This document shows, piece by piece, positions 1 through 64,000 of a stretch of DNA of 64,000 nucleotides; position 1 is the stretch's first letter; every line of letters begins with the position of its first letter. Position numbers and translations under genes: made by a program. The stretch is from a bacterium (GTDB lineage: Bacteria; UBP6; JAFGXH01): contig JAMOQH010000182.1 in NCBI GenBank assembly GCA_027064085.1, positions 9,697 to 73,696 of the forward strand. The letters run 5' to 3'. Below the pieces are notes generated by a model that saw only the letters and a list, made by a program, of their open reading frames with translations, was not told the origin of the DNA and made no database searches.

Positions 1-1657
1 TGCAATTAATGAATTAGAAGATTTGAGTGGCTTAAAAATTCTAGATGATGATAATAACATTATCAGACCAGCAAAAGGTAAAATTGGTACAGATGTTTAC
101 ATTTCAACATCTAGTGCAGGTGGTGGTCTTCAAATGATGGTTACTGGTGTTGTTAGAAATATGTCAGCAGAGTCCGCAGAAAGAGCGGCTCTAGCTGCTG
201 GTGCAATTGTTATGGATGTAATAAGTGCAAATGATAAAAGGCTTGCTCATGAACAAATAGAACGAATTAGGCAACTTAGGCCGGATATGATGTTGCTAGC
301 TGGAGGGATTGATGGAGGAACGAAATCTCATGTTATGGAAATGACAGAACTTGTTTCTGCTGCTGCACCACAACCAAGGCTTGGTGGATTATTACCTATT
401 ATCTATGCTGGAAACCAAGATGTTGTAGAGGCTGTTAAAGATAAACTTGGAGCAAAAACAGATTTATCAATTGTTGATAATGTTAGACCAACCCTTGATG
501 ATGAAAATATTGCCCCTGCAAGAGATAAAATACATGATTTATTTATGGAACATGTTATGGCTCAAGCTCCTGGATATAAAAAACTTATGAAGATGACTGA
601 TGTTCCTATTATGCCTACTCCTGGTGCAGTTGGTTTAATTATGGAAGAAATTGCCAAAAGAGATGGTATAAATGTTGTTGGTGTTGATATTGGAGGAGCT
701 ACAACAGATGTATTTTCTGTTTTTGATACTAAATTTAACAGAACCGTTTCTGCAAACTTAGGTATGAGTTACTCTATATCAAATGTTTTTGCTGAAGCTG
801 GACTTCCAAATGTTATGCGTTGGGTTCCATTTAATATGAATGAAAAACAACTAAGAAATTCAATTAAGAATAAAATGATTAGGCCTACTACTATTCCTCA
901 AAAACTTGAGGATTTAGTATTGGAACAAGCTGTTGCAAAAGAAGCATTAAGGCTTTCTTTTGTTCAACATAGAGAATTTGCAACAGAACTAAAAGGAACT
1001 CAGAAGAAAAGAACAATTTCTGATGCTTTTGCACAAGGAGGAGGAGATGGTTCTTTAATTAATATGATGCGTTTGGATATGCTTGTTGGTAGTGGTGGAG
1101 TTTTATCACATGCTCCTAAAAGGGTTCAGACTGCTTTAATGCTTTTGGATTCATTTCAACCAGAAGGATTTACAACATTAACTGTTGATTCTATTTTTAT
1201 GATGCCTCAACTTGGTGTTTTAACGGAAATATCTCCTGAAGCTGCTGTACAGGTTTTTGAAAGAGATTGTATTATTTATCTTGGTGAGTCTATTGCTCCA
1301 GTTGGGCATGCTAAAAAGAAAGATGATATAATTGCAGAATATAAAATAGAAATGCCAGATGGTAAAATAATTACTGAAAAATTAAAGTATGGCTCAATGA
1401 AAAAATATCCTCTTGCTGTTGGAGAAAAAGCTAAATTAACAATTACTCCAAATGCTAAGTTTGATATGGGGGCAGGTAAAGGTAAATCGATGACTAAAGA
1501 AGTAAGTGGGGGTGTTGTTGGTCTGATTATTGATGGCCGAGGAAGACCCTTAAATTTACCGACTGAAGCCTCAGAAAGAGTTAGGAAATTAACCGAGTGG
1601 ATGGAAGAGTTAGAGATTTATCCAACTAAAGTATTTAAAGATAATAAGGAGGTATAA
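1..1657 (+). CDS. MutL/GlmL-family ASKHA ATPase-like protein (5' partial)
   Basis: The frame is open to base 2, so the gene starts outside the window; the TTG at 23 is not a real start. At least 550 residues are present. The sequence matches the MutL family (the glutamate mutase reactivase partner, PF13941-like): a glycine-rich SSAGGGLQMMV stretch near residue 30, then LLAGGIDGG near 92, PIIYAGN near 125, and a phosphate-binding VDIGGATTDVFS motif at about 221-232. The usual N-terminal DxGxTxTK loop would lie upstream. Known members recondition or fold B12-dependent mutase, but no mutase gene follows here. The stop overlaps the ATG of the next gene, so they are translationally coupled. Its place at the head of a membrane-protein operon suggests another job, perhaps an ATP-driven switch for a membrane complex (inference). 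Family assignment is firm, function is not. Confidence 0.8.
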   Translation, partial: AINELEDLSGLKILDDDNNIIRPAKGKIGTDVYISTSSAGGGLQMMVTGVVRNMSAESAERAALAAGAIVMDVISANDKRLAHEQIERIRQLRPDMMLLAGGIDGGTKSHVMEMTELVSAAAPQPRLGGLLPIIYAGNQDVVEAVKDKLGAKTDLSIVDNVRPTLDDENIAPARDKIHDLFMEHVMAQAPGYKKLMKMTDVPIMPTPGAVGLIMEEIAKRDGINVVGVDIGGATTDVFSVFDTKFNRTVSANLGMSYSISNVFAEAGLPNVMRWVPFNMNEKQLRNSIKNKMIRPTTIPQKLEDLVLEQAVAKEALRLSFVQHREFATELKGTQKKRTISDAFAQGGGDGSLINMMRLDMLVGSGGVLSHAPKRVQTALMLLDSFQPEGFTTLTVDSIFMMPQLGVLTEISPEAAVQVFERDCIIYLGESIAPVGHAKKKDDIIAEYKIEMPDGKIITEKLKYGSMKKYPLAVGEKAKLTITPNAKFDMGAGKGKSMTKEVSGGVVGLIIDGRGRPLNLPTEASERVRKLTEWMEELEIYPTKVFKDNKEV

Positions 1658-2787
1658 TGGGGCATGCTTATACACCAGGCCTTAAGGTTACCAAAAGAGC
1701 TGTTGTAAGAAAACAAAGACTTCTACCTATTAAGGGTGATGTTTTAGTGAAAAAAGGTGACAAAGTGAAACCAAATGATATTGTTGCAAAAACAGAGTTG
1801 CCAGGTATAGTATTACCGGTTAATCTTGCAAATAGATTAGGTGTTTTACCTGCTGATGTACCATCTATTGTAACAATAAAAGAAGATCAAAGAGTAGAGG
1901 CTGAAACAACAATTGCAACAAGTAAGTCCTTTTTCGGACTTTTTACAAACGAGTATAAAACTCCAATTGCTTCTACCCTTGAATCAGTATCTAATATCAC
2001 CGGGCAATTGATTTTGAGAGGAGATCCCATTCCTGTTGAAGTAAGGGCATATATTACTGGTACTGTAACAGAAATCTTTCCTGAAGAAGGAGTTATGATT
2101 GAAGAAGTTGCGGCTTATATTCAAGGTATTTTTGGAATAGGTGGTGAAGTTGATGGTACTCTTGAAGTGATTAGTGAAACTCTTGATGATGTTGTTGATG
2201 AACACAAAATAAAGCCTGAACATAAAGGAAAGATTTTAGTTGCAGGTTCACTTGTTACTGGGGCTGCTCTAAATAAAGCTGTTGAGTATGGTGTAAGTGG
2301 CATTATTACTGGCGGTTTTGAAGATCAAGATTTAAAAGCTTTTTTAGGTTATGATATTGGTGTTGCAATTACAGGAACTGAAGAAAAGGGTATCTCTTTG
2401 GTTGTAACAGAGGGATTTGGGCAAATTAAAATGGCTCCTAGAACTTTTAATTTATTAAAATCTCATAATGGACATTTGGTTTCAATAAATGGTTCAACTC
2501 AAATTAGAGCTGGCGTTATCAGACCAGAAGTTATTATTCCTCTTGGTGAAGAACTTCAAGCAGATATTCCATCTGCTGAATCAGAAGGAGCTGCATTGAA
2601 AATTGGTGCATATTTAAGGATAATTAGAAGGCCTAATTTTGGTGAAATCGGAGTTGTAACTGAATTGCCACCAGATCCAACTAAATTAGATTCTGGAACT
2701 TATGCAAGAATTTTAAAGTTAAAATTAAATAAAAATGGTGAAGAGGTTATTGTTCCAAGAAGTAATGTTGAAATGATAGAGGAATAA
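1657..2787 (+). CDS. Conserved hypothetical with barrel-sandwich-like N-terminus
   Basis: 376 residues, no signal peptide or membrane segment. The stretch around residues 25-55 (GDVLVKKGDKVKPNDIVAKT) reads like a biotinyl/lipoyl-type barrel-sandwich hybrid hairpin, as in membrane-fusion or carrier domains. A middle region around 195-260 is glycine-rich (VAGSLVTGAALNKAVEYG, ITGTEEKG), and the C-terminal 60 residues look like a small beta-barrel. I do not recognise a characterised family. It starts on the stop codon of the MutL-like gene (ATAATG overlap; AAGGAGG just upstream) and is followed after 2 bases by the next gene, so the three are surely cotranscribed. A role as a soluble adaptor or scaffold for the downstream membrane proteins is inference. 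Confidence 0.7.
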   Translation: MGHAYTPGLKVTKRAVVRKQRLLPIKGDVLVKKGDKVKPNDIVAKTELPGIVLPVNLANRLGVLPADVPSIVTIKEDQRVEAETTIATSKSFFGLFTNEYKTPIASTLESVSNITGQLILRGDPIPVEVRAYITGTVTEIFPEEGVMIEEVAAYIQGIFGIGGEVDGTLEVISETLDDVVDEHKIKPEHKGKILVAGSLVTGAALNKAVEYGVSGIITGGFEDQDLKAFLGYDIGVAITGTEEKGISLVVTEGFGQIKMAPRTFNLLKSHNGHLVSINGSTQIRAGVIRPEVIIPLGEELQADIPSAESEGAALKIGAYLRIIRRPNFGEIGVVTELPPDPTKLDSGTYARILKLKLNKNGEEVIVPRSNVEMIEE

Positions 2788-2789
2788 TT

Positions 2790-4223
2790 ATGAGATATAT
2801 ATTAATATTTTTGTTTTTGGTGAGTGCAAATATGTTATTTGCACAAAATTCCGATAAAAAAGAAGTAAATAAAACTTCTGATGTAACTATTAGTAAGGAT
2901 AAGCCACAGGCTTCTCCTACGAAAAATACAATAGGAGATAAAAAAGAAGAAGCTGTACAAGAAGTTGCACAGGAAGAAAAGAAGTATGAATCATCTATTT
3001 TTAAATTAGAGAATCACAAAGAAAATCTTAGTGGAGTAAAATATTTTATAAAAGATGAAAATCTAAAAATTCCTACAAATTTTACAGTGAAAGATATTGA
3101 TAATGATGGTGGGGGGATTGTTATATTGTCATGGAAATATCCACTAGAAGATAATGCTGAGTTTTTTGAAATATTAAGACGCTCTGAAAAAGAAAAAGAA
3201 TTTAAAAAAATAGCAACAATAAAAGCTAATAAAAAGGAATTTGTTGTTAAAAAAGTAGTTAAAGCAACTAAAAAAACTTCTAAAAAAGTAAAAAAAGCAA
3301 AGGACTTAAGTCTTTATGCTTTTAGAAATGCTGGATTAAATGATGACTTACATTATTTTTATAAAATAGTAGTAAAAAAAGATGGAAGATTTAATGAAAC
3401 AAAAGAAGTAAAGGTTCAATCTTTAGTTGCTATTTTTGATGCAAACAAGACTTCTGTACTTATTGCTGCAATATTTTTGACTTTTGCTATTGTGTTCTTT
3501 ATTAAAATGGCTAGGTCCGGTAAAAAACTTTATATCAGAAGAATTGCAGGTTTAGATGCTGTTGACGATGCTGTTGGGCGTGCTACTGAAATGGGTAGAG
3601 AAATTATGTTTGTTCCTGGTATTGGAGATATAGATGACCCTCAAACAATCGCTGGTTTAACAATACTTGGAAGAGTTGCAAAATTAACTGCTCAGTATAA
3701 AACGCCATTATCTGTTCCTGTCTCTAAATCAATGGTAATGGTTACAGGAAGAGAAATTGTTAAAGAATCATATTTGAGTATGGGAAGGCCAGAAAATTTT
3801 CAAAGTGGAATGGTTTATTATTTAACTGATGACCAATTTGGCTTTGCTGCTGGTGTTGATGGTATTATGGTTAGAGAAAAACCTGCTACAATATTTTTAC
3901 AAGGTAGTTTCTTTGCAGAATCATTAATTTTAGCAGAAACAGGTCATCATGTTGGAGCTATTCAGATTTCAGGAACAGCTGCACCATCTCAATTACCTTT
4001 CTTTATCACGGCATGTGATTATACTCTTATGGGCGAAGAATTATATGCTGCAAGTGCATATCTTTCAAGAGAGCCGCAATTACTAGGTTCATTAAGAGGA
4101 CAGGATGCCGGTAAAGCAATTATCTTAGCTGCTATCATTATTGGGATAGTGTTAGAAACAATAGCTGCCGTTAATCCTGATTTGCAGTGGTTGAGTATTA
4201 AACACTATTTTCATATTAAATAA
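2790..4223 (+). CDS. DUF6754-like membrane protein with extracytoplasmic Fn3-like domain
   Basis: 477 residues. N-terminal signal peptide (about 1-18, ending at ANMLFAQ), a Lys/Pro/Glu-rich linker to about 80, then a beta-rich segment (about 95-210: ILSWKYPLEDNAEFFEILRR) typical of fibronectin type III folds. One transmembrane helix lies near 219-238. The C-terminal 220 residues are strongly conserved in character (FVPGIGDIDDPQTIAGLTIL, ETGHHVGAIQISGTAAPSQL, ITACDYTLMGEELYAASAYL) and resemble the DUF6754 domain, ending in a hydrophobic helix near 445-463. I name DUF6754 from memory; a profile search would settle it. Spacing to its neighbours is 2 and 12 bases. Confidence 0.65.
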   Translation: MRYILIFLFLVSANMLFAQNSDKKEVNKTSDVTISKDKPQASPTKNTIGDKKEEAVQEVAQEEKKYESSIFKLENHKENLSGVKYFIKDENLKIPTNFTVKDIDNDGGGIVILSWKYPLEDNAEFFEILRRSEKEKEFKKIATIKANKKEFVVKKVVKATKKTSKKVKKAKDLSLYAFRNAGLNDDLHYFYKIVVKKDGRFNETKEVKVQSLVAIFDANKTSVLIAAIFLTFAIVFFIKMARSGKKLYIRRIAGLDAVDDAVGRATEMGREIMFVPGIGDIDDPQTIAGLTILGRVAKLTAQYKTPLSVPVSKSMVMVTGREIVKESYLSMGRPENFQSGMVYYLTDDQFGFAAGVDGIMVREKPATIFLQGSFFAESLILAETGHHVGAIQISGTAAPSQLPFFITACDYTLMGEELYAASAYLSREPQLLGSLRGQDAGKAIILAAIIIGIVLETIAAVNPDLQWLSIKHYFHIK

Positions 4224-4235
4224 AAGGAGAGATTA

Positions 4236-6023
4236 ATGCGTAAGGAAATACCTTTATTTATTACTGGACTTGTTGGTATAGTCCTAATATTACAATATTT
4301 TAGTCCTAATAAATCAATTAATGGTTTAGAGGGAATCTTTACAAATTGGATGCAAATTATTGCTGCATTTAGTATGATTTTAGGAGTTTTAAACCTTATC
4401 AGGGTTAATGGTGATAAAATATATAAAAAAAGAAAAAATTGGGGATTTAGTATTGTAATTATTGTATCTTTGTTTGCTACGCTAATTATTGGTTTTGCCA
4501 ATATTGGTGGTAAGTCAATGTATAATAGAAAAATTTTAAGGACTAACGGAACAGTTGTTGGTAATATAACTAAAGATGTGATGTCTCATAATGGTTTTAA
4601 AGTTACTGATGCTAGTTTTGGTATTATGTTTAAAGCTTTAGTTGATGCAACACAAAAAGAAAAGACAATTTCATCTATTCTTCCTAAAAGTTTAAAAACA
4701 GGAGATTTGAGAGCTAAATTTGACAAAATGCTTCCTATAGTTAGAAAAAGAAGTCATAAATCAATAGAAATTGTTAATAATATTGGTAGGCAAGTAAATG
4801 TTGAATTAGAGTCTTCTTTAAAAAAGATGAATTCACAAAGTTTTAATGAGTCAATTTTAAGAGTTTATGATAATTTAGAAAAAACTATATTAGAAGAGAA
4901 TAAAAATTTTAAATTAGAAAATAAAAAATTAATTGATGAAAATATAAAAGCTCAATTAGCATTTTTATTTAAAAATATTGATACAGCTAATTCAAACTTA
5001 AAGTATTATAAAGATATTAAAGTATTTATAACCGAATTTAATGATTTTTTATCTAAAGATAAAGATTTAATTGCAAAATTAGATGAAAATATTAAGAATT
5101 CTAAGAGCTATAATGATTTTTATAAAAAATCCTCTGTTTTATTTGCTTTAAAGCAAAATAATAAACTTAATGACTTTTTACTAAAAAACATACTAGATAC
5201 ATATTTAAATAATATTTATGTTGCTAAAAGTTATAAAAATGCTAAGGTTAATATATTAAAATCATTATCAGGAAATAAAGATTTAATAAATGCTCTTACA
5301 TTAAACATTGAAAATAAATTAACTCAGCAATATATTAAAGACTTTAATAAATATGTAAGTAATACAGAGCAGTATATATCAGGTAATAAATATGTGAAAG
5401 GTGATGCGATTATAAAAGCTACATATAAACCTATAATTGCTAAATTATATACTACTGAGAAAAAGAAAATTGCAAGTGTTATTTCAGCAGAGCTTAAATC
5501 TCCTGCTTTGTTAAAAAAATTAAAAGTTAATCAGCTTTTTTTGACAAGTTTAATAAAAAATTCAAAATCAGAAGTAACTGCTTTAGGTATATCTGAAAAA
5601 AGCAGTGAGTTTATTATGCAAAAATTATTGGAAGGTGGTGGAGAGTATAAATTATATACTCTTGAAGTTGGTTCTTCATTTATGGAAATATATAGATATA
5701 TTTTTACTCCTCTTTCTTCAACAATGTTTGCGTTATTGGCCTTTTTTGTTGCATCTGCATCATACAGAGCATTTAGAGCTAGAAATAAGGAAGCTACTTT
5801 ATTATTGGTTGCAGGATTTTTAGTTATGCTAGGAGCTGTACCTATTGGTGAAATGTTATCAATTCCCGGAGTGTTTTCTGTAGCAGAAGTATCTGACTTT
5901 ATTATGAATGTTCCTGTTATGTCGGTTCAGAGTGGAATTATGATAGGGGTAGCACTTGGCGTTATTTCTACATCTCTTAGACTTATCTTAGGAATAGAAC
6001 GAAGCCATTTAGGAGGTGATTAA
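4236..6023 (+). CDS. Large polytopic membrane protein with long helical middle domain
   Basis: 595 residues. Three hydrophobic segments lie at the N-terminus (about 6-21, 38-55, 69-90) and three at the C-terminus (about 490-512, 520-543, 557-583). The roughly 380 residues between are Lys/Glu/Asn-rich and helical, probably extracytoplasmic and coiled. The two membrane modules are more evenly composed than the middle, as expected if the middle diverges faster. It is preceded by AAAAGGAGAG and overlaps the next start by one base (TAATG). No family is recognised. Its position between two other membrane proteins suggests a core channel or scaffold subunit of the putative complex (inference). Confidence 0.7.
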   Translation: MRKEIPLFITGLVGIVLILQYFSPNKSINGLEGIFTNWMQIIAAFSMILGVLNLIRVNGDKIYKKRKNWGFSIVIIVSLFATLIIGFANIGGKSMYNRKILRTNGTVVGNITKDVMSHNGFKVTDASFGIMFKALVDATQKEKTISSILPKSLKTGDLRAKFDKMLPIVRKRSHKSIEIVNNIGRQVNVELESSLKKMNSQSFNESILRVYDNLEKTILEENKNFKLENKKLIDENIKAQLAFLFKNIDTANSNLKYYKDIKVFITEFNDFLSKDKDLIAKLDENIKNSKSYNDFYKKSSVLFALKQNNKLNDFLLKNILDTYLNNIYVAKSYKNAKVNILKSLSGNKDLINALTLNIENKLTQQYIKDFNKYVSNTEQYISGNKYVKGDAIIKATYKPIIAKLYTTEKKKIASVISAELKSPALLKKLKVNQLFLTSLIKNSKSEVTALGISEKSSEFIMQKLLEGGGEYKLYTLEVGSSFMEIYRYIFTPLSSTMFALLAFFVASASYRAFRARNKEATLLLVAGFLVMLGAVPIGEMLSIPGVFSVAEVSDFIMNVPVMSVQSGIMIGVALGVISTSLRLILGIERSHLGGD

Positions 6024-6883
6024 TGGAAAAGTTTTTTGAAAAATTATTAAATATAGATAGAAAAATAATATTTTTACTTATTGCTTTGTCTACATCCGTA
6101 CCTTTGTTTTATTTTTATCCTCAAAAGATTATTGCAAATAAAGCATCAAGAAAATATAATGATGCTATAAATAAATTAGAAGAAAAAACTAAAAAAGGGG
6201 AAGAAGTTGTTGTTCTTATCTCTGGTGAATATGATCCTGGTACAGTACCTGAGTTATCTCCAATGGCAAGAGCAACAATTAAAAAATTATTAGATATGAA
6301 AGTTAAAATTATTATTATGGGGCTTGTTCCTATGGGGCCGCCATTGTTAATGGAAGAATTTAATGAGTTATTAAAAGAACCTAAATATTCTGATGTTAAA
6401 TATGGTATAGACTATGTTAATTTGGGATATACAGTCGGTAATGCTGTTGTTATTAAAGGTATGGTTAAAAATATAAAAGATAAATATCCTGTAGATGTTA
6501 TGGGTACAGACTTAAATGAACTTCCACTTATGAGAAAAGTTAAAAACTTTGATAACATAGATATGATAGTTAATTTTTCCTCTATGGGTGGTGGAGTTAA
6601 AACATGGATACAGTTTGCTAAAAAGACAACTGAAGAAAGTATGGACATCGTCTTTGGTTGTACTGGAGTTATGGTTCCTGAATCATATCCATATTTAAAT
6701 TCAGGGCAAATTCAAGGTTTGTTAGGTGGATTAAAAGGTGCTGCTGATTATGAATCATTAATTAAAGAGCCTAAAAATGCAACAAAGTATATTTTTGCTC
6801 AGTCTATTGCACATGTTATCATTATGCTTTTTATTATTATTGGTAATATAGCATTTTTTGTAACAAGAAAGAAAAGAGTTTAG
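6023..6883 (+). CDS. Two-helix membrane protein with globular extracytoplasmic domain
   Basis: 286 residues with one transmembrane helix near the N-terminus (about 15-32) and one near the C-terminus (about 258-278). The 220 residues between form an alpha/beta domain: VVVLISGEYDPGTVPELSP, IIIMGLVPMGPPLL, IDYVNLGYTVGNAVVI, DMIVNFSSMGGG. The alternating beta strand-Gly turns look like a Rossmann-like fold, but no catalytic signature is recognised. It starts on the stop of the preceding gene and is followed by the next gene after 10 bases with an AGGAGG site, so it belongs to the same operon. Function unknown. Confidence 0.7.
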   Translation: MEKFFEKLLNIDRKIIFLLIALSTSVPLFYFYPQKIIANKASRKYNDAINKLEEKTKKGEEVVVLISGEYDPGTVPELSPMARATIKKLLDMKVKIIIMGLVPMGPPLLMEEFNELLKEPKYSDVKYGIDYVNLGYTVGNAVVIKGMVKNIKDKYPVDVMGTDLNELPLMRKVKNFDNIDMIVNFSSMGGGVKTWIQFAKKTTEESMDIVFGCTGVMVPESYPYLNSGQIQGLLGGLKGAADYESLIKEPKNATKYIFAQSIAHVIIMLFIIIGNIAFFVTRKKRV

Positions 6884-6893
6884 GAGGATATAA

Positions 6894-7526
6894 ATGAGTA
6901 CTGAAATAGGAATTTGGGTAGCAGGTTTTTTAACATTAGCAATAATGTCCTTCTTGTATAAAGATAATCCTGTTTACAAAGCAGCGGAGGCAATATTTTT
7001 AGGCGTTTCTGCTGGTTACTGGACAGTTTATATGTTTTTTAATGTAGTAAAGCCATTATTAATAGATAATTTAGTTAAGGGCAATTTTTGGTATTTAATA
7101 CCATTGGTATTAGGCCTTATGATGCTCGCAAGGCTTCTTCCTAATATTGGGTGGATTTCAAGATGGCCACTTGCCTTTGTTATTGGTATTACCGCAGGAT
7201 TAAACTTTTACGCTTTTCTTGCTTCTGATGTTATAGGGCAAATTGAAGGTGCAATTAAGCCGTTAAATAACTGGGGTGGTGAACATCTGCTTAAGAGTCA
7301 AGGGCTTTGGAATACTCTTGCATCAATTGGGGTTATATCAACTCTAGTTTATTTCTTTTTCTCAAAAGAACATAAGGGATTATTTGGTAAAACCGCTGGA
7401 ATTGGTATTTTATTTATTATGGTCGGATTTGGTGGTTCATTTGGATATACCGTTATGGCAAGGATATCGTTATTAATTGGTAGAATGTATTTTATCTTTT
7501 CTACATGGTTAGGCCTAGCAAGTTAG
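6894..7526 (+). CDS. Polytopic inner-membrane protein, unknown function
   Basis: 210 residues with about six hydrophobic segments. It begins with TEIGIWVAGFLTLAIMSF and carries PLVLGLMMLARLLPNIGWIS and a glycine-rich helix GKTAGIGILFIMVGFGGSFG near the C-terminus. The mostly hydrophobic composition, few charged residues and ordered Gly/Pro placement suggest a conserved integral membrane subunit. An AGGAGG site stands 7 bases before the ATG, and only three bases separate its stop from the rhomboid start. I do not recognise the family; operon position ties it to the MutL/DUF6754 cluster. Confidence 0.7.
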   Translation: MSTEIGIWVAGFLTLAIMSFLYKDNPVYKAAEAIFLGVSAGYWTVYMFFNVVKPLLIDNLVKGNFWYLIPLVLGLMMLARLLPNIGWISRWPLAFVIGITAGLNFYAFLASDVIGQIEGAIKPLNNWGGEHLLKSQGLWNTLASIGVISTLVYFFFSKEHKGLFGKTAGIGILFIMVGFGGSFGYTVMARISLLIGRMYFIFSTWLGLAS

Positions 7527-7529
7527 TAA

Positions 7530-8195
7530 ATGTTTTCTTTTCCGAAATTAACTAAATTAGCTAAAATATTAATTATTCTGAATGTTATTTTATGGGTAAT
7601 TGAAGTAATTTTACTTAGAACTTCGTATTCCGATATTATAACTTCTATGTTTTTGACTCCTAAAGATGTTATGGGGGGGAAGGTTTGGCAATTATTAACT
7701 TATAGCTTTTTTCATTCACCTAATAATATTTTTCATCTAGTTTTAAATATGCTTGTGTTGTATTTCTTTTCTTATGATTTAGAAATTAAATGGGGTAAAA
7801 GGCGCTTTGTATTTTTTTATTTAATATCAGCATTGGTTGGAGGTATTTTTGTTGTATTAGAATCACTTTTTTTTATTACCAGCCATTATACTATTCCAAC
7901 TTTAGGAGCAAGTGCTTCAATTTTTGCCCTAACAACGGCCTATGCACTATCTTATTCTAACAGAGAGATTTATTTTTTTATCTTTCCAATAAAAGCGAAA
8001 TATCTAATTCATATTGATTTGGCTATAATTATCTTAAGTTATTTGTCAATTTCTAGCTCAAATATTTCTAATGCTGCTCATTTAGGTGGTATGTTTTCTG
8101 CATTTATGCTTATTAAGTTGCCTTGGTATAAATTATTTAAAAGAAAGGTTCATAAAAAAGAAAAAGTTACTGAATATTTAAGAAGAGTTAAATAA
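7530..8195 (+). CDS. Rhomboid-family intramembrane serine protease
   Basis: 221 residues, at least six transmembrane segments. Rhomboid hallmarks are present: SFFHSPNNIFHLVLNMLVL (the HxxxN motif of helix 2), TLGASASIFAL where the catalytic serine follows GA, and NAAHLGGMFSAF with the catalytic histidine. The usual GxSG is GASA here, so the residue after the nucleophile is Ala instead of Gly. Ser and His are kept, so activity is likely but not certain. Rhomboids cleave transmembrane helices; the single-pass products of the same operon are the obvious candidate substrates (inference). The stop overlaps the start of the small ORF at 8195 (TAATG). Confidence 0.85.
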   Translation: MFSFPKLTKLAKILIILNVILWVIEVILLRTSYSDIITSMFLTPKDVMGGKVWQLLTYSFFHSPNNIFHLVLNMLVLYFFSYDLEIKWGKRRFVFFYLISALVGGIFVVLESLFFITSHYTIPTLGASASIFALTTAYALSYSNREIYFFIFPIKAKYLIHIDLAIIILSYLSISSSNISNAAHLGGMFSAFMLIKLPWYKLFKRKVHKKEKVTEYLRRVK

Positions 8196-8347
8196 TGGAA
8201 AGAAGGGAGTTTTTTAAAATTATATTTTTAATGTTTTTAGCTTTTTCTAATATTTTTAGTAAAAATATTAGAAAAAGAAATAATATAAAATCAAAAATAG
8301 ATAAATTAGCTCCTAATGCTAATGAAGACTATTATCTTTACCTATAA
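8195..8347 (+). CDS. Small 50-aa protein with Tat-like N-terminus
   Basis: A 50-codon frame starts inside the rhomboid stop codon (TAATG), the same coupling used elsewhere in this operon. The product begins MERREFFKIIFLMFLAFS: twin arginines followed by x-F-F-K and a hydrophobic stretch, close to the Tat consensus. It then has a very basic segment (KNIRKRNNIKSKIDK) and ends DYYLYL. In myxobacteria-like genomes such tiny Tat-leader ORFs exist, but I cannot name this one. Positions 8241-8277 within it form a perfect hairpin. Coding status rests on coupling and the signal-like N-terminus. Confidence 0.45.
   Translation: MERREFFKIIFLMFLAFSNIFSKNIRKRNNIKSKIDKLAPNANEDYYLYL
8241..8277. repeat. Perfect 17-bp inverted repeat inside the small ORF
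   Basis: CTTTTTCTAATATTTTT at 8241-8257, loop AGT, and its exact reverse complement at 8261-8277. The structure lies at the 3' end of the MutL/DUF6754 operon. No T-run follows on either strand, so it is more likely a 3'-end stabiliser or protein-binding dyad than a simple intrinsic terminator. Confidence 0.75.
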
Positions 8348-8380
8348 AGCTAGTCTTTTTTAATCTTTTATCAATATTTG

Positions 8381-8408
8381 TTGACAGATAAAAATTTTAT
8401 GTTAAAAT
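8381..8408 (+). promoter_or_regulatory. Sigma70-type promoter before the TPR gene
   Basis: TTGACA at 8381-8386, a 16-base spacer and TAAAAT at 8403-8408, 23 bases before the ATG at 8432. It separates the downstream genes from the left operon. Confidence 0.65.
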
Positions 8409-8431
8409 ATAGCTTATGTATTAAGGATGCT

Positions 8432-9274
8432 ATGAAAAAAATATTTTTATCATTAATTTTACTTAATTCAATTGTGTTATATGCATTAACGCCAAAAGAG
8501 GAGTTTAATAAGGCTAAAAATTACTTTAATTTTGGTAACTATGATAGAACTATTTCAATTTTAAAAAAGAATATTGTGAAACTAGAAAATAAAGATGATA
8601 AAATTGAAGGACTAAAACTTTTAGGAGCATCTTTATTTTTTAAAAATAAAAAAGAAGAATCAAAAAAACAATTCAGAGAACTACTTAGTATTTATGATAA
8701 AGTTGTTTTGGATTCTCTAATCTACCCTCCACCACTAATAACTTTTTTTAATAAAATAAAAAAAGAGTTTATTGTAAAAAATAACATGATGAAAGATATT
8801 ATCAAGAAAGATAAAAAGAAAAAAGAAGATGCTAAAAAACAGATTGTAATAAAAGAAATAAAATTTAAAGAAATTCATGAGGTAAAAACGACTATAGAAA
8901 AAAACTCATATTTTATGGCAATTGCTCCATTTGGTTATGCTCAGTACAGAAACAATCAAAAAGGAAAAGCATATATGTTTTTAACAGCAGAATCTATTCT
9001 TTTAGCAAGTAATATTGTTAGTTATTTGTTAACTTATAATTTAAAAGACAAAAATGGATATTACACAGGTAGTAATAAAACAAAAGCAGAGGTTTATAAC
9101 ACTATTACAAAATATACATTTATTGCGTTTATTTCTTTTGTTGCCTATGGTGCAATTGATGGAACAATAAACTATAAGCCAATTTTTGAAACCAATATCA
9201 TAAAGATAAAAAATAAACCTATAAGAATTAGTTTTTTAAATGGTAGTTTTATATCTTTTAAATACGATTTCTAG
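8432..9274 (+). CDS. Exported TPR-like protein with C-terminal membrane segments
   Basis: 280 residues from the ATG preceded by AAGGA; a longer frame from 8378 would start inside the -35 box and is rejected. Signal peptide [18 protein letters not shown], then a TPR-like helical pair ([40 protein letters not shown], about 25-85), a lysine-rich linker, and a C-terminal region (about 165-235) with [20 protein letters not shown] and two hydrophobic helices. That last motif recurs in exported deltaproteobacterial and Bacteroidetes proteins of unknown role. It is followed after 8 bases by the FHA-sigma54 regulator, suggesting a shared transcript and perhaps a shared envelope-sensing role (inference). 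Confidence 0.7.
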
Positions 9275-9282
9275 GAGTAAAC

Positions 9283-11049
9283 ATGCCCTCTTTAAAGGTT
9301 AGTTTTAGTAATTCAGATCAAACATTAATCTTTCCTATTTTTAAAAAGTTAACAACAATAGGAAATGATATAGATAATGATATATATATACCAGATATAA
9401 CAATGTCTCCTTTACATGCTAATATTTTGTTTGATGGAGATAATTATTATCTTCACTCTATAAATAAGTCTCAAATATATTTTAATAAAAAGAAAACTAA
9501 AAAGCATAAGTTTTCAGAATATGATAAATTTATAATGGGAGCAACCATATTTGAGTTTATTCTACGAGACGAAGAGTTGGTTGAAGATTATGATAAAACA
9601 GTAGTAGACCAAAATATATATAAAAAGCTTTTAGAATTAAGTGATAGTATTCTTGAAATTAAAGAATTTGATATGTTACTTGAAAAATTACTTGATATGA
9701 TAATATCTTTAGTGCAAGCAGAAAAGGGTTACATTTTAATATTTAAAGGAAAAGATATTGTTTCTGCTGCTGCAAGAAATATAAAAAAAGAAAATATTGG
9801 TAATCCACTAAGAGAACTATCCGATTCTATAATTGCCAAAGTGATAGAATCAGGAAAACCCATTATTATTAGTGATGCGTTAAATGATACAATATTTGGA
9901 AGTTCAAAATCTATAATTAATTTAAAATTAAGCTCTGTTTTATCTGCTCCTTTAAAGTCAGGTAGTGATTTAATAGGTTTAATCTATCTAGGTAATAATA
10001 GTGTTACTCACCTTTTTGAACATGAATCACTAGAAGCTCTAACTATTTTTGCGGCTCTTACTTCTCTAATTGTTCAAAATGCTTTTCTATTAAATCAATT
10101 AGATATAAAAAATGATGATAAGTTTAAAATGAAATATGGGAATATTATTGGCTCAAGCCCTAAAATGAAAGCAGTTTTTGATAAAATTGATAAAGTGGCA
10201 CCTACTGATATATCTGTATTAATAACGGGAGAAACAGGTACAGGAAAAGAGTTGGTTGCTCAAGAAATTCATCATAACAGTGATAGAAGTGATAAGCCTT
10301 TTATTATTGTCAACTGTGCTGCTATTCCTGAAAATTTAATGGAGTCTGAATTTTTTGGTCATAAAAAAGGTTCTTTTACCTCTGCTGTTTCAGATAGTAA
10401 GGGTAAATTCCTTTCTGCAAATACTGGTACAATTTTCTTAGATGAAATTGGAGAAATGCCTTTAAGTTTGCAAGCTAAACTTTTAAGAGTTTTACAAGAA
10501 AAGATAGTGACACCGGTTGGCGATACAATAGAGCACTATGTTGATGTTAGGGTTATTGCGGCAACAAATAAAAACTTACCAGAAGAGGTGATAAAAGGTC
10601 GTTTTAGAGAAGATTTACTTTATAGATTAAATGTTATTCAGATTGAAATACCTCCATTGTCTCAAAGAGATGATGATATTGAAATTTTAGCTAAATACTT
10701 TTTAAATAAATTTTCTCAAAAATATAAAAAGAAAGTTGTTGGATTTTCTCCTAAAGCAATTGAAATAATGAAAAAATATTCATGGTTTGGAAATGTTAGA
10801 GAATTAGAAAATAAAGTAAAAAAAGCTGTAGTTTTATCAGATAAGGTACATATTACTGAAGAATTACTTGGTATTACTGATAAGGCTATGGAAGGAATAA
10901 AACCATTAAGTATTGCAAAACAAGAATTTCAAAAAGAATATATTATGAATGCCCTTAATAAAAACAATGGGAATAAGGCTAAAACAGCAAGAGAATTAGA
11001 GATTGATGTAAGAACTATTTTTAGATATTTGGAAAAAACAATGCCATAA
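9283..11049 (+). CDS. FHA-GAF-AAA+ sigma54-dependent transcriptional activator
   Basis: 588 residues. N-terminal FHA-like domain (about 5-95; [20 protein letters not shown], where the canonical FHA Arg and Ser are altered), a GAF domain (about 120-265), the sigma54 AAA+ domain (about 285-525) with Walker A GETGTGKE, Walker [12 protein letters not shown] and the arginine-finger segment [13 protein letters not shown], and a Fis-type helix-turn-helix (about 545-588). The sigma54-contacting loop, normally GAFTGA, reads GSFTSA. Proteins of this layout are widespread in myxobacteria, where phospho-Thr signalling through FHA controls sigma54 promoters. The targets are not evident. The two downstream lipoprotein genes follow without a gap. 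Confidence 0.88.
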
Positions 11050-11070
11050 ATGTCTTGTATTAAGGTGAAA

Positions 11071-11646
11071 ATGCTTAAAATTGGCTTAAAAACTATGGAA
11101 AAAATAATGCAACAAGTATTAATGTTGTTTTTATGGAGTATTCTCTTTATGAATATAAATTCTTGTATGCCTATTGATATTTCCACACCACCTTTTGAGC
11201 AAGAGAATTTTGCACCAATGATAGTGTCTGTAACGCCTGATCCCTTTGCTGGAGCTTATAACTTTTCAGAGTTAAGTTCTAATAAAATAATAGTTAAAGT
11301 GATAGACTTGAATATTAATGATACTTTAACTTTAGGTTGGTATGTTAAAGATGTAAATAATCAATTAGAAGTTCCATATAAGAATTCAATAATAAGAAAA
11401 GCAACTGATGATGAAACAGATTCAGAGGCAATATTTAGTTTTGAATTAAAAGAAGATTATCTTGTTTGTGGAGTCAATAGAGTTATTTTGCTAGTTTCAG
11501 ATAGAGGTTTAAAAGATGGTGGATTGTCAGGAGAGGACGATTATCCGTATCCTAGTAAATTTGAAATACTAAAAGATGAAATAAATGCAAATAAAGTAAA
11601 AATAGATTTAAGAGAATGGATTATTAGAAAAGAGTGTTCAGAATGA
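11071..11646 (+). CDS. Putative lipoprotein
   Basis: 191 residues from the ATG at 11071, which has AAGGTG just upstream; in-frame ATGs at 11050 and 11095 are alternatives. A hydrophobic leader (MQQVLMLFLWSILFMNINSC) ends in a possible lipobox, INSC, with an untypical Asn. The rest is a beta-rich extracytoplasmic domain (PMIVSVTPDPFAGAYNF, LSSNKIIVKVIDLNINDTLT, CGVNRVILLVSDRG) with two further cysteines. The stop is interlocked with the next ATG (ATGA). No family recognised; paired lipoproteins of this kind are common in Myxococcota-type genomes. Confidence 0.6.
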   Translation: MLKIGLKTMEKIMQQVLMLFLWSILFMNINSCMPIDISTPPFEQENFAPMIVSVTPDPFAGAYNFSELSSNKIIVKVIDLNINDTLTLGWYVKDVNNQLEVPYKNSIIRKATDDETDSEAIFSFELKEDYLVCGVNRVILLVSDRGLKDGGLSGEDDYPYPSKFEILKDEINANKVKIDLREWIIRKECSE

Positions 11647-13259
11647 GATTAATATATTTTTTTATAATTATAATAATAATGAGTTCATGCTCCCTTATTG
11701 AAAAGGATAGTTCAACTAAGATTGATTTAACTCATTGCGAAGAAAATAGCGATTGTTTAAAAGATGAAATTTGTGATGCGAGCTATTGTGTATCAAGTAA
11801 GATTGAAAATAGCAAAGCTTTTTTTGATTTAAAATTTATACCTCAAAATAATTTAAATAAAAGTAAATATTATCATTCATTTAGTACAAATGTTTTAAAT
11901 GGAGAGGATTTAAAAGAAAGCAATAGATTTAATATAGAAGTGTCAAATTATGTCGAATTTTCTGGAGAAATAAGGAATAATAGACAAATGGATTTGTCCT
12001 ACAATTTAATACTTTATGATGAAGAAAATGATATTAGATTCTACGCTCATTCGTATAAAGATGGGGAAAAAACATATTTTCACTTTAAAATTCCAGATGG
12101 AGCTTATTCTTTAAGAGTTTATCCTAGTGATTTCTATCCTCCTTTTACTATAGATATTGATGAAATAAGTTCTAGTAATAAAGATAATTTAATAATTGTT
12201 GATAGGGAAATTGATTCTAAGAACTATTCAAATATTTTAGGTGCAATAAAAGTGAGTATTGATGATTCTATATATTTTCCTTATGATTATAAAGTATATG
12301 CTTTTGTTCAAAAAAATAATTCAGAAATTATTATCTCTAATAAATTCACTTGTAATGAAGATTGTGAGAATTTTAAATTAACTATTTTGAATACAGAAGA
12401 AGATGTTTATTTAAAAGTAACTTTAGACTTATTAGAAAATATTGAATTTAAAATACCGATTAAAGATATTGACGATATGACTGATGGAGGAGTTGAAATT
12501 GATTTAGGAGATTTTTATCGTTCTAATTCAAATAAAATAATTTTATCAGGGGAGTGCGAGGAAATACTTAAGAATATTGAAATAGAAGTATCGGGTTCAA
12601 TTGGTAAATATGCAAAATATAAAAATTCATTTAACTATAGTTGTGATTCAACTAGTTGTAATAATAAATTTAATTTATATGAAGGAAACTATAATATATT
12701 TATTAAACCAAGTCTTGATTCTTGTTATAAGTCAAAATTTCTAAATATTGATTTAAAAAGAGAAGCAAGTGATATTAGAATTAATTTGGATAAAAAGAAA
12801 TTAATTTCTGGTATTTTGATTTCTACAACTGGTTCATCAATAGAAGGGGTAGTTACTTTTACTAGGAAAGATAATTCATTAAGTGATTTTATAGTGGTAG
12901 TGAATTCAAACGAAAAAGGTGAATTTAATGTATTATTAGAGCCTGGAGAGTATGATGTTTTTATAAAACCACAGAACTCTTCTATAAATAGTTCAAATTG
13001 GATTTATTTAAATCAAAGAATAACAGTAAATACTAATGATTTATTATATCTTATTCCAAGGTCTTATAAAATCCCCTTATATTTATATGCTCAAGGTAAT
13101 AAACCATTAGCACAAGCACAAGTAACAATGAATTTACATAATTTAGATGAAGTGTTTTCTGATGACAATGGATACTTATATCCAGAGTCATATCCCCTAT
13201 ATGAATCAATTACTGATTCTGAAGGAAAATTTATACTTTCTGTTCCAATAATAGAATAA
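11643..13259 (+). CDS. Large lipoprotein with carboxypeptidase-regulatory-like repeats
   Basis: 538 residues from the ATG overlapping the preceding TGA; a GTG nine bases earlier is not preferred. Leader MRLIYFFIIIIIMSSC with lipobox MSSC. A short Cys-rich segment follows (CEENSDCLKDEICDASYCVS, about 30-50), as in many deltaproteobacterial surface lipoproteins. The remainder is beta-sandwich material; the stretches EGNYNIFIKPS and EPGEYDVFIKP, and GVVTFTRKDNSLSDF, match the style of carboxypeptidase-regulatory-like or CnaB-like domains (about 340-450). Likely an outer-membrane-anchored surface protein of unknown binding specificity, cotranscribed with the previous gene. Confidence 0.6.
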   Translation: MRLIYFFIIIIIMSSCSLIEKDSSTKIDLTHCEENSDCLKDEICDASYCVSSKIENSKAFFDLKFIPQNNLNKSKYYHSFSTNVLNGEDLKESNRFNIEVSNYVEFSGEIRNNRQMDLSYNLILYDEENDIRFYAHSYKDGEKTYFHFKIPDGAYSLRVYPSDFYPPFTIDIDEISSSNKDNLIIVDREIDSKNYSNILGAIKVSIDDSIYFPYDYKVYAFVQKNNSEIIISNKFTCNEDCENFKLTILNTEEDVYLKVTLDLLENIEFKIPIKDIDDMTDGGVEIDLGDFYRSNSNKIILSGECEEILKNIEIEVSGSIGKYAKYKNSFNYSCDSTSCNNKFNLYEGNYNIFIKPSLDSCYKSKFLNIDLKREASDIRINLDKKKLISGILISTTGSSIEGVVTFTRKDNSLSDFIVVVNSNEKGEFNVLLEPGEYDVFIKPQNSSINSSNWIYLNQRITVNTNDLLYLIPRSYKIPLYLYAQGNKPLAQAQVTMNLHNLDEVFSDDNGYLYPESYPLYESITDSEGKFILSVPIIE

Positions 13260-13380
13260 AACCAAATAAAAAAATATTTTGTGAACTAATTTCAAAATTA
13301 AAGAAAAAAATGAAATATTTTATTAATTTATAATAAAAATAATGACTTTAAAAAAAAATTATGTTATTACAAAAATACGG

Positions 13381-13418
13381 TTGAACCACTTTAGATATTC
13401 TTATAATACAAAGTGGTT
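13381..13418 (+). promoter_or_regulatory. Candidate operator flanking the gdhA -10 box
   Basis: AACCACTTT at 13384-13392 and its exact reverse complement AAAGTGGTT at 13410-13418 bracket TATAAT at 13402-13407. TTGAAC at 13381 could be the -35 box, at a short 15-base spacing. The dyad would let a repressor clamp the promoter; alternatively the RNA could fold as a leader hairpin. Confidence 0.5.
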
Positions 13419-13446
13419 ACTTTATTATTTTTTATTAGGAGGCATA

Positions 13447-14787
13447 ATGAAAAGTTATGTTGAATCTGTTATCAATGGCTTAAAGAAGAGAAATTCTGAA
13501 CAACCAGAATTCCTTCAAGCTGTAAGTGAAGTTTTACCATCTTTAATTCCTGTTCTAGAAAGAAATCCTATTTATAAAGAACACAAGATATTAGAGAGAC
13601 TTACGGAGCCAGACAGAGTTATCATGTTTAAAGTACCTTGGATGGATGATAGAGGTGAATATCATGTAAATAGGGGCTTTAGAGTACAATTTAATAATGC
13701 GATTGGACCTTATAAAGGTGGTTTAAGATTTCATGATTCTGTTAATCTTGGAATTTTAAAATTCTTAGGTTTTGAACAAATTTTTAAGAACAGTCTTACT
13801 ACTTTACCTATGGGTGGTGGAAAAGGTGGTTCTGATTTTACTATTAGAGGCAAATCTGATTCTGAAGTTATGCGTTTTGCACAAAGTTTTATGACTGAAT
13901 TATATAAATATATTGGGCCAAATATTGATGTTCCTGCTGGAGATATTGGTGTTGGAGGAAGAGAAATAGGATATTTATATGGTCAGTATAAAAGATTAAC
14001 TAATTCTTTTGAGGGCGTGTTAACTGGAAAAGGATTAAATTGGGGTGGAAGTTTGGTAAGACCTGAAGCTACTGGTTTTGGTAATGTTTACTTTGCTAAG
14101 GAAATGCTTGCTACTAAAGGTGAAAGCTTTGATGGTAAAACTGTTTTAGTTTCTGGTTTTGGCAATGTTGCATGGGGAGCTGTTAGAAAAGCTACAGAAC
14201 TTGGAGCAAAAGTTGTTACTTTATCTGGTCCTGATGGATTTATTTATGATAAAGATGGAATTAGTGGTGAAAAAATTGATTACATGCTTTATATGAGAGC
14301 AAGTGGTGTTGATAAAGTTCAACCTTTTGCTGATAAATTTGGCGTTGAATTTCATGCAGGTAAAAAACCTTGGGGAGTTAAAGCTGATATTGCCTTGCCT
14401 TGTGCTACTCAAAATGAAATTTACCTTAAAGATGCAAAAGAACTTGTTAAAAATGGCGTTATATGTGTTTCCGAGGGTGCAAATATGCCAACAACTATTG
14501 ATGCAACTAATTATTTTCTTGAAAACAATATCCTTTTTGGCCCAGGAAAAGCATCTAATGCAGGTGGTGTTGCAACTAGTGGTTTAGAAATGTCTCAAAA
14601 CAGTTTAAGATATGGTTGGGATGCAAAAACTGTAGATGAAAAATTACATAATATAATGAAAAATATTCATGCTACTGCAAAACAAACAGCTGAGGAATAT
14701 GGTACTCCAGGTAACTATGTAAATGGTGCAAATATTGCAGGATTTGTAAAAGTTGCTAATTCTATGATAGATCAAGGTTTGGTATAA
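13447..14787 (+). CDS. gdhA: Glutamate dehydrogenase, hexameric type
   Basis: 446 residues from the ATG that follows AGGAGG; the frame opens 35 codons earlier, but that extension contains the promoter-like dyad. Catalyses reversible reductive amination of 2-oxoglutarate to glutamate in the cytoplasm. The N-terminus MKSYVESVINGLKKRNSEQP is typical of the NADP-type small hexameric enzymes, with GPYKGGLRFH, the catalytic-lysine motif PMGGGKGGSDF, DVPAGDIGVGGREIG and the nucleotide-binding SGFGNVAWGA. Length matches the family (about 445-450). It is monocistronic, preceded by a dyad that flanks its -10 box and followed directly by a structured hairpin. The adjacent RAYT gene is separate. Confidence 0.95.
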   Translation: MKSYVESVINGLKKRNSEQPEFLQAVSEVLPSLIPVLERNPIYKEHKILERLTEPDRVIMFKVPWMDDRGEYHVNRGFRVQFNNAIGPYKGGLRFHDSVNLGILKFLGFEQIFKNSLTTLPMGGGKGGSDFTIRGKSDSEVMRFAQSFMTELYKYIGPNIDVPAGDIGVGGREIGYLYGQYKRLTNSFEGVLTGKGLNWGGSLVRPEATGFGNVYFAKEMLATKGESFDGKTVLVSGFGNVAWGAVRKATELGAKVVTLSGPDGFIYDKDGISGEKIDYMLYMRASGVDKVQPFADKFGVEFHAGKKPWGVKADIALPCATQNEIYLKDAKELVKNGVICVSEGANMPTTIDATNYFLENNILFGPGKASNAGGVATSGLEMSQNSLRYGWDAKTVDEKLHNIMKNIHATAKQTAEEYGTPGNYVNGANIAGFVKVANSMIDQGLV

Positions 14788-14821
14788 ACTTTTCATAACC
14801 AGTAAACTGTTTATTACAAGT
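14788..14821 (+). repeat. Structured hairpin element, copy 1
   Basis: Starts on the base after the gdhA stop. Outer stem ACTT/AAGT (14788-14791 with 14818-14821), internal loop TTC opposite TAC, stem ATAA/TTAT, C-T mismatch, inner stem CAG/CTG closed by loop TAAA. The same architecture occurs four more times in the window with different but still pairing stems. Confidence 0.65.
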
Positions 14822-14918
14822 ATCGTTCAACTAATAGAAAATGTAAAATTTTATATTATTTTCACTCTTATAAATTAATCGAGGTTTAATTTATGATTTA
14901 GTATGACAATGGATATAT

Positions 14919-15416
14919 ATGATTATTGTTCCTAAAAGTACAAAGAAATATAACAGAAAGTCAATTCGTTTAAATGGTTATGATTATGCCCAAGGTGGAT
15001 TATATTTTATTACAATAAATACATATCATAATCAATATTTATTTGGTGAAATCAAGAATGAAGTAATGATATTAAATGCGCCTGGAAAAATGATAAATGC
15101 AATGTTTAGTGAAATTGAAAATGAGTTTGAGTATGTTATTATTACAGAATCTGTTGTAATGCCTAATCATGTTCATTTTATTGTTAAAATAGCAGGAAAG
15201 CCTAATAATATCGTATCATTAGGTGATGTAATTCAAATGTTCAAACGATATTCAACAGTTAAATATATTGAAAACGTAAAAAAGAATAATTGGGGTAGGT
15301 TTATTGGTAAAGTTTGGCATAGAAATTATTATGAACACATAATCAGAAATGAAAAGGATTATGAAAGAATAGCCAAATATGTAAGAGAAAATCCAAAGAA
15401 TTGGGGTAGAAAATAG
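14919..15416 (+). CDS. REP-associated tyrosine transposase (RAYT), Y1 family, copy 1
   Basis: 165 residues. The N-terminus (RKSIRLNGYDYAQGGLYFIT) and MPNHVHFIV with the HUH metal pair at residues 84-86 mark a Y1-type single-strand transposase, with a helix carrying FKRYSTVKYI (Tyr111 is the candidate nucleophile) and the C-terminal signature IIRNEKDYERIAKYVRENP. RAYTs nick and move REP hairpins as single strands; they are usually domesticated single-copy genes. The full family length suggests it is intact. It lies 97 bases downstream of structured hairpin copy 1 and just upstream of another hairpin at 15438. No strong ribosome-binding site is visible. Confidence 0.88.
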   Translation: MIIVPKSTKKYNRKSIRLNGYDYAQGGLYFITINTYHNQYLFGEIKNEVMILNAPGKMINAMFSEIENEFEYVIITESVVMPNHVHFIVKIAGKPNNIVSLGDVIQMFKRYSTVKYIENVKKNNWGRFIGKVWHRNYYEHIIRNEKDYERIAKYVRENPKNWGRK

Positions 15417-15437
15417 ATTCCCAAAAAAATGTAGTAG

Positions 15438-15458
15438 GGGTAGATTCCATATCTACCC
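15438..15458. repeat. REP-like hairpin after RAYT 1
   Basis: GGGTAGAT, loop TCCAT, ATCTACCC: a perfect 8-bp stem preceded by GTAGTAG. Lying 21 bases after the RAYT stop, it is a natural candidate REP substrate. A partial similar segment (AGATATGGAATGGGG) occurs just before the next gene, at about 15567. Confidence 0.5.
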
Positions 15459-15587
15459 AAAAGGATAGAAAAGGGAAAAAAGGGAATAAAAATATGATAA
15501 TATAGGAAAAAGAAGGGATTAAAAATATGATAATTAGAAGGCCGATGGAATCATTGGGGCAGATATAGATATGGAATGGGGGGGGAT

Positions 15588-16331
15588 ATGTGTATTTTTG
15601 CGATATCTATAAACGAGCATACAGAATATAGAATTATTTTGGCCTCAAATAGAGATGAGTTTTTTAATAGAGAGAGCCAAAAGGCTCATTTTTGGAAAAA
15701 AGAAGGGATAATTGCAGGCAAAGATTTAAAAATGGGTGGAACATGGTTAGGTGTGAATAATCAAGATAAAAAGATTGCTATTTTGACTAATTATAGGAAT
15801 CCTTTGCTTGTTAATGTGAATTATAAGTCTCGTGGTATGTTGATTTTAGACTATTTGACTCAGAAAATAGGTGTTGATAATTGGAGAATAAATATAAAAA
15901 AAGAAAAATATAACCCTTTTAATATCATTTTAGGAGATTTCAACAATTTATACTATTACACAAATATAAACAATGAATTAATAAAATTAGAAAATGGCAT
16001 ACATGTATTAAGCAATGGATTTTTAAATGAGCCTTGGCCAAAAGTCAAAAAATTAAGAGAATTATTTACTCAAACAATAAAATCAGATTTTAATCGTCAA
16101 AATTTAATAGAAATTATGAAAGATGAAGAAAAATTTCCAACAAATACTCTTCCTGATACTAATATTTCAAAAGAAATGGAGTATTTTTTATCTTCTATTT
16201 TTATAAATAGTAAAAAATACGGTACAAGGGCAACTACAATTGTAACTGTAGATTATGAAAATAAAGTTAAATTTACTGAAGTATCATATAATAGTAAAAA
16301 AGAAATTATTTCTTATATTGATCTAAAGTAA
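15588..16331 (+). CDS. NRDE (TANGO2-like) family protein
   Basis: 247 residues from the ATG giving MCIFAI; the family starts Met-Cys, so the upstream ATG at 15576 is rejected. ASNRDEFFNR carries the Asn-Arg-Asp-Glu signature (about residue 22), followed by GGTWLGVN and ILTNYRNP, all typical of the NRDE/TANGO2 family. The Cys2-first arrangement and the fold resemble Ntn hydrolases; TANGO2 has been linked to haem or lipid handling, but the bacterial role is undefined. The 3' end overlaps the convergent gene at 16306 by 26 bases. Standalone; runs of G upstream serve as its ribosome-binding site. Confidence 0.85.
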   Translation: MCIFAISINEHTEYRIILASNRDEFFNRESQKAHFWKKEGIIAGKDLKMGGTWLGVNNQDKKIAILTNYRNPLLVNVNYKSRGMLILDYLTQKIGVDNWRINIKKEKYNPFNIILGDFNNLYYYTNINNELIKLENGIHVLSNGFLNEPWPKVKKLRELFTQTIKSDFNRQNLIEIMKDEEKFPTNTLPDTNISKEMEYFLSSIFINSKKYGTRATTIVTVDYENKVKFTEVSYNSKKEIISYIDLK

Positions 16332-18459
16332 AATATTTAACCTTACCTCCTTCTCTAATCCTTAAAACATAATTAGCTGGAACATCTGTTAAAATTGTTT
16401 CATCATGAGTTTTGTTTGGCCATTTAATGGTAATTTTATCAGCTTTACAATTGTCATCAATACCGATAATTACAAATGGGTCTTTTTGAATACCAAATAA
16501 ACCATATCCTCCTTGAATTACTCTTGTATATTTTTTGCCATTTGCTTCTACTATTATTTTAGCTCCAATTGCATCACTATTTGATTTTCCTTCATAACCA
16601 GCTCCCTTAATGTCAATCATAATTTTATTGCTATTTTGGCCTGTTTTGTTTTTAAAAAGATGAACATAACTATCTGTTGGTTTATTAATTGCTTCATCTC
16701 CTGTACTCCAACGCATTAAAGAACGCCCCATTAAAATATCATAATCTCCATCTCTATCATAATCTATTAATGCAATACCATGAGCTCTTATAAATTTTAA
16801 ACCACTATCTTCTGTTACATTAATAAATTTAACATTATCAGTTTGTTCATAAATCAAGCTTGATGTACCTGGATAATCAGAAGAAGTAATTACAATATCA
16901 ATTTTGCCATCATTATTTAAATCTTCTGCAACTCCACCCAAGTCACCATCATTCCAAGAGCCTTCTCTAGTTCTTGTTATGCCACTTTGTGCTTCATTAA
17001 TTCTTTCTAATGGAGTATTAGGAAAGCCATTATTTATTAATAATTGTGTTTTATCAGATGATGCCCCAATATGCCAATGAGCTAATTCTATAGAAAGCAA
17101 ATCGTTATCACCATCATTATCAAAATCAGCACATAGCGAATTACTTGTATTCCCTCCAAGTCTAAAAGGTTTATCATCAAAACCTATATTCCAATTGTTT
17201 TCTAGGCCCGTACAATTAATAAGAGGTGCTTTTGCATTTGCACATTCTGAAACACCACTATGATTTGCACAATAACAAGCAAAAAATTGATTATCAATAA
17301 AGTTTTCAATATTATCATGAGCGAAATTACTCTCAATTGATTTATTTATATATTTCCCATTATTATACATAAATAATAAATTATTTTGACGCCCATAAGA
17401 AGATACTAAAATTTCTTCATATCCATCATTATTTAAATCGCATGCGTTTGCTCCCCAAGAAGGAGTATTGCTATTAGCATTCATCGCTTCTTCTATTGAA
17501 AACGGTTCCGTTTTAATGCCCATTTCTCCCGTTACATCAGTAAATATGCCATTCCCATCACCTTTATAAAGAGTGTCTGTTAAAGTTGAATCTAATACAC
17601 CATAAGTTGAATAATGATGTGCAACAAAGAGATCTAGGTTTGAATCTTTATCATAATCAAGAAAAAGAGCTGAAGAAGCAGGGTTATACATAGTATCAGG
17701 AGAAAATTTTTGTTCTCTAGCAATAGTAAATATACCATTTCCATTATTAAGAAATATACTTGTTTTATCTAATCTAGTATTTGCCGCGCTATCTAAATAT
17801 GCAATATTAATTGCATCTGGATATTGGTCATTATTTATATCTCCAAAAATCACATAAGATGATATTCTACCACTATTTGTATCTTCTCTAGTTTTAAATA
17901 ATCCAGATTGCCAAGTATAGTTTTCAAAAACTCCTTTATTATTTCTAAATAAGGCATATTGATATTTTGGATCTGATTTATCATATCTTGTTTTAGCTCC
18001 TTTAGTAACAACAAAGTCAGGCCAATGGTCTTGGTCTATGTCAGTAACGGTAATGTTAGTTCCAATTACTCTTTTATCTTTAAATTGTAAGCTACTTGTA
18101 ATATCTTCGAATTGAATTTTCTGACTTCCATTATTTAAGCATATTGTAGGAGGCTGTTCATTGCAATTTAATCTATCAACATAATAATTATCATAACAGT
18201 TACATTTAGCTTTATCATTTTCAATAATACATTCTCCATGGTTGCTACAATTAATATTAGTACAGGGAGTATTTTCTTTACAACTAAGTCCTTCTTCATG
18301 AAAATTTTCATTACAATTACACTTTGCTTTGTCACCTTCAATAACACATTCTCCGTGATTATTGCAATTTATATCACTACAAGCATTATTTTCACTGCTT
18401 CCACAAGATATAATCATTAAAATTAATGTAAAAAATGTAAAGTTTAGTATTTTATTCAT
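16306..18459 (-). CDS. FG-GAP/VCBS repeat lipoprotein with EGF-like domains and ASPIC/UnbV C-terminus
   Basis: 717 residues. Lipoprotein leader MNKILNFTFFTLILMIISC. Two EGF-like modules follow (about 25-105; CNNHGECVIEGDKAKCNC and CSNHGECIIENDKAKCNC, each with six-cysteine style spacing). From about 120 to 590 come several FG-GAP/VCBS Ca-binding loops (DIDQDHWPDF, DINNDQYPDA, DYDKDSNLDL, DLNNDGYEEI, DFDNDGDNDL, DLNNDGKIDI, DYDRDGDYDI), forming a beta-propeller. The C-terminus (GAKIIVEANGKKYTRVIQGG, KITIKWPN) matches the ASPIC/UnbV domain that often ends such proteins. It is a calcium-binding surface protein, probably for adhesion or polymer binding (inference). Tail-to-tail overlap with the NRDE gene. 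Confidence 0.85.
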   Translation of the reverse strand: MNKILNFTFFTLILMIISCGSSENNACSDINCNNHGECVIEGDKAKCNCNENFHEEGLSCKENTPCTNINCSNHGECIIENDKAKCNCYDNYYVDRLNCNEQPPTICLNNGSQKIQFEDITSSLQFKDKRVIGTNITVTDIDQDHWPDFVVTKGAKTRYDKSDPKYQYALFRNNKGVFENYTWQSGLFKTREDTNSGRISSYVIFGDINNDQYPDAINIAYLDSAANTRLDKTSIFLNNGNGIFTIAREQKFSPDTMYNPASSALFLDYDKDSNLDLFVAHHYSTYGVLDSTLTDTLYKGDGNGIFTDVTGEMGIKTEPFSIEEAMNANSNTPSWGANACDLNNDGYEEILVSSYGRQNNLLFMYNNGKYINKSIESNFAHDNIENFIDNQFFACYCANHSGVSECANAKAPLINCTGLENNWNIGFDDKPFRLGGNTSNSLCADFDNDGDNDLLSIELAHWHIGASSDKTQLLINNGFPNTPLERINEAQSGITRTREGSWNDGDLGGVAEDLNNDGKIDIVITSSDYPGTSSLIYEQTDNVKFINVTEDSGLKFIRAHGIALIDYDRDGDYDILMGRSLMRWSTGDEAINKPTDSYVHLFKNKTGQNSNKIMIDIKGAGYEGKSNSDAIGAKIIVEANGKKYTRVIQGGYGLFGIQKDPFVIIGIDDNCKADKITIKWPNKTHDETILTDVPANYVLRIREGGKVKYFTLDQYKK

Positions 18460-18546
18460 ATTATCTCCTAAAATATTTTAAATATTACTACACTTATTAA
18501 TAAATTACAATTATGATATGATTAAAATCAGATATTCTCTTAAAAG

Positions 18547-19455
18547 TTATTTTTTTAGCTTTATAAAATCTGTAAAACTTGATGTTAATAATTGTCTTGC
18601 TAGCTTGTTTGCCTTTTTTATTTGTTCTTTTGATGATAGGCTAGTCCCAAAGGTAATTTGTATTTTACCTCCAGGGATTTCTTCATTGACAACAGGAATA
18701 GTATTTATGATTCCATCAATTACTATTGCTAATCTATGTCCCGCAATTCTTTTTGTTAAATTTGCAAATAATTTTTTACCTTTGTTATTAAATATGAGTA
18801 GTATAGTTGGAGAATTGATATATTTATCAAGACCAACATAAGAATCTTTTATTAAATAGCCTGAAATACTTAAATCATTTTTTAGCACAAATGTTTTATA
18901 GTATAATTTTTTTTTATAACCTTCTTTTTTATAGTAAATTTTATATCCTTTTTTTAACTTTAGTGTTTTAATAAATTCTTTTAAATTATTCTCATCTTTT
19001 GCAGTATCACTTTTAGTTCTGAAAAATCGATATTCTACTCTACCACCTTTAGCTGTATCGTAACTATCTTCACCTGTTGTTATATTATTTGGTAAATTTT
19101 TAGTATTTTTAACTAATTCAGATGAAAGATTAATAGATTCCAAGTCTTCTTCTAGAAAATAAACACTATGCTTTTTAGATAAATCATTTTTTATTTTGTT
19201 TATATTTTCTTTAATTGTAGATATTTTTATTTCTTGATTAGTTCTATTATAATTTATACTTGTTTCTATTTTTGATAAATAATTTTTGATTTTATCATCA
19301 AGATTTTTTAATTTTTCTTTGTTAATAATAGTTGCTTCAAAAGTAATAGATTTTAGTGGTTTAAAATTATTAAAAAATTCTTTGAAATTCTTTGCACTAT
19401 AAATGCTTTGAGTTATTGTTAGTATCAGTAAAATTATTATTATTTTCATTTTCAT
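18547..19455 (-). CDS. Exported stand-alone SecD P1-like domain protein
   Basis: 302 residues with signal peptide (MKMKIIIILLILTITQSIYS). The C-terminal 130 residues read like the periplasmic P1 domain of SecD: DLSISGYLIKDSYVGLDK, PTILLIFNNKGKKLFANLTK, GHRLAIVIDGIINTIPVVNE and PGGKIQITFGTSLSSKEQI correspond to the family pattern (LTG.dl.da, GaekFaelT, iGk.lAIvlDg.v.saP.i). The six-helix SecD membrane channel is absent. In SecD the P1 head helps pull translocated proteins; a soluble copy could assist periplasmic release or be repurposed (inference). RBS GGAGA precedes the ATG. It is followed 87 bases on by the FG-GAP gene on the same strand. Confidence 0.7.
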   Translation of the reverse strand: MKMKIIIILLILTITQSIYSAKNFKEFFNNFKPLKSITFEATIINKEKLKNLDDKIKNYLSKIETSINYNRTNQEIKISTIKENINKIKNDLSKKHSVYFLEEDLESINLSSELVKNTKNLPNNITTGEDSYDTAKGGRVEYRFFRTKSDTAKDENNLKEFIKTLKLKKGYKIYYKKEGYKKKLYYKTFVLKNDLSISGYLIKDSYVGLDKYINSPTILLIFNNKGKKLFANLTKRIAGHRLAIVIDGIINTIPVVNEEIPGGKIQITFGTSLSSKEQIKKANKLARQLLTSSFTDFIKLKK

Positions 19456-19627
19456 TTATTCTCCAATGAATAATATTTAACTTAGAAATATCATATCATA
19501 TAAAAAAAGTAAAGATAATCTTACCCAAACTATGCAATTCAGGGATTAATGATTGAATATTTCTTATAAAATTGATTTTTATTTATTTTAAGTGTAAAAT
19601 TACCTAGTTTTTGTTTATGGAGTAGCT

Positions 19628-21166
19628 ATGACATATCATATTAAAAAATTTTTATTTCTAATGAGTTTATCATTAATTGTAATTTCATGTGGTGGTGGTG
19701 GTGGTTCAATTACTGAAGCATGTAATTTAAATTCTGATTGTTCAAAAACACAGGAGTGTAGATTTTCTAGCAAAACTGATAATTCTGGTGAATGTGTAGA
19801 AAAAAAAGTTTGCCAAGAAGATTCGGAATGTTCTGACAAAAGAGCATGTGCGGCTTCTTTAATTGGAACAGAAAAATACTGTGGTGGTTTTTTATCAAAT
19901 TTTAGCTTTAAAGATGGTCAAAACCTAAAATCAGGAACAGTTGATGAAGTATATAATGATACAATTCAATTAATAGGGCAAACAGGTGCGTTTCATATTA
20001 TTGTAAAAACAGGTGATAAATTGCCTGATGGATTAATGATAAATTTAAATACTGGAGACATTTCTGGGACTCCAACAAAAGAAGGTGAGTTTAAATTTAC
20101 TTTAATTGCTTATAATGGTGCTAGTGATGCAAAAAACTATTACAATATTATAAAAGTAGAAAAAGAATTTATCATTAAAATAAATAAGGCAAATGTTTGT
20201 ACTCCTGATTGTACAAATAAAGTATGTGGTGATGATGGCTGTGGTGGAAGTTGTGGAACTTGCACAGAAGGAACTTGTAATAACAGTGGTCAATGTGAAA
20301 CAACATGTACTCCTGATTGTACAAATAAAGTGTGTGGTGATGATGGCTGTGGTGGAAGTTGTGGAACTTGCACAGAAGGAACTTGTAATAACAGTGGTCA
20401 ATGTGAAACAACATGTACTCCTGATTGTACAAATAAAGTGTGTGGCGATGATGGCTGTGGTGGAAGTTGTGGAACTTGTACAGAAGGAACTTGTAATAAT
20501 GATAGTGGCCAATGTGAAACAATATGTACTCCAAGTACTTGTGATGACTTAAGTGCTCAATGTGGTTCTATTGATGATGGCTGTGGAACAATGTTAGAAT
20601 GTGGTGATTGCTATGTAGGAAGTGAATGTATTGATAATTTATGTGAAGTAATTGTTGTAATTAATGAAGGTGATATTATTTTTAGTGAAATAATGGCAAA
20701 TCCTAGTGTTCCAGATGGTCAAGGAGGAGTAATTAATGATTCCAAAACTGAGTGGGTTGAGTTATATAACACTACAGACCACGCAATAGATTTAGATGGT
20801 CTAAAAATAGTAAAAGGAACAACAAATTATGATATTACATTAATTACAACAACAATAGAATCTCATTCTTATTATGTTATTGCAAGAAAAGAAGCAAGTG
20901 TTTCTAAACTACCAATAGTTGATGCAACGGGAGGGTTCTCTTTAACAAATGGAGGAGCGTCTTTACAACTTAAACTTGGAGATACACTACTTGATACAGT
21001 TACTTATCAAGCGGCAACAGAGGGAGCATCTTGGCAATTAGATAAAGATGTTATGGATTTTGAATTAAATGATGATAATGCAGCGTGGTGTTTAGGTACA
21101 ACTGTTATTAGTACAGAAAATACTGATTTAGGAACTCCAGCGCTAGAAAATCTATCTTGCCATTAA
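19628..21166 (+). CDS. Cysteine-repeat lipoprotein with lamin-tail (LTD) domain
   Basis: 512 residues. Lipoprotein leader ends LIVISCGGGGG. Then a Cys-rich segment, a putative Ig-like domain (about 90-185, GLMINLNTGDISGTPTKEGE, the He_PIG style), and three near-identical 36-residue repeats of the CTPDCTNKVCGDDGCGGSCG type (codons 191-299), followed by a divergent fourth (CDDLSAQCGSIDDGCGTMLE). The C-terminal 160 residues (GDIIFSEIMANP, SKTEWVELYNTTDHAIDLDG) are a lamin-tail domain, often found on bacterial secreted nucleases and surface proteins. Probably a surface-anchored adhesive or binding protein. Monocistronic; a hairpin (21182-21199) follows. Confidence 0.85.
   Translation: MTYHIKKFLFLMSLSLIVISCGGGGGSITEACNLNSDCSKTQECRFSSKTDNSGECVEKKVCQEDSECSDKRACAASLIGTEKYCGGFLSNFSFKDGQNLKSGTVDEVYNDTIQLIGQTGAFHIIVKTGDKLPDGLMINLNTGDISGTPTKEGEFKFTLIAYNGASDAKNYYNIIKVEKEFIIKINKANVCTPDCTNKVCGDDGCGGSCGTCTEGTCNNSGQCETTCTPDCTNKVCGDDGCGGSCGTCTEGTCNNSGQCETTCTPDCTNKVCGDDGCGGSCGTCTEGTCNNDSGQCETICTPSTCDDLSAQCGSIDDGCGTMLECGDCYVGSECIDNLCEVIVVINEGDIIFSEIMANPSVPDGQGGVINDSKTEWVELYNTTDHAIDLDGLKIVKGTTNYDITLITTTIESHSYYVIARKEASVSKLPIVDATGGFSLTNGGASLQLKLGDTLLDTVTYQAATEGASWQLDKDVMDFELNDDNAAWCLGTTVISTENTDLGTPALENLSCH
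20198..20524 (+). repeat. Three tandem 108-bp coding repeats
   Basis: Copies at 20198-20305, 20306-20413 and 20414-20524, the last with one extra codon. They differ at only a few bases, including mostly silent positions, so amplification is recent. Each encodes 36 residues with nine or so cysteines. Confidence 0.9.
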
Positions 21167-21181
21167 AAATTATTTTACAAT

Positions 21182-21199
21182 CAATAAATCTATTTATTG
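21182..21199. terminator. AT-rich hairpin after the LTD lipoprotein gene
   Basis: CAATAAAT, loop CT, ATTTATTG, 15 bases past the stop, followed by a T-rich stretch from 21206. A weak intrinsic terminator candidate. The 354 bases between 21167 and 21520 otherwise hold only the frameshifted short frame at 21376. Confidence 0.4.
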
Positions 21200-21375
21200 G
21201 CTACTTATTTTAATTTATAATCTTTACTCCTTGTGATATCATTTGATAAAAATAAAGTTTAAGAATTAAACTTATATTCTAGTGAAGAGAAGAATAAAAC
21301 ACATTTATTTTACTATATAACATTGAATTTTCCATATTTACTTGATATAGTAAGTTGAATTATGGAGAGCTAGAT

Positions 21376-21496
21376 ATGATTTATGAAGTAAATTCAAGTA
21401 AATCTAAGGTAGAGTTTTTTTGAAACTGGAGACAAATTAAATAATGGAGAAATGCAGAAATATATAAAAAGTATTTTTGATAATAAATGGAGATAA
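21376..21496 (+). pseudogene. Frameshifted short ORF (about 40 codons)
   Basis: An ATG at 21376 opens a frame that stops after 15 codons in a run of seven T (21415-21421). Removing one T continues the frame as ETGDKLNNGEMQKYIKSIFD and on to the TAA at 21494. The combined product would be about 39 residues, acidic-basic mixed, without recognised family. Either a decayed small gene or a homopolymer sequencing error. It lies 24 bases before the SDR gene. Confidence 0.3.
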
Positions 21497-21520
21497 AGAC
21501 TACTTAATAGGAGAATAATA

Positions 21521-22264
21521 ATGAAGAAAATAGCAATAATAACAGGAGCATCATCTGGAATGGGCTGGGACTTTGCTAAAGAATTAGATAATAAAAATCT
21601 TGATGAAATCTGGATAGTTGCAAGAAGAAAAGAGCTTTTAGAAAAGTTGGCATCTGAATTGAAAACTAGGTGTAAAATCTTTGATATTGACTTAACTGAT
21701 AGTGAAAAAAATAAAAAAATAGAACTAGAATTAGAAAAAAAAGAATACGAAATAAAATATCTTATTAATAACGCAGGATTTGGTTTGATGGGAGAGTTTT
21801 CTACACTTAATTTGAATAAGCAATTAAATATGATAGATTTAAATATACGAGCATTGGTTCAAGTTACATACTTTTCCATTAAATTTATGTCTAAAAGTGG
21901 AGAAATAATTCAAGTAGCATCAACAGCCGGTTTTTTACCTATGAAAAATTTTGCAGTGTATGCCGCAAGTAAAGCTTTTGTAGTTAATTTCACTAATGCT
22001 TTGGCCTTAGAGCTTAAACCTAAGGGGATACATGCTATTGCAGTTTGCCCTGGACCTGTTAAAACTGAGTTTTTCGATGTGGCAACAAATGGTAAAGAGC
22101 CCGTATTTATTTATGAATCTATAAAAGTTGTAAAAAAGGCATTAAAGGATTCAAAAAAAGCTAAGTTAAATTCAATTTATGGTTTTTTAATGAATGTAGT
22201 GATGACTCTTGCTCATTTTACTCCAAGAAGGATAAAAGTTAGTCTTTCAGCTAAAAGCTTGTAG
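21521..22264 (+). CDS. Short-chain dehydrogenase/reductase (SDR)
   Basis: 247 residues, classical SDR. Cofactor motif TGASSGMGWDFAKEL at the N-terminus (TGxxxGxG), NNAGFG near residue 86, catalytic Ser in QVASTAGF, and YAASKAF (YxxxK). PGPVKTEF completes the set. The Asn-Asn-Ala-Gly and Arg residues after the second strand (VARRKE) favour NADP(H). Such enzymes of the YqjQ/DltE-like subgroup act on unknown lipids or ketones. AGGAG lies upstream of the ATG. Convergent with the kelch lipoprotein gene, three bases between stops. Confidence 0.88.
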   Translation: MKKIAIITGASSGMGWDFAKELDNKNLDEIWIVARRKELLEKLASELKTRCKIFDIDLTDSEKNKKIELELEKKEYEIKYLINNAGFGLMGEFSTLNLNKQLNMIDLNIRALVQVTYFSIKFMSKSGEIIQVASTAGFLPMKNFAVYAASKAFVVNFTNALALELKPKGIHAIAVCPGPVKTEFFDVATNGKEPVFIYESIKVVKKALKDSKKAKLNSIYGFLMNVVMTLAHFTPRRIKVSLSAKSL

Positions 22265-22267
22265 ATT

Positions 22268-25171
22268 CTAATTTTCATCACAAGAAATATTTAATTTATT
22301 TGGTAAATAAAAGTAATCACTATTATTTTTACCACCCAAAACATATATAAAATGATCTTGGGAAGTATTTACCCAAAAAATATTTAGTCCATTTCTTTTA
22401 TTGAAGGCATAATAATTAGAATTTGGTTTTATTTTTGTCCAATTTGTAGCTCCAATTTCAAGAGACCAAATATCATCTAAGTAATTATTGTCATCATCAA
22501 TTCCACCGAATAAATATATGGAATTATTTTTATAATCATATAAAAACTTAGAATTATCTCTTTTAGCAGGCTTAACTATTCCAATATAGTAGGTAAGCCA
22601 CTTTTTAGTATTTATATCTAATACCCATAAATCATTTAATTTATCATCGTTTTTACCTCCAAATAAAAACAAATAATCGTTTCTAGGTGAATAAATAACA
22701 GAATAGTTGTTTCTGTTATTTGGTATACTACTAGATGTATCATAAAGTACTTTATTCCACTTGTTTTCTAATTTATTTAGTTTATATAAATCAGTAAAAA
22801 ATTCTGATTCTTTACCTCCAAATAAATAAATATCTCCATCTTTATAAAATAAATAGGCGTCAATTCTATAAGAAGGTCCATTGGTTGTATTTAAATTTTC
22901 CCAATTATCTTTGTTTGCTAAGTCAAGTTTCCATAAATTGCCATAGTTATTAACTTCATCTCTTCCTCCATATAAATACAAGGAGTTGTCTATTTCACTA
23001 TAAGTTAATGTAGCTCCTTCTCTTGCTTCAGGTTTAATTCCTAAATCTATTTTTTTCCAAGAGTTATCAACTGGAGAATATTCCCATAACTCATTAGAAA
23101 ATCCTGCTTCAGTAAAACCACCAAATAAATAAGTTTTATTTTCTGTATAATCAAAAGTAAGTGATGCTTTATACATGCTAGCTATATCTTTTTTTATAGA
23201 GTATTTTTCTGTATTTAAATTAAAAATTAAATCTTTGTTTACAACTAACTCTGAATTGTCATTTCCGCCCCAAATAGTAACAGAATTATTTAAGTTATCA
23301 ATAATAACAGAAGAAATAATATTTTCTTCTTGAGAATTTAGTATAGACCAAGTTTGAGTGTTTAAATCATATTTATATAATGTTAATTCACTGGTACTTT
23401 CTTTTTTTCCTCCCCAAAAGTATAATTTATTATCTTTAAACCAAGCAGATGATTCTGAAGTATTAGCAATAGTATTATCGTTGGATTCTAGCGTCCACTC
23501 AAAAGTAATTAAATTAAATTTCCATAGTTCATTAGTTAAGCTACTATCCTCTAAAACTCCTCCAAATATATAAAAAGAATTTGTAGATGGTATAAATAAT
23601 TGAGATTGACTATATCTTGCACTAGGATTAAGCGAACTATTAATATTACTCCACTTGTTTTGACTTATAGAATATCTATAAGTTATAGAATTTACAGTGT
23701 TTTCTGATTTTCCTCCAAATAAAAAGATATTATCAAAGCCATCATTAAAAACTGAAGCTCCATATAGTTTAATATTTATTGCGTTATTTATAAAAATTTG
23801 CTCCCATGTATTGTTTTCTATATCAAATTTCCAAAAATCATTTAAAATATTACCTAAAGCATCTATTCCTCCATATAAATAAACTTCTTTGCTTGAGTTT
23901 TTGTAGGTTATTGAAGAATAAATTCTTGGAATAGGCTTATTACCTTGGGTTACAAATTTTTTCCATATTTTAGTGGTTTCATTGTATTGCCATAAATCAT
24001 TTGCTAGTTCTTGTGTTGGTAGTTCTCCTCCAAAAATAAAAACTTTGTTGTTATTAGAAATAGTTTTTGCAAAATAAGTTCTTCTCGCCGGAGTATTATT
24101 AATCCAATCTTCACTATGGGGACTCATAGCATCACAACCAAGCCAGTGTCCTTCAATACAGATTGTTTCACCATTTTCACAAACATTTGAACATGGTTTA
24201 TATAAGTCTTCATCAATTAGATTATTACAATTGTCATCTAAATTATTGCAAATTTCTTCTTGAGGGGTAATTTCATTTTGTATAGTAATTAACTCAGAAT
24301 TAACACATCTTTGTATTCCTTGTTGGCATTCACCAATATTACTTCCGGTAATAATATCTCCAATGTTATCATCTATTTGATTATTACAATCATTATCTTT
24401 TCCATCACAAATTTCATCTGATGGAGGAATTTCTTCTTCTATTGTTACAAGCTGATGATTTATACACCTTTTTATACCTTGCTTACATTCTCCGGTGTTG
24501 GTTCCTGTAATAATATCTTCAATATTTTCATCTATTTGATCGTTGCAGTTATTATCAAGATTATCACAAACTTCAGCGGTGGGTTTAATTTCTTCTTGTA
24601 CTGTTTTTAATTTTCCATCAACACAAGAAACTATACCCTTTTGGCATTCTCCAGTATCTGTTCCAACAATAACATCATTAATGCCTTCATCTATATTTTC
24701 ATTGCAATTGTTATCTATACCATCACAGATTTCTATTGTTCCAGGATTTATATCTTTTAGATTTGCTGCACAATCATCTTCAATGAAGCCATCTCCATCA
24801 ATGTCTGTGCTTGCTTTATAATTTACAATTTGTGAAAATTTCTCATTTGAAATAATGGTTATTGCTCTTACTTTATAATAATAAGTTTTATTTCCTGATA
24901 TAGTAAAATCATCAATATACTTATAAAAGTTTAGATTTTCATCATAATTAATAGTTGATATTTTTATATAATTATCATTTTTGTTTATACTTTTATAAAC
25001 TTCATATTGTTTTATTTCTGAATTTAAACTTAAAGAGTTCCAAGTTAATTCTATTTTTAACTCACTGTTTAAAGAAGCTTTTAAATCATAGTTATCGTTA
25101 ATCGGATTGTTCTTTGCTGGATTACACGATATAAACAAAAAAAATAATATAAATGTTAGTAAAAATTTCAT
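22268..25171 (-). CDS. Kelch-repeat lipoprotein with MopE-like metal-binding motifs
   Basis: 967 residues. Lipoprotein leader MKFLLTFILFFLFISC. An Fn3-like domain (about 30-120) is followed by a DIDGDGFIEDDCA calcium-like loop and four consecutive MopE-type motifs (EICDGIDNNCNENIDEGI, EVCDNLDNNCNDQIDENI, EICDGKDNDCNNQIDDNI, EICNNLDDNCNNLIDEDL), each spaced by a GECQQGI-type linker. From about 355 to the end, repeated F/YxFGG motifs (VFIFGGELP, VYLYGGIDA, YIFGGVLED, YLFGGFTEA, IYLFGGKES) form kelch beta-propellers. MopE-type motifs bind metal such as copper or calcium. A large secreted surface protein of the Myxococcota/Bradymonadales style. Confidence 0.88.
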   Translation of the reverse strand: MKFLLTFILFFLFISCNPAKNNPINDNYDLKASLNSELKIELTWNSLSLNSEIKQYEVYKSINKNDNYIKISTINYDENLNFYKYIDDFTISGNKTYYYKVRAITIISNEKFSQIVNYKASTDIDGDGFIEDDCAANLKDINPGTIEICDGIDNNCNENIDEGINDVIVGTDTGECQKGIVSCVDGKLKTVQEEIKPTAEVCDNLDNNCNDQIDENIEDIITGTNTGECKQGIKRCINHQLVTIEEEIPPSDEICDGKDNDCNNQIDDNIGDIITGSNIGECQQGIQRCVNSELITIQNEITPQEEICNNLDDNCNNLIDEDLYKPCSNVCENGETICIEGHWLGCDAMSPHSEDWINNTPARRTYFAKTISNNNKVFIFGGELPTQELANDLWQYNETTKIWKKFVTQGNKPIPRIYSSITYKNSSKEVYLYGGIDALGNILNDFWKFDIENNTWEQIFINNAINIKLYGASVFNDGFDNIFLFGGKSENTVNSITYRYSISQNKWSNINSSLNPSARYSQSQLFIPSTNSFYIFGGVLEDSSLTNELWKFNLITFEWTLESNDNTIANTSESSAWFKDNKLYFWGGKKESTSELTLYKYDLNTQTWSILNSQEENIISSVIIDNLNNSVTIWGGNDNSELVVNKDLIFNLNTEKYSIKKDIASMYKASLTFDYTENKTYLFGGFTEAGFSNELWEYSPVDNSWKKIDLGIKPEAREGATLTYSEIDNSLYLYGGRDEVNNYGNLWKLDLANKDNWENLNTTNGPSYRIDAYLFYKDGDIYLFGGKESEFFTDLYKLNKLENKWNKVLYDTSSSIPNNRNNYSVIYSPRNDYLFLFGGKNDDKLNDLWVLDINTKKWLTYYIGIVKPAKRDNSKFLYDYKNNSIYLFGGIDDDNNYLDDIWSLEIGATNWTKIKPNSNYYAFNKRNGLNIFWVNTSQDHFIYVLGGKNNSDYFYLPNKLNISCDEN

Positions 25172-25394
25172 AATTCCTCCAATAATATTAATTATATCGG
25201 ATTTTTTATAAAAAAAAAAATTTTATGTTTACAAATGGAACATTTTTTATTTTTTTGTAACATTATAATAAAAAATAAATATTGTTATTAGGCTTTATTT
25301 AAGGCTTATTTTAGCTTTTTTTTATTTTTTTATAAAATTGGAAGTATAATTGATTAAGTTATAATGTTTATTAATTATTTTATAGGAGTTTATT

Positions 25395-25646
25395 ATGAAT
25401 AAGCCACAAACCGTTTACCAAATGTTATTAGTTAAACCTTATCAAAGACAAGGAGAAAGGAAATACAGTTATACCAATATTGGTATAGCTTTTAGAAAAG
25501 ATCAATCTGATATTATTGACATGAAACTAGATTTATTTCCTATTTTAATTCCTGGAGCATTTATTCAACTAAAACCAGTTACGAAATCAAATAATAGCGA
25601 AAAAAATGAAACAGCTAATAAAAAAAGTAGTAAAAATAAAAAATAA
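25395..25646 (+). CDS. Small conserved hypothetical protein
   Basis: 83 residues, ATG preceded by AGGAG. The core SYTNIGIAFRKDQSDIIDMK, then LFPILIPGAFIQLKP, follows a pattern seen in short bacterial proteins of unknown function (K-IG-AF-DG-I---LD--P--G-I-L), after which a Ser/Lys/Asn-rich basic tail begins. That core suggests a small beta-barrel. No catalytic residues. The 223 bases upstream (25172-25394) are very A/T-rich with T-runs and a repeated AGGCTT, and contain no other gene I can support. Confidence 0.55.
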   Translation: MNKPQTVYQMLLVKPYQRQGERKYSYTNIGIAFRKDQSDIIDMKLDLFPILIPGAFIQLKPVTKSNNSEKNETANKKSSKNKK

Positions 25647-25701
25647 AAAAATTATTTTTGAGTTATTTTTTACACAAAAAATATATATAGAGGAGTTATT
25701 T

Positions 25702-25860
25702 ATGATTTTAAATAAAATTAATAAAAATTTTATCAATGCTCAAGTTGAAGAAAATATAATAGAATTAACTTTTGATAATGAAATTAATAAAGAATATTTG
25801 GTAGATCTGATTTTAGATAGTATTGATAATATTTCTTGGATAGAATTAGAAGTTCTTTAG
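25702..25860 (+). CDS. Small acidic protein, unknown
   Basis: 52 residues from the ATG preceded by GAGGAG; a longer frame from 25606 overlaps the previous gene and lacks a ribosome-binding site. Product MILNKINKNFINAQVEENII and so on, acidic and alpha/beta in character, ending WIELEVL. It overlaps the convergent Nudix gene by 15 bases. It may be cotranscribed with the 83-residue ORF. Function unknown. Confidence 0.45.
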   Translation: MILNKINKNFINAQVEENIIELTFDNEINKEYLVDLILDSIDNISWIELEVL

Positions 25861-26358
25861 CGATTTAATTGCCTCAAGAGTCATATCTAACTTCTCTTTT
25901 CTACCTCGTTTTAGAAGTTCTATAAGCCTATCAAGATTTACCCATTCGTATGCATTTATTTCTTCTTCTTGAAGGGTTAAACTTAATGGTCCATCATATT
26001 TACAATAATTAAAATAATATGCCTTTCCTTTTGTAAATCCTCGTTTGTCTTTTCTATCAAGAGGAGCGTCAACTATTTTATAAAAAAAGTTTTTAACTAG
26101 TATAGTTAAATCACTTTTTTTAATGCCAACTTCTTCTTCTATTTCTCTAAATAGAGCATCTTGAGGAATTTCACCAGCTTCTATACCTCCTTGAGGAAAA
26201 CTCCATGGTTTTATTCCTTTGATAGACTGAACAACTAAATACTTAGAATTTTTATTTTTTATTACTAATACAACAACAGGTCTATACTCTTTATTTATGT
26301 GATGTTCTGAAATTTCCTTTAATAGCTCCATATACTCCTCATATATAATGGGTTTCAT
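25846..26358 (-). CDS. Nudix hydrolase, RppH/Ap4A-hydrolase-like
   Basis: 170 residues. The Nudix box is complete (GGIEAGEIPQDALFREIEEE, then VGI), preceded by KPWSFPQGG as in RNA 5'-pyrophosphohydrolases and diadenosine tetraphosphatases. RPVVVLVIKNKNSKYLVVQS is the first strand pair. These enzymes remove pyrophosphate from the 5' end of mRNA or cleave Ap4A, using Mg or Mn held by the box glutamates. The WSFPQGG element favours an RppH-like role. Monocistronic. Confidence 0.82.
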   Translation of the reverse strand: MKPIIYEEYMELLKEISEHHINKEYRPVVVLVIKNKNSKYLVVQSIKGIKPWSFPQGGIEAGEIPQDALFREIEEEVGIKKSDLTILVKNFFYKIVDAPLDRKDKRGFTKGKAYYFNYCKYDGPLSLTLQEEEINAYEWVNLDRLIELLKRGRKEKLDMTLEAIKSLKNF

Positions 26359-26414
26359 AGATTAACACATATTTTGAAAATAATTCAAATTTTTTGTGAA
26401 ATTTATAATTATAA

Positions 26415-26442
26415 TTGACATTTTAATAAAGCTATTTATGAT
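26415..26442 (+). promoter_or_regulatory. Sigma70-type promoter of the lpd gene
   Basis: TTGACA at 26415-26420, a 16-base spacer and TATGAT at 26437-26442, 26 bases before the ATG. Confidence 0.55.
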
Positions 26443-26468
26443 AATAATATATTATTTATGGAGTAATT

Positions 26469-27830
26469 ATGTATGATTTAACAATAATTGGTGCAGGGCC
26501 TGGTGGATATCACACTGCAATAAGAGCGGCACAAAAAGGATTAAGTGTTGCACTAATAGAAAAAAATAAAGTAGGTGGTGTATGCTTAAATGTAGGTTGT
26601 ATTCCAACAAAAGCCTTGTATGGCACTGCTCATAGGCTTATACAAGTAAATCAAGAAAATGAAAAATTTGGTATAAAATCAGAAAATACAACATTTGATT
26701 TTGATATTGCTCAACAAAGAAAGGATAAAGTTGTTAAACAAATGACATCTTCAGTTGAAGCATTGTTAAAAAAACATGGAGTTAATTTAATTTTTGGTGA
26801 AGCTGAATTTATCAATAAAAATAAAATAAAAGTAAATGATGAAGAAATAGATAGTAAAAATATTATTATTGCAACTGGATCAAGCCCTCTAATGTTGCCT
26901 TTTTTTAATATAGACCACAATGTGATTTTAGATTCTACTGATTTACTAAATATAAAAGAACTTCCTAAATCCTTAATTATACTTGGCGCAGGAGTAATGG
27001 GTATTGAATTTGCGAATATTTTTAATGCCTTTGGTGTAAAAGTAACGATTTTAGAGCTTGAAAAACAGATTTTGCCTTCAGTAGATAAAATGATATCTTC
27101 ACAATTAGCAAAAATTCTAAAATCAAGAGGAATTGATATTTATTTAAAGAAGAAAACAACAGTAATCAAGAATGATAATGAAGAAGCATATTTTCAACTT
27201 GAAGATGGAGCAGAATTTAGAGCAGAGAAAGCTTTAATTTCTATAGGGAGAAAGTTTAATTCTGATATTAAAGGTTTAGATAATTTGGGAATAAGCAAAA
27301 CTCCAAATGGCGCTATAATTGTTGATAAATATTACAAAACAAATATAGATAATATCTATGCTATAGGAGATGTAAGCGGAGGCATGTTATTAGCTCATGT
27401 GGCATCTTATGAAGGAGAAAAAGCATTAGCGAGTATTGTTAATGAAAATTATCCAAGTTCAACAATACCATCTGCAATATTCTCAATTCCAGAAATAGCA
27501 ACAGTAGGTCTAACTGCTCAAAATAGTGATATTAAACTAAAAAAAGGAATGTTTTCGTATCAAGCAAGTGGAAAAGCAATGGCCATAGGCGAAGAACAAG
27601 GTCTTGCTATTTTTTATATTGCTGAAAATGATCTTATTGTAGGTTCTACAATTATGGGAGCAGATGCTTCAAATTTAATACAGTTAATAACTCTTGCAAT
27701 AAATAATAAAATGAAAGCAGAAGATTTTGTAAGAAATGTATTTCCTCATCCTACTTTAAGTGAAATAGTTTTAGAAGGTGTTGAAGATATTCATGGTATG
27801 GCAATTCATAAGTTTGGTAAAAAGAAATAA
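26469..27830 (+). CDS. lpdA: Dihydrolipoyl dehydrogenase
   Basis: 453 residues. FAD-binding GAGPGGYHTAI, redox-active GGVCLNVGCIPTKAL (Cys-x4-Cys), NAD-binding GAGVMGIEFANIF, second FAD motif YAIGDVSGGMLLAHVA, and the C-terminal active-site VFPHPTLSEIV with His-Glu. It reoxidises dihydrolipoamide of 2-oxoacid dehydrogenases or the glycine cleavage system. None of those partners is in this window, so the gene stands alone with its own promoter. Length is slightly short for the family (about 460-475) but all motifs are intact. Confidence 0.93.
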   Translation: MYDLTIIGAGPGGYHTAIRAAQKGLSVALIEKNKVGGVCLNVGCIPTKALYGTAHRLIQVNQENEKFGIKSENTTFDFDIAQQRKDKVVKQMTSSVEALLKKHGVNLIFGEAEFINKNKIKVNDEEIDSKNIIIATGSSPLMLPFFNIDHNVILDSTDLLNIKELPKSLIILGAGVMGIEFANIFNAFGVKVTILELEKQILPSVDKMISSQLAKILKSRGIDIYLKKKTTVIKNDNEEAYFQLEDGAEFRAEKALISIGRKFNSDIKGLDNLGISKTPNGAIIVDKYYKTNIDNIYAIGDVSGGMLLAHVASYEGEKALASIVNENYPSSTIPSAIFSIPEIATVGLTAQNSDIKLKKGMFSYQASGKAMAIGEEQGLAIFYIAENDLIVGSTIMGADASNLIQLITLAINNKMKAEDFVRNVFPHPTLSEIVLEGVEDIHGMAIHKFGKKK

Positions 27831-27922
27831 AAAATACTGAATAGTTACCAAAAAATGGAAAATATTGAGCTTATAACTAAACAATAATTTGTTTTTTTAC
27901 TTAAATATGGTATATAAATCTT

Positions 27923-28459
27923 ATGAAAAGTTTTTTATTATTAATAATATCTTTATTTATATTTTCTTGTACCTCTGGTAAAACCACTAAGGGAGGGATA
28001 TACATTAATGGCGTATATAAAAATAGTGAGCTAAAGTATAACATAGGGAGGCTTCCTAAAGTTTGGAAGCGACTAGATGTTAATTACTTAAATCTAGTTT
28101 TTTATAACACTAAAAATAATTCTGTTATTTATGTTAATGGAAAATGTAGTGGAAGTAGCGATGTGCCTTTAACAATTTTAAGAACTCATTTATTGCTTGG
28201 TTTTAAGCATAAAAAAATAATAAAATCAGAAAAATTAAAAATTGAAAACCGTGAAGGCTTGCATTCTATAGTTCTTGCATCATTAGACGGTGTAAAAAGG
28301 AAAATAGATTATTATATTTTTAAAAAAGATGGTTGCTTGTATGATTTCGTTTTAATTTCAACAATAGCAACTTTTTATGAAAACCAAAAAAAGTTCAATA
28401 ATGTTGTTAATAAATTCAAAATTATAAAAGGTAGTAACATTAAGGTATTTGTTAAATGA
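27923..28459 (+). CDS. Lipoprotein upstream of the mla genes
   Basis: 178 residues with lipoprotein leader ending FIFSC. The body is alpha/beta with LKYNIGRLPKVWKRLDVNYL, SVIYVNGKCSGSSDVPLTIL and GLHSIVLASLDGVKRKIDYY; it resembles an unnamed family often encoded next to MlaE in deltaproteobacteria. Its stop overlaps the mlaE ATG by four bases (ATGA), so it is cotranscribed with mlaEFD. It might replace MlaA or MlaC, which are missing here, as the outer-membrane partner of the lipid transporter (inference). Confidence 0.6.
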   Translation: MKSFLLLIISLFIFSCTSGKTTKGGIYINGVYKNSELKYNIGRLPKVWKRLDVNYLNLVFYNTKNNSVIYVNGKCSGSSDVPLTILRTHLLLGFKHKKIIKSEKLKIENREGLHSIVLASLDGVKRKIDYYIFKKDGCLYDFVLISTIATFYENQKKFNNVVNKFKIIKGSNIKVFVK

Positions 28460-29259
28460 TGAAGTTTTTTAGTAACTTAGGCTTTAAATTTATAGATTTT
28501 ATTATACTCTCAGGTATAATAGTGAGATTTACCATTGAATTTTTTAGAGGTTTATTTACTAAAGGCGTAAATTTTTATTTAGTAGTTAGGCAAGTATATT
28601 TTGTTGGTGTTAAATCTTTGCCTTTAGCTACAATAATAGGTGTTTTCATTGGAATGGTTATAACAATTCAATTTGCTTATGGATTAAAATCTTATGGTGC
28701 ACTTGATAAAGTTCCTAAATTGGTTGCATTAGCTATGGTTAGGGAGCTGGGACCTGGTTTTATTGCGTTGCTAGTCGGAGGAAAGATAGGTAGTGGTTTT
28801 GCTGCAGAAATAGGTTCTATGAAGGTTAGCGAACAAATTGATGCAATGAGGTCACTAGGTGATGATCCCATTAGACGATTGCTTGCTCCTAGAATTATTG
28901 CAGTGATGTTAATACTTCCTTTTTTGACAATTTGGGCAGATCTGGTATCATTTATTGGTGGTGCCTTTGTTTCCTCAATTGAATATAACTTAGACCCTGC
29001 AATATTTTTAAAAGTCGTTAGAGGTTCTTTAAAAAATAGAGAAATTATTCATTCTATAATTAAATCTATGGTTTTTGGTTATCTTATCGCTATAATTGGA
29101 GTTGCAAATGGTTTCAGAACAGGTTATGGTACTGAATCAGTTGGAAAATCAACAACGGATACAGTGCAAACAACATTTATATTCATATTGATTACAAATT
29201 TTTTCTTGAGTAAATTTTTTATGGTTGTTAAATTTAAATGGTTTGATGTTTTATGGTAG
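28456..29259 (+). CDS. mlaE: MlaE-family ABC transporter permease
   Basis: 267 residues, about five or six membrane helices. Typical MlaE segments: SLPLATIIGVFIGMVITIQF, VRELGPGFIALLVGGKIGSG, the conserved AAEIGSMKVSEQIDAMRSLG and LLAPRIIAVMLILPFLT. It forms the membrane core that moves phospholipids between inner and outer membrane, together with MlaF and MlaD. The ATG overlaps the previous stop, and its own stop overlaps the mlaF start by seven bases. No MlaB STAS gene is nearby, as is usual in this lineage. Confidence 0.92.
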   Translation: MMKFFSNLGFKFIDFIILSGIIVRFTIEFFRGLFTKGVNFYLVVRQVYFVGVKSLPLATIIGVFIGMVITIQFAYGLKSYGALDKVPKLVALAMVRELGPGFIALLVGGKIGSGFAAEIGSMKVSEQIDAMRSLGDDPIRRLLAPRIIAVMLILPFLTIWADLVSFIGGAFVSSIEYNLDPAIFLKVVRGSLKNREIIHSIIKSMVFGYLIAIIGVANGFRTGYGTESVGKSTTDTVQTTFIFILITNFFLSKFFMVVKFKWFDVLW

Positions 29260-30002
29260 AAAATAAAAATATTATTATTAGTTTTAAAGACATAAAGAAA
29301 AGATTTTCTGATAATATTGTATACGAAACATTAAATTTAGATATTATTAAATCTCAAACGACTACAATTTTTGGTGGAAGCGGAACGGGTAAATCTGTTT
29401 TATTAAAAATACTAATAGGGTTATTAAAGGCAGATAGCGGTAGTATCCTTTTTAATAATCAGGATATTAGCAAGTTTTCAGAAAGAAGATATTTACCTAT
29501 TAGAAAACAAATTGCAATGTTGTTTCAAGGTGGAGCATTGTTTGACTCTATAAATGTAGAGGAAAATATTGCTTATCCATTAAAATTGCACTTTAAAATG
29601 ACTAATAAAGAAATGAGAAGAGTTATTGCTAAAAATTTAGAAATGGTTGGGCTTCCTGGTACAGAAAAATTAATGCCTGCTGAATTAAGTGGTGGAATGC
29701 AAAAAAGAATTGGTTTAGCTAGAGCCCTAGCAACTAATCCAACCGTAATGTTATATGATGAACCAACAACAGGGCTTGACCCTATAAATGTTACACTAAT
29801 TAACAATCTTATTATTAGGCTAAAAGAAGAATTAAACTTAACATCAATTGTTGTAACTCATGATATGGAGTCTGCATTTACAATATCAGATAAAGTTGCG
29901 ATGTTATGGGATAAAAAAATAATCTTTTATGGAAGTGTTAATGATATAAGGGATACTGGTAATCCTATTGTTCATCGTTTTATAAATGGAATATCGGAGT
30001 AG
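29253..30002 (+). CDS. mlaF: MlaF-family ABC transporter ATP-binding protein
   Basis: 249 residues. Walker A FGGSGTGKSVLLK, Q-loop LFQGGALFDS, signature LSGGMQKRIGLARAL, Walker B VMLYDEPTTGLDP and switch His in VVTHDMESAF. The FQGGALFDS segment is characteristic of MlaF. It energises the MlaE permease. It starts seven bases before the mlaE stop and ends just before mlaD. Confidence 0.93.
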   Translation: MVENKNIIISFKDIKKRFSDNIVYETLNLDIIKSQTTTIFGGSGTGKSVLLKILIGLLKADSGSILFNNQDISKFSERRYLPIRKQIAMLFQGGALFDSINVEENIAYPLKLHFKMTNKEMRRVIAKNLEMVGLPGTEKLMPAELSGGMQKRIGLARALATNPTVMLYDEPTTGLDPINVTLINNLIIRLKEELNLTSIVVTHDMESAFTISDKVAMLWDKKIIFYGSVNDIRDTGNPIVHRFINGISE

Positions 30003-30003
30003 T

Positions 30004-31080
30004 ATGGAACAAAATAGAAAACTAGAAGCTATGGTTGGAATGTTTATGTTGATAATGTTTTTTATGTTGGGATGGGTGATTCTTACACTTGGTAAAAAAA
30101 AGGGATATGTGGGGCAAAATTATACCGTTTATGCTTATTTTAGAAATATAAAGGGATTAAGTAAAGATAAATCAGTTTATTTATATGGAAAGTACATTGG
30201 AAGTGTTTCTAATATTGAGTTTCCTAAAACAACTAAAGATGAGCGAATTAAAGTTACTTTTTCTATTAGAAAACCATACTTAAGATTTATAAAAAAAGAT
30301 GCTGTTGCTAAAATTACAACTAAAAGCCTTCTTGGAAGTAAAGCTGTTAATATTTCTCCTGGGCGAGATCATAAAAGCATAAAAGATGGAGATTTTATTA
30401 TGGGATATGTATCAGCTGATCCTATAAAAGCAGTTGAAACAGCGGGTGAAGTTTTAATAAAAACCAAAAACATTCTTAATACCATTGGAGATATGGTTGA
30501 TAATTATAAAAGTTCAGATTTATTAACATATTTAATTAAAGTTGGTCGCTTTGTTGAAAAAACACTTGATGCAGTAGAAAATCAAAGAGGTATGCTTGGA
30601 ACTATTGTTTTTGATAAAAGCAATAAAAAGAAACTAATTCAAACAATTGATAATCTAAATAAAACATCTAAAAACTTAAAGGAGCTATCTGAATCAGTGC
30701 TTAGAATCACAAAAGAAATAGAAAATAATGAAAATTCAGTTACTCATCAGTTGATATATGGTAAAAATGGGAAGAAAATTATGGCTAGTCTTGCTTTAGT
30801 TTCATCTGATTCTGTTAAGATTACAAATGAAATAGTAGATGGTCATGGTTTAATTCATAATATAATTTTTGAGAAATCCGAGATAAAAGAGTTATTAACA
30901 GATTCAGCGATTAAGCTTAATAAAGTTATGACTAATATACATGAAGGAAGAGGTTCTTTAGGGGCTCTGATAAAGGACCCAACAATATATGAAGATTTAA
31001 AAGGAGTTTTTGGTAAAGTGAAATCTAATCAGGTATTAAAATCATTAATAAGATTTTCAATTCAAAGGGAGGAAAAATGA
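30004..31080 (+). CDS. mlaD: MlaD-family MCE-domain protein
   Basis: 358 residues from the ATG preceded by CGGAG; an in-frame ATG at 29986 lies inside mlaF. One transmembrane helix (about 14-34) anchors the MCE domain (about 38-120; YTVYAYFRNIKGLSKDKSVY, GKYIGSVSNIEF, AKITTKSLLGSKAVNISPG). A long helical C-terminal part (about 150-350) contains repeated GLIHNIIFE, GSLGALIKDPT and GMLGTIVFDKS motifs as in the extended myxobacterial and actinobacterial Mce proteins. It forms the periplasmic lipid-binding ring. Its stop overlaps the next gene (ATGA). Confidence 0.9.
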   Translation: MEQNRKLEAMVGMFMLIMFFMLGWVILTLGKKKGYVGQNYTVYAYFRNIKGLSKDKSVYLYGKYIGSVSNIEFPKTTKDERIKVTFSIRKPYLRFIKKDAVAKITTKSLLGSKAVNISPGRDHKSIKDGDFIMGYVSADPIKAVETAGEVLIKTKNILNTIGDMVDNYKSSDLLTYLIKVGRFVEKTLDAVENQRGMLGTIVFDKSNKKKLIQTIDNLNKTSKNLKELSESVLRITKEIENNENSVTHQLIYGKNGKKIMASLALVSSDSVKITNEIVDGHGLIHNIIFEKSEIKELLTDSAIKLNKVMTNIHEGRGSLGALIKDPTIYEDLKGVFGKVKSNQVLKSLIRFSIQREEK

Positions 31081-31904
31081 ATAATGAACAATATTTAAAA
31101 GAAATTAACGAAGCTGTTGGTTATCTTGCTCAAAAAGTAGAAAAATTTCCTGAAATTTTAGTTATTTTAGGTAGTGGTCTTGGAGATTATGCTGATACAT
31201 TTAAAAATAAAATGGTTATCTCTTATAATGACATACCTAATTTTCCAAAATCAACAGTTGTTGGCCATAGTGGTAACCTTGTTATAGGTGAAGTTCATGG
31301 AAAACTTGTTGTTGCAATGCAAGGAAGAGTTCATTTTTATGAAGGGTATTCTATGAGAGAAGTAACTTTTCCTGCAAGAGTATTTAGTGCATTGGGGGTT
31401 AAAAAGGCCGTTATAACAAATGCTGCTGGTGGAATTAATAGAGATTTTCTAACAGGTGCATTAATGATAATAACAGATCATATCAATTTTATGGGTGATA
31501 ATGCCTTAAAGGGTCCTAACTTAGAAACATTTGGACCAAGATTTCCTGATATGAGTGAAGCCTATAATCTTAGCTTAAGAAATAAGATGAAATCAGTTGC
31601 AGATAATTTAAACATTAATATAAAAGAAGGTGTTTACATTGCGATGAGTGGTCCTACCTATGAAACACCTGCTGAAATAAGAATGGCAAGTGCTTTAGGT
31701 GCAGATGCCGTAGGAATGAGTACTGTTCCGGAAGTTGCAGTATTTAATCATTCTGGAGTTGAAGTTGTTGGAGTTTCTTGTATCACAAATTTAGCAGCAG
31801 GGATATCTGAAACAAAGTTATCTCATGATGAAGTTAAAGAAACAGCAGAAAGAGTAAAAGGAATCTTTACTGAATTAATTGATAATTTTTTAAGAGAATT
31901 ATAA
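31077..31904 (+). CDS. Purine-nucleoside phosphorylase (PNP, trimeric type)
   Basis: 275 residues. Class signatures: LGSGLGDYADTF at the phosphate site, GHSGNLVIGEVHGK, AMQGRVHFYEGYS, TNAAGGIN and SGPTYETPAEIRMASALGAD with VGMSTVPEVAV. It splits purine (deoxy)nucleosides with phosphate in the salvage pathway. The trimeric type acts on inosine and guanosine. It overlaps the mlaD stop by four bases; coupling of nucleoside salvage to a lipid transporter looks incidental. Length is typical (about 270-280). Confidence 0.92.
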   Translation: MNNEQYLKEINEAVGYLAQKVEKFPEILVILGSGLGDYADTFKNKMVISYNDIPNFPKSTVVGHSGNLVIGEVHGKLVVAMQGRVHFYEGYSMREVTFPARVFSALGVKKAVITNAAGGINRDFLTGALMIITDHINFMGDNALKGPNLETFGPRFPDMSEAYNLSLRNKMKSVADNLNINIKEGVYIAMSGPTYETPAEIRMASALGADAVGMSTVPEVAVFNHSGVEVVGVSCITNLAAGISETKLSHDEVKETAERVKGIFTELIDNFLREL

Positions 31905-31932
31905 ATTAATCTAAGTTTTAAGCAATATATTA

Positions 31933-31961
31933 TTGATAAAATAAAAAAATTATACTATAAT
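31933..31961 (+). promoter_or_regulatory. Sigma70-type promoter of the EGF-lipoprotein gene
   Basis: TTGATA at 31933-31938, a 17-base spacer and TATAAT at 31956-31961, 28 bases before the ATG. Confidence 0.55.
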
Positions 31962-31988
31962 AACATCTAAGTTTTTTTTGAGGGGTTT

Positions 31989-33857
31989 ATGAAACGATTA
32001 CTATTAATAATGGCAGTTTTTATAGCACTTGTATCCTCTTGTGCAGATACAGACAGTGCAGGCGAGTTAATTAGTTCATGTGCAGGTATAACATGTTCAG
32101 GGCATGGTAAATGTGAATCTAATGATGGTATTCCTGCATGTTTATGTGATAGTGGATATATCAATACAGGAAGTGAGTGTTTGTTTGATTGTTCAAATAT
32201 TGAGAATTCTAAGATAAATATTTATAATAATGGCTGTGAGTGTCTTGGTGATTTGCAAGCACAAAGAGATGAAAGTAATAACTTGATTTCTTGTTCTTGT
32301 GAAGAAGGAAAAGAGTTGGTTAATGGTCAATGTTTAACTAAATGTGATGATGCAAATGCTTACCCTACAAACGAAGGTACCTGTGTTTGTAATTATGGTT
32401 ATTATCTGGATATTTCAGGAATATGTACATTTAATTGTAAATACAACGACCATGCTTTTACAAATTCAGCAAATAATGCTTGCGAATGTGAAGAAGGTTA
32501 CGAGCTTAAAAATGGTGAATGTCTTTATTCTTGTAATGAAGCAGGTAATATGATTACTAATGGTGGCAATAATGGTTGTAGCTGTAAAGAAGGATATTTT
32601 CAAACCAAAGATGCTGATGTTTGTGCTAGTCCATGTGAAGGTGTTTCATGTGAAAATGATGCAGAATGTGTTGCAACAAGTTCTGAATCAAATATTTGTA
32701 GATGTATAGCTAATAAAAGTTTAAAATTAAATTATAATGATAATTTAATTATGCCTATGCCTTATAATACAGATATGAAAATTGCTACTAATGCTGGTAA
32801 TACATATGCTATTGTCTGGTCGGGCAATACAAGCGATACTGATAGTGTAAAAAGTATATTTTTAACTATTCTTAATTCAGATGGAACTATACTTAAAGAA
32901 ACTTCAATTATTAATTTAAGAGATTTAAATGATGATAAAAATAAATTAAATCCAACCGTTATTTGGGGCGGAGATAAGTATTTAGTTGCATGGGAAGATA
33001 GCAGATATACTACTGATACAATGACAACAAAAGACATATATTTTAGACTAGTTTCTGAAGACGGTACCTTAACTCCTGAAACTAGACTTACCTTTTCAAC
33101 ATCTAATAATACTTATGCTTGGGCACCTAAACTACTATGGAATGAAGTTGAAGCTCATTATGCTATTTTTTGGAAAGAAAAAAAGAGAGATATCGATGGT
33201 AATCTTGGTGTAACAACTGTTTATTATAGATTAATAAGGCCAACTGGAGATTATTTAATTGGTACAAAACCAACTACTGCTGCAAATATTCCTATTTATG
33301 ATTTTGATATCACCTTAAATAAAGATAATAATTACTCTATGGTTTGGATAAAAGATGAATCTCCAAAAAGATTATATTATCAAATTCTTAGTTCAGATAG
33401 TACTGTAATAGAAAGTGATGGAGTAGTTCTTCTTTCTCCAATAAATTTACTATACAATACTTCAAGTGCAATTTCGCCTAAAATTATTTGGAATGGAAGT
33501 GAATATGCTATTTTCTTTAGAAATTCTAGTTATAGCAATAGATATGCACTTTTATTATTAAATGAAAATAATCAAAAACTAGGAAATGAAATTAATTTAA
33601 ACTTAAGTGATACTCCAAGAGACTTCTTTTGGAATGGAAATGAATATGTTTTTACAACCAACAATAGCAATGAAGTATATCTAAGAAAAATATCTTGGGA
33701 TGGTAGAATTATTGAAAATAATCTTTTGAGTGATGGTCTTCATCATATTTATAATCCAAGGGTTTCTTTTGTAGATAAAAATGATTATTCTTTCTTTTGG
33801 ATTGATAATAGAGATGGAAGTTATTCATTGTATTCAAGTGATATGAGTTGTAGATAA
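31989..33857 (+). CDS. Large EGF-like lipoprotein
   Basis: 622 residues. Leader MKRLLLIMAVFIALVSSC with a clear lipobox. Several EGF-like or disulfide knots occupy about 30-235 (CAGITCSGHGKCESNDGIP, CEEGKELVNGQCLTKCDDAN, CNYGYYLDISGICTFNCKYN, CEEGYELKNGECLYSCNEAG, CENDAECVATSSESNICRC). The C-terminal 380 residues carry W-rich beta repeats (YAIVWSGNTSD, KYLVAWEDSRY, AIFWKEKKR, SMVWIKDESP, YSFFWIDNRDGS), a beta-propeller-like repeat found in secreted myxobacterial proteins. Predicted surface protein of unknown ligand. It ends 11 bases before structured element copy 4. Confidence 0.85.
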   Translation: MKRLLLIMAVFIALVSSCADTDSAGELISSCAGITCSGHGKCESNDGIPACLCDSGYINTGSECLFDCSNIENSKINIYNNGCECLGDLQAQRDESNNLISCSCEEGKELVNGQCLTKCDDANAYPTNEGTCVCNYGYYLDISGICTFNCKYNDHAFTNSANNACECEEGYELKNGECLYSCNEAGNMITNGGNNGCSCKEGYFQTKDADVCASPCEGVSCENDAECVATSSESNICRCIANKSLKLNYNDNLIMPMPYNTDMKIATNAGNTYAIVWSGNTSDTDSVKSIFLTILNSDGTILKETSIINLRDLNDDKNKLNPTVIWGGDKYLVAWEDSRYTTDTMTTKDIYFRLVSEDGTLTPETRLTFSTSNNTYAWAPKLLWNEVEAHYAIFWKEKKRDIDGNLGVTTVYYRLIRPTGDYLIGTKPTTAANIPIYDFDITLNKDNNYSMVWIKDESPKRLYYQILSSDSTVIESDGVVLLSPINLLYNTSSAISPKIIWNGSEYAIFFRNSSYSNRYALLLLNENNQKLGNEINLNLSDTPRDFFWNGNEYVFTTNNSNEVYLRKISWDGRIIENNLLSDGLHHIYNPRVSFVDKNDYSFFWIDNRDGSYSLYSSDMSCR

Positions 33858-33868
33858 AATAGTTTAGG

Positions 33869-33943
33869 CCGTTACAATCACCATGGTTGTCTAAGGGTTA
33901 AACAAAGGAGATATGTAATCTCTCTACATGGTGTTTTACACGG
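33869..33943 (+). repeat. Structured hairpin element, copy 4 (long, branched)
   Basis: Outer stem CCGT/ACGG, internal loop TAC opposite TAC, 2-bp stem AA/TT, T-T mismatch, then 7-bp stem CACCATG/CATGGTG. The roughly 41-base insert holds a further hairpin GAGAT/ATCTC (33908-33922). Same architecture as copies 1, 2, 3 and 5, but the 5' side of the internal loop is TAC instead of TTC. Confidence 0.5.
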
Positions 33944-33968
33944 ATTTTTTAGCTAAAATCTAAAAAAT
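33944..33968. terminator. Bidirectional terminator between EGF lipoprotein and CPBP genes
   Basis: ATTTTTTAG at 33944-33952, 7-base loop and CTAAAAAAT at 33960-33968: a 9-bp A/T stem that ends in U-runs on either strand. Confidence 0.6.
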
Positions 33969-34660
33969 TATAAAATATTTCCAATATTTAAAATAATAAC
34001 ATACAAAACTGCATTACTTATCCCATGGAATAATACAGATGCTAATATGTTATTGGTTTGATTTCTAAGGATTCCAAAAACTATAGATGGCAAAAATGTT
34101 AAAGCTGAAAAAACTGTAAAATATGTTAAAAAATGTCCTAATCCAAATATTAATGACGTTATTATTATCCCTGTATCTAGTTTTATTTTAGGAATAATTT
34201 GAAAATTAAATCTTTTTTGAATTAAAGGTTGTAAGTATCCTCTATAAAAAAATTCTTCACTAAATCCAACAACAATTATATTGTAAGCTAAATAATATAG
34301 TATATCTTTAGGGAGTTTTATTGTAAATAAATGTTCTTTGAAATCACTACCAAATTTAAAAACAAAGATTAATATAAAATAAGCAGGAAAAATTGTTATT
34401 ATCCAAATTAATAAATAGTAAGAACTCTTTTTTATATCTATATTTAATAAGCCATATTTTAAATAATCAATATGATTAATTTTTGCAGAAAACATTGGTA
34501 TATATACAAGTGTTATAAGTATTATATATGGCCGTATTGTTGGAGTTAGTTTTGCTAATGAAAATATTACTATAGATAAAATATAAGAAAAAAAAGCTTC
34601 TTTTGAGGATAAATCAAAGAATGATATAAATTTGCTTTTAATCATTTGAATATAATGCAT
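33968..34660 (-). CDS. CPBP-family intramembrane metalloprotease
   Basis: 230 residues with about seven to eight transmembrane helices. CPBP (CAAX protease/abortive infection-like) motifs: FSEEFFYRGYLQPL (EExxxR), LIFGLGHFL (FxxxH) and ASVLFHGISNAV (HxxxN/D). The glutamates and histidines bind the catalytic metal. Substrates unknown; some members process prenylated or bacteriocin precursors. The 5' end overlaps the ftsY 3' end by 23 bases, so the two share a transcript. Confidence 0.85.
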   Translation of the reverse strand: MHYIQMIKSKFISFFDLSSKEAFFSYILSIVIFSLAKLTPTIRPYIILITLVYIPMFSAKINHIDYLKYGLLNIDIKKSSYYLLIWIITIFPAYFILIFVFKFGSDFKEHLFTIKLPKDILYYLAYNIIVVGFSEEFFYRGYLQPLIQKRFNFQIIPKIKLDTGIIITSLIFGLGHFLTYFTVFSALTFLPSIVFGILRNQTNNILASVLFHGISNAVLYVIILNIGNIL

Positions 34661-36122
34661 CTACAAATTCTTCTACATCCATCTTTTTCAAGTCATTAAT
34701 GCCTTCACCAATACCTACATATCTAACAGGGATATTATAAGTATTAGAAATACCAATAATAACACCACCTTTAGCTGTACCATCCATTTTCGTTAAAACG
34801 ATTCCTGTTATATCCATTGCTTCATTAAAATATTTAGTTTGATGTATAGCATTTTGTCCATTTGTTGAATCTAAAACTAAAAAAACATCATGAGGTGCAT
34901 CTTTATGTGCTTTTACTGCGGAGCGTTTAATTTTTTTTAGTTCTTCCATTAATTTTTTATCAGTATGTAACCTTCCTGATGTATCACCAATAATAATATC
35001 ATAATTTTCATCTAGGCCTTTTTTAATTCCATCATAGATAACACTAGAAGGATCTTGCTTATCTTTTCCAGAATGGAATCCTGCTCCACTTCTTTTTGCC
35101 CAAACTTCTAATTGTTCAACAGCTGCAGCTCTAAATGTATCTCCTGCAATAAGTAAAACCTTTTTACCTTCTTTTATATATTGAGAGGCTAATTTTCCTA
35201 TAGTTGTAGTTTTTCCACTACCATTAACTCCAATGAATAACATGATATATGGTTTTTTATTGATTTTTTCTTCGAATTTTATATTTAATATGTCAAAAGT
35301 TTCTTGTTTTAAAAAGCTTATTACCGAAGCACTGTCCTTAATAGATTTTTTATCCATTCCTTCTTTAATTTTTTCAAATAATACATCAGCTGTTTTAGGG
35401 CCAATATCAGAAGTTAGCAATAATTCTTCTAAATCATCAAGAAAATCATCATTTAATTCTTTTACTTCATTAAATAAATTATTTAATTTACCCAGGAATC
35501 CGGATCTTTTTGTTTTTGCAAGCCCCTCTTTAAATGTTTTACCCTTTTCTTCTATTTTTTTTAATTCTTCTTGTTTTCTCTTTTCGGATGCTTCTTTTTC
35601 TTTTTTTCTTTCTTTAGCAATTCTTTCTTGTTCTAATTCTGCTTTTTTCTTTACTTCTTCTTGTTTTCTTTTTGCTTCTTCTTCTATTTTTTTTTGTTCT
35701 AATAAAGCTTTTTTTTCTACTTCTTTTTTTAGTTTTATTTCTAATTCTTCTCTTTTTTTAATATCTAATTCTTCTTGTTGTAATTTTTCTAATTCCCTTT
35801 TCTTTTCTAGTTCAAGCTTTCTCATTGCTTCTATTTCAGCTTTTTTCTTTTCTCCTTTTATTCTTTTTTCTTCTTTTAATGCTAATCTTCTTGCTTCATC
35901 TCTTGCTTTTCTAGCTTCTTCTTCTATTCTTTTTTGTTCTAATAAGGCTTTTTGCTCTGTAGCTTCTTTCTCTTTTTCTAGTTTTTCCAATTCTAATCTA
36001 TCATTTTTTAATTTATCCTTTTTATTTTTACTTTCTATAATAATTATAAAAAATATAAACAAAACTAAGCCTGCGAGAGAACCTAATATATAGTAATTAT
36101 TTATAATTTCATTAATATTCAT
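34638..36122 (-). CDS. ftsY: Signal recognition particle receptor FtsY
   Basis: 494 residues. N-terminal transmembrane helix (about 12-29), then an extremely Lys/Glu-rich coiled-coil A domain (about 32-195; long KKAELEQERIAKERKKE runs), and the NG GTPase domain (about 200-490): GVNGSGKTTTIGKLA (G1), DTFRAAAVEQLEVWAKRSG, DTSGRL (G3), and TKMDGTAKGG (G4). It docks ribosome-SRP complexes at the inner membrane. The membrane helix at the start is longer and more explicit than in E. coli FtsY. Followed by the CPBP protease gene with overlap. Confidence 0.95.
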   Translation of the reverse strand: MNINEIINNYYILGSLAGLVLFIFFIIIIESKNKKDKLKNDRLELEKLEKEKEATEQKALLEQKRIEEEARKARDEARRLALKEEKRIKGEKKKAEIEAMRKLELEKKRELEKLQQEELDIKKREELEIKLKKEVEKKALLEQKKIEEEAKRKQEEVKKKAELEQERIAKERKKEKEASEKRKQEELKKIEEKGKTFKEGLAKTKRSGFLGKLNNLFNEVKELNDDFLDDLEELLLTSDIGPKTADVLFEKIKEGMDKKSIKDSASVISFLKQETFDILNIKFEEKINKKPYIMLFIGVNGSGKTTTIGKLASQYIKEGKKVLLIAGDTFRAAAVEQLEVWAKRSGAGFHSGKDKQDPSSVIYDGIKKGLDENYDIIIGDTSGRLHTDKKLMEELKKIKRSAVKAHKDAPHDVFLVLDSTNGQNAIHQTKYFNEAMDITGIVLTKMDGTAKGGVIIGISNTYNIPVRYVGIGEGINDLKKMDVEEFVDALYSND

Positions 36123-36256
36123 TGTTACTCCTAAAACTAATCAAAATCAAAACTACTTATTATAATAAAATATTGTTTTATTGCAAGCAAGATTTATTTT
36201 TAATAATCAATTAAAAAGTAAAAATTAGAAAAAGGAATTTTTAATATTAAAAATAC

Positions 36257-36284
36257 TTGCAATTCTACTTTTTTTTGTTATAAT
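36257..36284 (+). promoter_or_regulatory. Promoter of pth-hppA
   Basis: TTGCAA at 36257-36262, a 16-base spacer and TATAAT at 36279-36284, 41 bases before the pth ATG. Confidence 0.55.
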
Positions 36285-36325
36285 GCATTGCATTATTTTG
36301 AATAGTGATTCTTATTAGGATAGCA

Positions 36326-36889
36326 ATGAAACTAATAGTTGGCTTAGGAAATCCAGGTACTAAATATGAAATGACTAGGCACAACATAGGTTTTTTAATT
36401 GTTGATAGAGTGGCTCAGAAGCTAAATACTGACATTTGTAAAGAAAAGTTTAAAGGTAAATTTAATAAGAAATCTTACAATGGAGAGGATATTATTTTAT
36501 TAAAACCGATGACTTATATGAATTTAAGTGGAGAATCTGTCTTACCTGCATCAAGATTTTTTAAAATAGAATCAAGGGACGTTTTAGTGATTCATGATGA
36601 ATTGGATTTAGCGTTTGGAAAAATAAAGTTTAAAAAAGGTGGTGGATTTGCAGGCCATAATGGATTGAAATCCATAGGGGCAAGTTTATCAAAACAAGAG
36701 TTTAATAGATTAAGGGTAGGAATAGGAAGGCCAATTGGTAGAATCCCTATTGCTGATTATGTTTTACAGAGGTTTTCATCTGAAGAAGAAGCAGAATTAG
36801 ATGATTTAATTGAGAAATCAGCTGATTCTGTAATTTTTTATTTAGAAAATGATATTTTAGAAACAATGAATCAATTTCATGGAGGGTAA
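36326..36889 (+). CDS. pth: Peptidyl-tRNA hydrolase
   Basis: 187 residues from the ATG that gives MKLIVGLGNPG; the seven-codon upstream extension is not expected in the family. RHNIGFLIVD holds the catalytic His, with LLKPMTYMNLSGESV, VIHDELDL and FAGHNGLKSI as substrate-binding signatures. It frees tRNA from peptidyl-tRNA dropped by ribosomes. Length is standard. The stop codon TAA is immediately followed by the hppA ATG. Confidence 0.95.
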   Translation: MKLIVGLGNPGTKYEMTRHNIGFLIVDRVAQKLNTDICKEKFKGKFNKKSYNGEDIILLKPMTYMNLSGESVLPASRFFKIESRDVLVIHDELDLAFGKIKFKKGGGFAGHNGLKSIGASLSKQEFNRLRVGIGRPIGRIPIADYVLQRFSSEEEAELDDLIEKSADSVIFYLENDILETMNQFHGG

Positions 36890-39034
36890 ATGAACAAATT
36901 GATGTTTGTAGCACCAATTGCAGGAGCATTAGCTCTAATTTATGCATTTATTAAAGCATCTGCTGTAAGCAAGGCAGAGGTAGGTGATGAGAGAATGGCA
37001 ACAATTGCTAAAAATATTAGCGTTGGAGCTATGGCTTTTTTAAAGAGAGAATATACTGTTTTAGCTGGTTTTGTAGTAGTAGTAGCTATTGCATTAGGTC
37101 TTTCAAATGCAGGAAAAGAAAATAGTAGTTATTTGATAGCTTTGTCTTTTATTGTTGGAGCGGTTGCATCTGCATTAGCTGGTTATCTAGGGATGAAAGT
37201 TGCTACTAAAGCTAATGTAAGAACAACAAATGCTGCAAGGACAGGGCTTTCTAAAGCTCTTGGCATTGCCTTTGGAGGTGGTGCCGTTATGGGAATGAGC
37301 GTTGTTGGTCTTGCAACTATTGGCTTAGGTGGATTATTTATACTATATTTTAATATATTTGATGGTAATATGCTTAAAATATTAAATGTTTTAACAGGTT
37401 TCTCATTGGGAGCATCTTCAATTGCTTTATTTGCAAGAGTTGGTGGGGGTATTTATACTAAAGCTGCTGATGTTGGTGCTGACTTAGTTGGTAAAGTGGA
37501 AGCAGGTATTCCTGAGGATCATCCTTTGAATCCTGCAACTATTGCTGATAATGTTGGTGATAATGTTGGTGATGTTGCTGGAATGGGTGCTGATTTATTT
37601 GAATCTTATGTTGGTTCAATTGTTGGCTCTATGGTTCTTGGAACTGCTTTTATGCATCATATTACTAATGCTGGTGGAAAGGGATTGAATGCTATTTTAC
37701 TTCCATTAGTATTAGCTGGTCTTGGTATTCTTGTTTCTATAATAGGAACATTTTTTGTTAGAACATCAGAAGGAAAAAATCCTCAAACAGCACTTAATTT
37801 AGGTACATTTGGTGCAGCTGGAATGATGATTGTCGCATCTTACTTTGTAATAGGAATGTTAATACCCTCTGATGTTAAAGCAAGTGTAATGGGAGCAACA
37901 ATGGATGTTTCTGCTCCTTTAGGTATTTTTTTAGCTGTTATTTTTGGCTTGGTTGCGGGTACTTTAATTGGTATTGCAACAGAGTACTATTGTGCGACAG
38001 GTAAAGGTCCTGTTAATGCAATTGCTAAACAATCAGAAACAGGTGCCGCAACAAATATTATTGCGGGTCTTGGGACAGGGATGCAATCAACTGCTCTTCC
38101 AATTCTTTTAATTGCTGCTGCGATTTTAGGCTCTTATGCTTTTGCAGGGCTTTATGGTGTTGCTATTGCTGCGCTTGGAATGCTTTCAACAACAGGTATT
38201 CAGTTGGCAGTTGATGCTTATGGACCAATTGCAGATAATGCAGGTGGTATTGCTGAAATGGCAGGACTTCCTCATGAGGTAAGAGAAAGAACTGATAAAC
38301 TTGATGCCGTTGGTAATACAACAGCAGCTATTGGTAAAGGTTTTGCTATTGGTAGTGCTGCACTTACTGCACTAGCATTATTTTCAGCTTATATGCAACA
38401 AACAGGAGTTAAAACCATTAATCTTGCAGACCCTAAAGTTATGGCAGGTTTGTTTGTTGGTGGAATGATTCCTTTCTTATTTTCCTCAATGGCAATGAAT
38501 GCTGTTGGTAGAGCAGCTATGGCAATGATTAGAGAAGTACAAAGACAATTTAAAGATATTCCTGAGTTAAAAGCAGCTCTTGAAGTTATGAAAAGAAATG
38601 ATAACGATGTTGATAAAATGAATGAAGCAGACCTTGCAGTTTTTAATGAAGCTGATGGTAAAGCAGAGTATTCAAAATGTGTTGATATTTCAACTGGTGC
38701 AGCAATTAAAGAAATGGTTATGCCTGGTTTACTTGCCATAGTTATTCCAGTGTTAGTTGGTTTTTTTGGTGGAAAAGTTATGCTTGGAGGACTTCTTGCA
38801 GGGGTTACTGTAACAGGAGTTTTAATGGCTCTTTTTATGTCAAATGCTGGTGGAGCATGGGATAATGCTAAAAAATCAATTGAAGAAGCTGGTAAAAAAG
38901 GAACAGAAGCTCATAAAGCATCAGTAGTTGGTGATACTGTTGGTGACCCTTTTAAAGATACAGCTGGTCCTGCACTTAATATCTTAGTTAAGTTAATGAG
39001 TGTTGTTGCTCTTACGATTGCTCCATTATTATAG
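36890..39034 (+). CDS. hppA: Membrane-bound pyrophosphatase, ion-pumping
   Basis: 714 residues, about 16 transmembrane helices. Diagnostic motifs: the PPi/Mg site [49 protein letters not shown] and [14 protein letters not shown], and [20 protein letters not shown] near the C-terminus. The GNTTAA form (Ala, not Lys) marks the K+-dependent subfamily. The ion pumped, Na+ or H+, cannot be decided from these motifs alone. It couples PPi hydrolysis to a membrane ion gradient. It directly follows pth. A structured element begins on the last base of the stop codon. Confidence 0.95.
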
Positions 39035-39104
39035 CCTTTCATAACCAATTTGGCATGGCCAAAGGGTGAACACAAGATTCGCCCCTACATTGTTTATTAC
39101 AGGC
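39034..39104 (+). repeat. Structured hairpin element, copy 2, with REP-like insert
   Basis: Outer stem GCCT/AGGC starts on the G of the hppA stop codon; internal loop TTC opposite TAC; stem ATAA/TTAT; C-T mismatch; stem CAAT/ATTG. The 39-base insert holds two hairpins, TTGGC/GCCAA and GGGTGAA/TTCGCCC, the second on its reverse strand reading GTAGGGGCGAATC, a typical REP head. The 331-base gap 39035-39365 otherwise holds only A/T-rich sequence and small dyads such as ATAGATA/TATCTAT near 39267. Confidence 0.6.
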
Positions 39105-39365
39105 AAAATTTCACTAAATTTATAAAAAATTCATTAAAATTTTAGCACTCAACCAATATAAATATTGTTTTCGCTTTGTTGAAAATATAATATTTTCTTG
39201 ATTTACACATAAAGACACAATTTATTTGACACTACCACAAAAATGATGTGTACCCCTAAAAATAGATAGATTTTATTTATCTATATTCTAAGGCGATTTT
39301 TATAATAATACTTATTTATTTAATATTTATATGATATAATCACTTTTTTAGCTTAAGGAAGCCAA

Positions 39366-40337
39366 ATGATAGAGAAAAAAACAAACTTACATCCAAGAAA
39401 TAAGCATAATATGGGATATGACTTTAAAGAACTAATAAAAACAAGTCCAGAATTGTCTCCATTTGTGATTTTAAATAAATATAACAACCAATCTATTGAT
39501 TTTGCTAATCCAGAAGCAGTATCAATGTTAAATAAATCATTATTAAAGCATCATTATAAAATTGAGTATTGGAATATACCAAAAGGTTATTTATCTCCTC
39601 CTATCCCGGGGAGAGCTGATTATATTCATTATTTAGCTGATTTATTGGCAAGTAGTAATAATGATAAAATCCCAAAAGGAAAAAAAATAAAATGCCTTGA
39701 TATAGGTGTTGGGGCAAATTGTATTTATCCCATTATTGGAAATAAAGAATATAATTGGTCATTTATTGGTTCAGATATAGAACCAATTGCAATCAAATCT
39801 GCAAAAAATATTATTGAAAACAATAAGTTAGAAAGAAATATAAAAATAAAATTACAAAAAAGCTCAAAGAATATATTTAAAGGAATAATTAATGATAATA
39901 AATTTGATTTAACTATTTGCAACCCTCCATTTCATACTTCTCTTAGAGAGGCAAACGCTGGAACTATTCGTAAATTAAATAATTTGAAAAATTTAAAGAA
40001 AAAACAAAATAATAAAGTAATATCTAAACGTAACAACGCACCCATTTTAAACTTTGGTGGTAAAAGTAATGAATTATGGTGTGAAGGCGGAGAAAAAAAA
40101 TTCATAGAAAAGATGATAATACAAAGTAAAGAATTCTCTTTATCGTGTTTTTGGTTTACAACATTAGTTGCTAAAAAAACACATCTAAAACATATATATT
40201 ATACCTTAGATAAAGTAAAAGCTACAGAAGTAAAAATTATAGAAATGTCACAAGGTAACAAGATAAGTCGTGTTATTGCATGGACTTTTTTAACTAAAGA
40301 GCAACAGGATAAATGGATAAATAAAAGGTGGAAGTAG
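39366..40337 (+). CDS. rlmF: 23S rRNA (adenine-1618-N6)-methyltransferase
   Basis: 323 residues. The N-terminus LHPRNKHNMGYDFKELI is distinctive for RlmF (YbiN), followed by PGRADYIHYLADLL, the SAM-binding CLDIGVGANCIYPIIG and the N6-adenine catalytic motif ICNPPFHTS (NPPF). It methylates A1618 of 23S rRNA. A Lys/Asn-rich linker (about 205-230) lies in the same place as in homologues. Monocistronic; convergent with the rhodanese gene. Confidence 0.9.
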   Translation: MIEKKTNLHPRNKHNMGYDFKELIKTSPELSPFVILNKYNNQSIDFANPEAVSMLNKSLLKHHYKIEYWNIPKGYLSPPIPGRADYIHYLADLLASSNNDKIPKGKKIKCLDIGVGANCIYPIIGNKEYNWSFIGSDIEPIAIKSAKNIIENNKLERNIKIKLQKSSKNIFKGIINDNKFDLTICNPPFHTSLREANAGTIRKLNNLKNLKKKQNNKVISKRNNAPILNFGGKSNELWCEGGEKKFIEKMIIQSKEFSLSCFWFTTLVAKKTHLKHIYYTLDKVKATEVKIIEMSQGNKISRVIAWTFLTKEQQDKWINKRWK

Positions 40338-40356
40338 TTTATTTAATATATTAATA

Positions 40357-40761
40357 TCATGCAGTTTTAGCACTTAAATATTCAGAAATAGCCACCCAAC
40401 CACCTTTTAATGCTACAGCTTTAAATCCTAAGAGTCCTAAAAGTGTTGTAATTGCAATAGCTCTTGCTCCAGTATGACATAAAACAATGATTTCTTTATT
40501 TTTATCTAATTTAGCAATATTTTCTTCTGTAAAAAGAGTATTCATGCTTATATTTAAAACATCTCCATAAGTAAATTTTGTAAAGTCTAGCTCTTCTTCT
40601 GTTCTAATATCTAATGTTAAAATGTTCTCTTTTCTTTTTAATCTTGCAATGAAATCACTTACTTCTATTCTGCAAGGTGCTACTTCTAAAACATCTTTAG
40701 TCATTGGTGAAAACATTTGGTTAAAAATATTAATTAATTCTGTATTCATCTTTTCCTCCAA
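40357..40761 (-). CDS. Single-domain rhodanese-like protein
   Basis: 134 residues. Rhodanese fold with the segment NILTLDIRTEEELDFTKFTYGDVLNI (LDVR.. and the D-E motif; shown as LDIRTEEELDF) and active-site loop VLCHTGARA, where Cys is the sulfur-accepting residue. The six-residue loop of CHTGAR type fits sulfurtransferases or thiol-persulfide carriers. The N-terminal 25 residues are an extra helix. No sulfur-metabolism partner is adjacent; role undefined. Confidence 0.82.
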   Translation of the reverse strand: MEEKMNTELINIFNQMFSPMTKDVLEVAPCRIEVSDFIARLKRKENILTLDIRTEEELDFTKFTYGDVLNISMNTLFTEENIAKLDKNKEIIVLCHTGARAIAITTLLGLLGFKAVALKGGWVAISEYLSAKTA

Positions 40762-40807
40762 AATAATAGGTGATAGTACATCATAGAAAACATTATGTCA
40801 AAATAGA

Positions 40808-40835
40808 TTGTAATATAGAAAAAATAATCTATAAT
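40808..40835 (+). promoter_or_regulatory. Promoter of apbE
   Basis: TTGTAA at 40808-40813, a 16-base spacer and TATAAT at 40830-40835, 22 bases before the ATG. Confidence 0.55.
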
Positions 40836-40857
40836 TATATTTTATGAATAGGACACC

Positions 40858-41775
40858 ATGAAACTCTGTATAACCTTTTTAATAATAATAATTTCTATTT
40901 CATGTAATAAGCAAGGCAAATTTGAAAAGTTTGATATTTTCAAATTAGAGTTTTTTAAAATGGGTACAGATTTATCTGTAAAATATGTAGCTAAAAAAAG
41001 AAATATAAAACTTGAAAAAGAAATAAAAGAATATATTGATCAATTTGATAAAGAAAATAGTTTTTATAAAAAAGAAAGTTATTTATCTAAACTTAATAAT
41101 TTAAATGATAATCAAAGTTTAAAAGTAGTTCATTCTTTTTGTAAATTGTTAGAAATATCTGTAAATTACCAAAAAAGTACTGAAAATAGGTTTAATATTG
41201 CTTATAAATCACCTAAAAAGTTTAGAAATTTAGACAATTTACAAATTAATTGTAAAAAGGATATAATAAAAGTAATAAAAAAAGGGACAATTTTAGATAC
41301 AGGAGGTATAGCTAAAGGGTATTCTATAGATAAAACAGCCTATATCTTGAAAAAATATAATTATAAAAATTTTATTATAAATTATGGTGGAGATATGCTT
41401 ATTTGTGGTAAAAAACCAAATAATAAAAATTGGACTATAGGTATAAAAGATCCATTTAATACATCAAAATTATTAAAAATAATAAGTAAAAATACTAAAA
41501 GTTGCTATTCTGTTGCAACTTCAGGAGATTATAAAAGATATATAGTTAAAAATGGTAAAAAATATTCTCATATAATAAATCCTAAAACAGGTTTATCAGT
41601 AGAAGATGCACATTCCGTTACAGTTATTTCTGATAATGCGATAAAATCAGATGTTTTAGCAACAGCAATATCTGTAGGAAATAAAGATATAGCTTATATT
41701 AAAAGAATGAAAAGGAAGTTTAATATTAAAATATATATACTTATAGGCAACAATAGAAAATTGTTAGAGTATTGA
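40858..41775 (+). CDS. apbE: FAD:protein FMN transferase (ApbE family)
   Basis: 305 residues with lipoprotein leader ending ISISC. Family signatures: MGTDLSVKYVAKKR, LDTGGIAKGYSIDKTA, INYGGDMLICGKKP, SVATSGDYKRY, YSHIINPKTGLSVED and SDVLATAISV. It covalently attaches FMN to threonine of periplasmic flavoproteins such as NqrB/C or RnfD/G; none of those is in this window. The slightly short length and AT-rich Lys/Asn bias follow the genome. A small hairpin (ACTTTT/AAAAGT, near 41809) may terminate it. Confidence 0.9.
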   Translation: MKLCITFLIIIISISCNKQGKFEKFDIFKLEFFKMGTDLSVKYVAKKRNIKLEKEIKEYIDQFDKENSFYKKESYLSKLNNLNDNQSLKVVHSFCKLLEISVNYQKSTENRFNIAYKSPKKFRNLDNLQINCKKDIIKVIKKGTILDTGGIAKGYSIDKTAYILKKYNYKNFIINYGGDMLICGKKPNNKNWTIGIKDPFNTSKLLKIISKNTKSCYSVATSGDYKRYIVKNGKKYSHIINPKTGLSVEDAHSVTVISDNAIKSDVLATAISVGNKDIAYIKRMKRKFNIKIYILIGNNRKLLEY

Positions 41776-41846
41776 TTAATACATCAGTAAATTTAAAAAT
41801 AAGATATACTTTTATTTGTAAAAGTTAGCTTATTTTTGTGAAGAAA

Positions 41847-41878
41847 ACACTGCTGACAGTGGTTGATGAACCTCTGTA
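41847..41878. repeat. Hairpin pair between apbE and the RND operon
   Basis: CACTG, loop CTGA, CAGTG at 41849-41862 and GGTT/AACC at 41861-41872; the reverse strand reads GTACAGAGGTTCATCAACC, a REP-like head. It lies between convergent genes and is weaker than the structured family elsewhere. Confidence 0.3.
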
Positions 41879-41883
41879 CCTGA

Positions 41884-44800
41884 TTAATTAAATTTAATTC
41901 TATAAAGTATTGAATACATCAAAGGAACAACAATTAAAGTTATTAATGTTGCAAATGAAAGTCCAAAAATTAATGAAACGGACATAGATTCCCATAAAGG
42001 ACCTCCTCCTAACCATAATGGAATTAAACCTCCAACCGTTGTTAAAGTTGTTAAAAATATAGGTCTTAGTCTTGTTTGAGATGCCGAAATAATAGCTTTT
42101 TGAGGTTCTGACTTTAATTCCTCTATCTCTAGTCTTATTTTATCCATTAAAACATTAGCATTATTAATTACTATCCCAGAAAGTGATATTACCCCTAAAA
42201 GAGTCATAAATCCAAAAGATGCTCCTGTTAATCTTAAACCTAAAACTACCCCTATTATTGTAAGTGGCACTATCGTAAACAAGATTAACGGTTTTCTAAA
42301 AGAATTAAACTGCAATACAAGTAACAGAATAATAATTAAACCTGCTATAGGCAATTTTTCCGAAATTGATTTATTTGCTATATCTGATTCGGCTGCTTCT
42401 CCTGCTAAACTTGCACTATACCCATATTCAAGCTTTGAATTTAATTTATTAAGGTATTTTCTTAATTTTTGATTAACAACACTAGCAACAACTCCATCTT
42501 TTAAATCAGCTTGTACCGTAATAGTTCTATATCTGTTTCTACGAATAATCTTTGAATATCCATAATAAGGTTTTATATTTGCAATTTGATTTAATGGGAT
42601 TGATTTACCCCCTGATGTAGAAAATACATTAATTGTTCTAAGCTCATTAATATTAAGTTTTTTACCATTAATAGACTTTAAATCTATAGTTATAATATTT
42701 GATCCTTCTCTATATTCATCAATTTTTAATCCACTTAAGGCAGTTTGGAGTGAAATTGCTATATCAAAATTAGATATATTTGCATGATAAGCTTTTACTG
42801 GATTTATCTCTATTTTAAATCTAAGAGTTTTTTCTCCCCAATTATCTGTAATCATACTTATTTCATTCATTTTACTAAGTTTATTTTTAATCTTTTTAAC
42901 AATTTTTTGTACTTCTTTTTCATTTTCTCCTGAAACTCTAATTTCGACAGGATAATTTACAGGAACACCAAGAGGAGTAGCTGCAACTCTAATATTTGCA
43001 TCAGGATAAGTTTTTAAAGAATAATTATTTATGACTTTTTTAATATGTTTAAACTCTTTAATATCTGTTATATTTAAAAGCATAAAAGCAAAATCTGTAG
43101 ATGGTGCTTTTGGGTTATGTGATAATATATATCTTGGACCACTTTCTCCAATATATGAAATCCAAGATACCACTCCATTTTTACGATTTTTATTAACTTT
43201 CAATTCTTTTTTTATTAAACTTTCTATACCGCTAACAACTTTTTCTGTTTCATTTAATGAAGTTAATGCAGGCATATTTATTTTAACTGTTAGATTTTTT
43301 GCATCAGAACTTGGAAAGAACTGTTTTTTTATAAATGTAGCATTGTATATTGCAACACCCATAAGTGAAAAAATTATTAATAGCGAAATTAATTTGTTTC
43401 TTAATACCCATATTAATGTTTTTTTATAAGTTTTGTAAATAATATTATTATAATTTTCTTTATTTTCTTTATTTTTTTTGGGGTTAATTAATTTTATTGC
43501 TAATAAAGGTATGATAGTTATAGATAATAACCAAGAACTTAAAAGTGTAATAGTTACAACTTTAAAAATAGCAGAAGTGTACTCTCCAACTTTAGAATCA
43601 GCTAAAAATATAGGTAAAAATGCAGAAGAAGTTATTAAAGATGATATTAAAAGAGGTTTATATAATTCTTTCGTTGAAGAAACTGCAGCTTTATAAGGGG
43701 ACATACCATTTTTTATTTGTACCAAAATTGATTCTGATACCACAATTGAATTATCAACAAGCATTCCTAAAGCAATTAATAATGCGGCTAGTGATACTTG
43801 ATTGATTCCTAATTTAAAAAAATACATAGCCAAAAATGTCATTATTATAGTAATAGGTATCATACTTGCAACTAGTATTCCTGTTTTAATTCCTAATAAA
43901 ATGAGTAATATTAATATAACAATTACTATACTCTGAATTAAATTAATTAAAAAATTATTAACAGAGTTACTTACTATATCTGGTTGAAAATACATTATAT
44001 CCATATCCATTCCATAAGGAATATCTTTTTTTAATATTTTAAGAGTTTTTTTCACATCCTTACCAAGATTTATAATATTTCCACCCTTTCTCATAGAAAT
44101 AGCAAGAATTAAAGAATCTTCTCCTGATGAATGAACTTTTTCTTTAGCTGGATTTACATATCCTCTTTTTATATCAACTAAGTCTTTTAAAAAGAATACA
44201 TCTTTCTGATTAGGCAATCTAACTATAGTATTTTTTAATTCTTCTATATTTTTAAAATTACCTGATGGTTCAAGATAGATAATTTTTTTGTTATCTAGCT
44301 CTATGCTTCCACCAGGAGTGATAATGTTTTGTTGATTGAGTAATTTTTTAATATATAAAGGTGGAATATTAAACTTAGCTAATTTTTCATTATTATATTC
44401 TATAAATATTTTTTCTTTTTGTTCTCCTATAATTTTTACTTTTGCAACATCTTTTATATTTAATAAATTATTTCTAACTTTATCTGAAATATCTTTTAAT
44501 TCTTTATAACTAAAATCCTTTCCTTTGATAGAGATTAGTGTTCCAAAGACTTCACCAAATTCATCATTTATAAAAGGACCATAAATTCCTTTAGGTAAAC
44601 TTGTTTTAACTGTGTTGACTTTTCTTCTTAAAGTATCCCATATTGGCCTCATGTTTTTATAATCTTCTTTAATATTAACATAAATAATTGATACCCCCGC
44701 CTTGGATTCACTTTTAATAAAATCTATTTCAGGCATTTCTTGTATTTTTTTTTCTAATTTATCTGTAACTAATTTTTCAATTTTTTCAGGTGTTGCACCT

Positions 44801-44955
44801 GGAAACACAGTCATAACAGTTGCAACTCTAATGGTAAAAGCAGGAAACTCTGATTGTGAAATAGATTTGAAAGTCATTAATCCTGCAACTATCACTATTA
44901 CTAATGCAATAACAGTGACTCTATTATTTTTTATTGCTAATTTAGTAAGTTTCAT
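41884..44955 (-). CDS. RND efflux pump inner-membrane subunit (AcrB/MdtB-like)
   Basis: 1023 residues with 12 predicted transmembrane helices in the two-times-six RND layout. N-terminus MKLTKLAIKNNRVTVIALVI; motif LGMLVDNSIVVSESIL in helix 4 where the usual Asp pair is Asp-Asn; LLGVISLSGIVINNANVLMD in helix 10 and PLTIIGVVLGLRLTGASFGF. Large extracytoplasmic loops carry PGATPEKIEKLVTDKLE near 50. Proton-driven export of hydrophobic compounds out of the cell together with the adaptor and the TolC-type protein. It is third in the operon and followed by a REP-like spacer. Confidence 0.92.
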   Translation of the reverse strand: MKLTKLAIKNNRVTVIALVIVIVAGLMTFKSISQSEFPAFTIRVATVMTVFPGATPEKIEKLVTDKLEKKIQEMPEIDFIKSESKAGVSIIYVNIKEDYKNMRPIWDTLRRKVNTVKTSLPKGIYGPFINDEFGEVFGTLISIKGKDFSYKELKDISDKVRNNLLNIKDVAKVKIIGEQKEKIFIEYNNEKLAKFNIPPLYIKKLLNQQNIITPGGSIELDNKKIIYLEPSGNFKNIEELKNTIVRLPNQKDVFFLKDLVDIKRGYVNPAKEKVHSSGEDSLILAISMRKGGNIINLGKDVKKTLKILKKDIPYGMDMDIMYFQPDIVSNSVNNFLINLIQSIVIVILILLILLGIKTGILVASMIPITIIMTFLAMYFFKLGINQVSLAALLIALGMLVDNSIVVSESILVQIKNGMSPYKAAVSSTKELYKPLLISSLITSSAFLPIFLADSKVGEYTSAIFKVVTITLLSSWLLSITIIPLLAIKLINPKKNKENKENYNNIIYKTYKKTLIWVLRNKLISLLIIFSLMGVAIYNATFIKKQFFPSSDAKNLTVKINMPALTSLNETEKVVSGIESLIKKELKVNKNRKNGVVSWISYIGESGPRYILSHNPKAPSTDFAFMLLNITDIKEFKHIKKVINNYSLKTYPDANIRVAATPLGVPVNYPVEIRVSGENEKEVQKIVKKIKNKLSKMNEISMITDNWGEKTLRFKIEINPVKAYHANISNFDIAISLQTALSGLKIDEYREGSNIITIDLKSINGKKLNINELRTINVFSTSGGKSIPLNQIANIKPYYGYSKIIRRNRYRTITVQADLKDGVVASVVNQKLRKYLNKLNSKLEYGYSASLAGEAAESDIANKSISEKLPIAGLIIILLLVLQFNSFRKPLILFTIVPLTIIGVVLGLRLTGASFGFMTLLGVISLSGIVINNANVLMDKIRLEIEELKSEPQKAIISASQTRLRPIFLTTLTTVGGLIPLWLGGGPLWESMSVSLIFGLSFATLITLIVVPLMYSILYRIKFN

Positions 44956-44956
44956 A

Positions 44957-46069
44957 CTACTCTCCTAAAACTCTAACTTTTAAGCCATCTTTCATTTTAT
45001 TAACACCAGCGATAACAATTTTATCTCCTAGTTTTACTCCAGAAAATACTTCAAACCCTTTATTTGTTAATTTACCTAGTTTTACATGAGTTTTTTTTAC
45101 CACACCAATATTATTTTTTATATTTTTTATTATATATACATATTTTGATTGACTATCTTCATTAACAGCAAGGGTAGGTATAGTTATTTTATTTTTATTT
45201 CTTCTTTTATTTAAATTAATTTTTACTTTAGCAACCATACCCGTAAGGATTTTATTATTTGTGTTTTCAAGTTCTATAGTTACAGGAAAAAGGGGAGTGT
45301 TTAATTTAGGAGAAACTCCGATTTTAGTAATTTTACCATTAAATGTTTTGTTCTTTAAGCTATTAAATTTAACTATAGTTTTCATTCCTAATTTAATTTT
45401 ATTCATTACTGTTTCAGGTATCCCAACTTCTACTTCTGTTTTTTTACCATAGTTTAATACGACAACAGGCATTCCTGCTGCAATATTTTCATTTTCCTTT
45501 TGTAAGATGTAAGCAATAACTCCATTATCAGGAGCTTTAATTGTAGCATACTTTAGTTGTAATTTTGCTTGTTTTATTTTATTTAAAATTGCACTTATAC
45601 CTGTTTTTGAAACTTCGTACATAGTTAAAGCCTTTTCATAATCATTTTTAGAAACATTCTGTTCTTCATACAAAGCTTTTATTCTTTTATATGTTGATTC
45701 TGCATTTTTTGCCTTTGCTTTTATATTTTTTAATGCAATGTTTGCTTCTCTTAATTTTAATTTATAAACTTCAGGATCAAGTTCAGCAATAATTTGTCCT
45801 TTTTTTACTTTATCGCCAAGTTTTACATATATTTTTTTGATATTTCCAGATATTTTAAAACTTATTTTAGCTTGTTCTTGTGGCATGGATATCCCGGAAA
45901 ATGATAAATCTTGATTTTCAGAGGAGCTTTTAATTGTATGATATTTAACGGGTCTTATCACCTCTTTATAGATTTTTATATCTTTCTTATTAGAACAGGA
46001 AATAAAAACTAATGAAACTAATACTAATATTGATAACTTTTGTATTTTTCTTAATTTACTATTATACAT
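44957..46069 (-). CDS. RND efflux periplasmic adaptor (membrane fusion protein)
   Basis: 370 residues, lipoprotein leader (LSILVLVSLVFISC). Lipoyl-type half motifs (VKLGDKVKKGQIIAELDPEV; ATIKAPDNGVIAYIL, about 80-180) flank a coiled hairpin (about 100-160; ANIALKNIKAKAKNAESTY), followed by the beta-barrel (about 205-285) and membrane-proximal domain. It links the RND pump to TolC. One base separates its stop from the pump gene, and 18 bases separate it from the TolC-type gene upstream. Confidence 0.9.
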   Translation of the reverse strand: MYNSKLRKIQKLSILVLVSLVFISCSNKKDIKIYKEVIRPVKYHTIKSSSENQDLSFSGISMPQEQAKISFKISGNIKKIYVKLGDKVKKGQIIAELDPEVYKLKLREANIALKNIKAKAKNAESTYKRIKALYEEQNVSKNDYEKALTMYEVSKTGISAILNKIKQAKLQLKYATIKAPDNGVIAYILQKENENIAAGMPVVVLNYGKKTEVEVGIPETVMNKIKLGMKTIVKFNSLKNKTFNGKITKIGVSPKLNTPLFPVTIELENTNNKILTGMVAKVKINLNKRRNKNKITIPTLAVNEDSQSKYVYIIKNIKNNIGVVKKTHVKLGKLTNKGFEVFSGVKLGDKIVIAGVNKMKDGLKVRVLGE

Positions 46070-46087
46070 TTTTCCTCCTTTGATAAA

Positions 46088-48430
46088 TTATTTATTTAAA
46101 AAACTGTTTATAATATTTTCATCATTTTGATGATATAGCTTAAAACCAGCTACTCTCTTAGCCTTCATTAAATTGATTATAAATTCATATTTTGAGTTTA
46201 AAACTAACTCTTTGGCGATTAAATTATTGTTTTGTACATCTATTAGTTCTGTAATTGGTATTATTCCTTTTATGTATGCACTTTCAACAAGCTTTAAGCC
46301 TTTATTTACTGAATTACTTGCATCTTCTGATAAATTTATTGAGATGTAGGAAGTTGCTACTTCTTCTATCATTGTTCTTATTTTTTGTTCTAACTCAGAC
46401 ATTATTAATTGTTTATTTAAGTATAATTTTGATATTTTAGATTTTGTGATATTTTTCTCCGAAACTCTGCTATAATTATCAAATATAGGTAATGAAATAT
46501 TTAGGCCAAGTTGCCACTCTAAATCGTTCAATTTGGGAATATTTTCTTTAATAACTGGAGCAAATGCTTCATATCCTTGTGGCAATTTTATTTCACTTTC
46601 GGGTGAATCTTTCCAAAATTTATAAGAGAGCTTTCCTTGAATTGCAACTGTTGGAAGAAAATAACTTTTATTAATAGAGTTTATTTGATTTTTATAAATT
46701 TTATCAACTTGGTTAATTTCTTTTAATTCTATTGCATTTTTTAAACCTATTTTTACAAAATAATCTTTAAATTTCTTTAAATCAGATGAGTTTTTTAAAT
46801 AATTATCTAATTTTTTATATTTTTTAATCACTAATTCAATATTTAAATTATTTTCATCTATTTTAAATTTTGTTTCCATGCTTCTGTGTAAAAGCTTCAT
46901 TAATGCCATTTTTGCTATTTTTTCATTTGCTCTAACTTTTATTAATTTTTTCTTGTTTAAAGATATTTGAGTTTCCCATCTATATATATCTGAAAGTTTT
47001 CCCATATTAGCTTTTTGTTTTGATTTTGCTATTTCCAAATGCATTTTACTTAATTTTAGATTTTCTCTTTGTATCTTCTTAAAAGTTCTAATTTTCATTA
47101 AATTTAAATATGTAATAGCTGTATCTAAAGCAATATTTTCTTTAATTTCTTCTATTTTATATTTATTTAATTTATGAACTTGTTTTTTTACATTAATATT
47201 TAAATTAGCTTTCTCAGAAAAAATTAATTGTTGCAAAGTAATAGTTCCTATTACTGATTTTTGAGGAAATATACCAAAACTTGCCTTTGCTCTATTCTCA
47301 TCAATAATTGCTCCAGTTAAAGAAGCTGTTAAATTTGGTAAATAATTATTCCATGCTTTGTTAATTTCTTTTTTTGATATTTTTGATTCTTCTATTTTTA
47401 CTAAAATATTAAGATTTTTTTCTACGGACTCTTTAATTGCATCATAAAAAGAAATTATTTCTAAATTATTTTCATTATTTATGGATTCATAATCAATTAG
47501 TATATTGTAATCAAGTTTTATATTAAAAAAGTTCACTGCTTTTAAATTAACCATCAATTCCTTTTTTAAATTGAGTTTTTTATCTAAGTTACTAATTTTT
47601 TTATTATCAATTATTATTTCCTTTATATCTAAAGCAATTCTTCTTGCTATTTTTATATCATTCCTATTTCTTTTAAAAAAGGCAATAGAATCATTATTTT
47701 TATTAAAACCAGTAAAAAATGGAATTTTATTGTCTTTTAAATAGTTTGTTAATTCATCTAATTTAGCCTTATTTAAATTGTTTATATCTGTTAAATAAAC
47801 AGCTAGTTTATCTTTAGGTTTTGAAACTCCTTTCATAAATTCTGATATACCAATAATTTCGAATTGATAATCTGGACTTTTATTAATTTCTTTAAAGAAA
47901 ATCTTTATTTGAGGATTTAGACTTAGGTAATTATCATCAAGTAGTATATTAATTTTTTTGTAATGATAAATTTTAAAAAATAGTTCTAAATCATTGTATA
48001 TATTATATGAAAAATCTATATAAGTCATATTTTTTTTGTTTTCTATTTTTTGAATATTAGAACTAACTATTGATGATATAATAGTTGGTTTTAGGTATTC
48101 TTTTTTTTGTGATATTACAGTAGATGAAATAAAACCTAAACTTATTATTAAATCGATATTCTCATTTTTTGTAAATTCATCATATTTTTTATTAATTTCT
48201 TCTTTTTTATTTGAATAAAAAATATTTTTTCTATTAAAATTTATTTTTAAATTTTTATTATCTATTAAATCATTTGTTTCTTTTAATATCAATTTTAATA
48301 AATTCCTATTTTCTATATTTTTAGAATCAAGAATTACCGCAATATTGAAATTTTTAATATGTTGATCTCCTAATACACTTAAAGGAATCATCATTATTAC
48401 TATGATAGTAATTAAATTTTTCTTTAACAT
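46088..48430 (-). CDS. TolC-family outer-membrane efflux protein fused to a substrate-binding-like domain
   Basis: 780 residues from the ATG at 48430, preceded by GGAGG; an ATG 12 bases upstream contains that ribosome-binding site and is rejected. Signal peptide (MLKKNLITIIVIMMIPLSVLG), then about 300 residues of alpha/beta sequence with NIAVILDSKNIENRN, DLIISLGFISSTVI and KPTIISSIV, resembling the ABC-type substrate-binding family of PF04392 style. From about 330 to the end, a complete TolC-like module with two coiled halves (SFYDAIKESVEKNLNILVKI, TLQQLIFSEKANLNIN; second half WQLGLNISLPIFDNYSRVSEK, ISINLSEDASNSVNKGLK). A sensor-plus-channel fusion in one polypeptide. Confidence 0.8.
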   Translation of the reverse strand: MLKKNLITIIVIMMIPLSVLGDQHIKNFNIAVILDSKNIENRNLLKLILKETNDLIDNKNLKINFNRKNIFYSNKKEEINKKYDEFTKNENIDLIISLGFISSTVISQKKEYLKPTIISSIVSSNIQKIENKKNMTYIDFSYNIYNDLELFFKIYHYKKINILLDDNYLSLNPQIKIFFKEINKSPDYQFEIIGISEFMKGVSKPKDKLAVYLTDINNLNKAKLDELTNYLKDNKIPFFTGFNKNNDSIAFFKRNRNDIKIARRIALDIKEIIIDNKKISNLDKKLNLKKELMVNLKAVNFFNIKLDYNILIDYESINNENNLEIISFYDAIKESVEKNLNILVKIEESKISKKEINKAWNNYLPNLTASLTGAIIDENRAKASFGIFPQKSVIGTITLQQLIFSEKANLNINVKKQVHKLNKYKIEEIKENIALDTAITYLNLMKIRTFKKIQRENLKLSKMHLEIAKSKQKANMGKLSDIYRWETQISLNKKKLIKVRANEKIAKMALMKLLHRSMETKFKIDENNLNIELVIKKYKKLDNYLKNSSDLKKFKDYFVKIGLKNAIELKEINQVDKIYKNQINSINKSYFLPTVAIQGKLSYKFWKDSPESEIKLPQGYEAFAPVIKENIPKLNDLEWQLGLNISLPIFDNYSRVSEKNITKSKISKLYLNKQLIMSELEQKIRTMIEEVATSYISINLSEDASNSVNKGLKLVESAYIKGIIPITELIDVQNNNLIAKELVLNSKYEFIINLMKAKRVAGFKLYHQNDENIINSFLNK

Positions 48431-48456
48431 TTTAACCTCCATTTAAAAAATTTAAA

Positions 48457-48511
48457 GATTATAGAATTATATTCTATAGAATCTCGTTCTATAGAATATA
48501 ATTCTATAATC
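48457..48511 (-). promoter_or_regulatory. Double TetR operator of the efflux operon
   Basis: A perfect 25-bp inverted repeat with a 5-base spacer TCTCG, 26 bases upstream of the efflux ATG. Each arm is itself a 17-bp dyad: ATAGAATTATATTCTAT at 48461-48477 and ATAGAATATAATTCTAT at 48491-48507, both ATAGAAT-N3-ATTCTAT, 30 bases centre to centre. The same dyad recurs in the tetR promoter at 49250. Confidence 0.85.
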
Positions 48512-48607
48512 AAAAAAGTCAAGCATTTTTTTTATATATTTAAAAGTTATACTCTGTTATCATAGATTTTAGGCTTTTATTTGTTTGTATAATTGATTAA
48601 ATAATAA

Positions 48608-49231
48608 TTACTCAGGAATTTTTATTGACTTTAAAAATACTAAGTTTTCTTCTATTTCTTCTTTGGTAATATTTAATGACATTAAAACCCATTTTACCAT
48701 TACTTCAAGCATATTATCTACAGATCGATCAAATTCACCTAAATAGAATCCTTCGGCAAGGCCGATAAATATACTTTTATAAAGAGTAGGAAATATATCC
48801 ACTATCTCTATAAATTCATTATTAAAGATTCTTTTATGTGATTCATCTTTAAATTTATTTAATTCTATAATATGATTTTTTATTTTTTCAGATGTAATTT
48901 TTCTTATTGCAGGAAAAGATGCACCCATTAAATATAATTGAATTACATCTTTATTTGTTAAAATATCTAAAGAATGTACATAAATAATTGTTGAAATTCT
49001 TTTTATTAAATTATTAATTTTATATTTTTTTATTAAATTGGCAACCTTTAAATCACCTTTTTCAGAATCTTTTTTTATAATCTCTGCTAAAATTGTTTCT
49101 TTATTTTTATAATAAAAATAACAATTTCCAATAGAAGTATTTGCATCTTTAACTATATCTTTTAGCGTTGTTTTTGAGTATCCATTTTCTAAAAATAGTT
49201 TTCTTGCAGAAGAAAGTATATTTTCTTTCAT
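48608..49231 (-). CDS. TetR-family repressor of the RND operon
   Basis: 207 residues. N-terminal helix-turn-helix (about 5-50; SARKLFLENGYSKTTLKDIV and ANTSIGNCYFYYKNKETILAEII) is typical TetR. The C-terminal ligand domain is all-helical, without recognised ligand class. It lies just upstream of the efflux operon on the same strand. The dyad ATAGAATCATATTCTAT at 49250 overlaps its own promoter and matches the two operators before the TolC-type gene, so it almost certainly represses itself and the pump until a ligand binds. Confidence 0.85.
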   Translation of the reverse strand: MKENILSSARKLFLENGYSKTTLKDIVKDANTSIGNCYFYYKNKETILAEIIKKDSEKGDLKVANLIKKYKINNLIKRISTIIYVHSLDILTNKDVIQLYLMGASFPAIRKITSEKIKNHIIELNKFKDESHKRIFNNEFIEIVDIFPTLYKSIFIGLAEGFYLGEFDRSVDNMLEVMVKWVLMSLNITKEEIEENLVFLKSIKIPE

Positions 49232-49249
49232 AATAACTCCAAATAATAA

Positions 49250-49266
49250 ATAGAATCATATTCTAT
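49250..49266 (-). promoter_or_regulatory. TetR autoregulatory operator
   Basis: ATAGAATCATATTCTAT, the ATAGAAT-N3-ATTCTAT dyad found twice before the efflux operon, here 18 bases upstream of the tetR ATG. Confidence 0.8.
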
Positions 49267-49362
49267 TCATCATAATATATATTTTAATTTAATTATGTCA
49301 AGTTAAAATTAAAGATTGATTATAGTCAATGAAAGTTCTATAAAGAATTAGTAATATAAAAT

Positions 49363-49379
49363 ACAAACTTATAGTTTGT
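49363..49379 (+). promoter_or_regulatory. Dyad upstream of the permease pair
   Basis: ACAAACT, TAT, AGTTTGT: a 7-bp perfect dyad 32 bases before the permease start. Same half-site/spacer geometry as the TetR operators but a different sequence, so a different regulator is likely. Confidence 0.35.
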
Positions 49380-49411
49380 GTTTTATGGATAATTTTATTA
49401 TAGTAGGAAAT

Positions 49412-49891
49412 ATGAATATAATTTTATGGATATTAACAACTGTTTTGCTTTTGCTATCTTTCTTTAAAGATAAAAAGAAAACTGTTATAGCATTAAAAAA
49501 AGCTAGTAAAAAGATGTTGAATATGAGTACATTATTCTTTTTTGTAATGGCATTGTTTTCTTTAGCAATAGCTTTTCTTCCTCCAGAGTTGTTACATAAC
49601 TATATAGGTAAAGACTCAGGATTAAAAGGAGTTTTTATTGCATTGGGTTTTGGTTCTATTTCTGTAATGCCAGGGTTTGTTGCCTTTCCACTAGCAGCAA
49701 CATTAAAAATGCAAGGTATTCCTTATTATGTAATAGGAGCTTTCACTATATCTTTAATGACTGTTGGTTTTGTAACTTTCCCATTAGAAAAGAAATTTTT
49801 AGGGGCTAGAGTTGCAGTTATTAGAAATATTTTATCTTTAGTTGTAACTATTATTGCTGCAATAATTATAAAAATAGTATTTGGAGAATAA
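49412..49891 (+). CDS. Half-size permease of the ArsP/DUF318 type, first of pair
   Basis: 159 residues from the ATG preceded by AGGAA; the frame opens at a TTG 36 bases earlier, inside the dyad. Four to five transmembrane helices. LIGKDSGLKGVF-like IGKDSGLKGVFIALGFGSIS and MPGFVAFPLAATLKMQGIPY correspond to one repeat of the PF03773 permease (the ArsP fold). Such families occur either as a full-length protein or as two adjacent half genes, as here. Substrate unknown; ArsP relatives export organoarsenicals, other members are uncharacterised. The next half follows after one base. Confidence 0.75.
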   Translation: MNIILWILTTVLLLLSFFKDKKKTVIALKKASKKMLNMSTLFFFVMALFSLAIAFLPPELLHNYIGKDSGLKGVFIALGFGSISVMPGFVAFPLAATLKMQGIPYYVIGAFTISLMTVGFVTFPLEKKFLGARVAVIRNILSLVVTIIAAIIIKIVFGE

Positions 49892-49892
49892 C

Positions 49893-50474
49893 ATGAAGGA
49901 AGTTTCTCAAAATAGTAAGAATGAACAATCAATTTATTCCAGTTCTAAGAAAAAAAGAAAAAAGAAATATATATTAATATTATTTATTATCTTTTTTTTA
50001 GGATTTATAATTTACTCTTATCTTAATAATTTTCAAGAAGGTCAAAAAACAGGAAAGATATTTTTTCATACCCTATATGAAATGCTTAAAATTTTACCAT
50101 TTGCATTTATTCTAATTGGATTATTTGAAGTTTGGGTAAAAAAAGAAACAGTAATTAAACATTTGGGAGATAATAGTGGCTTAAAAGGATATTTCTGGGT
50201 ATTAATCTTAGCGAGTTTCACTGTTGGAGGACTTTTTACAGCTTTTCCTCTTGCCGAATCCTTAAGGAAAAAGGGGGCTTCTCTAAAAGTAATATTTGCA
50301 TATTTAGGTTTTGCAGGTATAGTTAGAATACCAATGACAATTTTTGAAATCAGTTTCTTAGGGCTTCCTTTTACAGTAACAAGACTTAGCATAACTATTC
50401 CATTGTTTTTATTAATTGGTGTTTTTATAGGCAGTATCTTAAACAAAAAGGATTTTCATTTTAATCAAGGGTAG
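49893..50474 (+). CDS. Half-size permease of the ArsP/DUF318 type, second of pair
   Basis: 193 residues from the ATG preceded by GGAG, one base after the first half. N-terminal hydrophilic stretch, then five helices. LGDNSGLKGYFWVLILASFT and GGLFTAFPLAESLRKKGAS mirror the IGKDSGLKG and FVAFPLAATLKMQG elements of the partner, showing the two halves are internal repeats of one fold. Together they form a full permease, presumably a heterodimer. Convergent with the 65-residue gene; only two bases lie between. Confidence 0.75.
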   Translation: MKEVSQNSKNEQSIYSSSKKKRKKKYILILFIIFFLGFIIYSYLNNFQEGQKTGKIFFHTLYEMLKILPFAFILIGLFEVWVKKETVIKHLGDNSGLKGYFWVLILASFTVGGLFTAFPLAESLRKKGASLKVIFAYLGFAGIVRIPMTIFEISFLGLPFTVTRLSITIPLFLLIGVFIGSILNKKDFHFNQG

Positions 50475-50476
50475 AT

Positions 50477-50674
50477 TTAATACAAATTTTTATCAATTTT
50501 TCCATCGGGTAGCATATTATCAGGATGATAAATACCATGTTCTTCTTTATAATATCTAACACAATTATTCCAATTATTTTTACAATAATCATTAACCCAG
50601 TGTTTATCTAGTTTCCCTTCCTGAGTAAAATAATTAATAGGGCAAACATAAAACCACTTACATTCAGTTTTCAT
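50477..50674 (-). CDS. Small four-cysteine conserved protein
   Basis: 65 residues: MKTECKWFYVCPINYFTQEG, then CKNNWNNCVRYYKEEHGIYH and PDNMLPDGKIDKNL. Short proteins with this pattern (CxWfyvCPm, C...C, and hPD.mLPDG) are widespread in anaerobes and are often mislabelled uracil-DNA glycosylase; true function unknown. The four cysteines at 5, 11, 31 and 38 could bind a metal or cluster. It lies 14 bases after the radical SAM gene on the same strand, so cotranscription is likely. Confidence 0.7.
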   Translation of the reverse strand: MKTECKWFYVCPINYFTQEGKLDKHWVNDYCKNNWNNCVRYYKEEHGIYHPDNMLPDGKIDKNLY

Positions 50675-50688
50675 TTTTATTACCTCTT

Positions 50689-51627
50689 TTACTTATTAAC
50701 TAGCTGATAAAAAGTTCCTCTATCTTGCTTAATTGCTTCAATTTTATTATTTTTCTCCAATACTCCTAAATATTTATTTATTTCATTAATGTGTAATCCT
50801 AATAAATTATGTAAATCATTTAATGTTGCAGGTCTTCTTGAAATCATATTTAGTATTTTATTTTCTATATCATCATTATATGAAGAAATATTAACCCTCT
50901 CAGGAGGATTTGCAATTATTTCGATATTGGCTAAATTCCATAATTTAACAACTTCATGTAGTTCAGTTTTGGTTAATGCTTTTAAATTTGAAATAACTCC
51001 CGGTCTATCTAATGTATTTAATTGTATTTTATCAGGCTTTATTCTTAAAATCGCATCTTTAATTAATAAAAGCTCTTTCTTACTATCATTATAATCTTTT
51101 AATAAAAATATTTCTAACCAAATTTGCCCCTTATATTCATTTCTCAAACTAACTAATCCTTTGATATAAGTTTCTAAATTTAATTTTTTAATAGGTCTAT
51201 CAATTTTCCTAAAAATCTTATCACTTCCTGCATCTAAAGATGGCAATATTACATCAACATCTAATATTTCCTTTCTTAAGGCATCATCATATAGTAAGGT
51301 TCCATTTGTTAATAAGGCTAATTTTACATTTCTATAATTATTTTTTATATATTTTATTATCTTTCCTATGTATATATTTAGAGTTGGTTCTCCACTTCCA
51401 GAAAATGTAATATAATCTAATTTAGGAGAATTTTTCATAAAATCAGTTAATTCTTCAATAATTTCATCAAATTTAATATATTCTTCTCTTTGTATTGTTA
51501 AATTTGTAGTTTTACCTACTTCACAATATACACAATTTAAAGAACATACTTTTTTAGGAACTAAATCAATCCCTAAAGAAACCCCTAATCTTCTAGAAGG
51601 AACAGGACCAAAAAGATATTTATACAT
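50689..51627 (-). CDS. Radical SAM protein with C-terminal winged-helix-like domain
   Basis: 312 residues from the ATG with GGAGGG upstream; an ATG 51 bases earlier is rejected. FGPVPSRRLGVSLGIDLVPK is followed by CSLNCVYCEVGKTTN, the CxxxCxxC cluster motif, and YITFSGSGEPTLNIYIGKII, a typical SAM-binding GxGE region. The C-terminal 65 residues (NDDIENKILNMISRRPATLN, DLHNLLGLHINEINKYLGVL) look like a winged helix. This family (KOG-like FGPVPSRRLG radical SAM) is common in anaerobes; substrate unknown. The small four-cysteine protein follows. Confidence 0.88.
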   Translation of the reverse strand: MYKYLFGPVPSRRLGVSLGIDLVPKKVCSLNCVYCEVGKTTNLTIQREEYIKFDEIIEELTDFMKNSPKLDYITFSGSGEPTLNIYIGKIIKYIKNNYRNVKLALLTNGTLLYDDALRKEILDVDVILPSLDAGSDKIFRKIDRPIKKLNLETYIKGLVSLRNEYKGQIWLEIFLLKDYNDSKKELLLIKDAILRIKPDKIQLNTLDRPGVISNLKALTKTELHEVVKLWNLANIEIIANPPERVNISSYNDDIENKILNMISRRPATLNDLHNLLGLHINEINKYLGVLEKNNKIEAIKQDRGTFYQLVNK

Positions 51628-51800
51628 AACACCCTCCAATAAGTTTTTAACGATACTACTAGAGCTTAATTTTTTCAAGGATTATTTTTATTATGAGAAA
51701 TGGAAAATATATTGTTGTATATATTGTATGATAATAAAATTATAGATAAAAATTTATATTTTATTAAAATTTGTTTTAAATAAACACATGAGGTATCAAA

Positions 51801-52553
51801 ATGAACAATAAATTATTATTTAGAAATAAATACAGAATTCCATCAACAAGATTAATTGGTTGGGATTATTCGTCAGAAGGAATTTATTTTATAACGATAA
51901 ATACCAAATATGGTATTAATTATTTTGGAAAAATAATTAATAAAAAAATGTATTTAAATGATATTGGTAAAATTATAAAAAAATATTGGTACGAAATCCC
52001 AAATCATTTTTCAAATATAAAATTAGATGAATTCATAATAATGCCAGATCATATTCATGGAATTATAATAATCCGTAGAGACGATGGCACTGCCTCGTCT
52101 CTGAATAATAAAAAGAATATCAATATCAAAGATAATATTGAGAATAAAAAGAATATCAATATCAAAGATAATATTGAGAATAAAAAGAATATCAATATCA
52201 AAGATAATATTGAGAATAAAAAGAATATTAATAATAAAGATAATATTAATAATAAAGATATTAAAGATAATAAAGATATTAAAGATAATATCAATATCAA
52301 AGAGAATAATAATATTTATCAAAATATTAATATGAGACAAGGCAATGCCTTGTCTGTACGGGGGGTGGGTGGATCTATTTCTGCAATAATAGGATCATAT
52401 AAATCAATTTGTACCAAAAAAATAAATAAATTTTATCCTAAAATTTATTTTAAATGGCATTCTAGATTTTATGATAGAATTATAAGAAATGAAAAAGAGC
52501 TATATAATGTAAGAAATTATATAATTAATAATCCCATTAATTATATAAAATAG
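51801..52553 (+). CDS. RAYT transposase, copy 2, with in-frame REP palindromes and tandem repeat
   Basis: 250 residues. N-terminus (IPSTRLIGWDYSSEGIYFIT), HUH motif MPDHIHGII (HIH at 84-86) and C-terminus (FKWHSRFYDRIIRNEKELYN, VRNYIINNPINYIK) match RAYT copy 1 and the family. Between about residues 92 and 190 lies an extra insertion: a REP palindrome (DDGTASSLN), three 12-residue NKKNINIKDNIE repeats plus degenerate ones, and a second REP palindrome in inverted orientation (RQGNALSVRG). Reading frame is kept throughout. The insert loops out of the catalytic core, so activity may persist. Compared with the usual 165 residues it is 85 longer. Confidence 0.85.
   Translation: MNNKLLFRNKYRIPSTRLIGWDYSSEGIYFITINTKYGINYFGKIINKKMYLNDIGKIIKKYWYEIPNHFSNIKLDEFIIMPDHIHGIIIIRRDDGTASSLNNKKNINIKDNIENKKNINIKDNIENKKNINIKDNIENKKNINNKDNINNKDIKDNKDIKDNINIKENNNIYQNINMRQGNALSVRGVGGSISAIIGSYKSICTKKINKFYPKIYFKWHSRFYDRIIRNEKELYNVRNYIINNPINYIK
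52073..52360. repeat. Inverted REP pair (REPIN-like) inside RAYT copy 2
   Basis: REP 1: AGAGACGATGGCA (52077-52089) pairs with TGCCTCGTCTCT (52091-52102), 12 bp with one bulged T. REP 2: AGACAAGGCA (52335-52344) pairs exactly with TGCCTTGTCT (52346-52355). Both heads read CCGTA when followed into the hairpin from outside (CCGTAG at the left, CCGTAC on the reverse strand at the right), so they face each other, the arrangement of a REPIN. Confidence 0.7.
52107..52214 (+). repeat. 36-bp in-frame tandem repeat, three copies
   Basis: Identical units at 52107-52142, 52143-52178 and 52179-52214, each coding 12 residues; degenerate copies continue to about 52320. No spacer separates them, so this is not a CRISPR array. 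Confidence 0.9.
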
Positions 52554-52586
52554 ATTTGATATTAATGATTATTTTAAATTAAAAAA

Positions 52587-52611
52587 TCAAAAAAGAAACA
52601 AGCAAAGCTTG
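52587..52611 (-). terminator. Intrinsic terminator after the thioredoxin-lipoprotein gene
   Basis: On the minus strand CAAGC, loop TTT, GCTTG, then TTTCTTTTTT. It follows structured element copy 3. Confidence 0.6.
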
Positions 52612-52622
52612 ATTACTTTTTT

Positions 52623-52654
52623 CTCTGTAATAGACTTTTAAGGCTATGAAAGAG
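52623..52654 (-). repeat. Structured hairpin element, copy 3
   Basis: Minus strand, beginning three bases after the thioredoxin-lipoprotein stop: outer stem CTCT/AGAG, internal loop TTC opposite TAC, stem ATAG/CTAT, C-T mismatch, inner stem CT/AG with loop TAAA. Confidence 0.65.
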
Positions 52655-52657
52655 TAA

Positions 52658-53104
52658 TTATAACTTAAATCCTAAAGATTTTAGCTTTTTAATTAAAAGT
52701 TCTTTATTTTTAAACTTTCCAACATGCCTGAAAATTTCATTTCCATCTTTATCATAAAAAATTTGAGTTGGAATAAGCCTCACATTTAACTCTTTAGAGG
52801 CATTTCTTTCTTTTCCTATATCTATAAAATAAGTTTTAAATTTAGGATAATCTTCTTTTATTTGCTGTAACATAAGAGCCATTTGCTTACAAGATTTACA
52901 ACTATCACTTCCAACTTCAAACATTACCGCTTGATTTTTTCCTAATTCTTTCATTGCAATATTAAATTTTGTTTGTTTTAATGCTTTTCCCGAATATTTT
53001 TTTAAGTTTTTAACTCCATTTTTCTTGTTTATTAATTTATTGTTATCAATTTTATTACAGCTAAAAATAATAAATAAACTTAATACTATAACTATAAACT
53101 TCAT
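52658..53104 (-). CDS. Thioredoxin-like lipoprotein
   Basis: 148 residues, leader ending LFIIFSC. The thioredoxin fold has active site SDSCKSCKQM (CxxC), then KTYFIDIGKERNASKELNVR, PTQIFYDKDGNEIFR (cis-Pro loop) and HVGKFKNKELL. It is an exported thiol-disulfide reductant or oxidant anchored in the membrane. It lies ten bases after the CcdA gene, which would feed it electrons from cytoplasmic thioredoxin. Last gene of the ArsP-thioredoxin-CcdA operon. Confidence 0.85.
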   Translation of the reverse strand: MKFIVIVLSLFIIFSCNKIDNNKLINKKNGVKNLKKYSGKALKQTKFNIAMKELGKNQAVMFEVGSDSCKSCKQMALMLQQIKEDYPKFKTYFIDIGKERNASKELNVRLIPTQIFYDKDGNEIFRHVGKFKNKELLIKKLKSLGFKL

Positions 53105-53114
53105 ATTACTCCTT

Positions 53115-53816
53115 TTAAAATTGTTTATATGCTTGCATAAAAAAGTATATTGCTATTAAAAATAATACAATACTAAACCCTTTATTAAGTATACTACTCA
53201 AAATTCCTAATTTTTTATTCTTTATTATTTTTTCTGTAAATCCCATAGAAACACCTGCTAATAATAATAATAATCCATGACCTATGGCAAAAGCAATAAT
53301 CATAATATAGGAATAAGCATAATTTGACTCACTTGCAACCGCAATTATTGTTGCTAATGGAGCTGATGCACAAGGGGTACTAACTAAACCAAAAACTCCA
53401 CCTATTAATAATGCCCCAAAAAGTTTAAATTTTATTAGTTTTTGCACGATTCCATCTTTACTTACACTTGGAAATATACCTAAACCATATAAACCAACTA
53501 AAATAGTTACTATTGATGCCATAATATAAACCCAAGCAGGAGCTATAGATAATAATCCTCCAAATTTTGCAACAATAAAAGCCAAAATAGAAAAGCTAAT
53601 AACTAAACCAATAACAAATAAAATAGAGAACAGATAAGTAAATTTAACTTTTTCTTTTTTCTTCATTCCATCACTTAGTTTTACTATAGAACCTATAAGT
53701 AAGGGTAGAGTTAAAATTGAACAAGGTGCAAGTGAGCTTATTGCTCCTACTAAAAAAGAGGCTAAAATAGCAAGCAAACCATGAGCATTTATAATATTTA
53801 TTAAAGTATCTTCCAT
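53115..53816 (-). CDS. CcdA/DsbD-type thiol electron transporter
   Basis: 233 residues, six transmembrane helices. The CcdA family segments are present: LAILASFLVGAISSLAPCSILTLPLLIG (shown to the Cys: GAISSLAPCSILTLPLL), with the first Cys at SLAPCS, and GGVFGLVSTPCASAPLAT carrying the second. These Cys-Pro flanked cysteines shuttle electrons across the membrane from thioredoxin. Its start overlaps the stop of the small thioredoxin gene (TAATG) and it precedes the thioredoxin-like lipoprotein, forming a complete relay. Confidence 0.88.
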   Translation of the reverse strand: MEDTLINIINAHGLLAILASFLVGAISSLAPCSILTLPLLIGSIVKLSDGMKKKEKVKFTYLFSILFVIGLVISFSILAFIVAKFGGLLSIAPAWVYIMASIVTILVGLYGLGIFPSVSKDGIVQKLIKFKLFGALLIGGVFGLVSTPCASAPLATIIAVASESNYAYSYIMIIAFAIGHGLLLLLAGVSMGFTEKIIKNKKLGILSSILNKGFSIVLFLIAIYFFMQAYKQF

Positions 53817-54064
53817 TACTTAATAACTCTCTGATTTATTATCTCTATAATTTGTGGAACTTTTAACAGTTTACCTGACGTAATAACTTCTCTATTTATA
53901 ACAAAAGAAGGTGTTGAAGTTACACCATATTTCATGATTTCATCTAATTCTTCAACCTTTTCAATTTCTATACCCTTTAAACCAGATTTTTTAATAGCTT
54001 TTTCTGTATTTTTATACAAAGCCTTACAACTAGCACAGCCCATTCCCAAAATTTGAATTTTCAT
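53816..54064 (-). CDS. Small redox-active disulfide protein (thioredoxin-like, TM0996 family)
   Basis: 82 residues: MKIQILGMGCASCKALYKN with CASC active site, DEIMKYGVTSTPSFVINREV with the cis-Pro TPSFVI and GK. Size and motif fit the small MTH895/TM0996 glutaredoxin-like disulfide proteins, which lack a signal peptide and act in the cytoplasm. Homologues sit next to ArsP/CcdA genes and may reduce arsenate reductase or feed CcdA. Stop overlaps the ccdA ATG. Confidence 0.85.
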   Translation of the reverse strand: MKIQILGMGCASCKALYKNTEKAIKKSGLKGIEIEKVEELDEIMKYGVTSTPSFVINREVITSGKLLKVPQIIEIINQRVIK

Positions 54065-54072
54065 ATTTACTC

Positions 54073-55056
54073 CTAAATTAAAAAATTAAATAAATAGCCA
54101 ATAGCAATTATTCCAATTCCTACTATTGCAAAAAATATCATTATTAATTTTATATGCATAACTCTTTTTAATATCATTGCTTCTGGAAGTGACAAGGCTG
54201 TTACGGCCATCATAAAAGATAGAGCAGTGCCTAATTCCATTCCTTTTTGTGTTAAAACTTCAACTAAGGGCATAATTCCAGCAGCATTTGAATACATCGG
54301 AATACCTAATATAACTGCAAATATAACAGAAAAGGGATTATTTTTACCAGCATAGGTTGTAATAAATTCAATAGGAACATAGCCATGAATAAAACCACCT
54401 ACTGCCACTCCAACAATAATATAAAGGTATATCTTTTTAAATAAATCATAGGTATATTCCCAAGATTCAGATAATCTTTCTTTAAATAATGGTGATGTTG
54501 CAAATATTTGTTCTTTTGTAGTACCATTATTATTTCCAGTATTATCTTTTCCCAATGGTTCAACTTTTATCAAAATATATTTTTCAGGGTCAACAAATTT
54601 TCCAATTAAAAATCCACCTATAATTGCAACAAACAATCCAAAAGCTATATATATTAATGTGATTTTCCAACCAAATAAAGCATAAAGCATTCCTATTGCT
54701 ATTTCATTATTCATAGGAGCTGATATCAAAAAAGAAAATGTTACTCCTATAGGAATTCTTGCTTGTAAAAAACCTAAAAATAAAGGAATAGCTGAACAAG
54801 AACAAAAAGGTGTTATTATTCCAAATAGAGCAGCTAGAATATTCCCTAAAAATTCAGATTTTCCAGATAAAAAATCTCTTACTTTGTCAGTATTAAAATA
54901 AGTCCTTAAAAATGTAACTATAAATATTATTGTTAATAATAAAAAAAATATTTTTACAGTATCGTATATAAAGAAGTTTAAAGCATCTGTTAATTTTTCT
55001 CCCTTTGTTAATTTAAGTACTTGATATATAAATTTATTAACTAAGTCTTGCCACAT
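54073..55056 (-). CDS. ArsP-like permease (full-length, PF03773-type)
   Basis: 327 residues from the ATG preceded by GGAGA; a frame to 55092 would run into the ArsR operator and is rejected. About eight to ten helices. FGIITPFCSCSAIPLFLGFL is the hallmark of the ArsP permease: a Cys-Ser-Cys motif with SAPMNNEIAIGMLYALFGWK and GIPMYSNAAGIMPLVEVL in the second half. ArsP exports trivalent organoarsenicals. Its divergent position from arsR-arsC on the same operator pair fits arsenic efflux. It is the first gene of a four-gene minus-strand operon ending in thioredoxin proteins. Confidence 0.85.
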   Translation of the reverse strand: MWQDLVNKFIYQVLKLTKGEKLTDALNFFIYDTVKIFFLLLTIIFIVTFLRTYFNTDKVRDFLSGKSEFLGNILAALFGIITPFCSCSAIPLFLGFLQARIPIGVTFSFLISAPMNNEIAIGMLYALFGWKITLIYIAFGLFVAIIGGFLIGKFVDPEKYILIKVEPLGKDNTGNNNGTTKEQIFATSPLFKERLSESWEYTYDLFKKIYLYIIVGVAVGGFIHGYVPIEFITTYAGKNNPFSVIFAVILGIPMYSNAAGIMPLVEVLTQKGMELGTALSFMMAVTALSLPEAMILKRVMHIKLIMIFFAIVGIGIIAIGYLFNFLI

Positions 55057-55078
55057 AACTATCTCCAAATAATCTCTT

Positions 55079-55096
55079 ACTCGCTTAAGCAATTAT
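55079..55096 (-). promoter_or_regulatory. ArsR operator at the arsP promoter
   Basis: ACTCGCTTAAGCAATTAT. Its reverse complement matches the arsR-side site at 55219 in 16 of 18 positions, around a GCTTAAGC core. It lies between a minus-strand promoter (TTGACT-16-TATAAT) and the permease start. Confidence 0.75.
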
Positions 55097-55125
55097 AATA
55101 ACAATAGACTAAAAGTCAAGTTGTT

Positions 55126-55163
55126 TTTTGTGATTTTTCTGTGATTTTTTTGTGATTTATAAT
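55126..55163. repeat. Three direct TGTGATTTTT repeats between divergent ars promoters
   Basis: TTGTGATTTTTC, TGTGATTTTTT and TTGTGATTTA in head-to-tail order, about 12 bases apart. They lie upstream of both -35 boxes, so they could be an activator site, or simple repeat slippage. Confidence 0.5.
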
Positions 55164-55195
55164 AATCGTATATTATGATTTTAATTAATTCCAAC

Positions 55196-55236
55196 TTGAC
55201 AATTTAATGTATAAAAATATAATCGTTTAAGCGAGT
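55196..55236 (+). promoter_or_regulatory. arsR promoter with overlapping operator
   Basis: TTGACA at 55196-55201, a 16-base spacer and TATAAT at 55218-55223; the operator ATAATCGTTTAAGCGAGT (55219-55236) covers the -10 box and the start site, so ArsR binding would block transcription. Confidence 0.8.
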
Positions 55237-55255
55237 TGTGTTTATAGGGAAAAAG

Positions 55256-55615
55256 ATGAAACAATTAACTAAATTTTTTAAGGCTTTGTCAGATGAAACA
55301 AGGTTACAAATTATTGCATTAATTTTATGGCAAAAAAAGCTTTGTGTTTGTGATATAGAAAGGATTTTAAATTTAACACAATCAAAAGCTTCAAGGCATT
55401 TAAGATACTTGTTAAATTCTGGTATTTTAGAAGATGAAAGAGTAGGAGTATCTGTTTATTATTCATTTTCTAATAAGCTAACTGATTTTCAAAAAAAAAT
55501 ATTAAATAATTTAGAAAATTTATTTGAGAAAAGTGATTATATAGAGTTGAAAAGTGCTTTAAACAAATGGCTTGAGAATAAACAATGTAAAATAACAACT
55601 GGCTGTAAAATATAA
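55256..55615 (+). CDS. arsR: ArsR-family metalloregulator
   Basis: 119 residues from the ATG with AGGGA upstream; a GTG 18 bases before overlaps the operator. Winged helix with KKLCVCDIERILNLTQSKAS; the CVC pair in helix 3 is the type 1 arsenic/antimony site. C-terminal CKITTGCK gives further thiols. It represses its own operon and probably the divergent arsP operon through the paired GCTTAAGC operators until As(III) binds. Followed after eight bases by arsC. Confidence 0.9.
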   Translation: MKQLTKFFKALSDETRLQIIALILWQKKLCVCDIERILNLTQSKASRHLRYLLNSGILEDERVGVSVYYSFSNKLTDFQKKILNNLENLFEKSDYIELKSALNKWLENKQCKITTGCKI

Positions 55616-55623
55616 GGGATATT

Positions 55624-56061
55624 ATGAAAAAAAATATAATATTTATATGTATACATAATTCAGCAAGAAGTCAAATGGCTGAAGCCTATATGAAAATGTA
55701 TTATGGAGATGAATTTAATTGTTATAGCGCAGGATTAGAACAAGGCAAGTTGAATCCCATTGTTATTGATGCAATGAAAGATGACAATATTGATATATCA
55801 ACTAATAAATCAAAATTAGTTAATAAATTTTTGGATGGTAAAATCATTTTTGATTATATTATTACTGTTTGTGATGAAAGTTCTGCTGAAAAATGTCCTT
55901 ATTTTCCAGGAAAAGGTAAAAGAATACATATAGGATTTAAAGATCCAAGTAGTTTAATTGGTTCTTATAAAGAAAAGTTACAGGATACAATAAAAATACG
56001 AGATGAAATAAGAGAAAAAATAAAAAGCTTAAATTCGTATCTTAATTCTCAAACTTTATAA
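55624..56061 (+). CDS. arsC: Thioredoxin-coupled arsenate reductase (low-MW phosphatase fold)
   Basis: 145 residues. CIHNSARSQMAEAYM is the phosphate-like anion loop (CX5R), DYIITVCDESSAEKCPYFPG carries the second and third redox cysteines, and KDPSSL the general-acid Asp. This matches the thioredoxin-type ArsC (S. aureus pI258 style), which reduces arsenate to arsenite. The product would then be a ligand for ArsR and a substrate of efflux. It ends 20 bases inside the convergent yhbY gene. Confidence 0.9.
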   Translation: MKKNIIFICIHNSARSQMAEAYMKMYYGDEFNCYSAGLEQGKLNPIVIDAMKDDNIDISTNKSKLVNKFLDGKIIFDYIITVCDESSAEKCPYFPGKGKRIHIGFKDPSSLIGSYKEKLQDTIKIRDEIREKIKSLNSYLNSQTL

Positions 56062-56341
56062 CTATATTTTGAGGGTTTCTTTTAAATAATACTATTGTAT
56101 GCCCTAATACTTGCACTAATATAGCTCCAACTTTCTCCGATAAATCTTGAGCCATATCTTTCATTGTTACATCTTCTTCAAGTTCATTCACTTTAATTTT
56201 CATGTACTCATGAGCTTTTAAATAATCTGATATTGCTTTAATAGTATTTTCTGTAATCCCATTTTTACCAATATGAAAGGATACTTCAGTATGATGAGCC
56301 ATTTTCTTAAGAAATAGTTTATTTTTCTTGTTTAATTCCAT
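56042..56341 (-). CDS. yhbY: YhbY-type CRM-domain RNA-binding protein
   Basis: 99 residues from the ATG preceded by GAGGAC; a frame to 56392 runs through a terminator. LNKKNKLFLKKMAHHTEVSF, HIGKNGITENTIKAISDYL and ELIKVKVNE-like MKIKVNELEE, then VQVLGHTIVLFKRNP, are the CRM fold with its GxxG loop (IGKNG). In E. coli YhbY helps pre-50S ribosome maturation. The 3' end overlaps arsC convergently. Confidence 0.85.
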   Translation of the reverse strand: MELNKKNKLFLKKMAHHTEVSFHIGKNGITENTIKAISDYLKAHEYMKIKVNELEEDVTMKDMAQDLSEKVGAILVQVLGHTIVLFKRNPQNIVIKFEN

Positions 56342-56376
56342 TTTGTCCTCTTGATTATGTAAATTTATATCAAAGC

Positions 56377-56401
56377 AAAAAAAAAGCCTCATTAAGAGGC
56401 T
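56377..56401 (-). terminator. Intrinsic terminator of the tRNA-fMet transcript
   Basis: On the minus strand AGCCTC, loop TTAAT, GAGGCT followed by a run of nine T. It begins three bases after the encoded CCA. Confidence 0.9.
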
Positions 56402-56403
56402 GT

Positions 56404-56480
<77 letters not shown>

Positions 56481-56486
56481 AGAAGA

Positions 56487-56515
56487 TATATACCTCATTT
56501 AAAGTATTAAGTCAA
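56487..56515 (-). promoter_or_regulatory. Promoter of tRNA-fMet
   Basis: Minus strand TTGACT, 17-base spacer, TATATA, 7 bases upstream of the tRNA 5' end. Confidence 0.7.
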
Positions 56516-56525
56516 GGCTTTTTAT

Positions 56526-57392
56526 TTATCTTTTTGGGAAAAAGTTTATCAAAATTCCTTTTTCTTTATAATATTTCGCAAAATTCTCTGTTGGAGCTTC
56601 AACTTTTGTTATTCTTTTCAATACATTAACTACACTATTGTTAAAAAATACATTTTCTGATTGTTTTAATGTTTTATATGTAAAACTCCCATCTTTATTT
56701 ATATAAATTCTGATTCTGTATAAAAGTTTCTTTTTCGCATTATCATTCAAAACTGGTGTTTTCCATTTAGATTTAATTTTAGTTGCGACTCTTCTTTCGT
56801 ACAAACTACCCGCAAGTACTTTTGATGGGTCAGTTTCATTGCCATTTTCGACACCATTTTGTCCACCTTTTCGTTTTCCTAAATCTCCATTTTTATCACC
56901 TTTTTTATCATCAGGAAGTGCAGGGTTTACTTTTTTTAAAGAAGAAAATAATAGCCTTCTTCTTTCTGCATCAGTTAATTCCTTTTCTCTTTTTTCTACT
57001 TTTTTATTATTTTTATGTTTCTTTTTACCTAATCCTACTATGTCTTTATTAACAGTCTTTTTTTTAGTAACAATTTTCTTTTCACTTACCTTAGGAGTAA
57101 CTTTTTTTACTTTTTTAGTGATTTTATCTGGTAAATATTTCTTTTTTTTAGTTCTTATTTTATCAGTTTTTGCATTATAAGAGTTTTGCCCATCTTTAAC
57201 ACCTTTTATTAATATTTTTGCTTTTATAAAGCTTGGTTTTTTATATACTCCAGTTTCTTTTTTATTAAATGAACTTAAGGCAATAATCACAATTAAATGT
57301 AAAGCAATAGTAAAAATAGAGCTAATCATTATATTTTTCTTTTCTAAATCAGGTAATTTTTTAAATTTTTCTATAATATTTACAGAACTCAT
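56526..57392 (-). CDS. TonB/TolA-type energy transducer
   Basis: 288 residues. One N-terminal transmembrane helix (about 22-40; ISSIFTIALHLIVIIALSS), a Lys-rich spacer (about 55-140), and a C-terminal domain (about 195-286; VATKIKSKWKTPVLNDNAKK, NKDGSFTYKTLKQSENVFF) of TonB/TolA C-terminal style. It works with the ExbB/ExbD-like motor encoded directly upstream. The spacer is basic instead of Pro-rich, so TolA-like function is possible; neither TolB nor Pal is adjacent. It overlaps the exbD-like gene by four bases. Confidence 0.8.
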   Translation of the reverse strand: MSSVNIIEKFKKLPDLEKKNIMISSIFTIALHLIVIIALSSFNKKETGVYKKPSFIKAKILIKGVKDGQNSYNAKTDKIRTKKKKYLPDKITKKVKKVTPKVSEKKIVTKKKTVNKDIVGLGKKKHKNNKKVEKREKELTDAERRRLLFSSLKKVNPALPDDKKGDKNGDLGKRKGGQNGVENGNETDPSKVLAGSLYERRVATKIKSKWKTPVLNDNAKKKLLYRIRIYINKDGSFTYKTLKQSENVFFNNSVVNVLKRITKVEAPTENFAKYYKEKGILINFFPKR

Positions 57393-57799
57393 AAATTTTC
57401 GCTCTCTGTTATCAAATTTATATTACTAACTCCGGAATTTCTAACAACAGACATAATTTTTACAACAAATCCATAAGGAAGTGTTTTATCTGCTTCTAAA
57501 TATATCTCTTTCTTTTCTTGTAATTTTGTATTAGATAATATATTTTTTTTTAGATTATCAAAATTAACGACTTTTCCATCTATAGTAATTTTTTTGGATT
57601 TATCAATGCTCATAGTAATGTATTTTTCATTATCTGTTGGAACTATTTTAGATGATGTTTTAGGCAAATTAATTTGTTCCCCTTGCTGAATCATTGGGGC
57701 TGCGACCATAAAAATAATAAGCAATACAAGCATAACATCAACCATTGGAGTAATATTTATATCACTAAAGCCCTCTTTTTTATTTCCTGAAAATGCCAT
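57389..57799 (-). CDS. ExbD/TolR-family motor component
   Basis: 136 residues. DINITPMVDVMLVLLIIFMV contains the transmembrane helix with the essential Asp in PMVDVMLVLL, followed by VAAPMIQQGEQINLPKTSS. The periplasmic domain (about 50-130) ends YGFVVKIMSVVRNSGVSNIN. It pairs with the ExbB/TolQ-like product to use the proton gradient. Overlaps the tonB-like gene by four bases and follows exbB by nine bases. Confidence 0.9.
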   Translation of the reverse strand: MAFSGNKKEGFSDINITPMVDVMLVLLIIFMVAAPMIQQGEQINLPKTSSKIVPTDNEKYITMSIDKSKKITIDGKVVNFDNLKKNILSNTKLQEKKEIYLEADKTLPYGFVVKIMSVVRNSGVSNINLITESENL

Positions 57800-57808
57800 A
57801 ATAAACTC

Positions 57809-58525
57809 CTAGTTTTTATCAGAAAAAATATATCTTTTAACAATATTTAAAAAATCTTTTTCAAAATTTTCCATATCTGATATCTGCACCCTGATTTTAT
57901 CAGAATAAAAGTTGTAGGCAATAACCGCGGGTATTGCAGCAAATAGTCCGATTGCAGTAGCAATTAATGCTTCTGCAATACCCGGAGCAACAGTTAATAA
58001 TGAGGCAGAACCCTTTGAAGCAATATTTATAAAAGATGACATAATGCCCCAAACAGTACCAAGTAAACCTACAAAGGGAGCCGTTGAGCCTATAGTCGCT
58101 AAATAAGGAACAAGTGACTCAAGGCTATTAGCTTGAGTAGTGATAGCTTTTCTTAGGGTTCTTGAAATATAGTCCAAATCTCCCTCTTTGGTCTCTCCTG
58201 TTTTTTTTATATTTTCAAGTTCTTCATAGGCTGCTATAAATATTTTAGCAATGGGAGAATATGTCAATTCTTTTGCTTTATCATAAGATGAATCTAAAGC
58301 TCTTTCCTTCCAAAAAAAATCTAAAAACTCATTACTTTGTTTGTGGGCATTTTTTAAATAAAAATATTTATAAAAAATAATAAAAATTGATGCAAGACTA
58401 GAGAGAGCTAACACTATTAGTATAAATAAAACTAAACCTTTAGAATCTCCTAATATTCCTATAATACTCATTTCTTGAGCTTTTTCTGCTGATTTTGTTG
58501 CTAGTTCAATAGCAATTGAGTTCAT
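57809..58525 (-). CDS. ExbB/TolQ-family motor component
   Basis: 238 residues with three transmembrane helices. The cytoplasmic loop and GTVWGIMSSF, SAAPFVGLLG-like STAPFVGLLGTVWGIMSSFI and PGIAEALIATAIGLFAAIPA motifs are characteristic. It forms the pentameric pump around the ExbD helices. First gene of a three-gene operon with no regulatory dyad obvious upstream; the gap contains a short A/T hairpin at 58561-58579. Confidence 0.92.
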   Translation of the reverse strand: MNSIAIELATKSAEKAQEMSIIGILGDSKGLVLFILIVLALSSLASIFIIFYKYFYLKNAHKQSNEFLDFFWKERALDSSYDKAKELTYSPIAKIFIAAYEELENIKKTGETKEGDLDYISRTLRKAITTQANSLESLVPYLATIGSTAPFVGLLGTVWGIMSSFINIASKGSASLLTVAPGIAEALIATAIGLFAAIPAVIAYNFYSDKIRVQISDMENFEKDFLNIVKRYIFSDKN

Positions 58526-58598
58526 TTTTCCTCCAAATATAATACCTTAGATATATTTACAATTTTTTAACAAAAAATTCCACTTTTTAGAGATATAA

Positions 58599-59045
58599 TT
58601 AACTTGCACAAGAAACAGCATCACATGTTGACTCAACACAAAGCATTCCTGTTTCAAGTTTGTAGCCAGGATAACAATTACAATAAATTGTTCTATCTGT
58701 ATCTGATCTGCAAAATCCATTACTTGAACAATCTTTGTTTTCACATGGATTACTTGTGTAAACTTCTTCTCCCTGACAATCTTGACAAGTTTTAATACAA
58801 TTTGTTCCATTGAGGTCATAACCCTCTTTACAAGAGTATTCTATACAGCTACTACCTTGTTCATAATATCCTTCTTCACACATACATCTAATATAATATT
58901 TATGATCAACATAACAAATTCCTTTATTAGAACAAGTTATATTCTTACATTTATCTGTTTGGGTAACACTTGAATCATCACATGATAATAAAATTAACAT
59001 ATTGACTATAAATATAGGTAATAAAATAATGATTTTACTCTTCAT
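58599..59045 (-). CDS. Small EGF-like lipoprotein
   Basis: 148 residues, leader MKSKIIILLPIFIVNMLILLSC. The body is packed with cysteines in EGF-like order: CKNITCSNKGICYVDHKYYI, CMCEEGYYEQGSSCIEYSC, CENKDCSSNGFCRSDTDRT and CNCYPGYKLETGMLCVE. The ATG lies inside the 3' end of the NifX-like gene (11-base overlap), so both are read from one transcript. Short relative of the long EGF lipoproteins at 16306 and 31989. Confidence 0.8.
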   Translation of the reverse strand: MKSKIIILLPIFIVNMLILLSCDDSSVTQTDKCKNITCSNKGICYVDHKYYIRCMCEEGYYEQGSSCIEYSCKEGYDLNGTNCIKTCQDCQGEEVYTSNPCENKDCSSNGFCRSDTDRTIYCNCYPGYKLETGMLCVESTCDAVSCAS

Positions 59046-59445
59046 GATGATGTTCTGGGTGTAAATGGCTTACATTATGATGTGTTTCCATATTATAAGT
59101 ACCATGAGCTTTTAAATTTCCTGATAAATATTCATCATAAGCAGTTTTAACAGTGATATTCATAGCATTTGGAACAACTGCAATATTATTTGATTCAAAA
59201 AGTTGAAAAGCTTTTTGCCCTAATGCTCCTGTAATAAGCATACTTACACCTTCATTCATAAGCATTTTAGGAACCATTCCTGGTTTATGATTTTCACCAG
59301 TCATTTGGTTTTGTAATACCTTAATATCTTTAATATTGAAGTCATTATCAACATCTAAAATTGTAAAAAATGGTGCATGACCAAAATGAGATGCTACTAA
59401 ACTTTCTAGTCCGGTATTTTGTAAAGATGTTACTGCAATTAACAT
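59035..59445 (-). CDS. NifX/NifB-type Fe-Mo cofactor-binding-like protein with His-rich tail
   Basis: 136 residues from the ATG with GGAG upstream. LIAVTSLQNTGLESLVASHF, then GHAPFFTILDVDNDF, MVPKMLMNEGVSMLITGALG and FQLFESNNIAVVPNAMNITV match the dinitrogenase iron-molybdenum cofactor biosynthesis domain, which recurs in non-nif genomes in metal trafficking. The C-terminus has a metal-binding cluster (HHNVSHLHPEHHHEE). No nif gene is nearby, so iron or other metal handling is more likely than nitrogen fixation. Divergent from the hemerythrin-like gene. Confidence 0.82.
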   Translation of the reverse strand: MLIAVTSLQNTGLESLVASHFGHAPFFTILDVDNDFNIKDIKVLQNQMTGENHKPGMVPKMLMNEGVSMLITGALGQKAFQLFESNNIAVVPNAMNITVKTAYDEYLSGNLKAHGTYNMETHHNVSHLHPEHHHEE

Positions 59446-59662
59446 ATTAGCTCCTATAAGAATAATAAGTAAATAAAACAAATGGAGAAACCTCCTATGA
59501 TTTATTTAACTTAAATTATATAAAATATCAAGACTTAGTGTCTTTTATACGATTTTTTCTATTATTTAGACAATAATTTCCTATTTTTAGGTAATTTTAT
59601 AAAAAAAATTGCATAATGATGAGTATAAATCTATAATAAATTTATTAATTATAGGGGGCATA

Positions 59663-60328
59663 ATGAAAAAAGAATTATTTTTTACAGAAAATTTTTTTAA
59701 AGACTTAGATGAGCATCCAGAATTGGTATTGAGCTCAAATAACAAAGTTATAATTAGGGGAACTACAACAATTAAACTTCTTCCCTCTATTTTATTAAAA
59801 TCTTCAGAAAGAAGTTTCTCTATTACAGAAGAAGAAGCAACCAAAAACGGAATTAATATAAATCTAAAAGAAATAAAAATAAAAGATACTTTATATCATA
59901 TTACAAAAGGGTTTTTAGGTAAAAAAGATTTATCACTAATTGAACTTCTTATTGAAGAACATAAAGTATTGCTTTCAACTGTTGGTAAAATTCAAAATGA
60001 ACTTGGAAAACCAGTATGTAATTGCGACGAATTAAATAAATTGCTTAATTTATTATTTGAGCAACTTCTAGAGCATCTTAAAAAAGAGGATACATATCTA
60101 TATAAAAATTACTTAAAAAAACAATCTGTTGTAGAGATTATTAATTTATACAAAGACAGTATGAAACTTATTTCTAAAACAGCAATGAATTACTATAGTA
60201 AATGGAAAAATAACATTAATGAAAGTAATCTTGATGATTTCAAATCAGAAACAGCTGGAATTATTGATGTTCTAGGAAAGAGAATTACTAATGAGGAAGA
60301 AATATTTTTTCCTGAACTATTAAAATAA
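59663..60328 (+). CDS. Hemerythrin-like (HHE) domain protein
   Basis: 221 residues from the ATG preceded by AGGGGGC. The N-terminal 90 residues are of unknown type. The C-terminal domain (about 95-218) carries helices with LLIEEHKVLLSTVGKIQ, LLEHLKKEDTYLYKNYL and ITNEEEIFFPELL, giving the His-Glu pattern of an O-bridged di-iron four-helix bundle, although the third helix histidine is not obvious (AMNYYSKW). Related proteins respond to oxygen or NO or repair iron-sulfur clusters. It lies divergent from the NifX-like protein, which suggests a shared iron theme (inference). Confidence 0.7.
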   Translation: MKKELFFTENFFKDLDEHPELVLSSNNKVIIRGTTTIKLLPSILLKSSERSFSITEEEATKNGININLKEIKIKDTLYHITKGFLGKKDLSLIELLIEEHKVLLSTVGKIQNELGKPVCNCDELNKLLNLLFEQLLEHLKKEDTYLYKNYLKKQSVVEIINLYKDSMKLISKTAMNYYSKWKNNINESNLDDFKSETAGIIDVLGKRITNEEEIFFPELLK

Positions 60329-60381
60329 ATTAAAATAATTATAAGATTAAAACAATTTAAAATAAAAATCTAGGTATAACT

Positions 60382-61953
60382 ATGAAAAGAGAAGATATTA
60401 AGATTGCAGAAAATGAAATTGTAAGTAGAATATTAGAAAATAATCTAAAAAATAAAAAAGCTGAATTGATTGATGTTCTTTATGATATTATTTACAATGA
60501 AAAAAAAAGACTAAAAACAGAGATAAAAGATAAAACTTATCAAAAAGATAAAGAGTTCTTTAAATATATTATCAAAAAATCAAAAAATGCAAATAAATCT
60601 GTTCAAAAGGAATTAATAAAAAAAGTTACAGCGTACTACCTAAATGAAGTAATATCTGAATTTAAGCCTTTTATATATGAAATATCAACAAAAATTCTTC
60701 CTCCTACTATATCTATAATGTTAAATGCTCTTTCGCCTAAAAAAATAATAAAGAATAAATTTACACCTCCTCCTATAGAACACAATGTTATTGTAACTGG
60801 AGAATATAAAAAATTGCAAAAAATATCTAAAAAAGGAACTGTGATTATTGTTCCAACGCATTTAAGTAATTTAGATTCTCCTTTAATAGGGCTTATGATT
60901 TATAAATTAGGATTAGATCCTTTGGTTTATGGTGCTGGATTAAATTTATTTAAAAATAAATTTTTTGGTTTTTTTATGTCTAAGTTAGGTGCATATAAAG
61001 TAGATAGGAGAAAACAATCAATACTTTACAAACAAGTTTTAAAAGAATATGCAACATTTTCATTAGAAAGAGGATATGGAAACTTATTCTTTCCCGGGGG
61101 TACAAGGTCAAGGTCGGGAAAAGTTGAAAATAAACTAAAAAAAGGTTTACTTGGAACAGGTTTAGATGCATATCAAAATAATTTAAAAAATAAAAATGAA
61201 AAACCTGATATCTTTTTTGTACCACTTAACTTAAATTATCAAGTAGTGCTTGAAGCAGAAACTTTAATTGATGATTATTTAGCAGATGCAGGAAAATCTA
61301 GATATATCATAGATGATGATGAGAGTTTCAAAATTTCAAAAATTATGTCATTTATGGAGAAAATGCTGTCTTTAGATGCCAAAATTATACTAAATTTTGG
61401 AGATGCAATAGACCCCTTTGGTAACAAAGTTGATGAAAATGGAAATTCCATAGATAAAAATGGAAATATAATAGATAAGAAAAAATATCTATATGAAAAC
61501 GGTAAACTAGTTGAAGACTCACAAAGAAACAGAGCTTATACAGAAATACTATCAGAAGAAATACTTAAATCTTACAAAAAAAATAATGTAATAATGAGTG
61601 TAAATTTTGTTTCATTTATTGCATTTAAATTATTTGAAAAACAACATGAAAGTAGTGATTTCTATAAGTTCATTAAAGACCCTACCATTGATTTAAGCAT
61701 AAAGTTAAGTAATTTTTATAAAGAAAGCGATATATTACTTAAAAAACTGCATAAAATGCATAAAAATAAGGAGATTACCCTTTCAGAGATACTCTTAGAG
61801 GGTAAATCCGAAGAAATACTTAGTGAAGCTTTAAAGTTTAGCAATTTATTATCTAAAAATTTACCTTTATACCGAAAAGGCATAAGATTATATAGCAATA
61901 ATTTAAAAGTATTATTTTACTATCACAATAGCTTAGATGGATATAAATTTTAA
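60382..61953 (+). CDS. Glycerol-phosphate/lysophosphatidate-type acyltransferase
   Basis: 523 residues. PlsC/PlsB-type acyltransferase core in the middle: VPTHLSNLDSPLIGLMIYKL has the HxxxxD catalytic box and NLFFPGGTRSRSGKVENKL the FPGGTRSR substrate box, with YKVDRRKQS between. Long flanking regions (N-terminal 140 residues, C-terminal about 200 with helices) exceed simple PlsC and match larger myxobacterial acyltransferases. It acylates glycerol-3-phosphate or lysophosphatidate. The gpsA gene follows and overlaps its long frame, giving supply of glycerol-3-phosphate beside its consumer. Confidence 0.85.
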   Translation: MKREDIKIAENEIVSRILENNLKNKKAELIDVLYDIIYNEKKRLKTEIKDKTYQKDKEFFKYIIKKSKNANKSVQKELIKKVTAYYLNEVISEFKPFIYEISTKILPPTISIMLNALSPKKIIKNKFTPPPIEHNVIVTGEYKKLQKISKKGTVIIVPTHLSNLDSPLIGLMIYKLGLDPLVYGAGLNLFKNKFFGFFMSKLGAYKVDRRKQSILYKQVLKEYATFSLERGYGNLFFPGGTRSRSGKVENKLKKGLLGTGLDAYQNNLKNKNEKPDIFFVPLNLNYQVVLEAETLIDDYLADAGKSRYIIDDDESFKISKIMSFMEKMLSLDAKIILNFGDAIDPFGNKVDENGNSIDKNGNIIDKKKYLYENGKLVEDSQRNRAYTEILSEEILKSYKKNNVIMSVNFVSFIAFKLFEKQHESSDFYKFIKDPTIDLSIKLSNFYKESDILLKKLHKMHKNKEITLSEILLEGKSEEILSEALKFSNLLSKNLPLYRKGIRLYSNNLKVLFYYHNSLDGYKF

Positions 61954-61963
61954 AGGGGATATC

Positions 61964-62962
61964 ATGAATTATAAAGTTGGTGTTATAGGTAGCGGTTCTT
62001 GGGGAACAACAGTTGCTCAACTAGTTGCTAAAAATAGCTATGAAGTAAATCTTTATTCAAGAGATAAAAAACAAGTTCAAATTATCAACAAAGAGCATAT
62101 AAATAAAAAGTACTTACCTGAGTTTAAGCTTTCAGAAAACATAAAAGCTTCTAATTCACTAAAAGAGGTTACTAAAAACAGTGATATTATATTTATTGCA
62201 GTACCAAGTAATGCCTTTAGGTCAACTATAAAAAAAATGAGTAATTGCCTAAAACCTGAGCAAATTCTAATAAGTTTAACAAAAGGAATTGAAATTAAAA
62301 CTTATGATGTAATGAGTCAAATTATTTCACAAGAATCATGTATAAAATTAATAGGTGTTTTATCTGGGCCAAATTTAGCTAAAGAAATAATGAAAGAGCA
62401 ACCCGCAGCAACGGTAATTGCTTCAAAATTTGATTTTGTAATAAAAACAGTTAGTAAAATTATATCATCTGATAAATTTATGGTTTTTGCCCAAAGAGAT
62501 GTACTTGGAGTTGAAGTTGCAGGAGCATTAAAAAATGTAATTGCTATTGCTTCCGGCATAGGAGATGGCTTAGGTTTAGGAATTAATGCAACATCATTTT
62601 TAGTAACTCTGGGTATTTCTGAAATAAAATATCTTGCTTTAAAACTTGGAGCTAAACCCGAAACCTTTTACGGACTTGCGGGAACAGGCGATTTAATGGC
62701 AACTTCATTTTCTGTTTTAAGTCGAAATTTTAGATTTGGCAAGCTTATAGGTCAATCAAATGGTGTGGAAGAGGCTCTTAAGTCAGTGGGACAGGTTGTT
62801 GAAGGATATACAACTACAAAGGTAGCTCATTTATTTGCAAAATCGATTAATGTAAATATGCCTATTCTAGATGCTGTTTATAGAATCCTTTATAAAAACA
62901 GTAAAGTTGATGAAGTTCTTGCGGAATTATTAAAAATTAGAAAAGATTATTTATGGGAGTAG
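61964..62962 (+). CDS. gpsA: Glycerol-3-phosphate dehydrogenase [NAD(P)+]
   Basis: 332 residues from the ATG preceded by GGGGAT; a frame opening at 61937 overlaps the acyltransferase. VGVIGSGSWGTTVAQLVAKN is the dinucleotide-binding turn, LTKGIE and LSGPNLAKEI the reaction motifs, then VEVAGALKNVIAIASGIGDG with the catalytic Lys and GLAGTGDLMATSFSVLSRNF. It reduces dihydroxyacetone phosphate to sn-glycerol-3-phosphate for lipid synthesis. Directly after the acyltransferase gene. Its stop codon TAG is the first three bases of structured element copy 5. Confidence 0.95.
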   Translation: MNYKVGVIGSGSWGTTVAQLVAKNSYEVNLYSRDKKQVQIINKEHINKKYLPEFKLSENIKASNSLKEVTKNSDIIFIAVPSNAFRSTIKKMSNCLKPEQILISLTKGIEIKTYDVMSQIISQESCIKLIGVLSGPNLAKEIMKEQPAATVIASKFDFVIKTVSKIISSDKFMVFAQRDVLGVEVAGALKNVIAIASGIGDGLGLGINATSFLVTLGISEIKYLALKLGAKPETFYGLAGTGDLMATSFSVLSRNFRFGKLIGQSNGVEEALKSVGQVVEGYTTTKVAHLFAKSINVNMPILDAVYRILYKNSKVDEVLAELLKIRKDYLWE

Positions 62963-62993
62963 TTTCAAAGTCTTTAACAAGTCTTTTACACTA
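62960..62993 (+). repeat. Structured hairpin element, copy 5
   Basis: Outer stem TAGT/ACTA begins on the gpsA stop codon; internal loop TTC opposite TAC; stem AAAG/CTTT; T-T mismatch; inner stem CTT/AAG with loop TAAC. The second stem differs in sequence from copies 1-3 but pairs perfectly. Confidence 0.65.
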
Positions 62994-63019
62994 AAAATTA
63001 GCCAAATTGTCTAATTTTT
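62993..63019. terminator. Bidirectional terminator between gpsA and yaaA
   Basis: AAAAATTAG at 62993-63001, 9-base loop, CTAATTTTT at 63011-63019. The yaaA stop codon lies in the right arm. Confidence 0.65.
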
Positions 63020-63757
63020 TAAAAAAGTAAAGCAATTATCATTACTTTCTTTTTCTGAGAATTTATAGTTATCATAATTAAATTTCTTTAAAAGTTCCAA
63101 ATTGATAATACTTTCTTTGGCCATAAAATTTAAAAATTTACCTCTCATTTTTTTAGCATTCATACTTGTTGTTTTATATTTACCATTTTTAAATTCTTTA
63201 AAAACAATATTAATTATTTTCTTATTTAATTTCTTTCTATTAATAAGTTTTGAGTATTCTGTTGATGCTAGATTTATAATTATTTCATCATCTAGCTTAT
63301 TTAAATAATTTACAATATCTGTTTTCCAAAAATCATATAAGGTTTTATTATTAATTTTAATTTTAGCTAAAAAATCTAATCTATAGGGCATTATTAAGTC
63401 AAATGGTTTTAGGAGTCCATAAAGAGTTGAAATAATAAATAGATTATCTTGTAAATAATCTAATTCTATTTCTTTCAAAGTATTTGTCTCTATGTTTTTA
63501 AATAGGTATCCATTATAAGTAAAAATTGCTTGTTTGGAATTGTTTTTATCTTCAAACTTCCAATTTTTATATCTTTCATAGTTTAGAAGAGCAAGTTTTT
63601 TATTGACTTTTAACTTTTTTTCTATTTCATCAGGAGCTAGTTTTCTCAATTCTCGGATAATTAATTCTGAGCTATTAAAAAAACTGGGAGTAGTAAATTT
63701 TTTAAAATTAATTCTCTTAAAATTAAGAGTTTTGGCAGGTGAAATTATTATTTTCAT
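63011..63757 (-). CDS. yaaA: Peroxide-stress protein YaaA
   Basis: 248 residues. MKIIISPAKTLNF is the family start (DUF328/UPF0246), with LNYERYKNWKFED, IFTYNGYLFKNIETNTL, FIISTLYGLLKPFDLIMPYR, NLASTEYSKL and FKNGKYKTTSMNAKKMRGKF in order; the SPAKT, GLY..L.P...I.PYR and MKAKRARG-like elements are diagnostic. YaaA lowers free iron under peroxide stress and protects DNA. Length matches the family. It has its own upstream A/T-rich region. Confidence 0.92.
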   Translation of the reverse strand: MKIIISPAKTLNFKRINFKKFTTPSFFNSSELIIRELRKLAPDEIEKKLKVNKKLALLNYERYKNWKFEDKNNSKQAIFTYNGYLFKNIETNTLKEIELDYLQDNLFIISTLYGLLKPFDLIMPYRLDFLAKIKINNKTLYDFWKTDIVNYLNKLDDEIIINLASTEYSKLINRKKLNKKIINIVFKEFKNGKYKTTSMNAKKMRGKFLNFMAKESIINLELLKKFNYDNYKFSEKESNDNCFTFLKN

Positions 63758-63934
63758 TTATATTATCTCCAATAATACAAATAAATACTACAATATAATG
63801 TTTATAATTACAATTTTTCTTGATTTACTAAAGTAACACTTGCTTTAAATGATTATAATACATTGTGTAAGTATATGAAAAAACAGTTAATTATAAAAAA
63901 AGAGAAAAAAAGGCCAAAAAAGTGAAAAAAAATA

Positions 63935-63963
63935 TTGACAAAGTGATGTTGGAAATGTATATT
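63935..63963 (+). promoter_or_regulatory. Strong promoter at the right edge, stable-RNA style
   Basis: TTGACA at 63935-63940, 17-base spacer, TATATT at 63958-63963. Upstream runs of A (63880-63934) resemble an UP element; the stretch just after the -10 box is GC-rich (ACTCGCCG), an rRNA/tRNA-type discriminator. No coding frame of size follows before the window ends. The 177 bases from 63758 to 63934 hold only A/T-rich sequence. Confidence 0.6.
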
Positions 63964-64000
63964 GTAACTCGCCGTTGGGAAACGAAAGAGATTTTGAGAC

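What the first reader, a model, noticed from the sequence alone, without database searches (positions are those of the whole stretch)
14788..62993. A five-copy family of short structured elements with conserved 3x3 internal loop and covarying stems
Copies at 14788-14821 (+), 33869-33943 (+), 39034-39104 (+), 52623-52654 (-) and 62960-62993 (+) share one layout: 4-bp outer stem, 3-base internal loop on each side (TTC opposite TAC in four copies, TAC opposite TAC in one), a 4-bp stem (2 bp in the 33869 copy), one C-T or T-T mismatch, an inner stem. Outer stems are ACTT/AAGT, CCGT/ACGG, GCCT/AGGC, CTCT/AGAG and TAGT/ACTA; second stems ATAA/TTAT (twice), ATAG/CTAT, AAAG/CTTT and AA/TT; inner stems CAG/CTG, CACCATG/CATGGTG, CAAT/ATTG, CT/AG and CTT/AAG. 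Sequences change but pairing holds, which is what selection on a structure looks like. Four begin on or within three bases of a stop codon, the fifth 11 bases after; three are followed by a terminator-like hairpin. Seen directly; function is inference: mRNA 3'-end element, or DNA hairpin substrate of the RAYT transposases.
Basis: partly seen in the sequence, partly recalled or inferred. Interest (0 to 1): 0.87.

Follow-up and report, generated by a model that had tools for sequence, protein, structure and literature searches.

The report
Transposase-linked paired-hairpin DNA repeats
The five elements belong to a family of about 80 to 140 dispersed two-hairpin DNA repeats found in this genome and in none of its sequenced relatives; they sit mostly just after genes and next to REP-type transposase genes, keep their shape while their letters change, and look like a new sort of hairpin-shaped miniature mobile element.

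Summary
Two covariance models find at least 77 copies in the 3.65 Mb genome; a 464 kb sample holds 18, suggesting about 140. Of 30 hits chosen only by core sequence, 29 also form the outer stem (113 of 116 pairs Watson-Crick). No convincing copies occur in 27 relatives of the same family or phylum, nor in 71 other genomes. The unit is larger than described. Hairpin A (4-bp foot, TNC/TNC internal loop, 2- or 4-bp stem, C.T mismatch, free apex) is followed, usually without spacer, by a second hairpin B (mostly exactly 9 bp, again C.T).

Pairs of dispersed copies are 93-95% identical over A+B with unrelated flanks. The left flank prefers T-run-G. G-U pairs are nearly absent. All four REP-type tyrosine transposases of one family, two of them in the window, have an A element within about 160 bp. 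This favours a RAYT-linked, REP/BIME-like mobile DNA repeat over a pure mRNA element. It is not a standard REP: no GTAG foot, head-to-tail hairpins, pairing rather than sequence conserved. A co-opted role at mRNA 3' ends remains possible (43 of 65 copies lie within 25 nt of a same-strand stop codon).

The parts
14788..14821 (+). Hairpin A (A1 type), 0 nt after the stop codon of the glutamate dehydrogenase gene
   Evidence: R1 52.8 bits; position relative to stop
14826..14865 (+). E3-type hairpin (TTC AAC [TAATA...TATTA] TTTTCAC), a looser relative of A
   Evidence: read from sequence, same motif in L002, L005, L006, L068
14870..14894 (+). 9-bp B-like hairpin ATAAATTAA-TCGAGGT-TTAATTTAT
   Evidence: read from sequence
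14919..15416 (+). RAYT-family Y1 transposase gene, HUH and Tyr present
   Evidence: PF01797 E 2e-9; NF047646 REP_Tyr_transpos E 1e-21, just under its cut-off; alignment A5
15434..15458 (+). ordinary GTAG-type REP (GTAGGGGTAGATTCCATATCTACCC) 3' of the transposase
33869..33943 (+). Hairpin A (A2 type, TAC/TAC loop, T.T mismatch, long apex), 11 nt after a stop codon
33944..33968 (+). Hairpin B, 9 bp, directly abutting A
39034..39104 (+). Hairpin A (A1 type) overlapping the last base of the stop codon of the membrane pyrophosphatase gene; apex carries a REP-like insert
   Evidence: R1 37.8 bits
39064..39088 (-). GTAG-REP-like sequence GTAGGGGCGAATCTTGTGTTCACCC inside the apex of A
   Evidence: read from sequence
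39105..39143 (+). second hairpin (AAAATTT...AAATTTT) directly abutting A
51801..52553 (+). RAYT-family Y1 transposase gene with in-frame repeat insert between HUH and Tyr
   Evidence: NF047646 E 5e-15, below its cut-off; PF01797 E 2.7e-4; A5
52589..52622 (-). second hairpin (AAAAAAG...CTTTTTT, 7 bp + bulged T + 2 bp, then mismatch)
52623..52654 (-). Hairpin A (A1 type), 3 nt after the stop codon of a thioredoxin-like gene; its 3' side faces the transposase at 51801-52553
   Evidence: R1 45.8 bits
62960..62993 (+). Hairpin A (A1 type) containing the TAG stop of the glycerol-3-phosphate dehydrogenase gene
   Evidence: R1 46.6 bits
62993..63019 (+). Hairpin B, 9 bp with C.T mismatch

Best explanation
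A lineage-specific family of REP/BIME-like miniature mobile DNA elements. The unit, about 60-70 bp, is two head-to-tail imperfect hairpins, A then B. It is probably recognised as folded single-stranded DNA by the genome's RAYT-type HUH tyrosine transposases. The fixed features would be read by the protein: the internal loop, the short lower helix, and the C.T mismatch nine (A2, B) or eleven (A1) steps above the foot. The foot and apex stems need only pair. The unit lies mostly in intergenic DNA, downstream of a T-run ending in G, and copies close behind stop codons are tolerated or kept. Shown here: copy number, covariation, sharp element ends, mosaic A/B combinations, left-flank preference, RAYT adjacency, restriction to this genome among the 99 compared. 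Inferred: that RAYT cleaves or moves it, that the substrate is single-stranded DNA, and that the two hairpins act as left and right ends.
For: All four RAYT genes of one kind (C182:24615, C182:61497, C185:19105, C192:20162) have an A element in an adjoining gap; rough chance 5e-6 to 5e-5. Dispersed copies L048/L050 (95%) and L166/L175 (93%) match across A+B and not beyond (flanks 12-38%). A and B are exchanged: L059 and L066 share A but not B, L055 and L057 share the second hairpin but not A. Of 54 second hairpins found, 49 abut A with no spacer and 38 of 65 copies have exactly 9 bp. Base -1 is G in 44 of 65 copies against 13% background (p 3e-24), preceded by T-rich DNA, whatever the gene orientation; the right flank shows nothing. 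G-U pairs: 1 of 300 and 3 of 232. No matches in relatives. Published REPs also lie <20 bp behind ORFs (PMC3733652), and E. coli TnpAREP needs an unpaired bulge and tolerates a swapped upper stem (PMC8266576).
Against: No GTAG or GTGG foot; the nearest is G[TG]A on the complementary strand, inside the internal loop and enclosed by the foot stem. REPINs are inverted; these hairpins are head-to-tail. The RAYTs have A close on one side, not both. The same genome has ordinary GTAG REPs, also in-frame within these RAYT genes, so RAYT's own substrate may be those, with A only a neighbour. Sense orientation is favoured (25 against 7 in co-directional gaps, p 0.002), which a pure DNA parasite would not need. 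No transposition event or empty site was seen.
Confidence: 0.6

Rival explanations
1. An RNA element at mRNA 3' ends: A+B folds in the transcript behind the stop codon and sets the 3' end or stability of the message, perhaps through a protein that reads the TNC/TNC loop and C.U mismatches. It may have begun as a mobile repeat and been co-opted.
For: 43 of 65 copies start within 25 nt of a same-strand stop codon, median 9 nt; divergent gaps are rare (4); co-directional gaps favour sense 25 to 7. Some copies contain or supply the stop codon. A precedent is IS605 stem-loops adopted as RNA behind Borrelia lipoprotein genes, PMC2775950.
Against: Almost no G-U pairs, whereas the Borrelia case showed them; 7 antisense, 4 divergent and several unclear copies keep the structure just as well; the left-flank preference is the same in antisense copies; no Rfam match; recent copies at unrelated genes; not conserved in relatives.
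Confidence: 0.25
2. Intrinsic transcription terminators of an AT-rich genome, with the shared layout arising by common descent of terminator hairpins.
For: Position behind genes; 13 of 65 copies carry a 7-bp second hairpin, mostly AAAAAAG...CTTTTTT.
Against: TTTTT and AAAAA after A are about equally common (23 and 21 of 65); B stems are AT-rich; elements lie a few tens of nt before the next co-directional start codon (L147, L181, L186); a terminator does not need a conserved internal loop and mismatch.
Confidence: 0.08
3. attC-like recombination sites of an integron: structure-read, variable apex, placed behind stop codons.
For: Layout (foot, unpaired spacer, stem, variable apex) and position recall attC sites (own knowledge).
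Against: No integron integrase over the curated cut-off (best 112 bits against 265; matches lack the middle of the model; all 14 control genomes also give hits below the cut-off); no cassette arrays; housekeeping genes upstream; head-to-tail second hairpin.
Confidence: 0.02

Closest known systems
REP elements of TnpAREP/RAYT (GTAG REPs, REPINs, BIMEs)
   Same: short extragenic imperfect palindromes, many copies, close behind ORFs, mosaic tandem arrangement, next to RAYT genes, mispaired stem with a replaceable upper stem-loop
   Different: no GTAG/GTGG foot; the foot itself is a covarying stem; TNC/TNC internal loop; head-to-tail rather than inverted; pairing conserved instead of sequence; AT-rich
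Atypical secondary structures beside TnpAY1 subclass 2.6 and class 3 genes, and TIRs of TIRYTs (PMC6006769, PMC3733652)
   Same: Y1 transposase genes flanked by non-GTAG structures with further copies in the genome
   Different: the RAYTs here look like subclass 2.4 (NHxH, YIxNNP-like, in-frame REP inserts); the structures in those papers could not be compared base by base (figures not held)
IS200/IS605 ends and their two-hairpin non-autonomous derivatives
   Same: two same-orientation hairpins with a mismatch, conserved short sequence on the left flank only
   Different: no cargo, no identified right cleavage site, neighbouring transposases of RAYT rather than IS200 type
IS605 stem-loops behind Borrelia lipoprotein genes (PMC2775950)
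   Same: transposase-type stem-loops dispersed and sitting at gene 3' ends
   Different: Borrelia copies evolved with G-U pairs as RNA; here G-U is nearly absent

Membership tests
REP element (TnpAREP/RAYT substrate) | short palindrome, high copy number, mostly extragenic | tested here: met
   >=77 copies, nearly all intergenic
REP element (TnpAREP/RAYT substrate) | GTAG or GT[AG]G tetranucleotide at the 5' foot of the hairpin | tested here: not met
   foot is a variable covarying 4-bp stem; only G[TG]A in the internal loop on the complementary strand
REP element (TnpAREP/RAYT substrate) | RAYT gene flanked by the element | tested here: inconclusive
   4 of 4 RAYTs have A in an adjoining gap, close on one side only
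REP element (TnpAREP/RAYT substrate) | cleavage and strand transfer by TnpAREP on single-stranded DNA | not testable with these tools
   needs purified protein
REPIN / BIME | two REPs in inverted orientation | tested here: not met
   A and B carry the C.T mismatch in the same orientation, usually 0 nt apart
RAYT (the neighbouring genes) | HUH motif and catalytic tyrosine, Y---NP signature | tested here: met
   H84, H86, invariant Y138 and NP in A5; TnpAREP 4er8 is the only PDB sequence hit (E 0.004); Pfam Y1_Tnp over cut-off for 14919-15416; NF047646 55.6-77.4 bits, all below the cut-off of 80
Integron attC site | integron integrase and cassette array | tested here: not met
Known structured RNA (Rfam) | match to a family at its gathering score | tested here: not met
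   only a tRNA in the window
Intrinsic terminator | stable hairpin followed by a U-run | tested here: inconclusive
   T-run in about a third of copies, A-run in another third

The most novel reading that the evidence does not exclude
A new class of element recognised by shape: a two-hairpin unit whose stems drift freely as long as they pair, read through a fixed TNC/TNC loop and a C.T mismatch at a set height. A RAYT transposase would mobilise it as a head-to-tail pair, or the host would use it as a general tag behind its messages.
Probability: 0.35. Interest if true: 0.8.

Novelty: new variant of a known kind. Interest (0 to 1): 0.62.

Why it matters
Repeat families in bacteria are usually found by sequence similarity; this one keeps its shape and changes its letters, so ordinary repeat and Rfam searches would miss it. 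With four intact RAYT genes and about a hundred copies in one genome, it makes a direct test possible of how these domesticated transposases recognise hairpins, and of how mobile repeats come to sit behind genes.

Tried and rejected
Rfam scan of the window: nothing but a tRNA. Core pattern in 84,980 genomes and in viral contigs: 16 and 3 scattered single hits, about the chance number (hand estimate about 11 for the genomes); in the listed flanks the outer stem does not pair fully. R1 against 60 relatives: two weak single hits (G002, G053), taken as chance. R2 against 98 other genomes: none. B-type hairpins in 187 kb of the two same-family genomes: none. Integron integrase: none over cut-off. 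Empty-site comparison through an operon gene (L186): no usable orthologue in relatives. Structure prediction of the RAYT: the machine was busy and then the job had not finished.

Full report
Observation. The five copies are as described. A structural descriptor with free stems and fixed loops, run on the window plus 400 kb taken from six other contigs, finds the family well above random triplet loops. After likely chance cases are removed, 18 copies remain in 464 kb, which scales to about 140 in the genome; the window itself is rich (5 in 64 kb). Covariance models R1 (4-bp middle stem) and R2 (2-bp middle stem) find 27 and 51 copies at E<0.1, at least one of them shared. Only the best 150 first-look candidates were scored, so long-apex copies such as 33869 are missed and the counts are lower bounds.

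Anatomy of A. From the foot: a variable 4-bp stem; a 3x3 loop of form TNC facing TNC (TTC or TAC facing TAC or TCC); a stem of 2 bp (AA/TT, AG/CT) or 4 bp (ATAA, ATAG, AAAG and partners); a C.T mismatch (T.T in some copies, a paired A-T in a few); usually a C-G pair; and a free inner stem and apex from 8 to more than 50 nt. In 30 core-pattern hits, selected with no demand on the foot, 29 form it: 113 of 116 pairs are Watson-Crick and one is G-T. In alignment A4, 90 cells change on both sides with no broken pair. The base before A is G in 44 of 65 copies, and the base after it is A in 56 of 65.

Second hairpin. In 54 of 65 copies another perfect stem of at least 7 bp follows, in 49 of them with no spacer; the shuffled-flank control gives 6%. 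Thirty-eight have exactly 9 bp, mostly ending in AG/CT around a C...T-closed loop. Thirteen have 7 bp, mostly AAAAAAG...CTTTTTT, and in many of these a bulged T and two more pairs bring the count to nine steps (the reading of the bulge is mine). In A2 the foot, loop and middle stem also add up to nine positions, so both hairpins place the C.T mismatch at the same height. B also occurs without A. No such B hairpins were found in 187 kb of the two same-family genomes.

Dispersal. Two pairs of copies are 93-95% identical over A+B and unrelated on both sides. Others share A but not B, or B but not A, which is the mosaic behaviour known from BIMEs. Some copies carry a GTAG-REP-like sequence in the apex of A (39034, L006, L043; read from sequence), so the apex tolerates insertions.

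Position. Of 65 copies, 25 lie in co-directional gaps in sense, 7 in antisense, 23 in convergent and 4 in divergent gaps; 43 start within 25 nt of a same-strand stop, median 9 nt. Closeness to the 3' end of the upstream gene is normal for REPs (PMC3733652); the sense bias is not explained by that. Left of A there is a T-run ending in G (TTG 15 of 65 against 2% background), in antisense copies too; right of B nothing is conserved. A target tetranucleotide flanking the left end is how IS200/IS605 elements are placed (PMC6006769).

Transposases. The ORF at 14919-15416 begins 97 bp after copy 1 and matches Y1_Tnp over its cut-off. The ORF at 51801-52553 ends 69 bp from copy 4 and matches more weakly. 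Two more members lie at C185 and C192, beginning about 145-160 bp after an A element, with its B hairpin in between. All four have the HUH and tyrosine motifs, the other three are 38-47% identical to the first, and all match the NCBIfam REP-associated tyrosine transposase model below its cut-off. Their in-frame repeat inserts between HUH and Tyr (clear in three of four) and their YIxNNP-like signature resemble subclass 2.4 (PMC6006769). Four of four adjacent to A is expected about 5e-5 of the time or less if A were placed at random among gaps (assuming about 3,300 gaps). Two of these four genes are in the window that drew attention, so the figure is somewhat optimistic; the C185 and C192 genes are independent of it. 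Two other Y1 genes, one with REPs of its own (L117) and one apparently without HUH (L119), have no A in an adjoining gap.

DNA or RNA. Three of 232 pairs are G-T in the core-pattern set (probability 0.003 if 5% were expected), and one of 300 in A4. The 5% is an assumed figure for structured RNAs. Templated repair of quasi-palindromes could also keep stems perfect without selection, but it would tend to remove the conserved mismatches as well, and these persist. I therefore favour a DNA hairpin read by the transposase, with a possible later use in messages.

Classification. It works like a REP or a minimal IS200/IS605 pair of ends. It fails two defining tests of standard REPs/REPINs (GTAG foot, inverted pairing), so I file it as a new variant of RAYT-linked repeat rather than as a REP.

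Noticed in passing
39064-39088; L006:1399-1457; L043:141-192; L068: GTAG-REP-like sequences sit inside the apex of A- or E3-type hairpins, each with its GTA end on the complementary strand, as if the apex were an insertion target.
   Followed up: partly
L117 (G000:C32:4316-4612): Another Y1 transposase flanked on both sides by its own REP (CCCACCAA...GGGG.CCCC...TGATGGTGG), a textbook REPtron unrelated to A.
   Followed up: no
L119 (G000:C84:11624-11881): 267-aa Y1-family protein with the HUH motif apparently lost, directly upstream of a thioredoxin-reductase-like gene; possibly domesticated.
   Followed up: no
L146:1750-2130: RAYT gene with several in-frame copies of a GTAGGGATAAGGCGTTGCCTTATCC-like repeat between HUH and tyrosine motifs.
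   Followed up: no
14826-14865; 39143-39176; L002:270-310; L006:1480-1515: E3 motif TCAAC[C..G]GTTTTCACTC, often followed by a 9-bp hairpin; looks like a third, looser member of the same hairpin superfamily.
   Followed up: partly
L227:1410-1490: An A2 element at the end of an MMPL-type transporter gene supplies its last codons and stop codon.
   Followed up: partly
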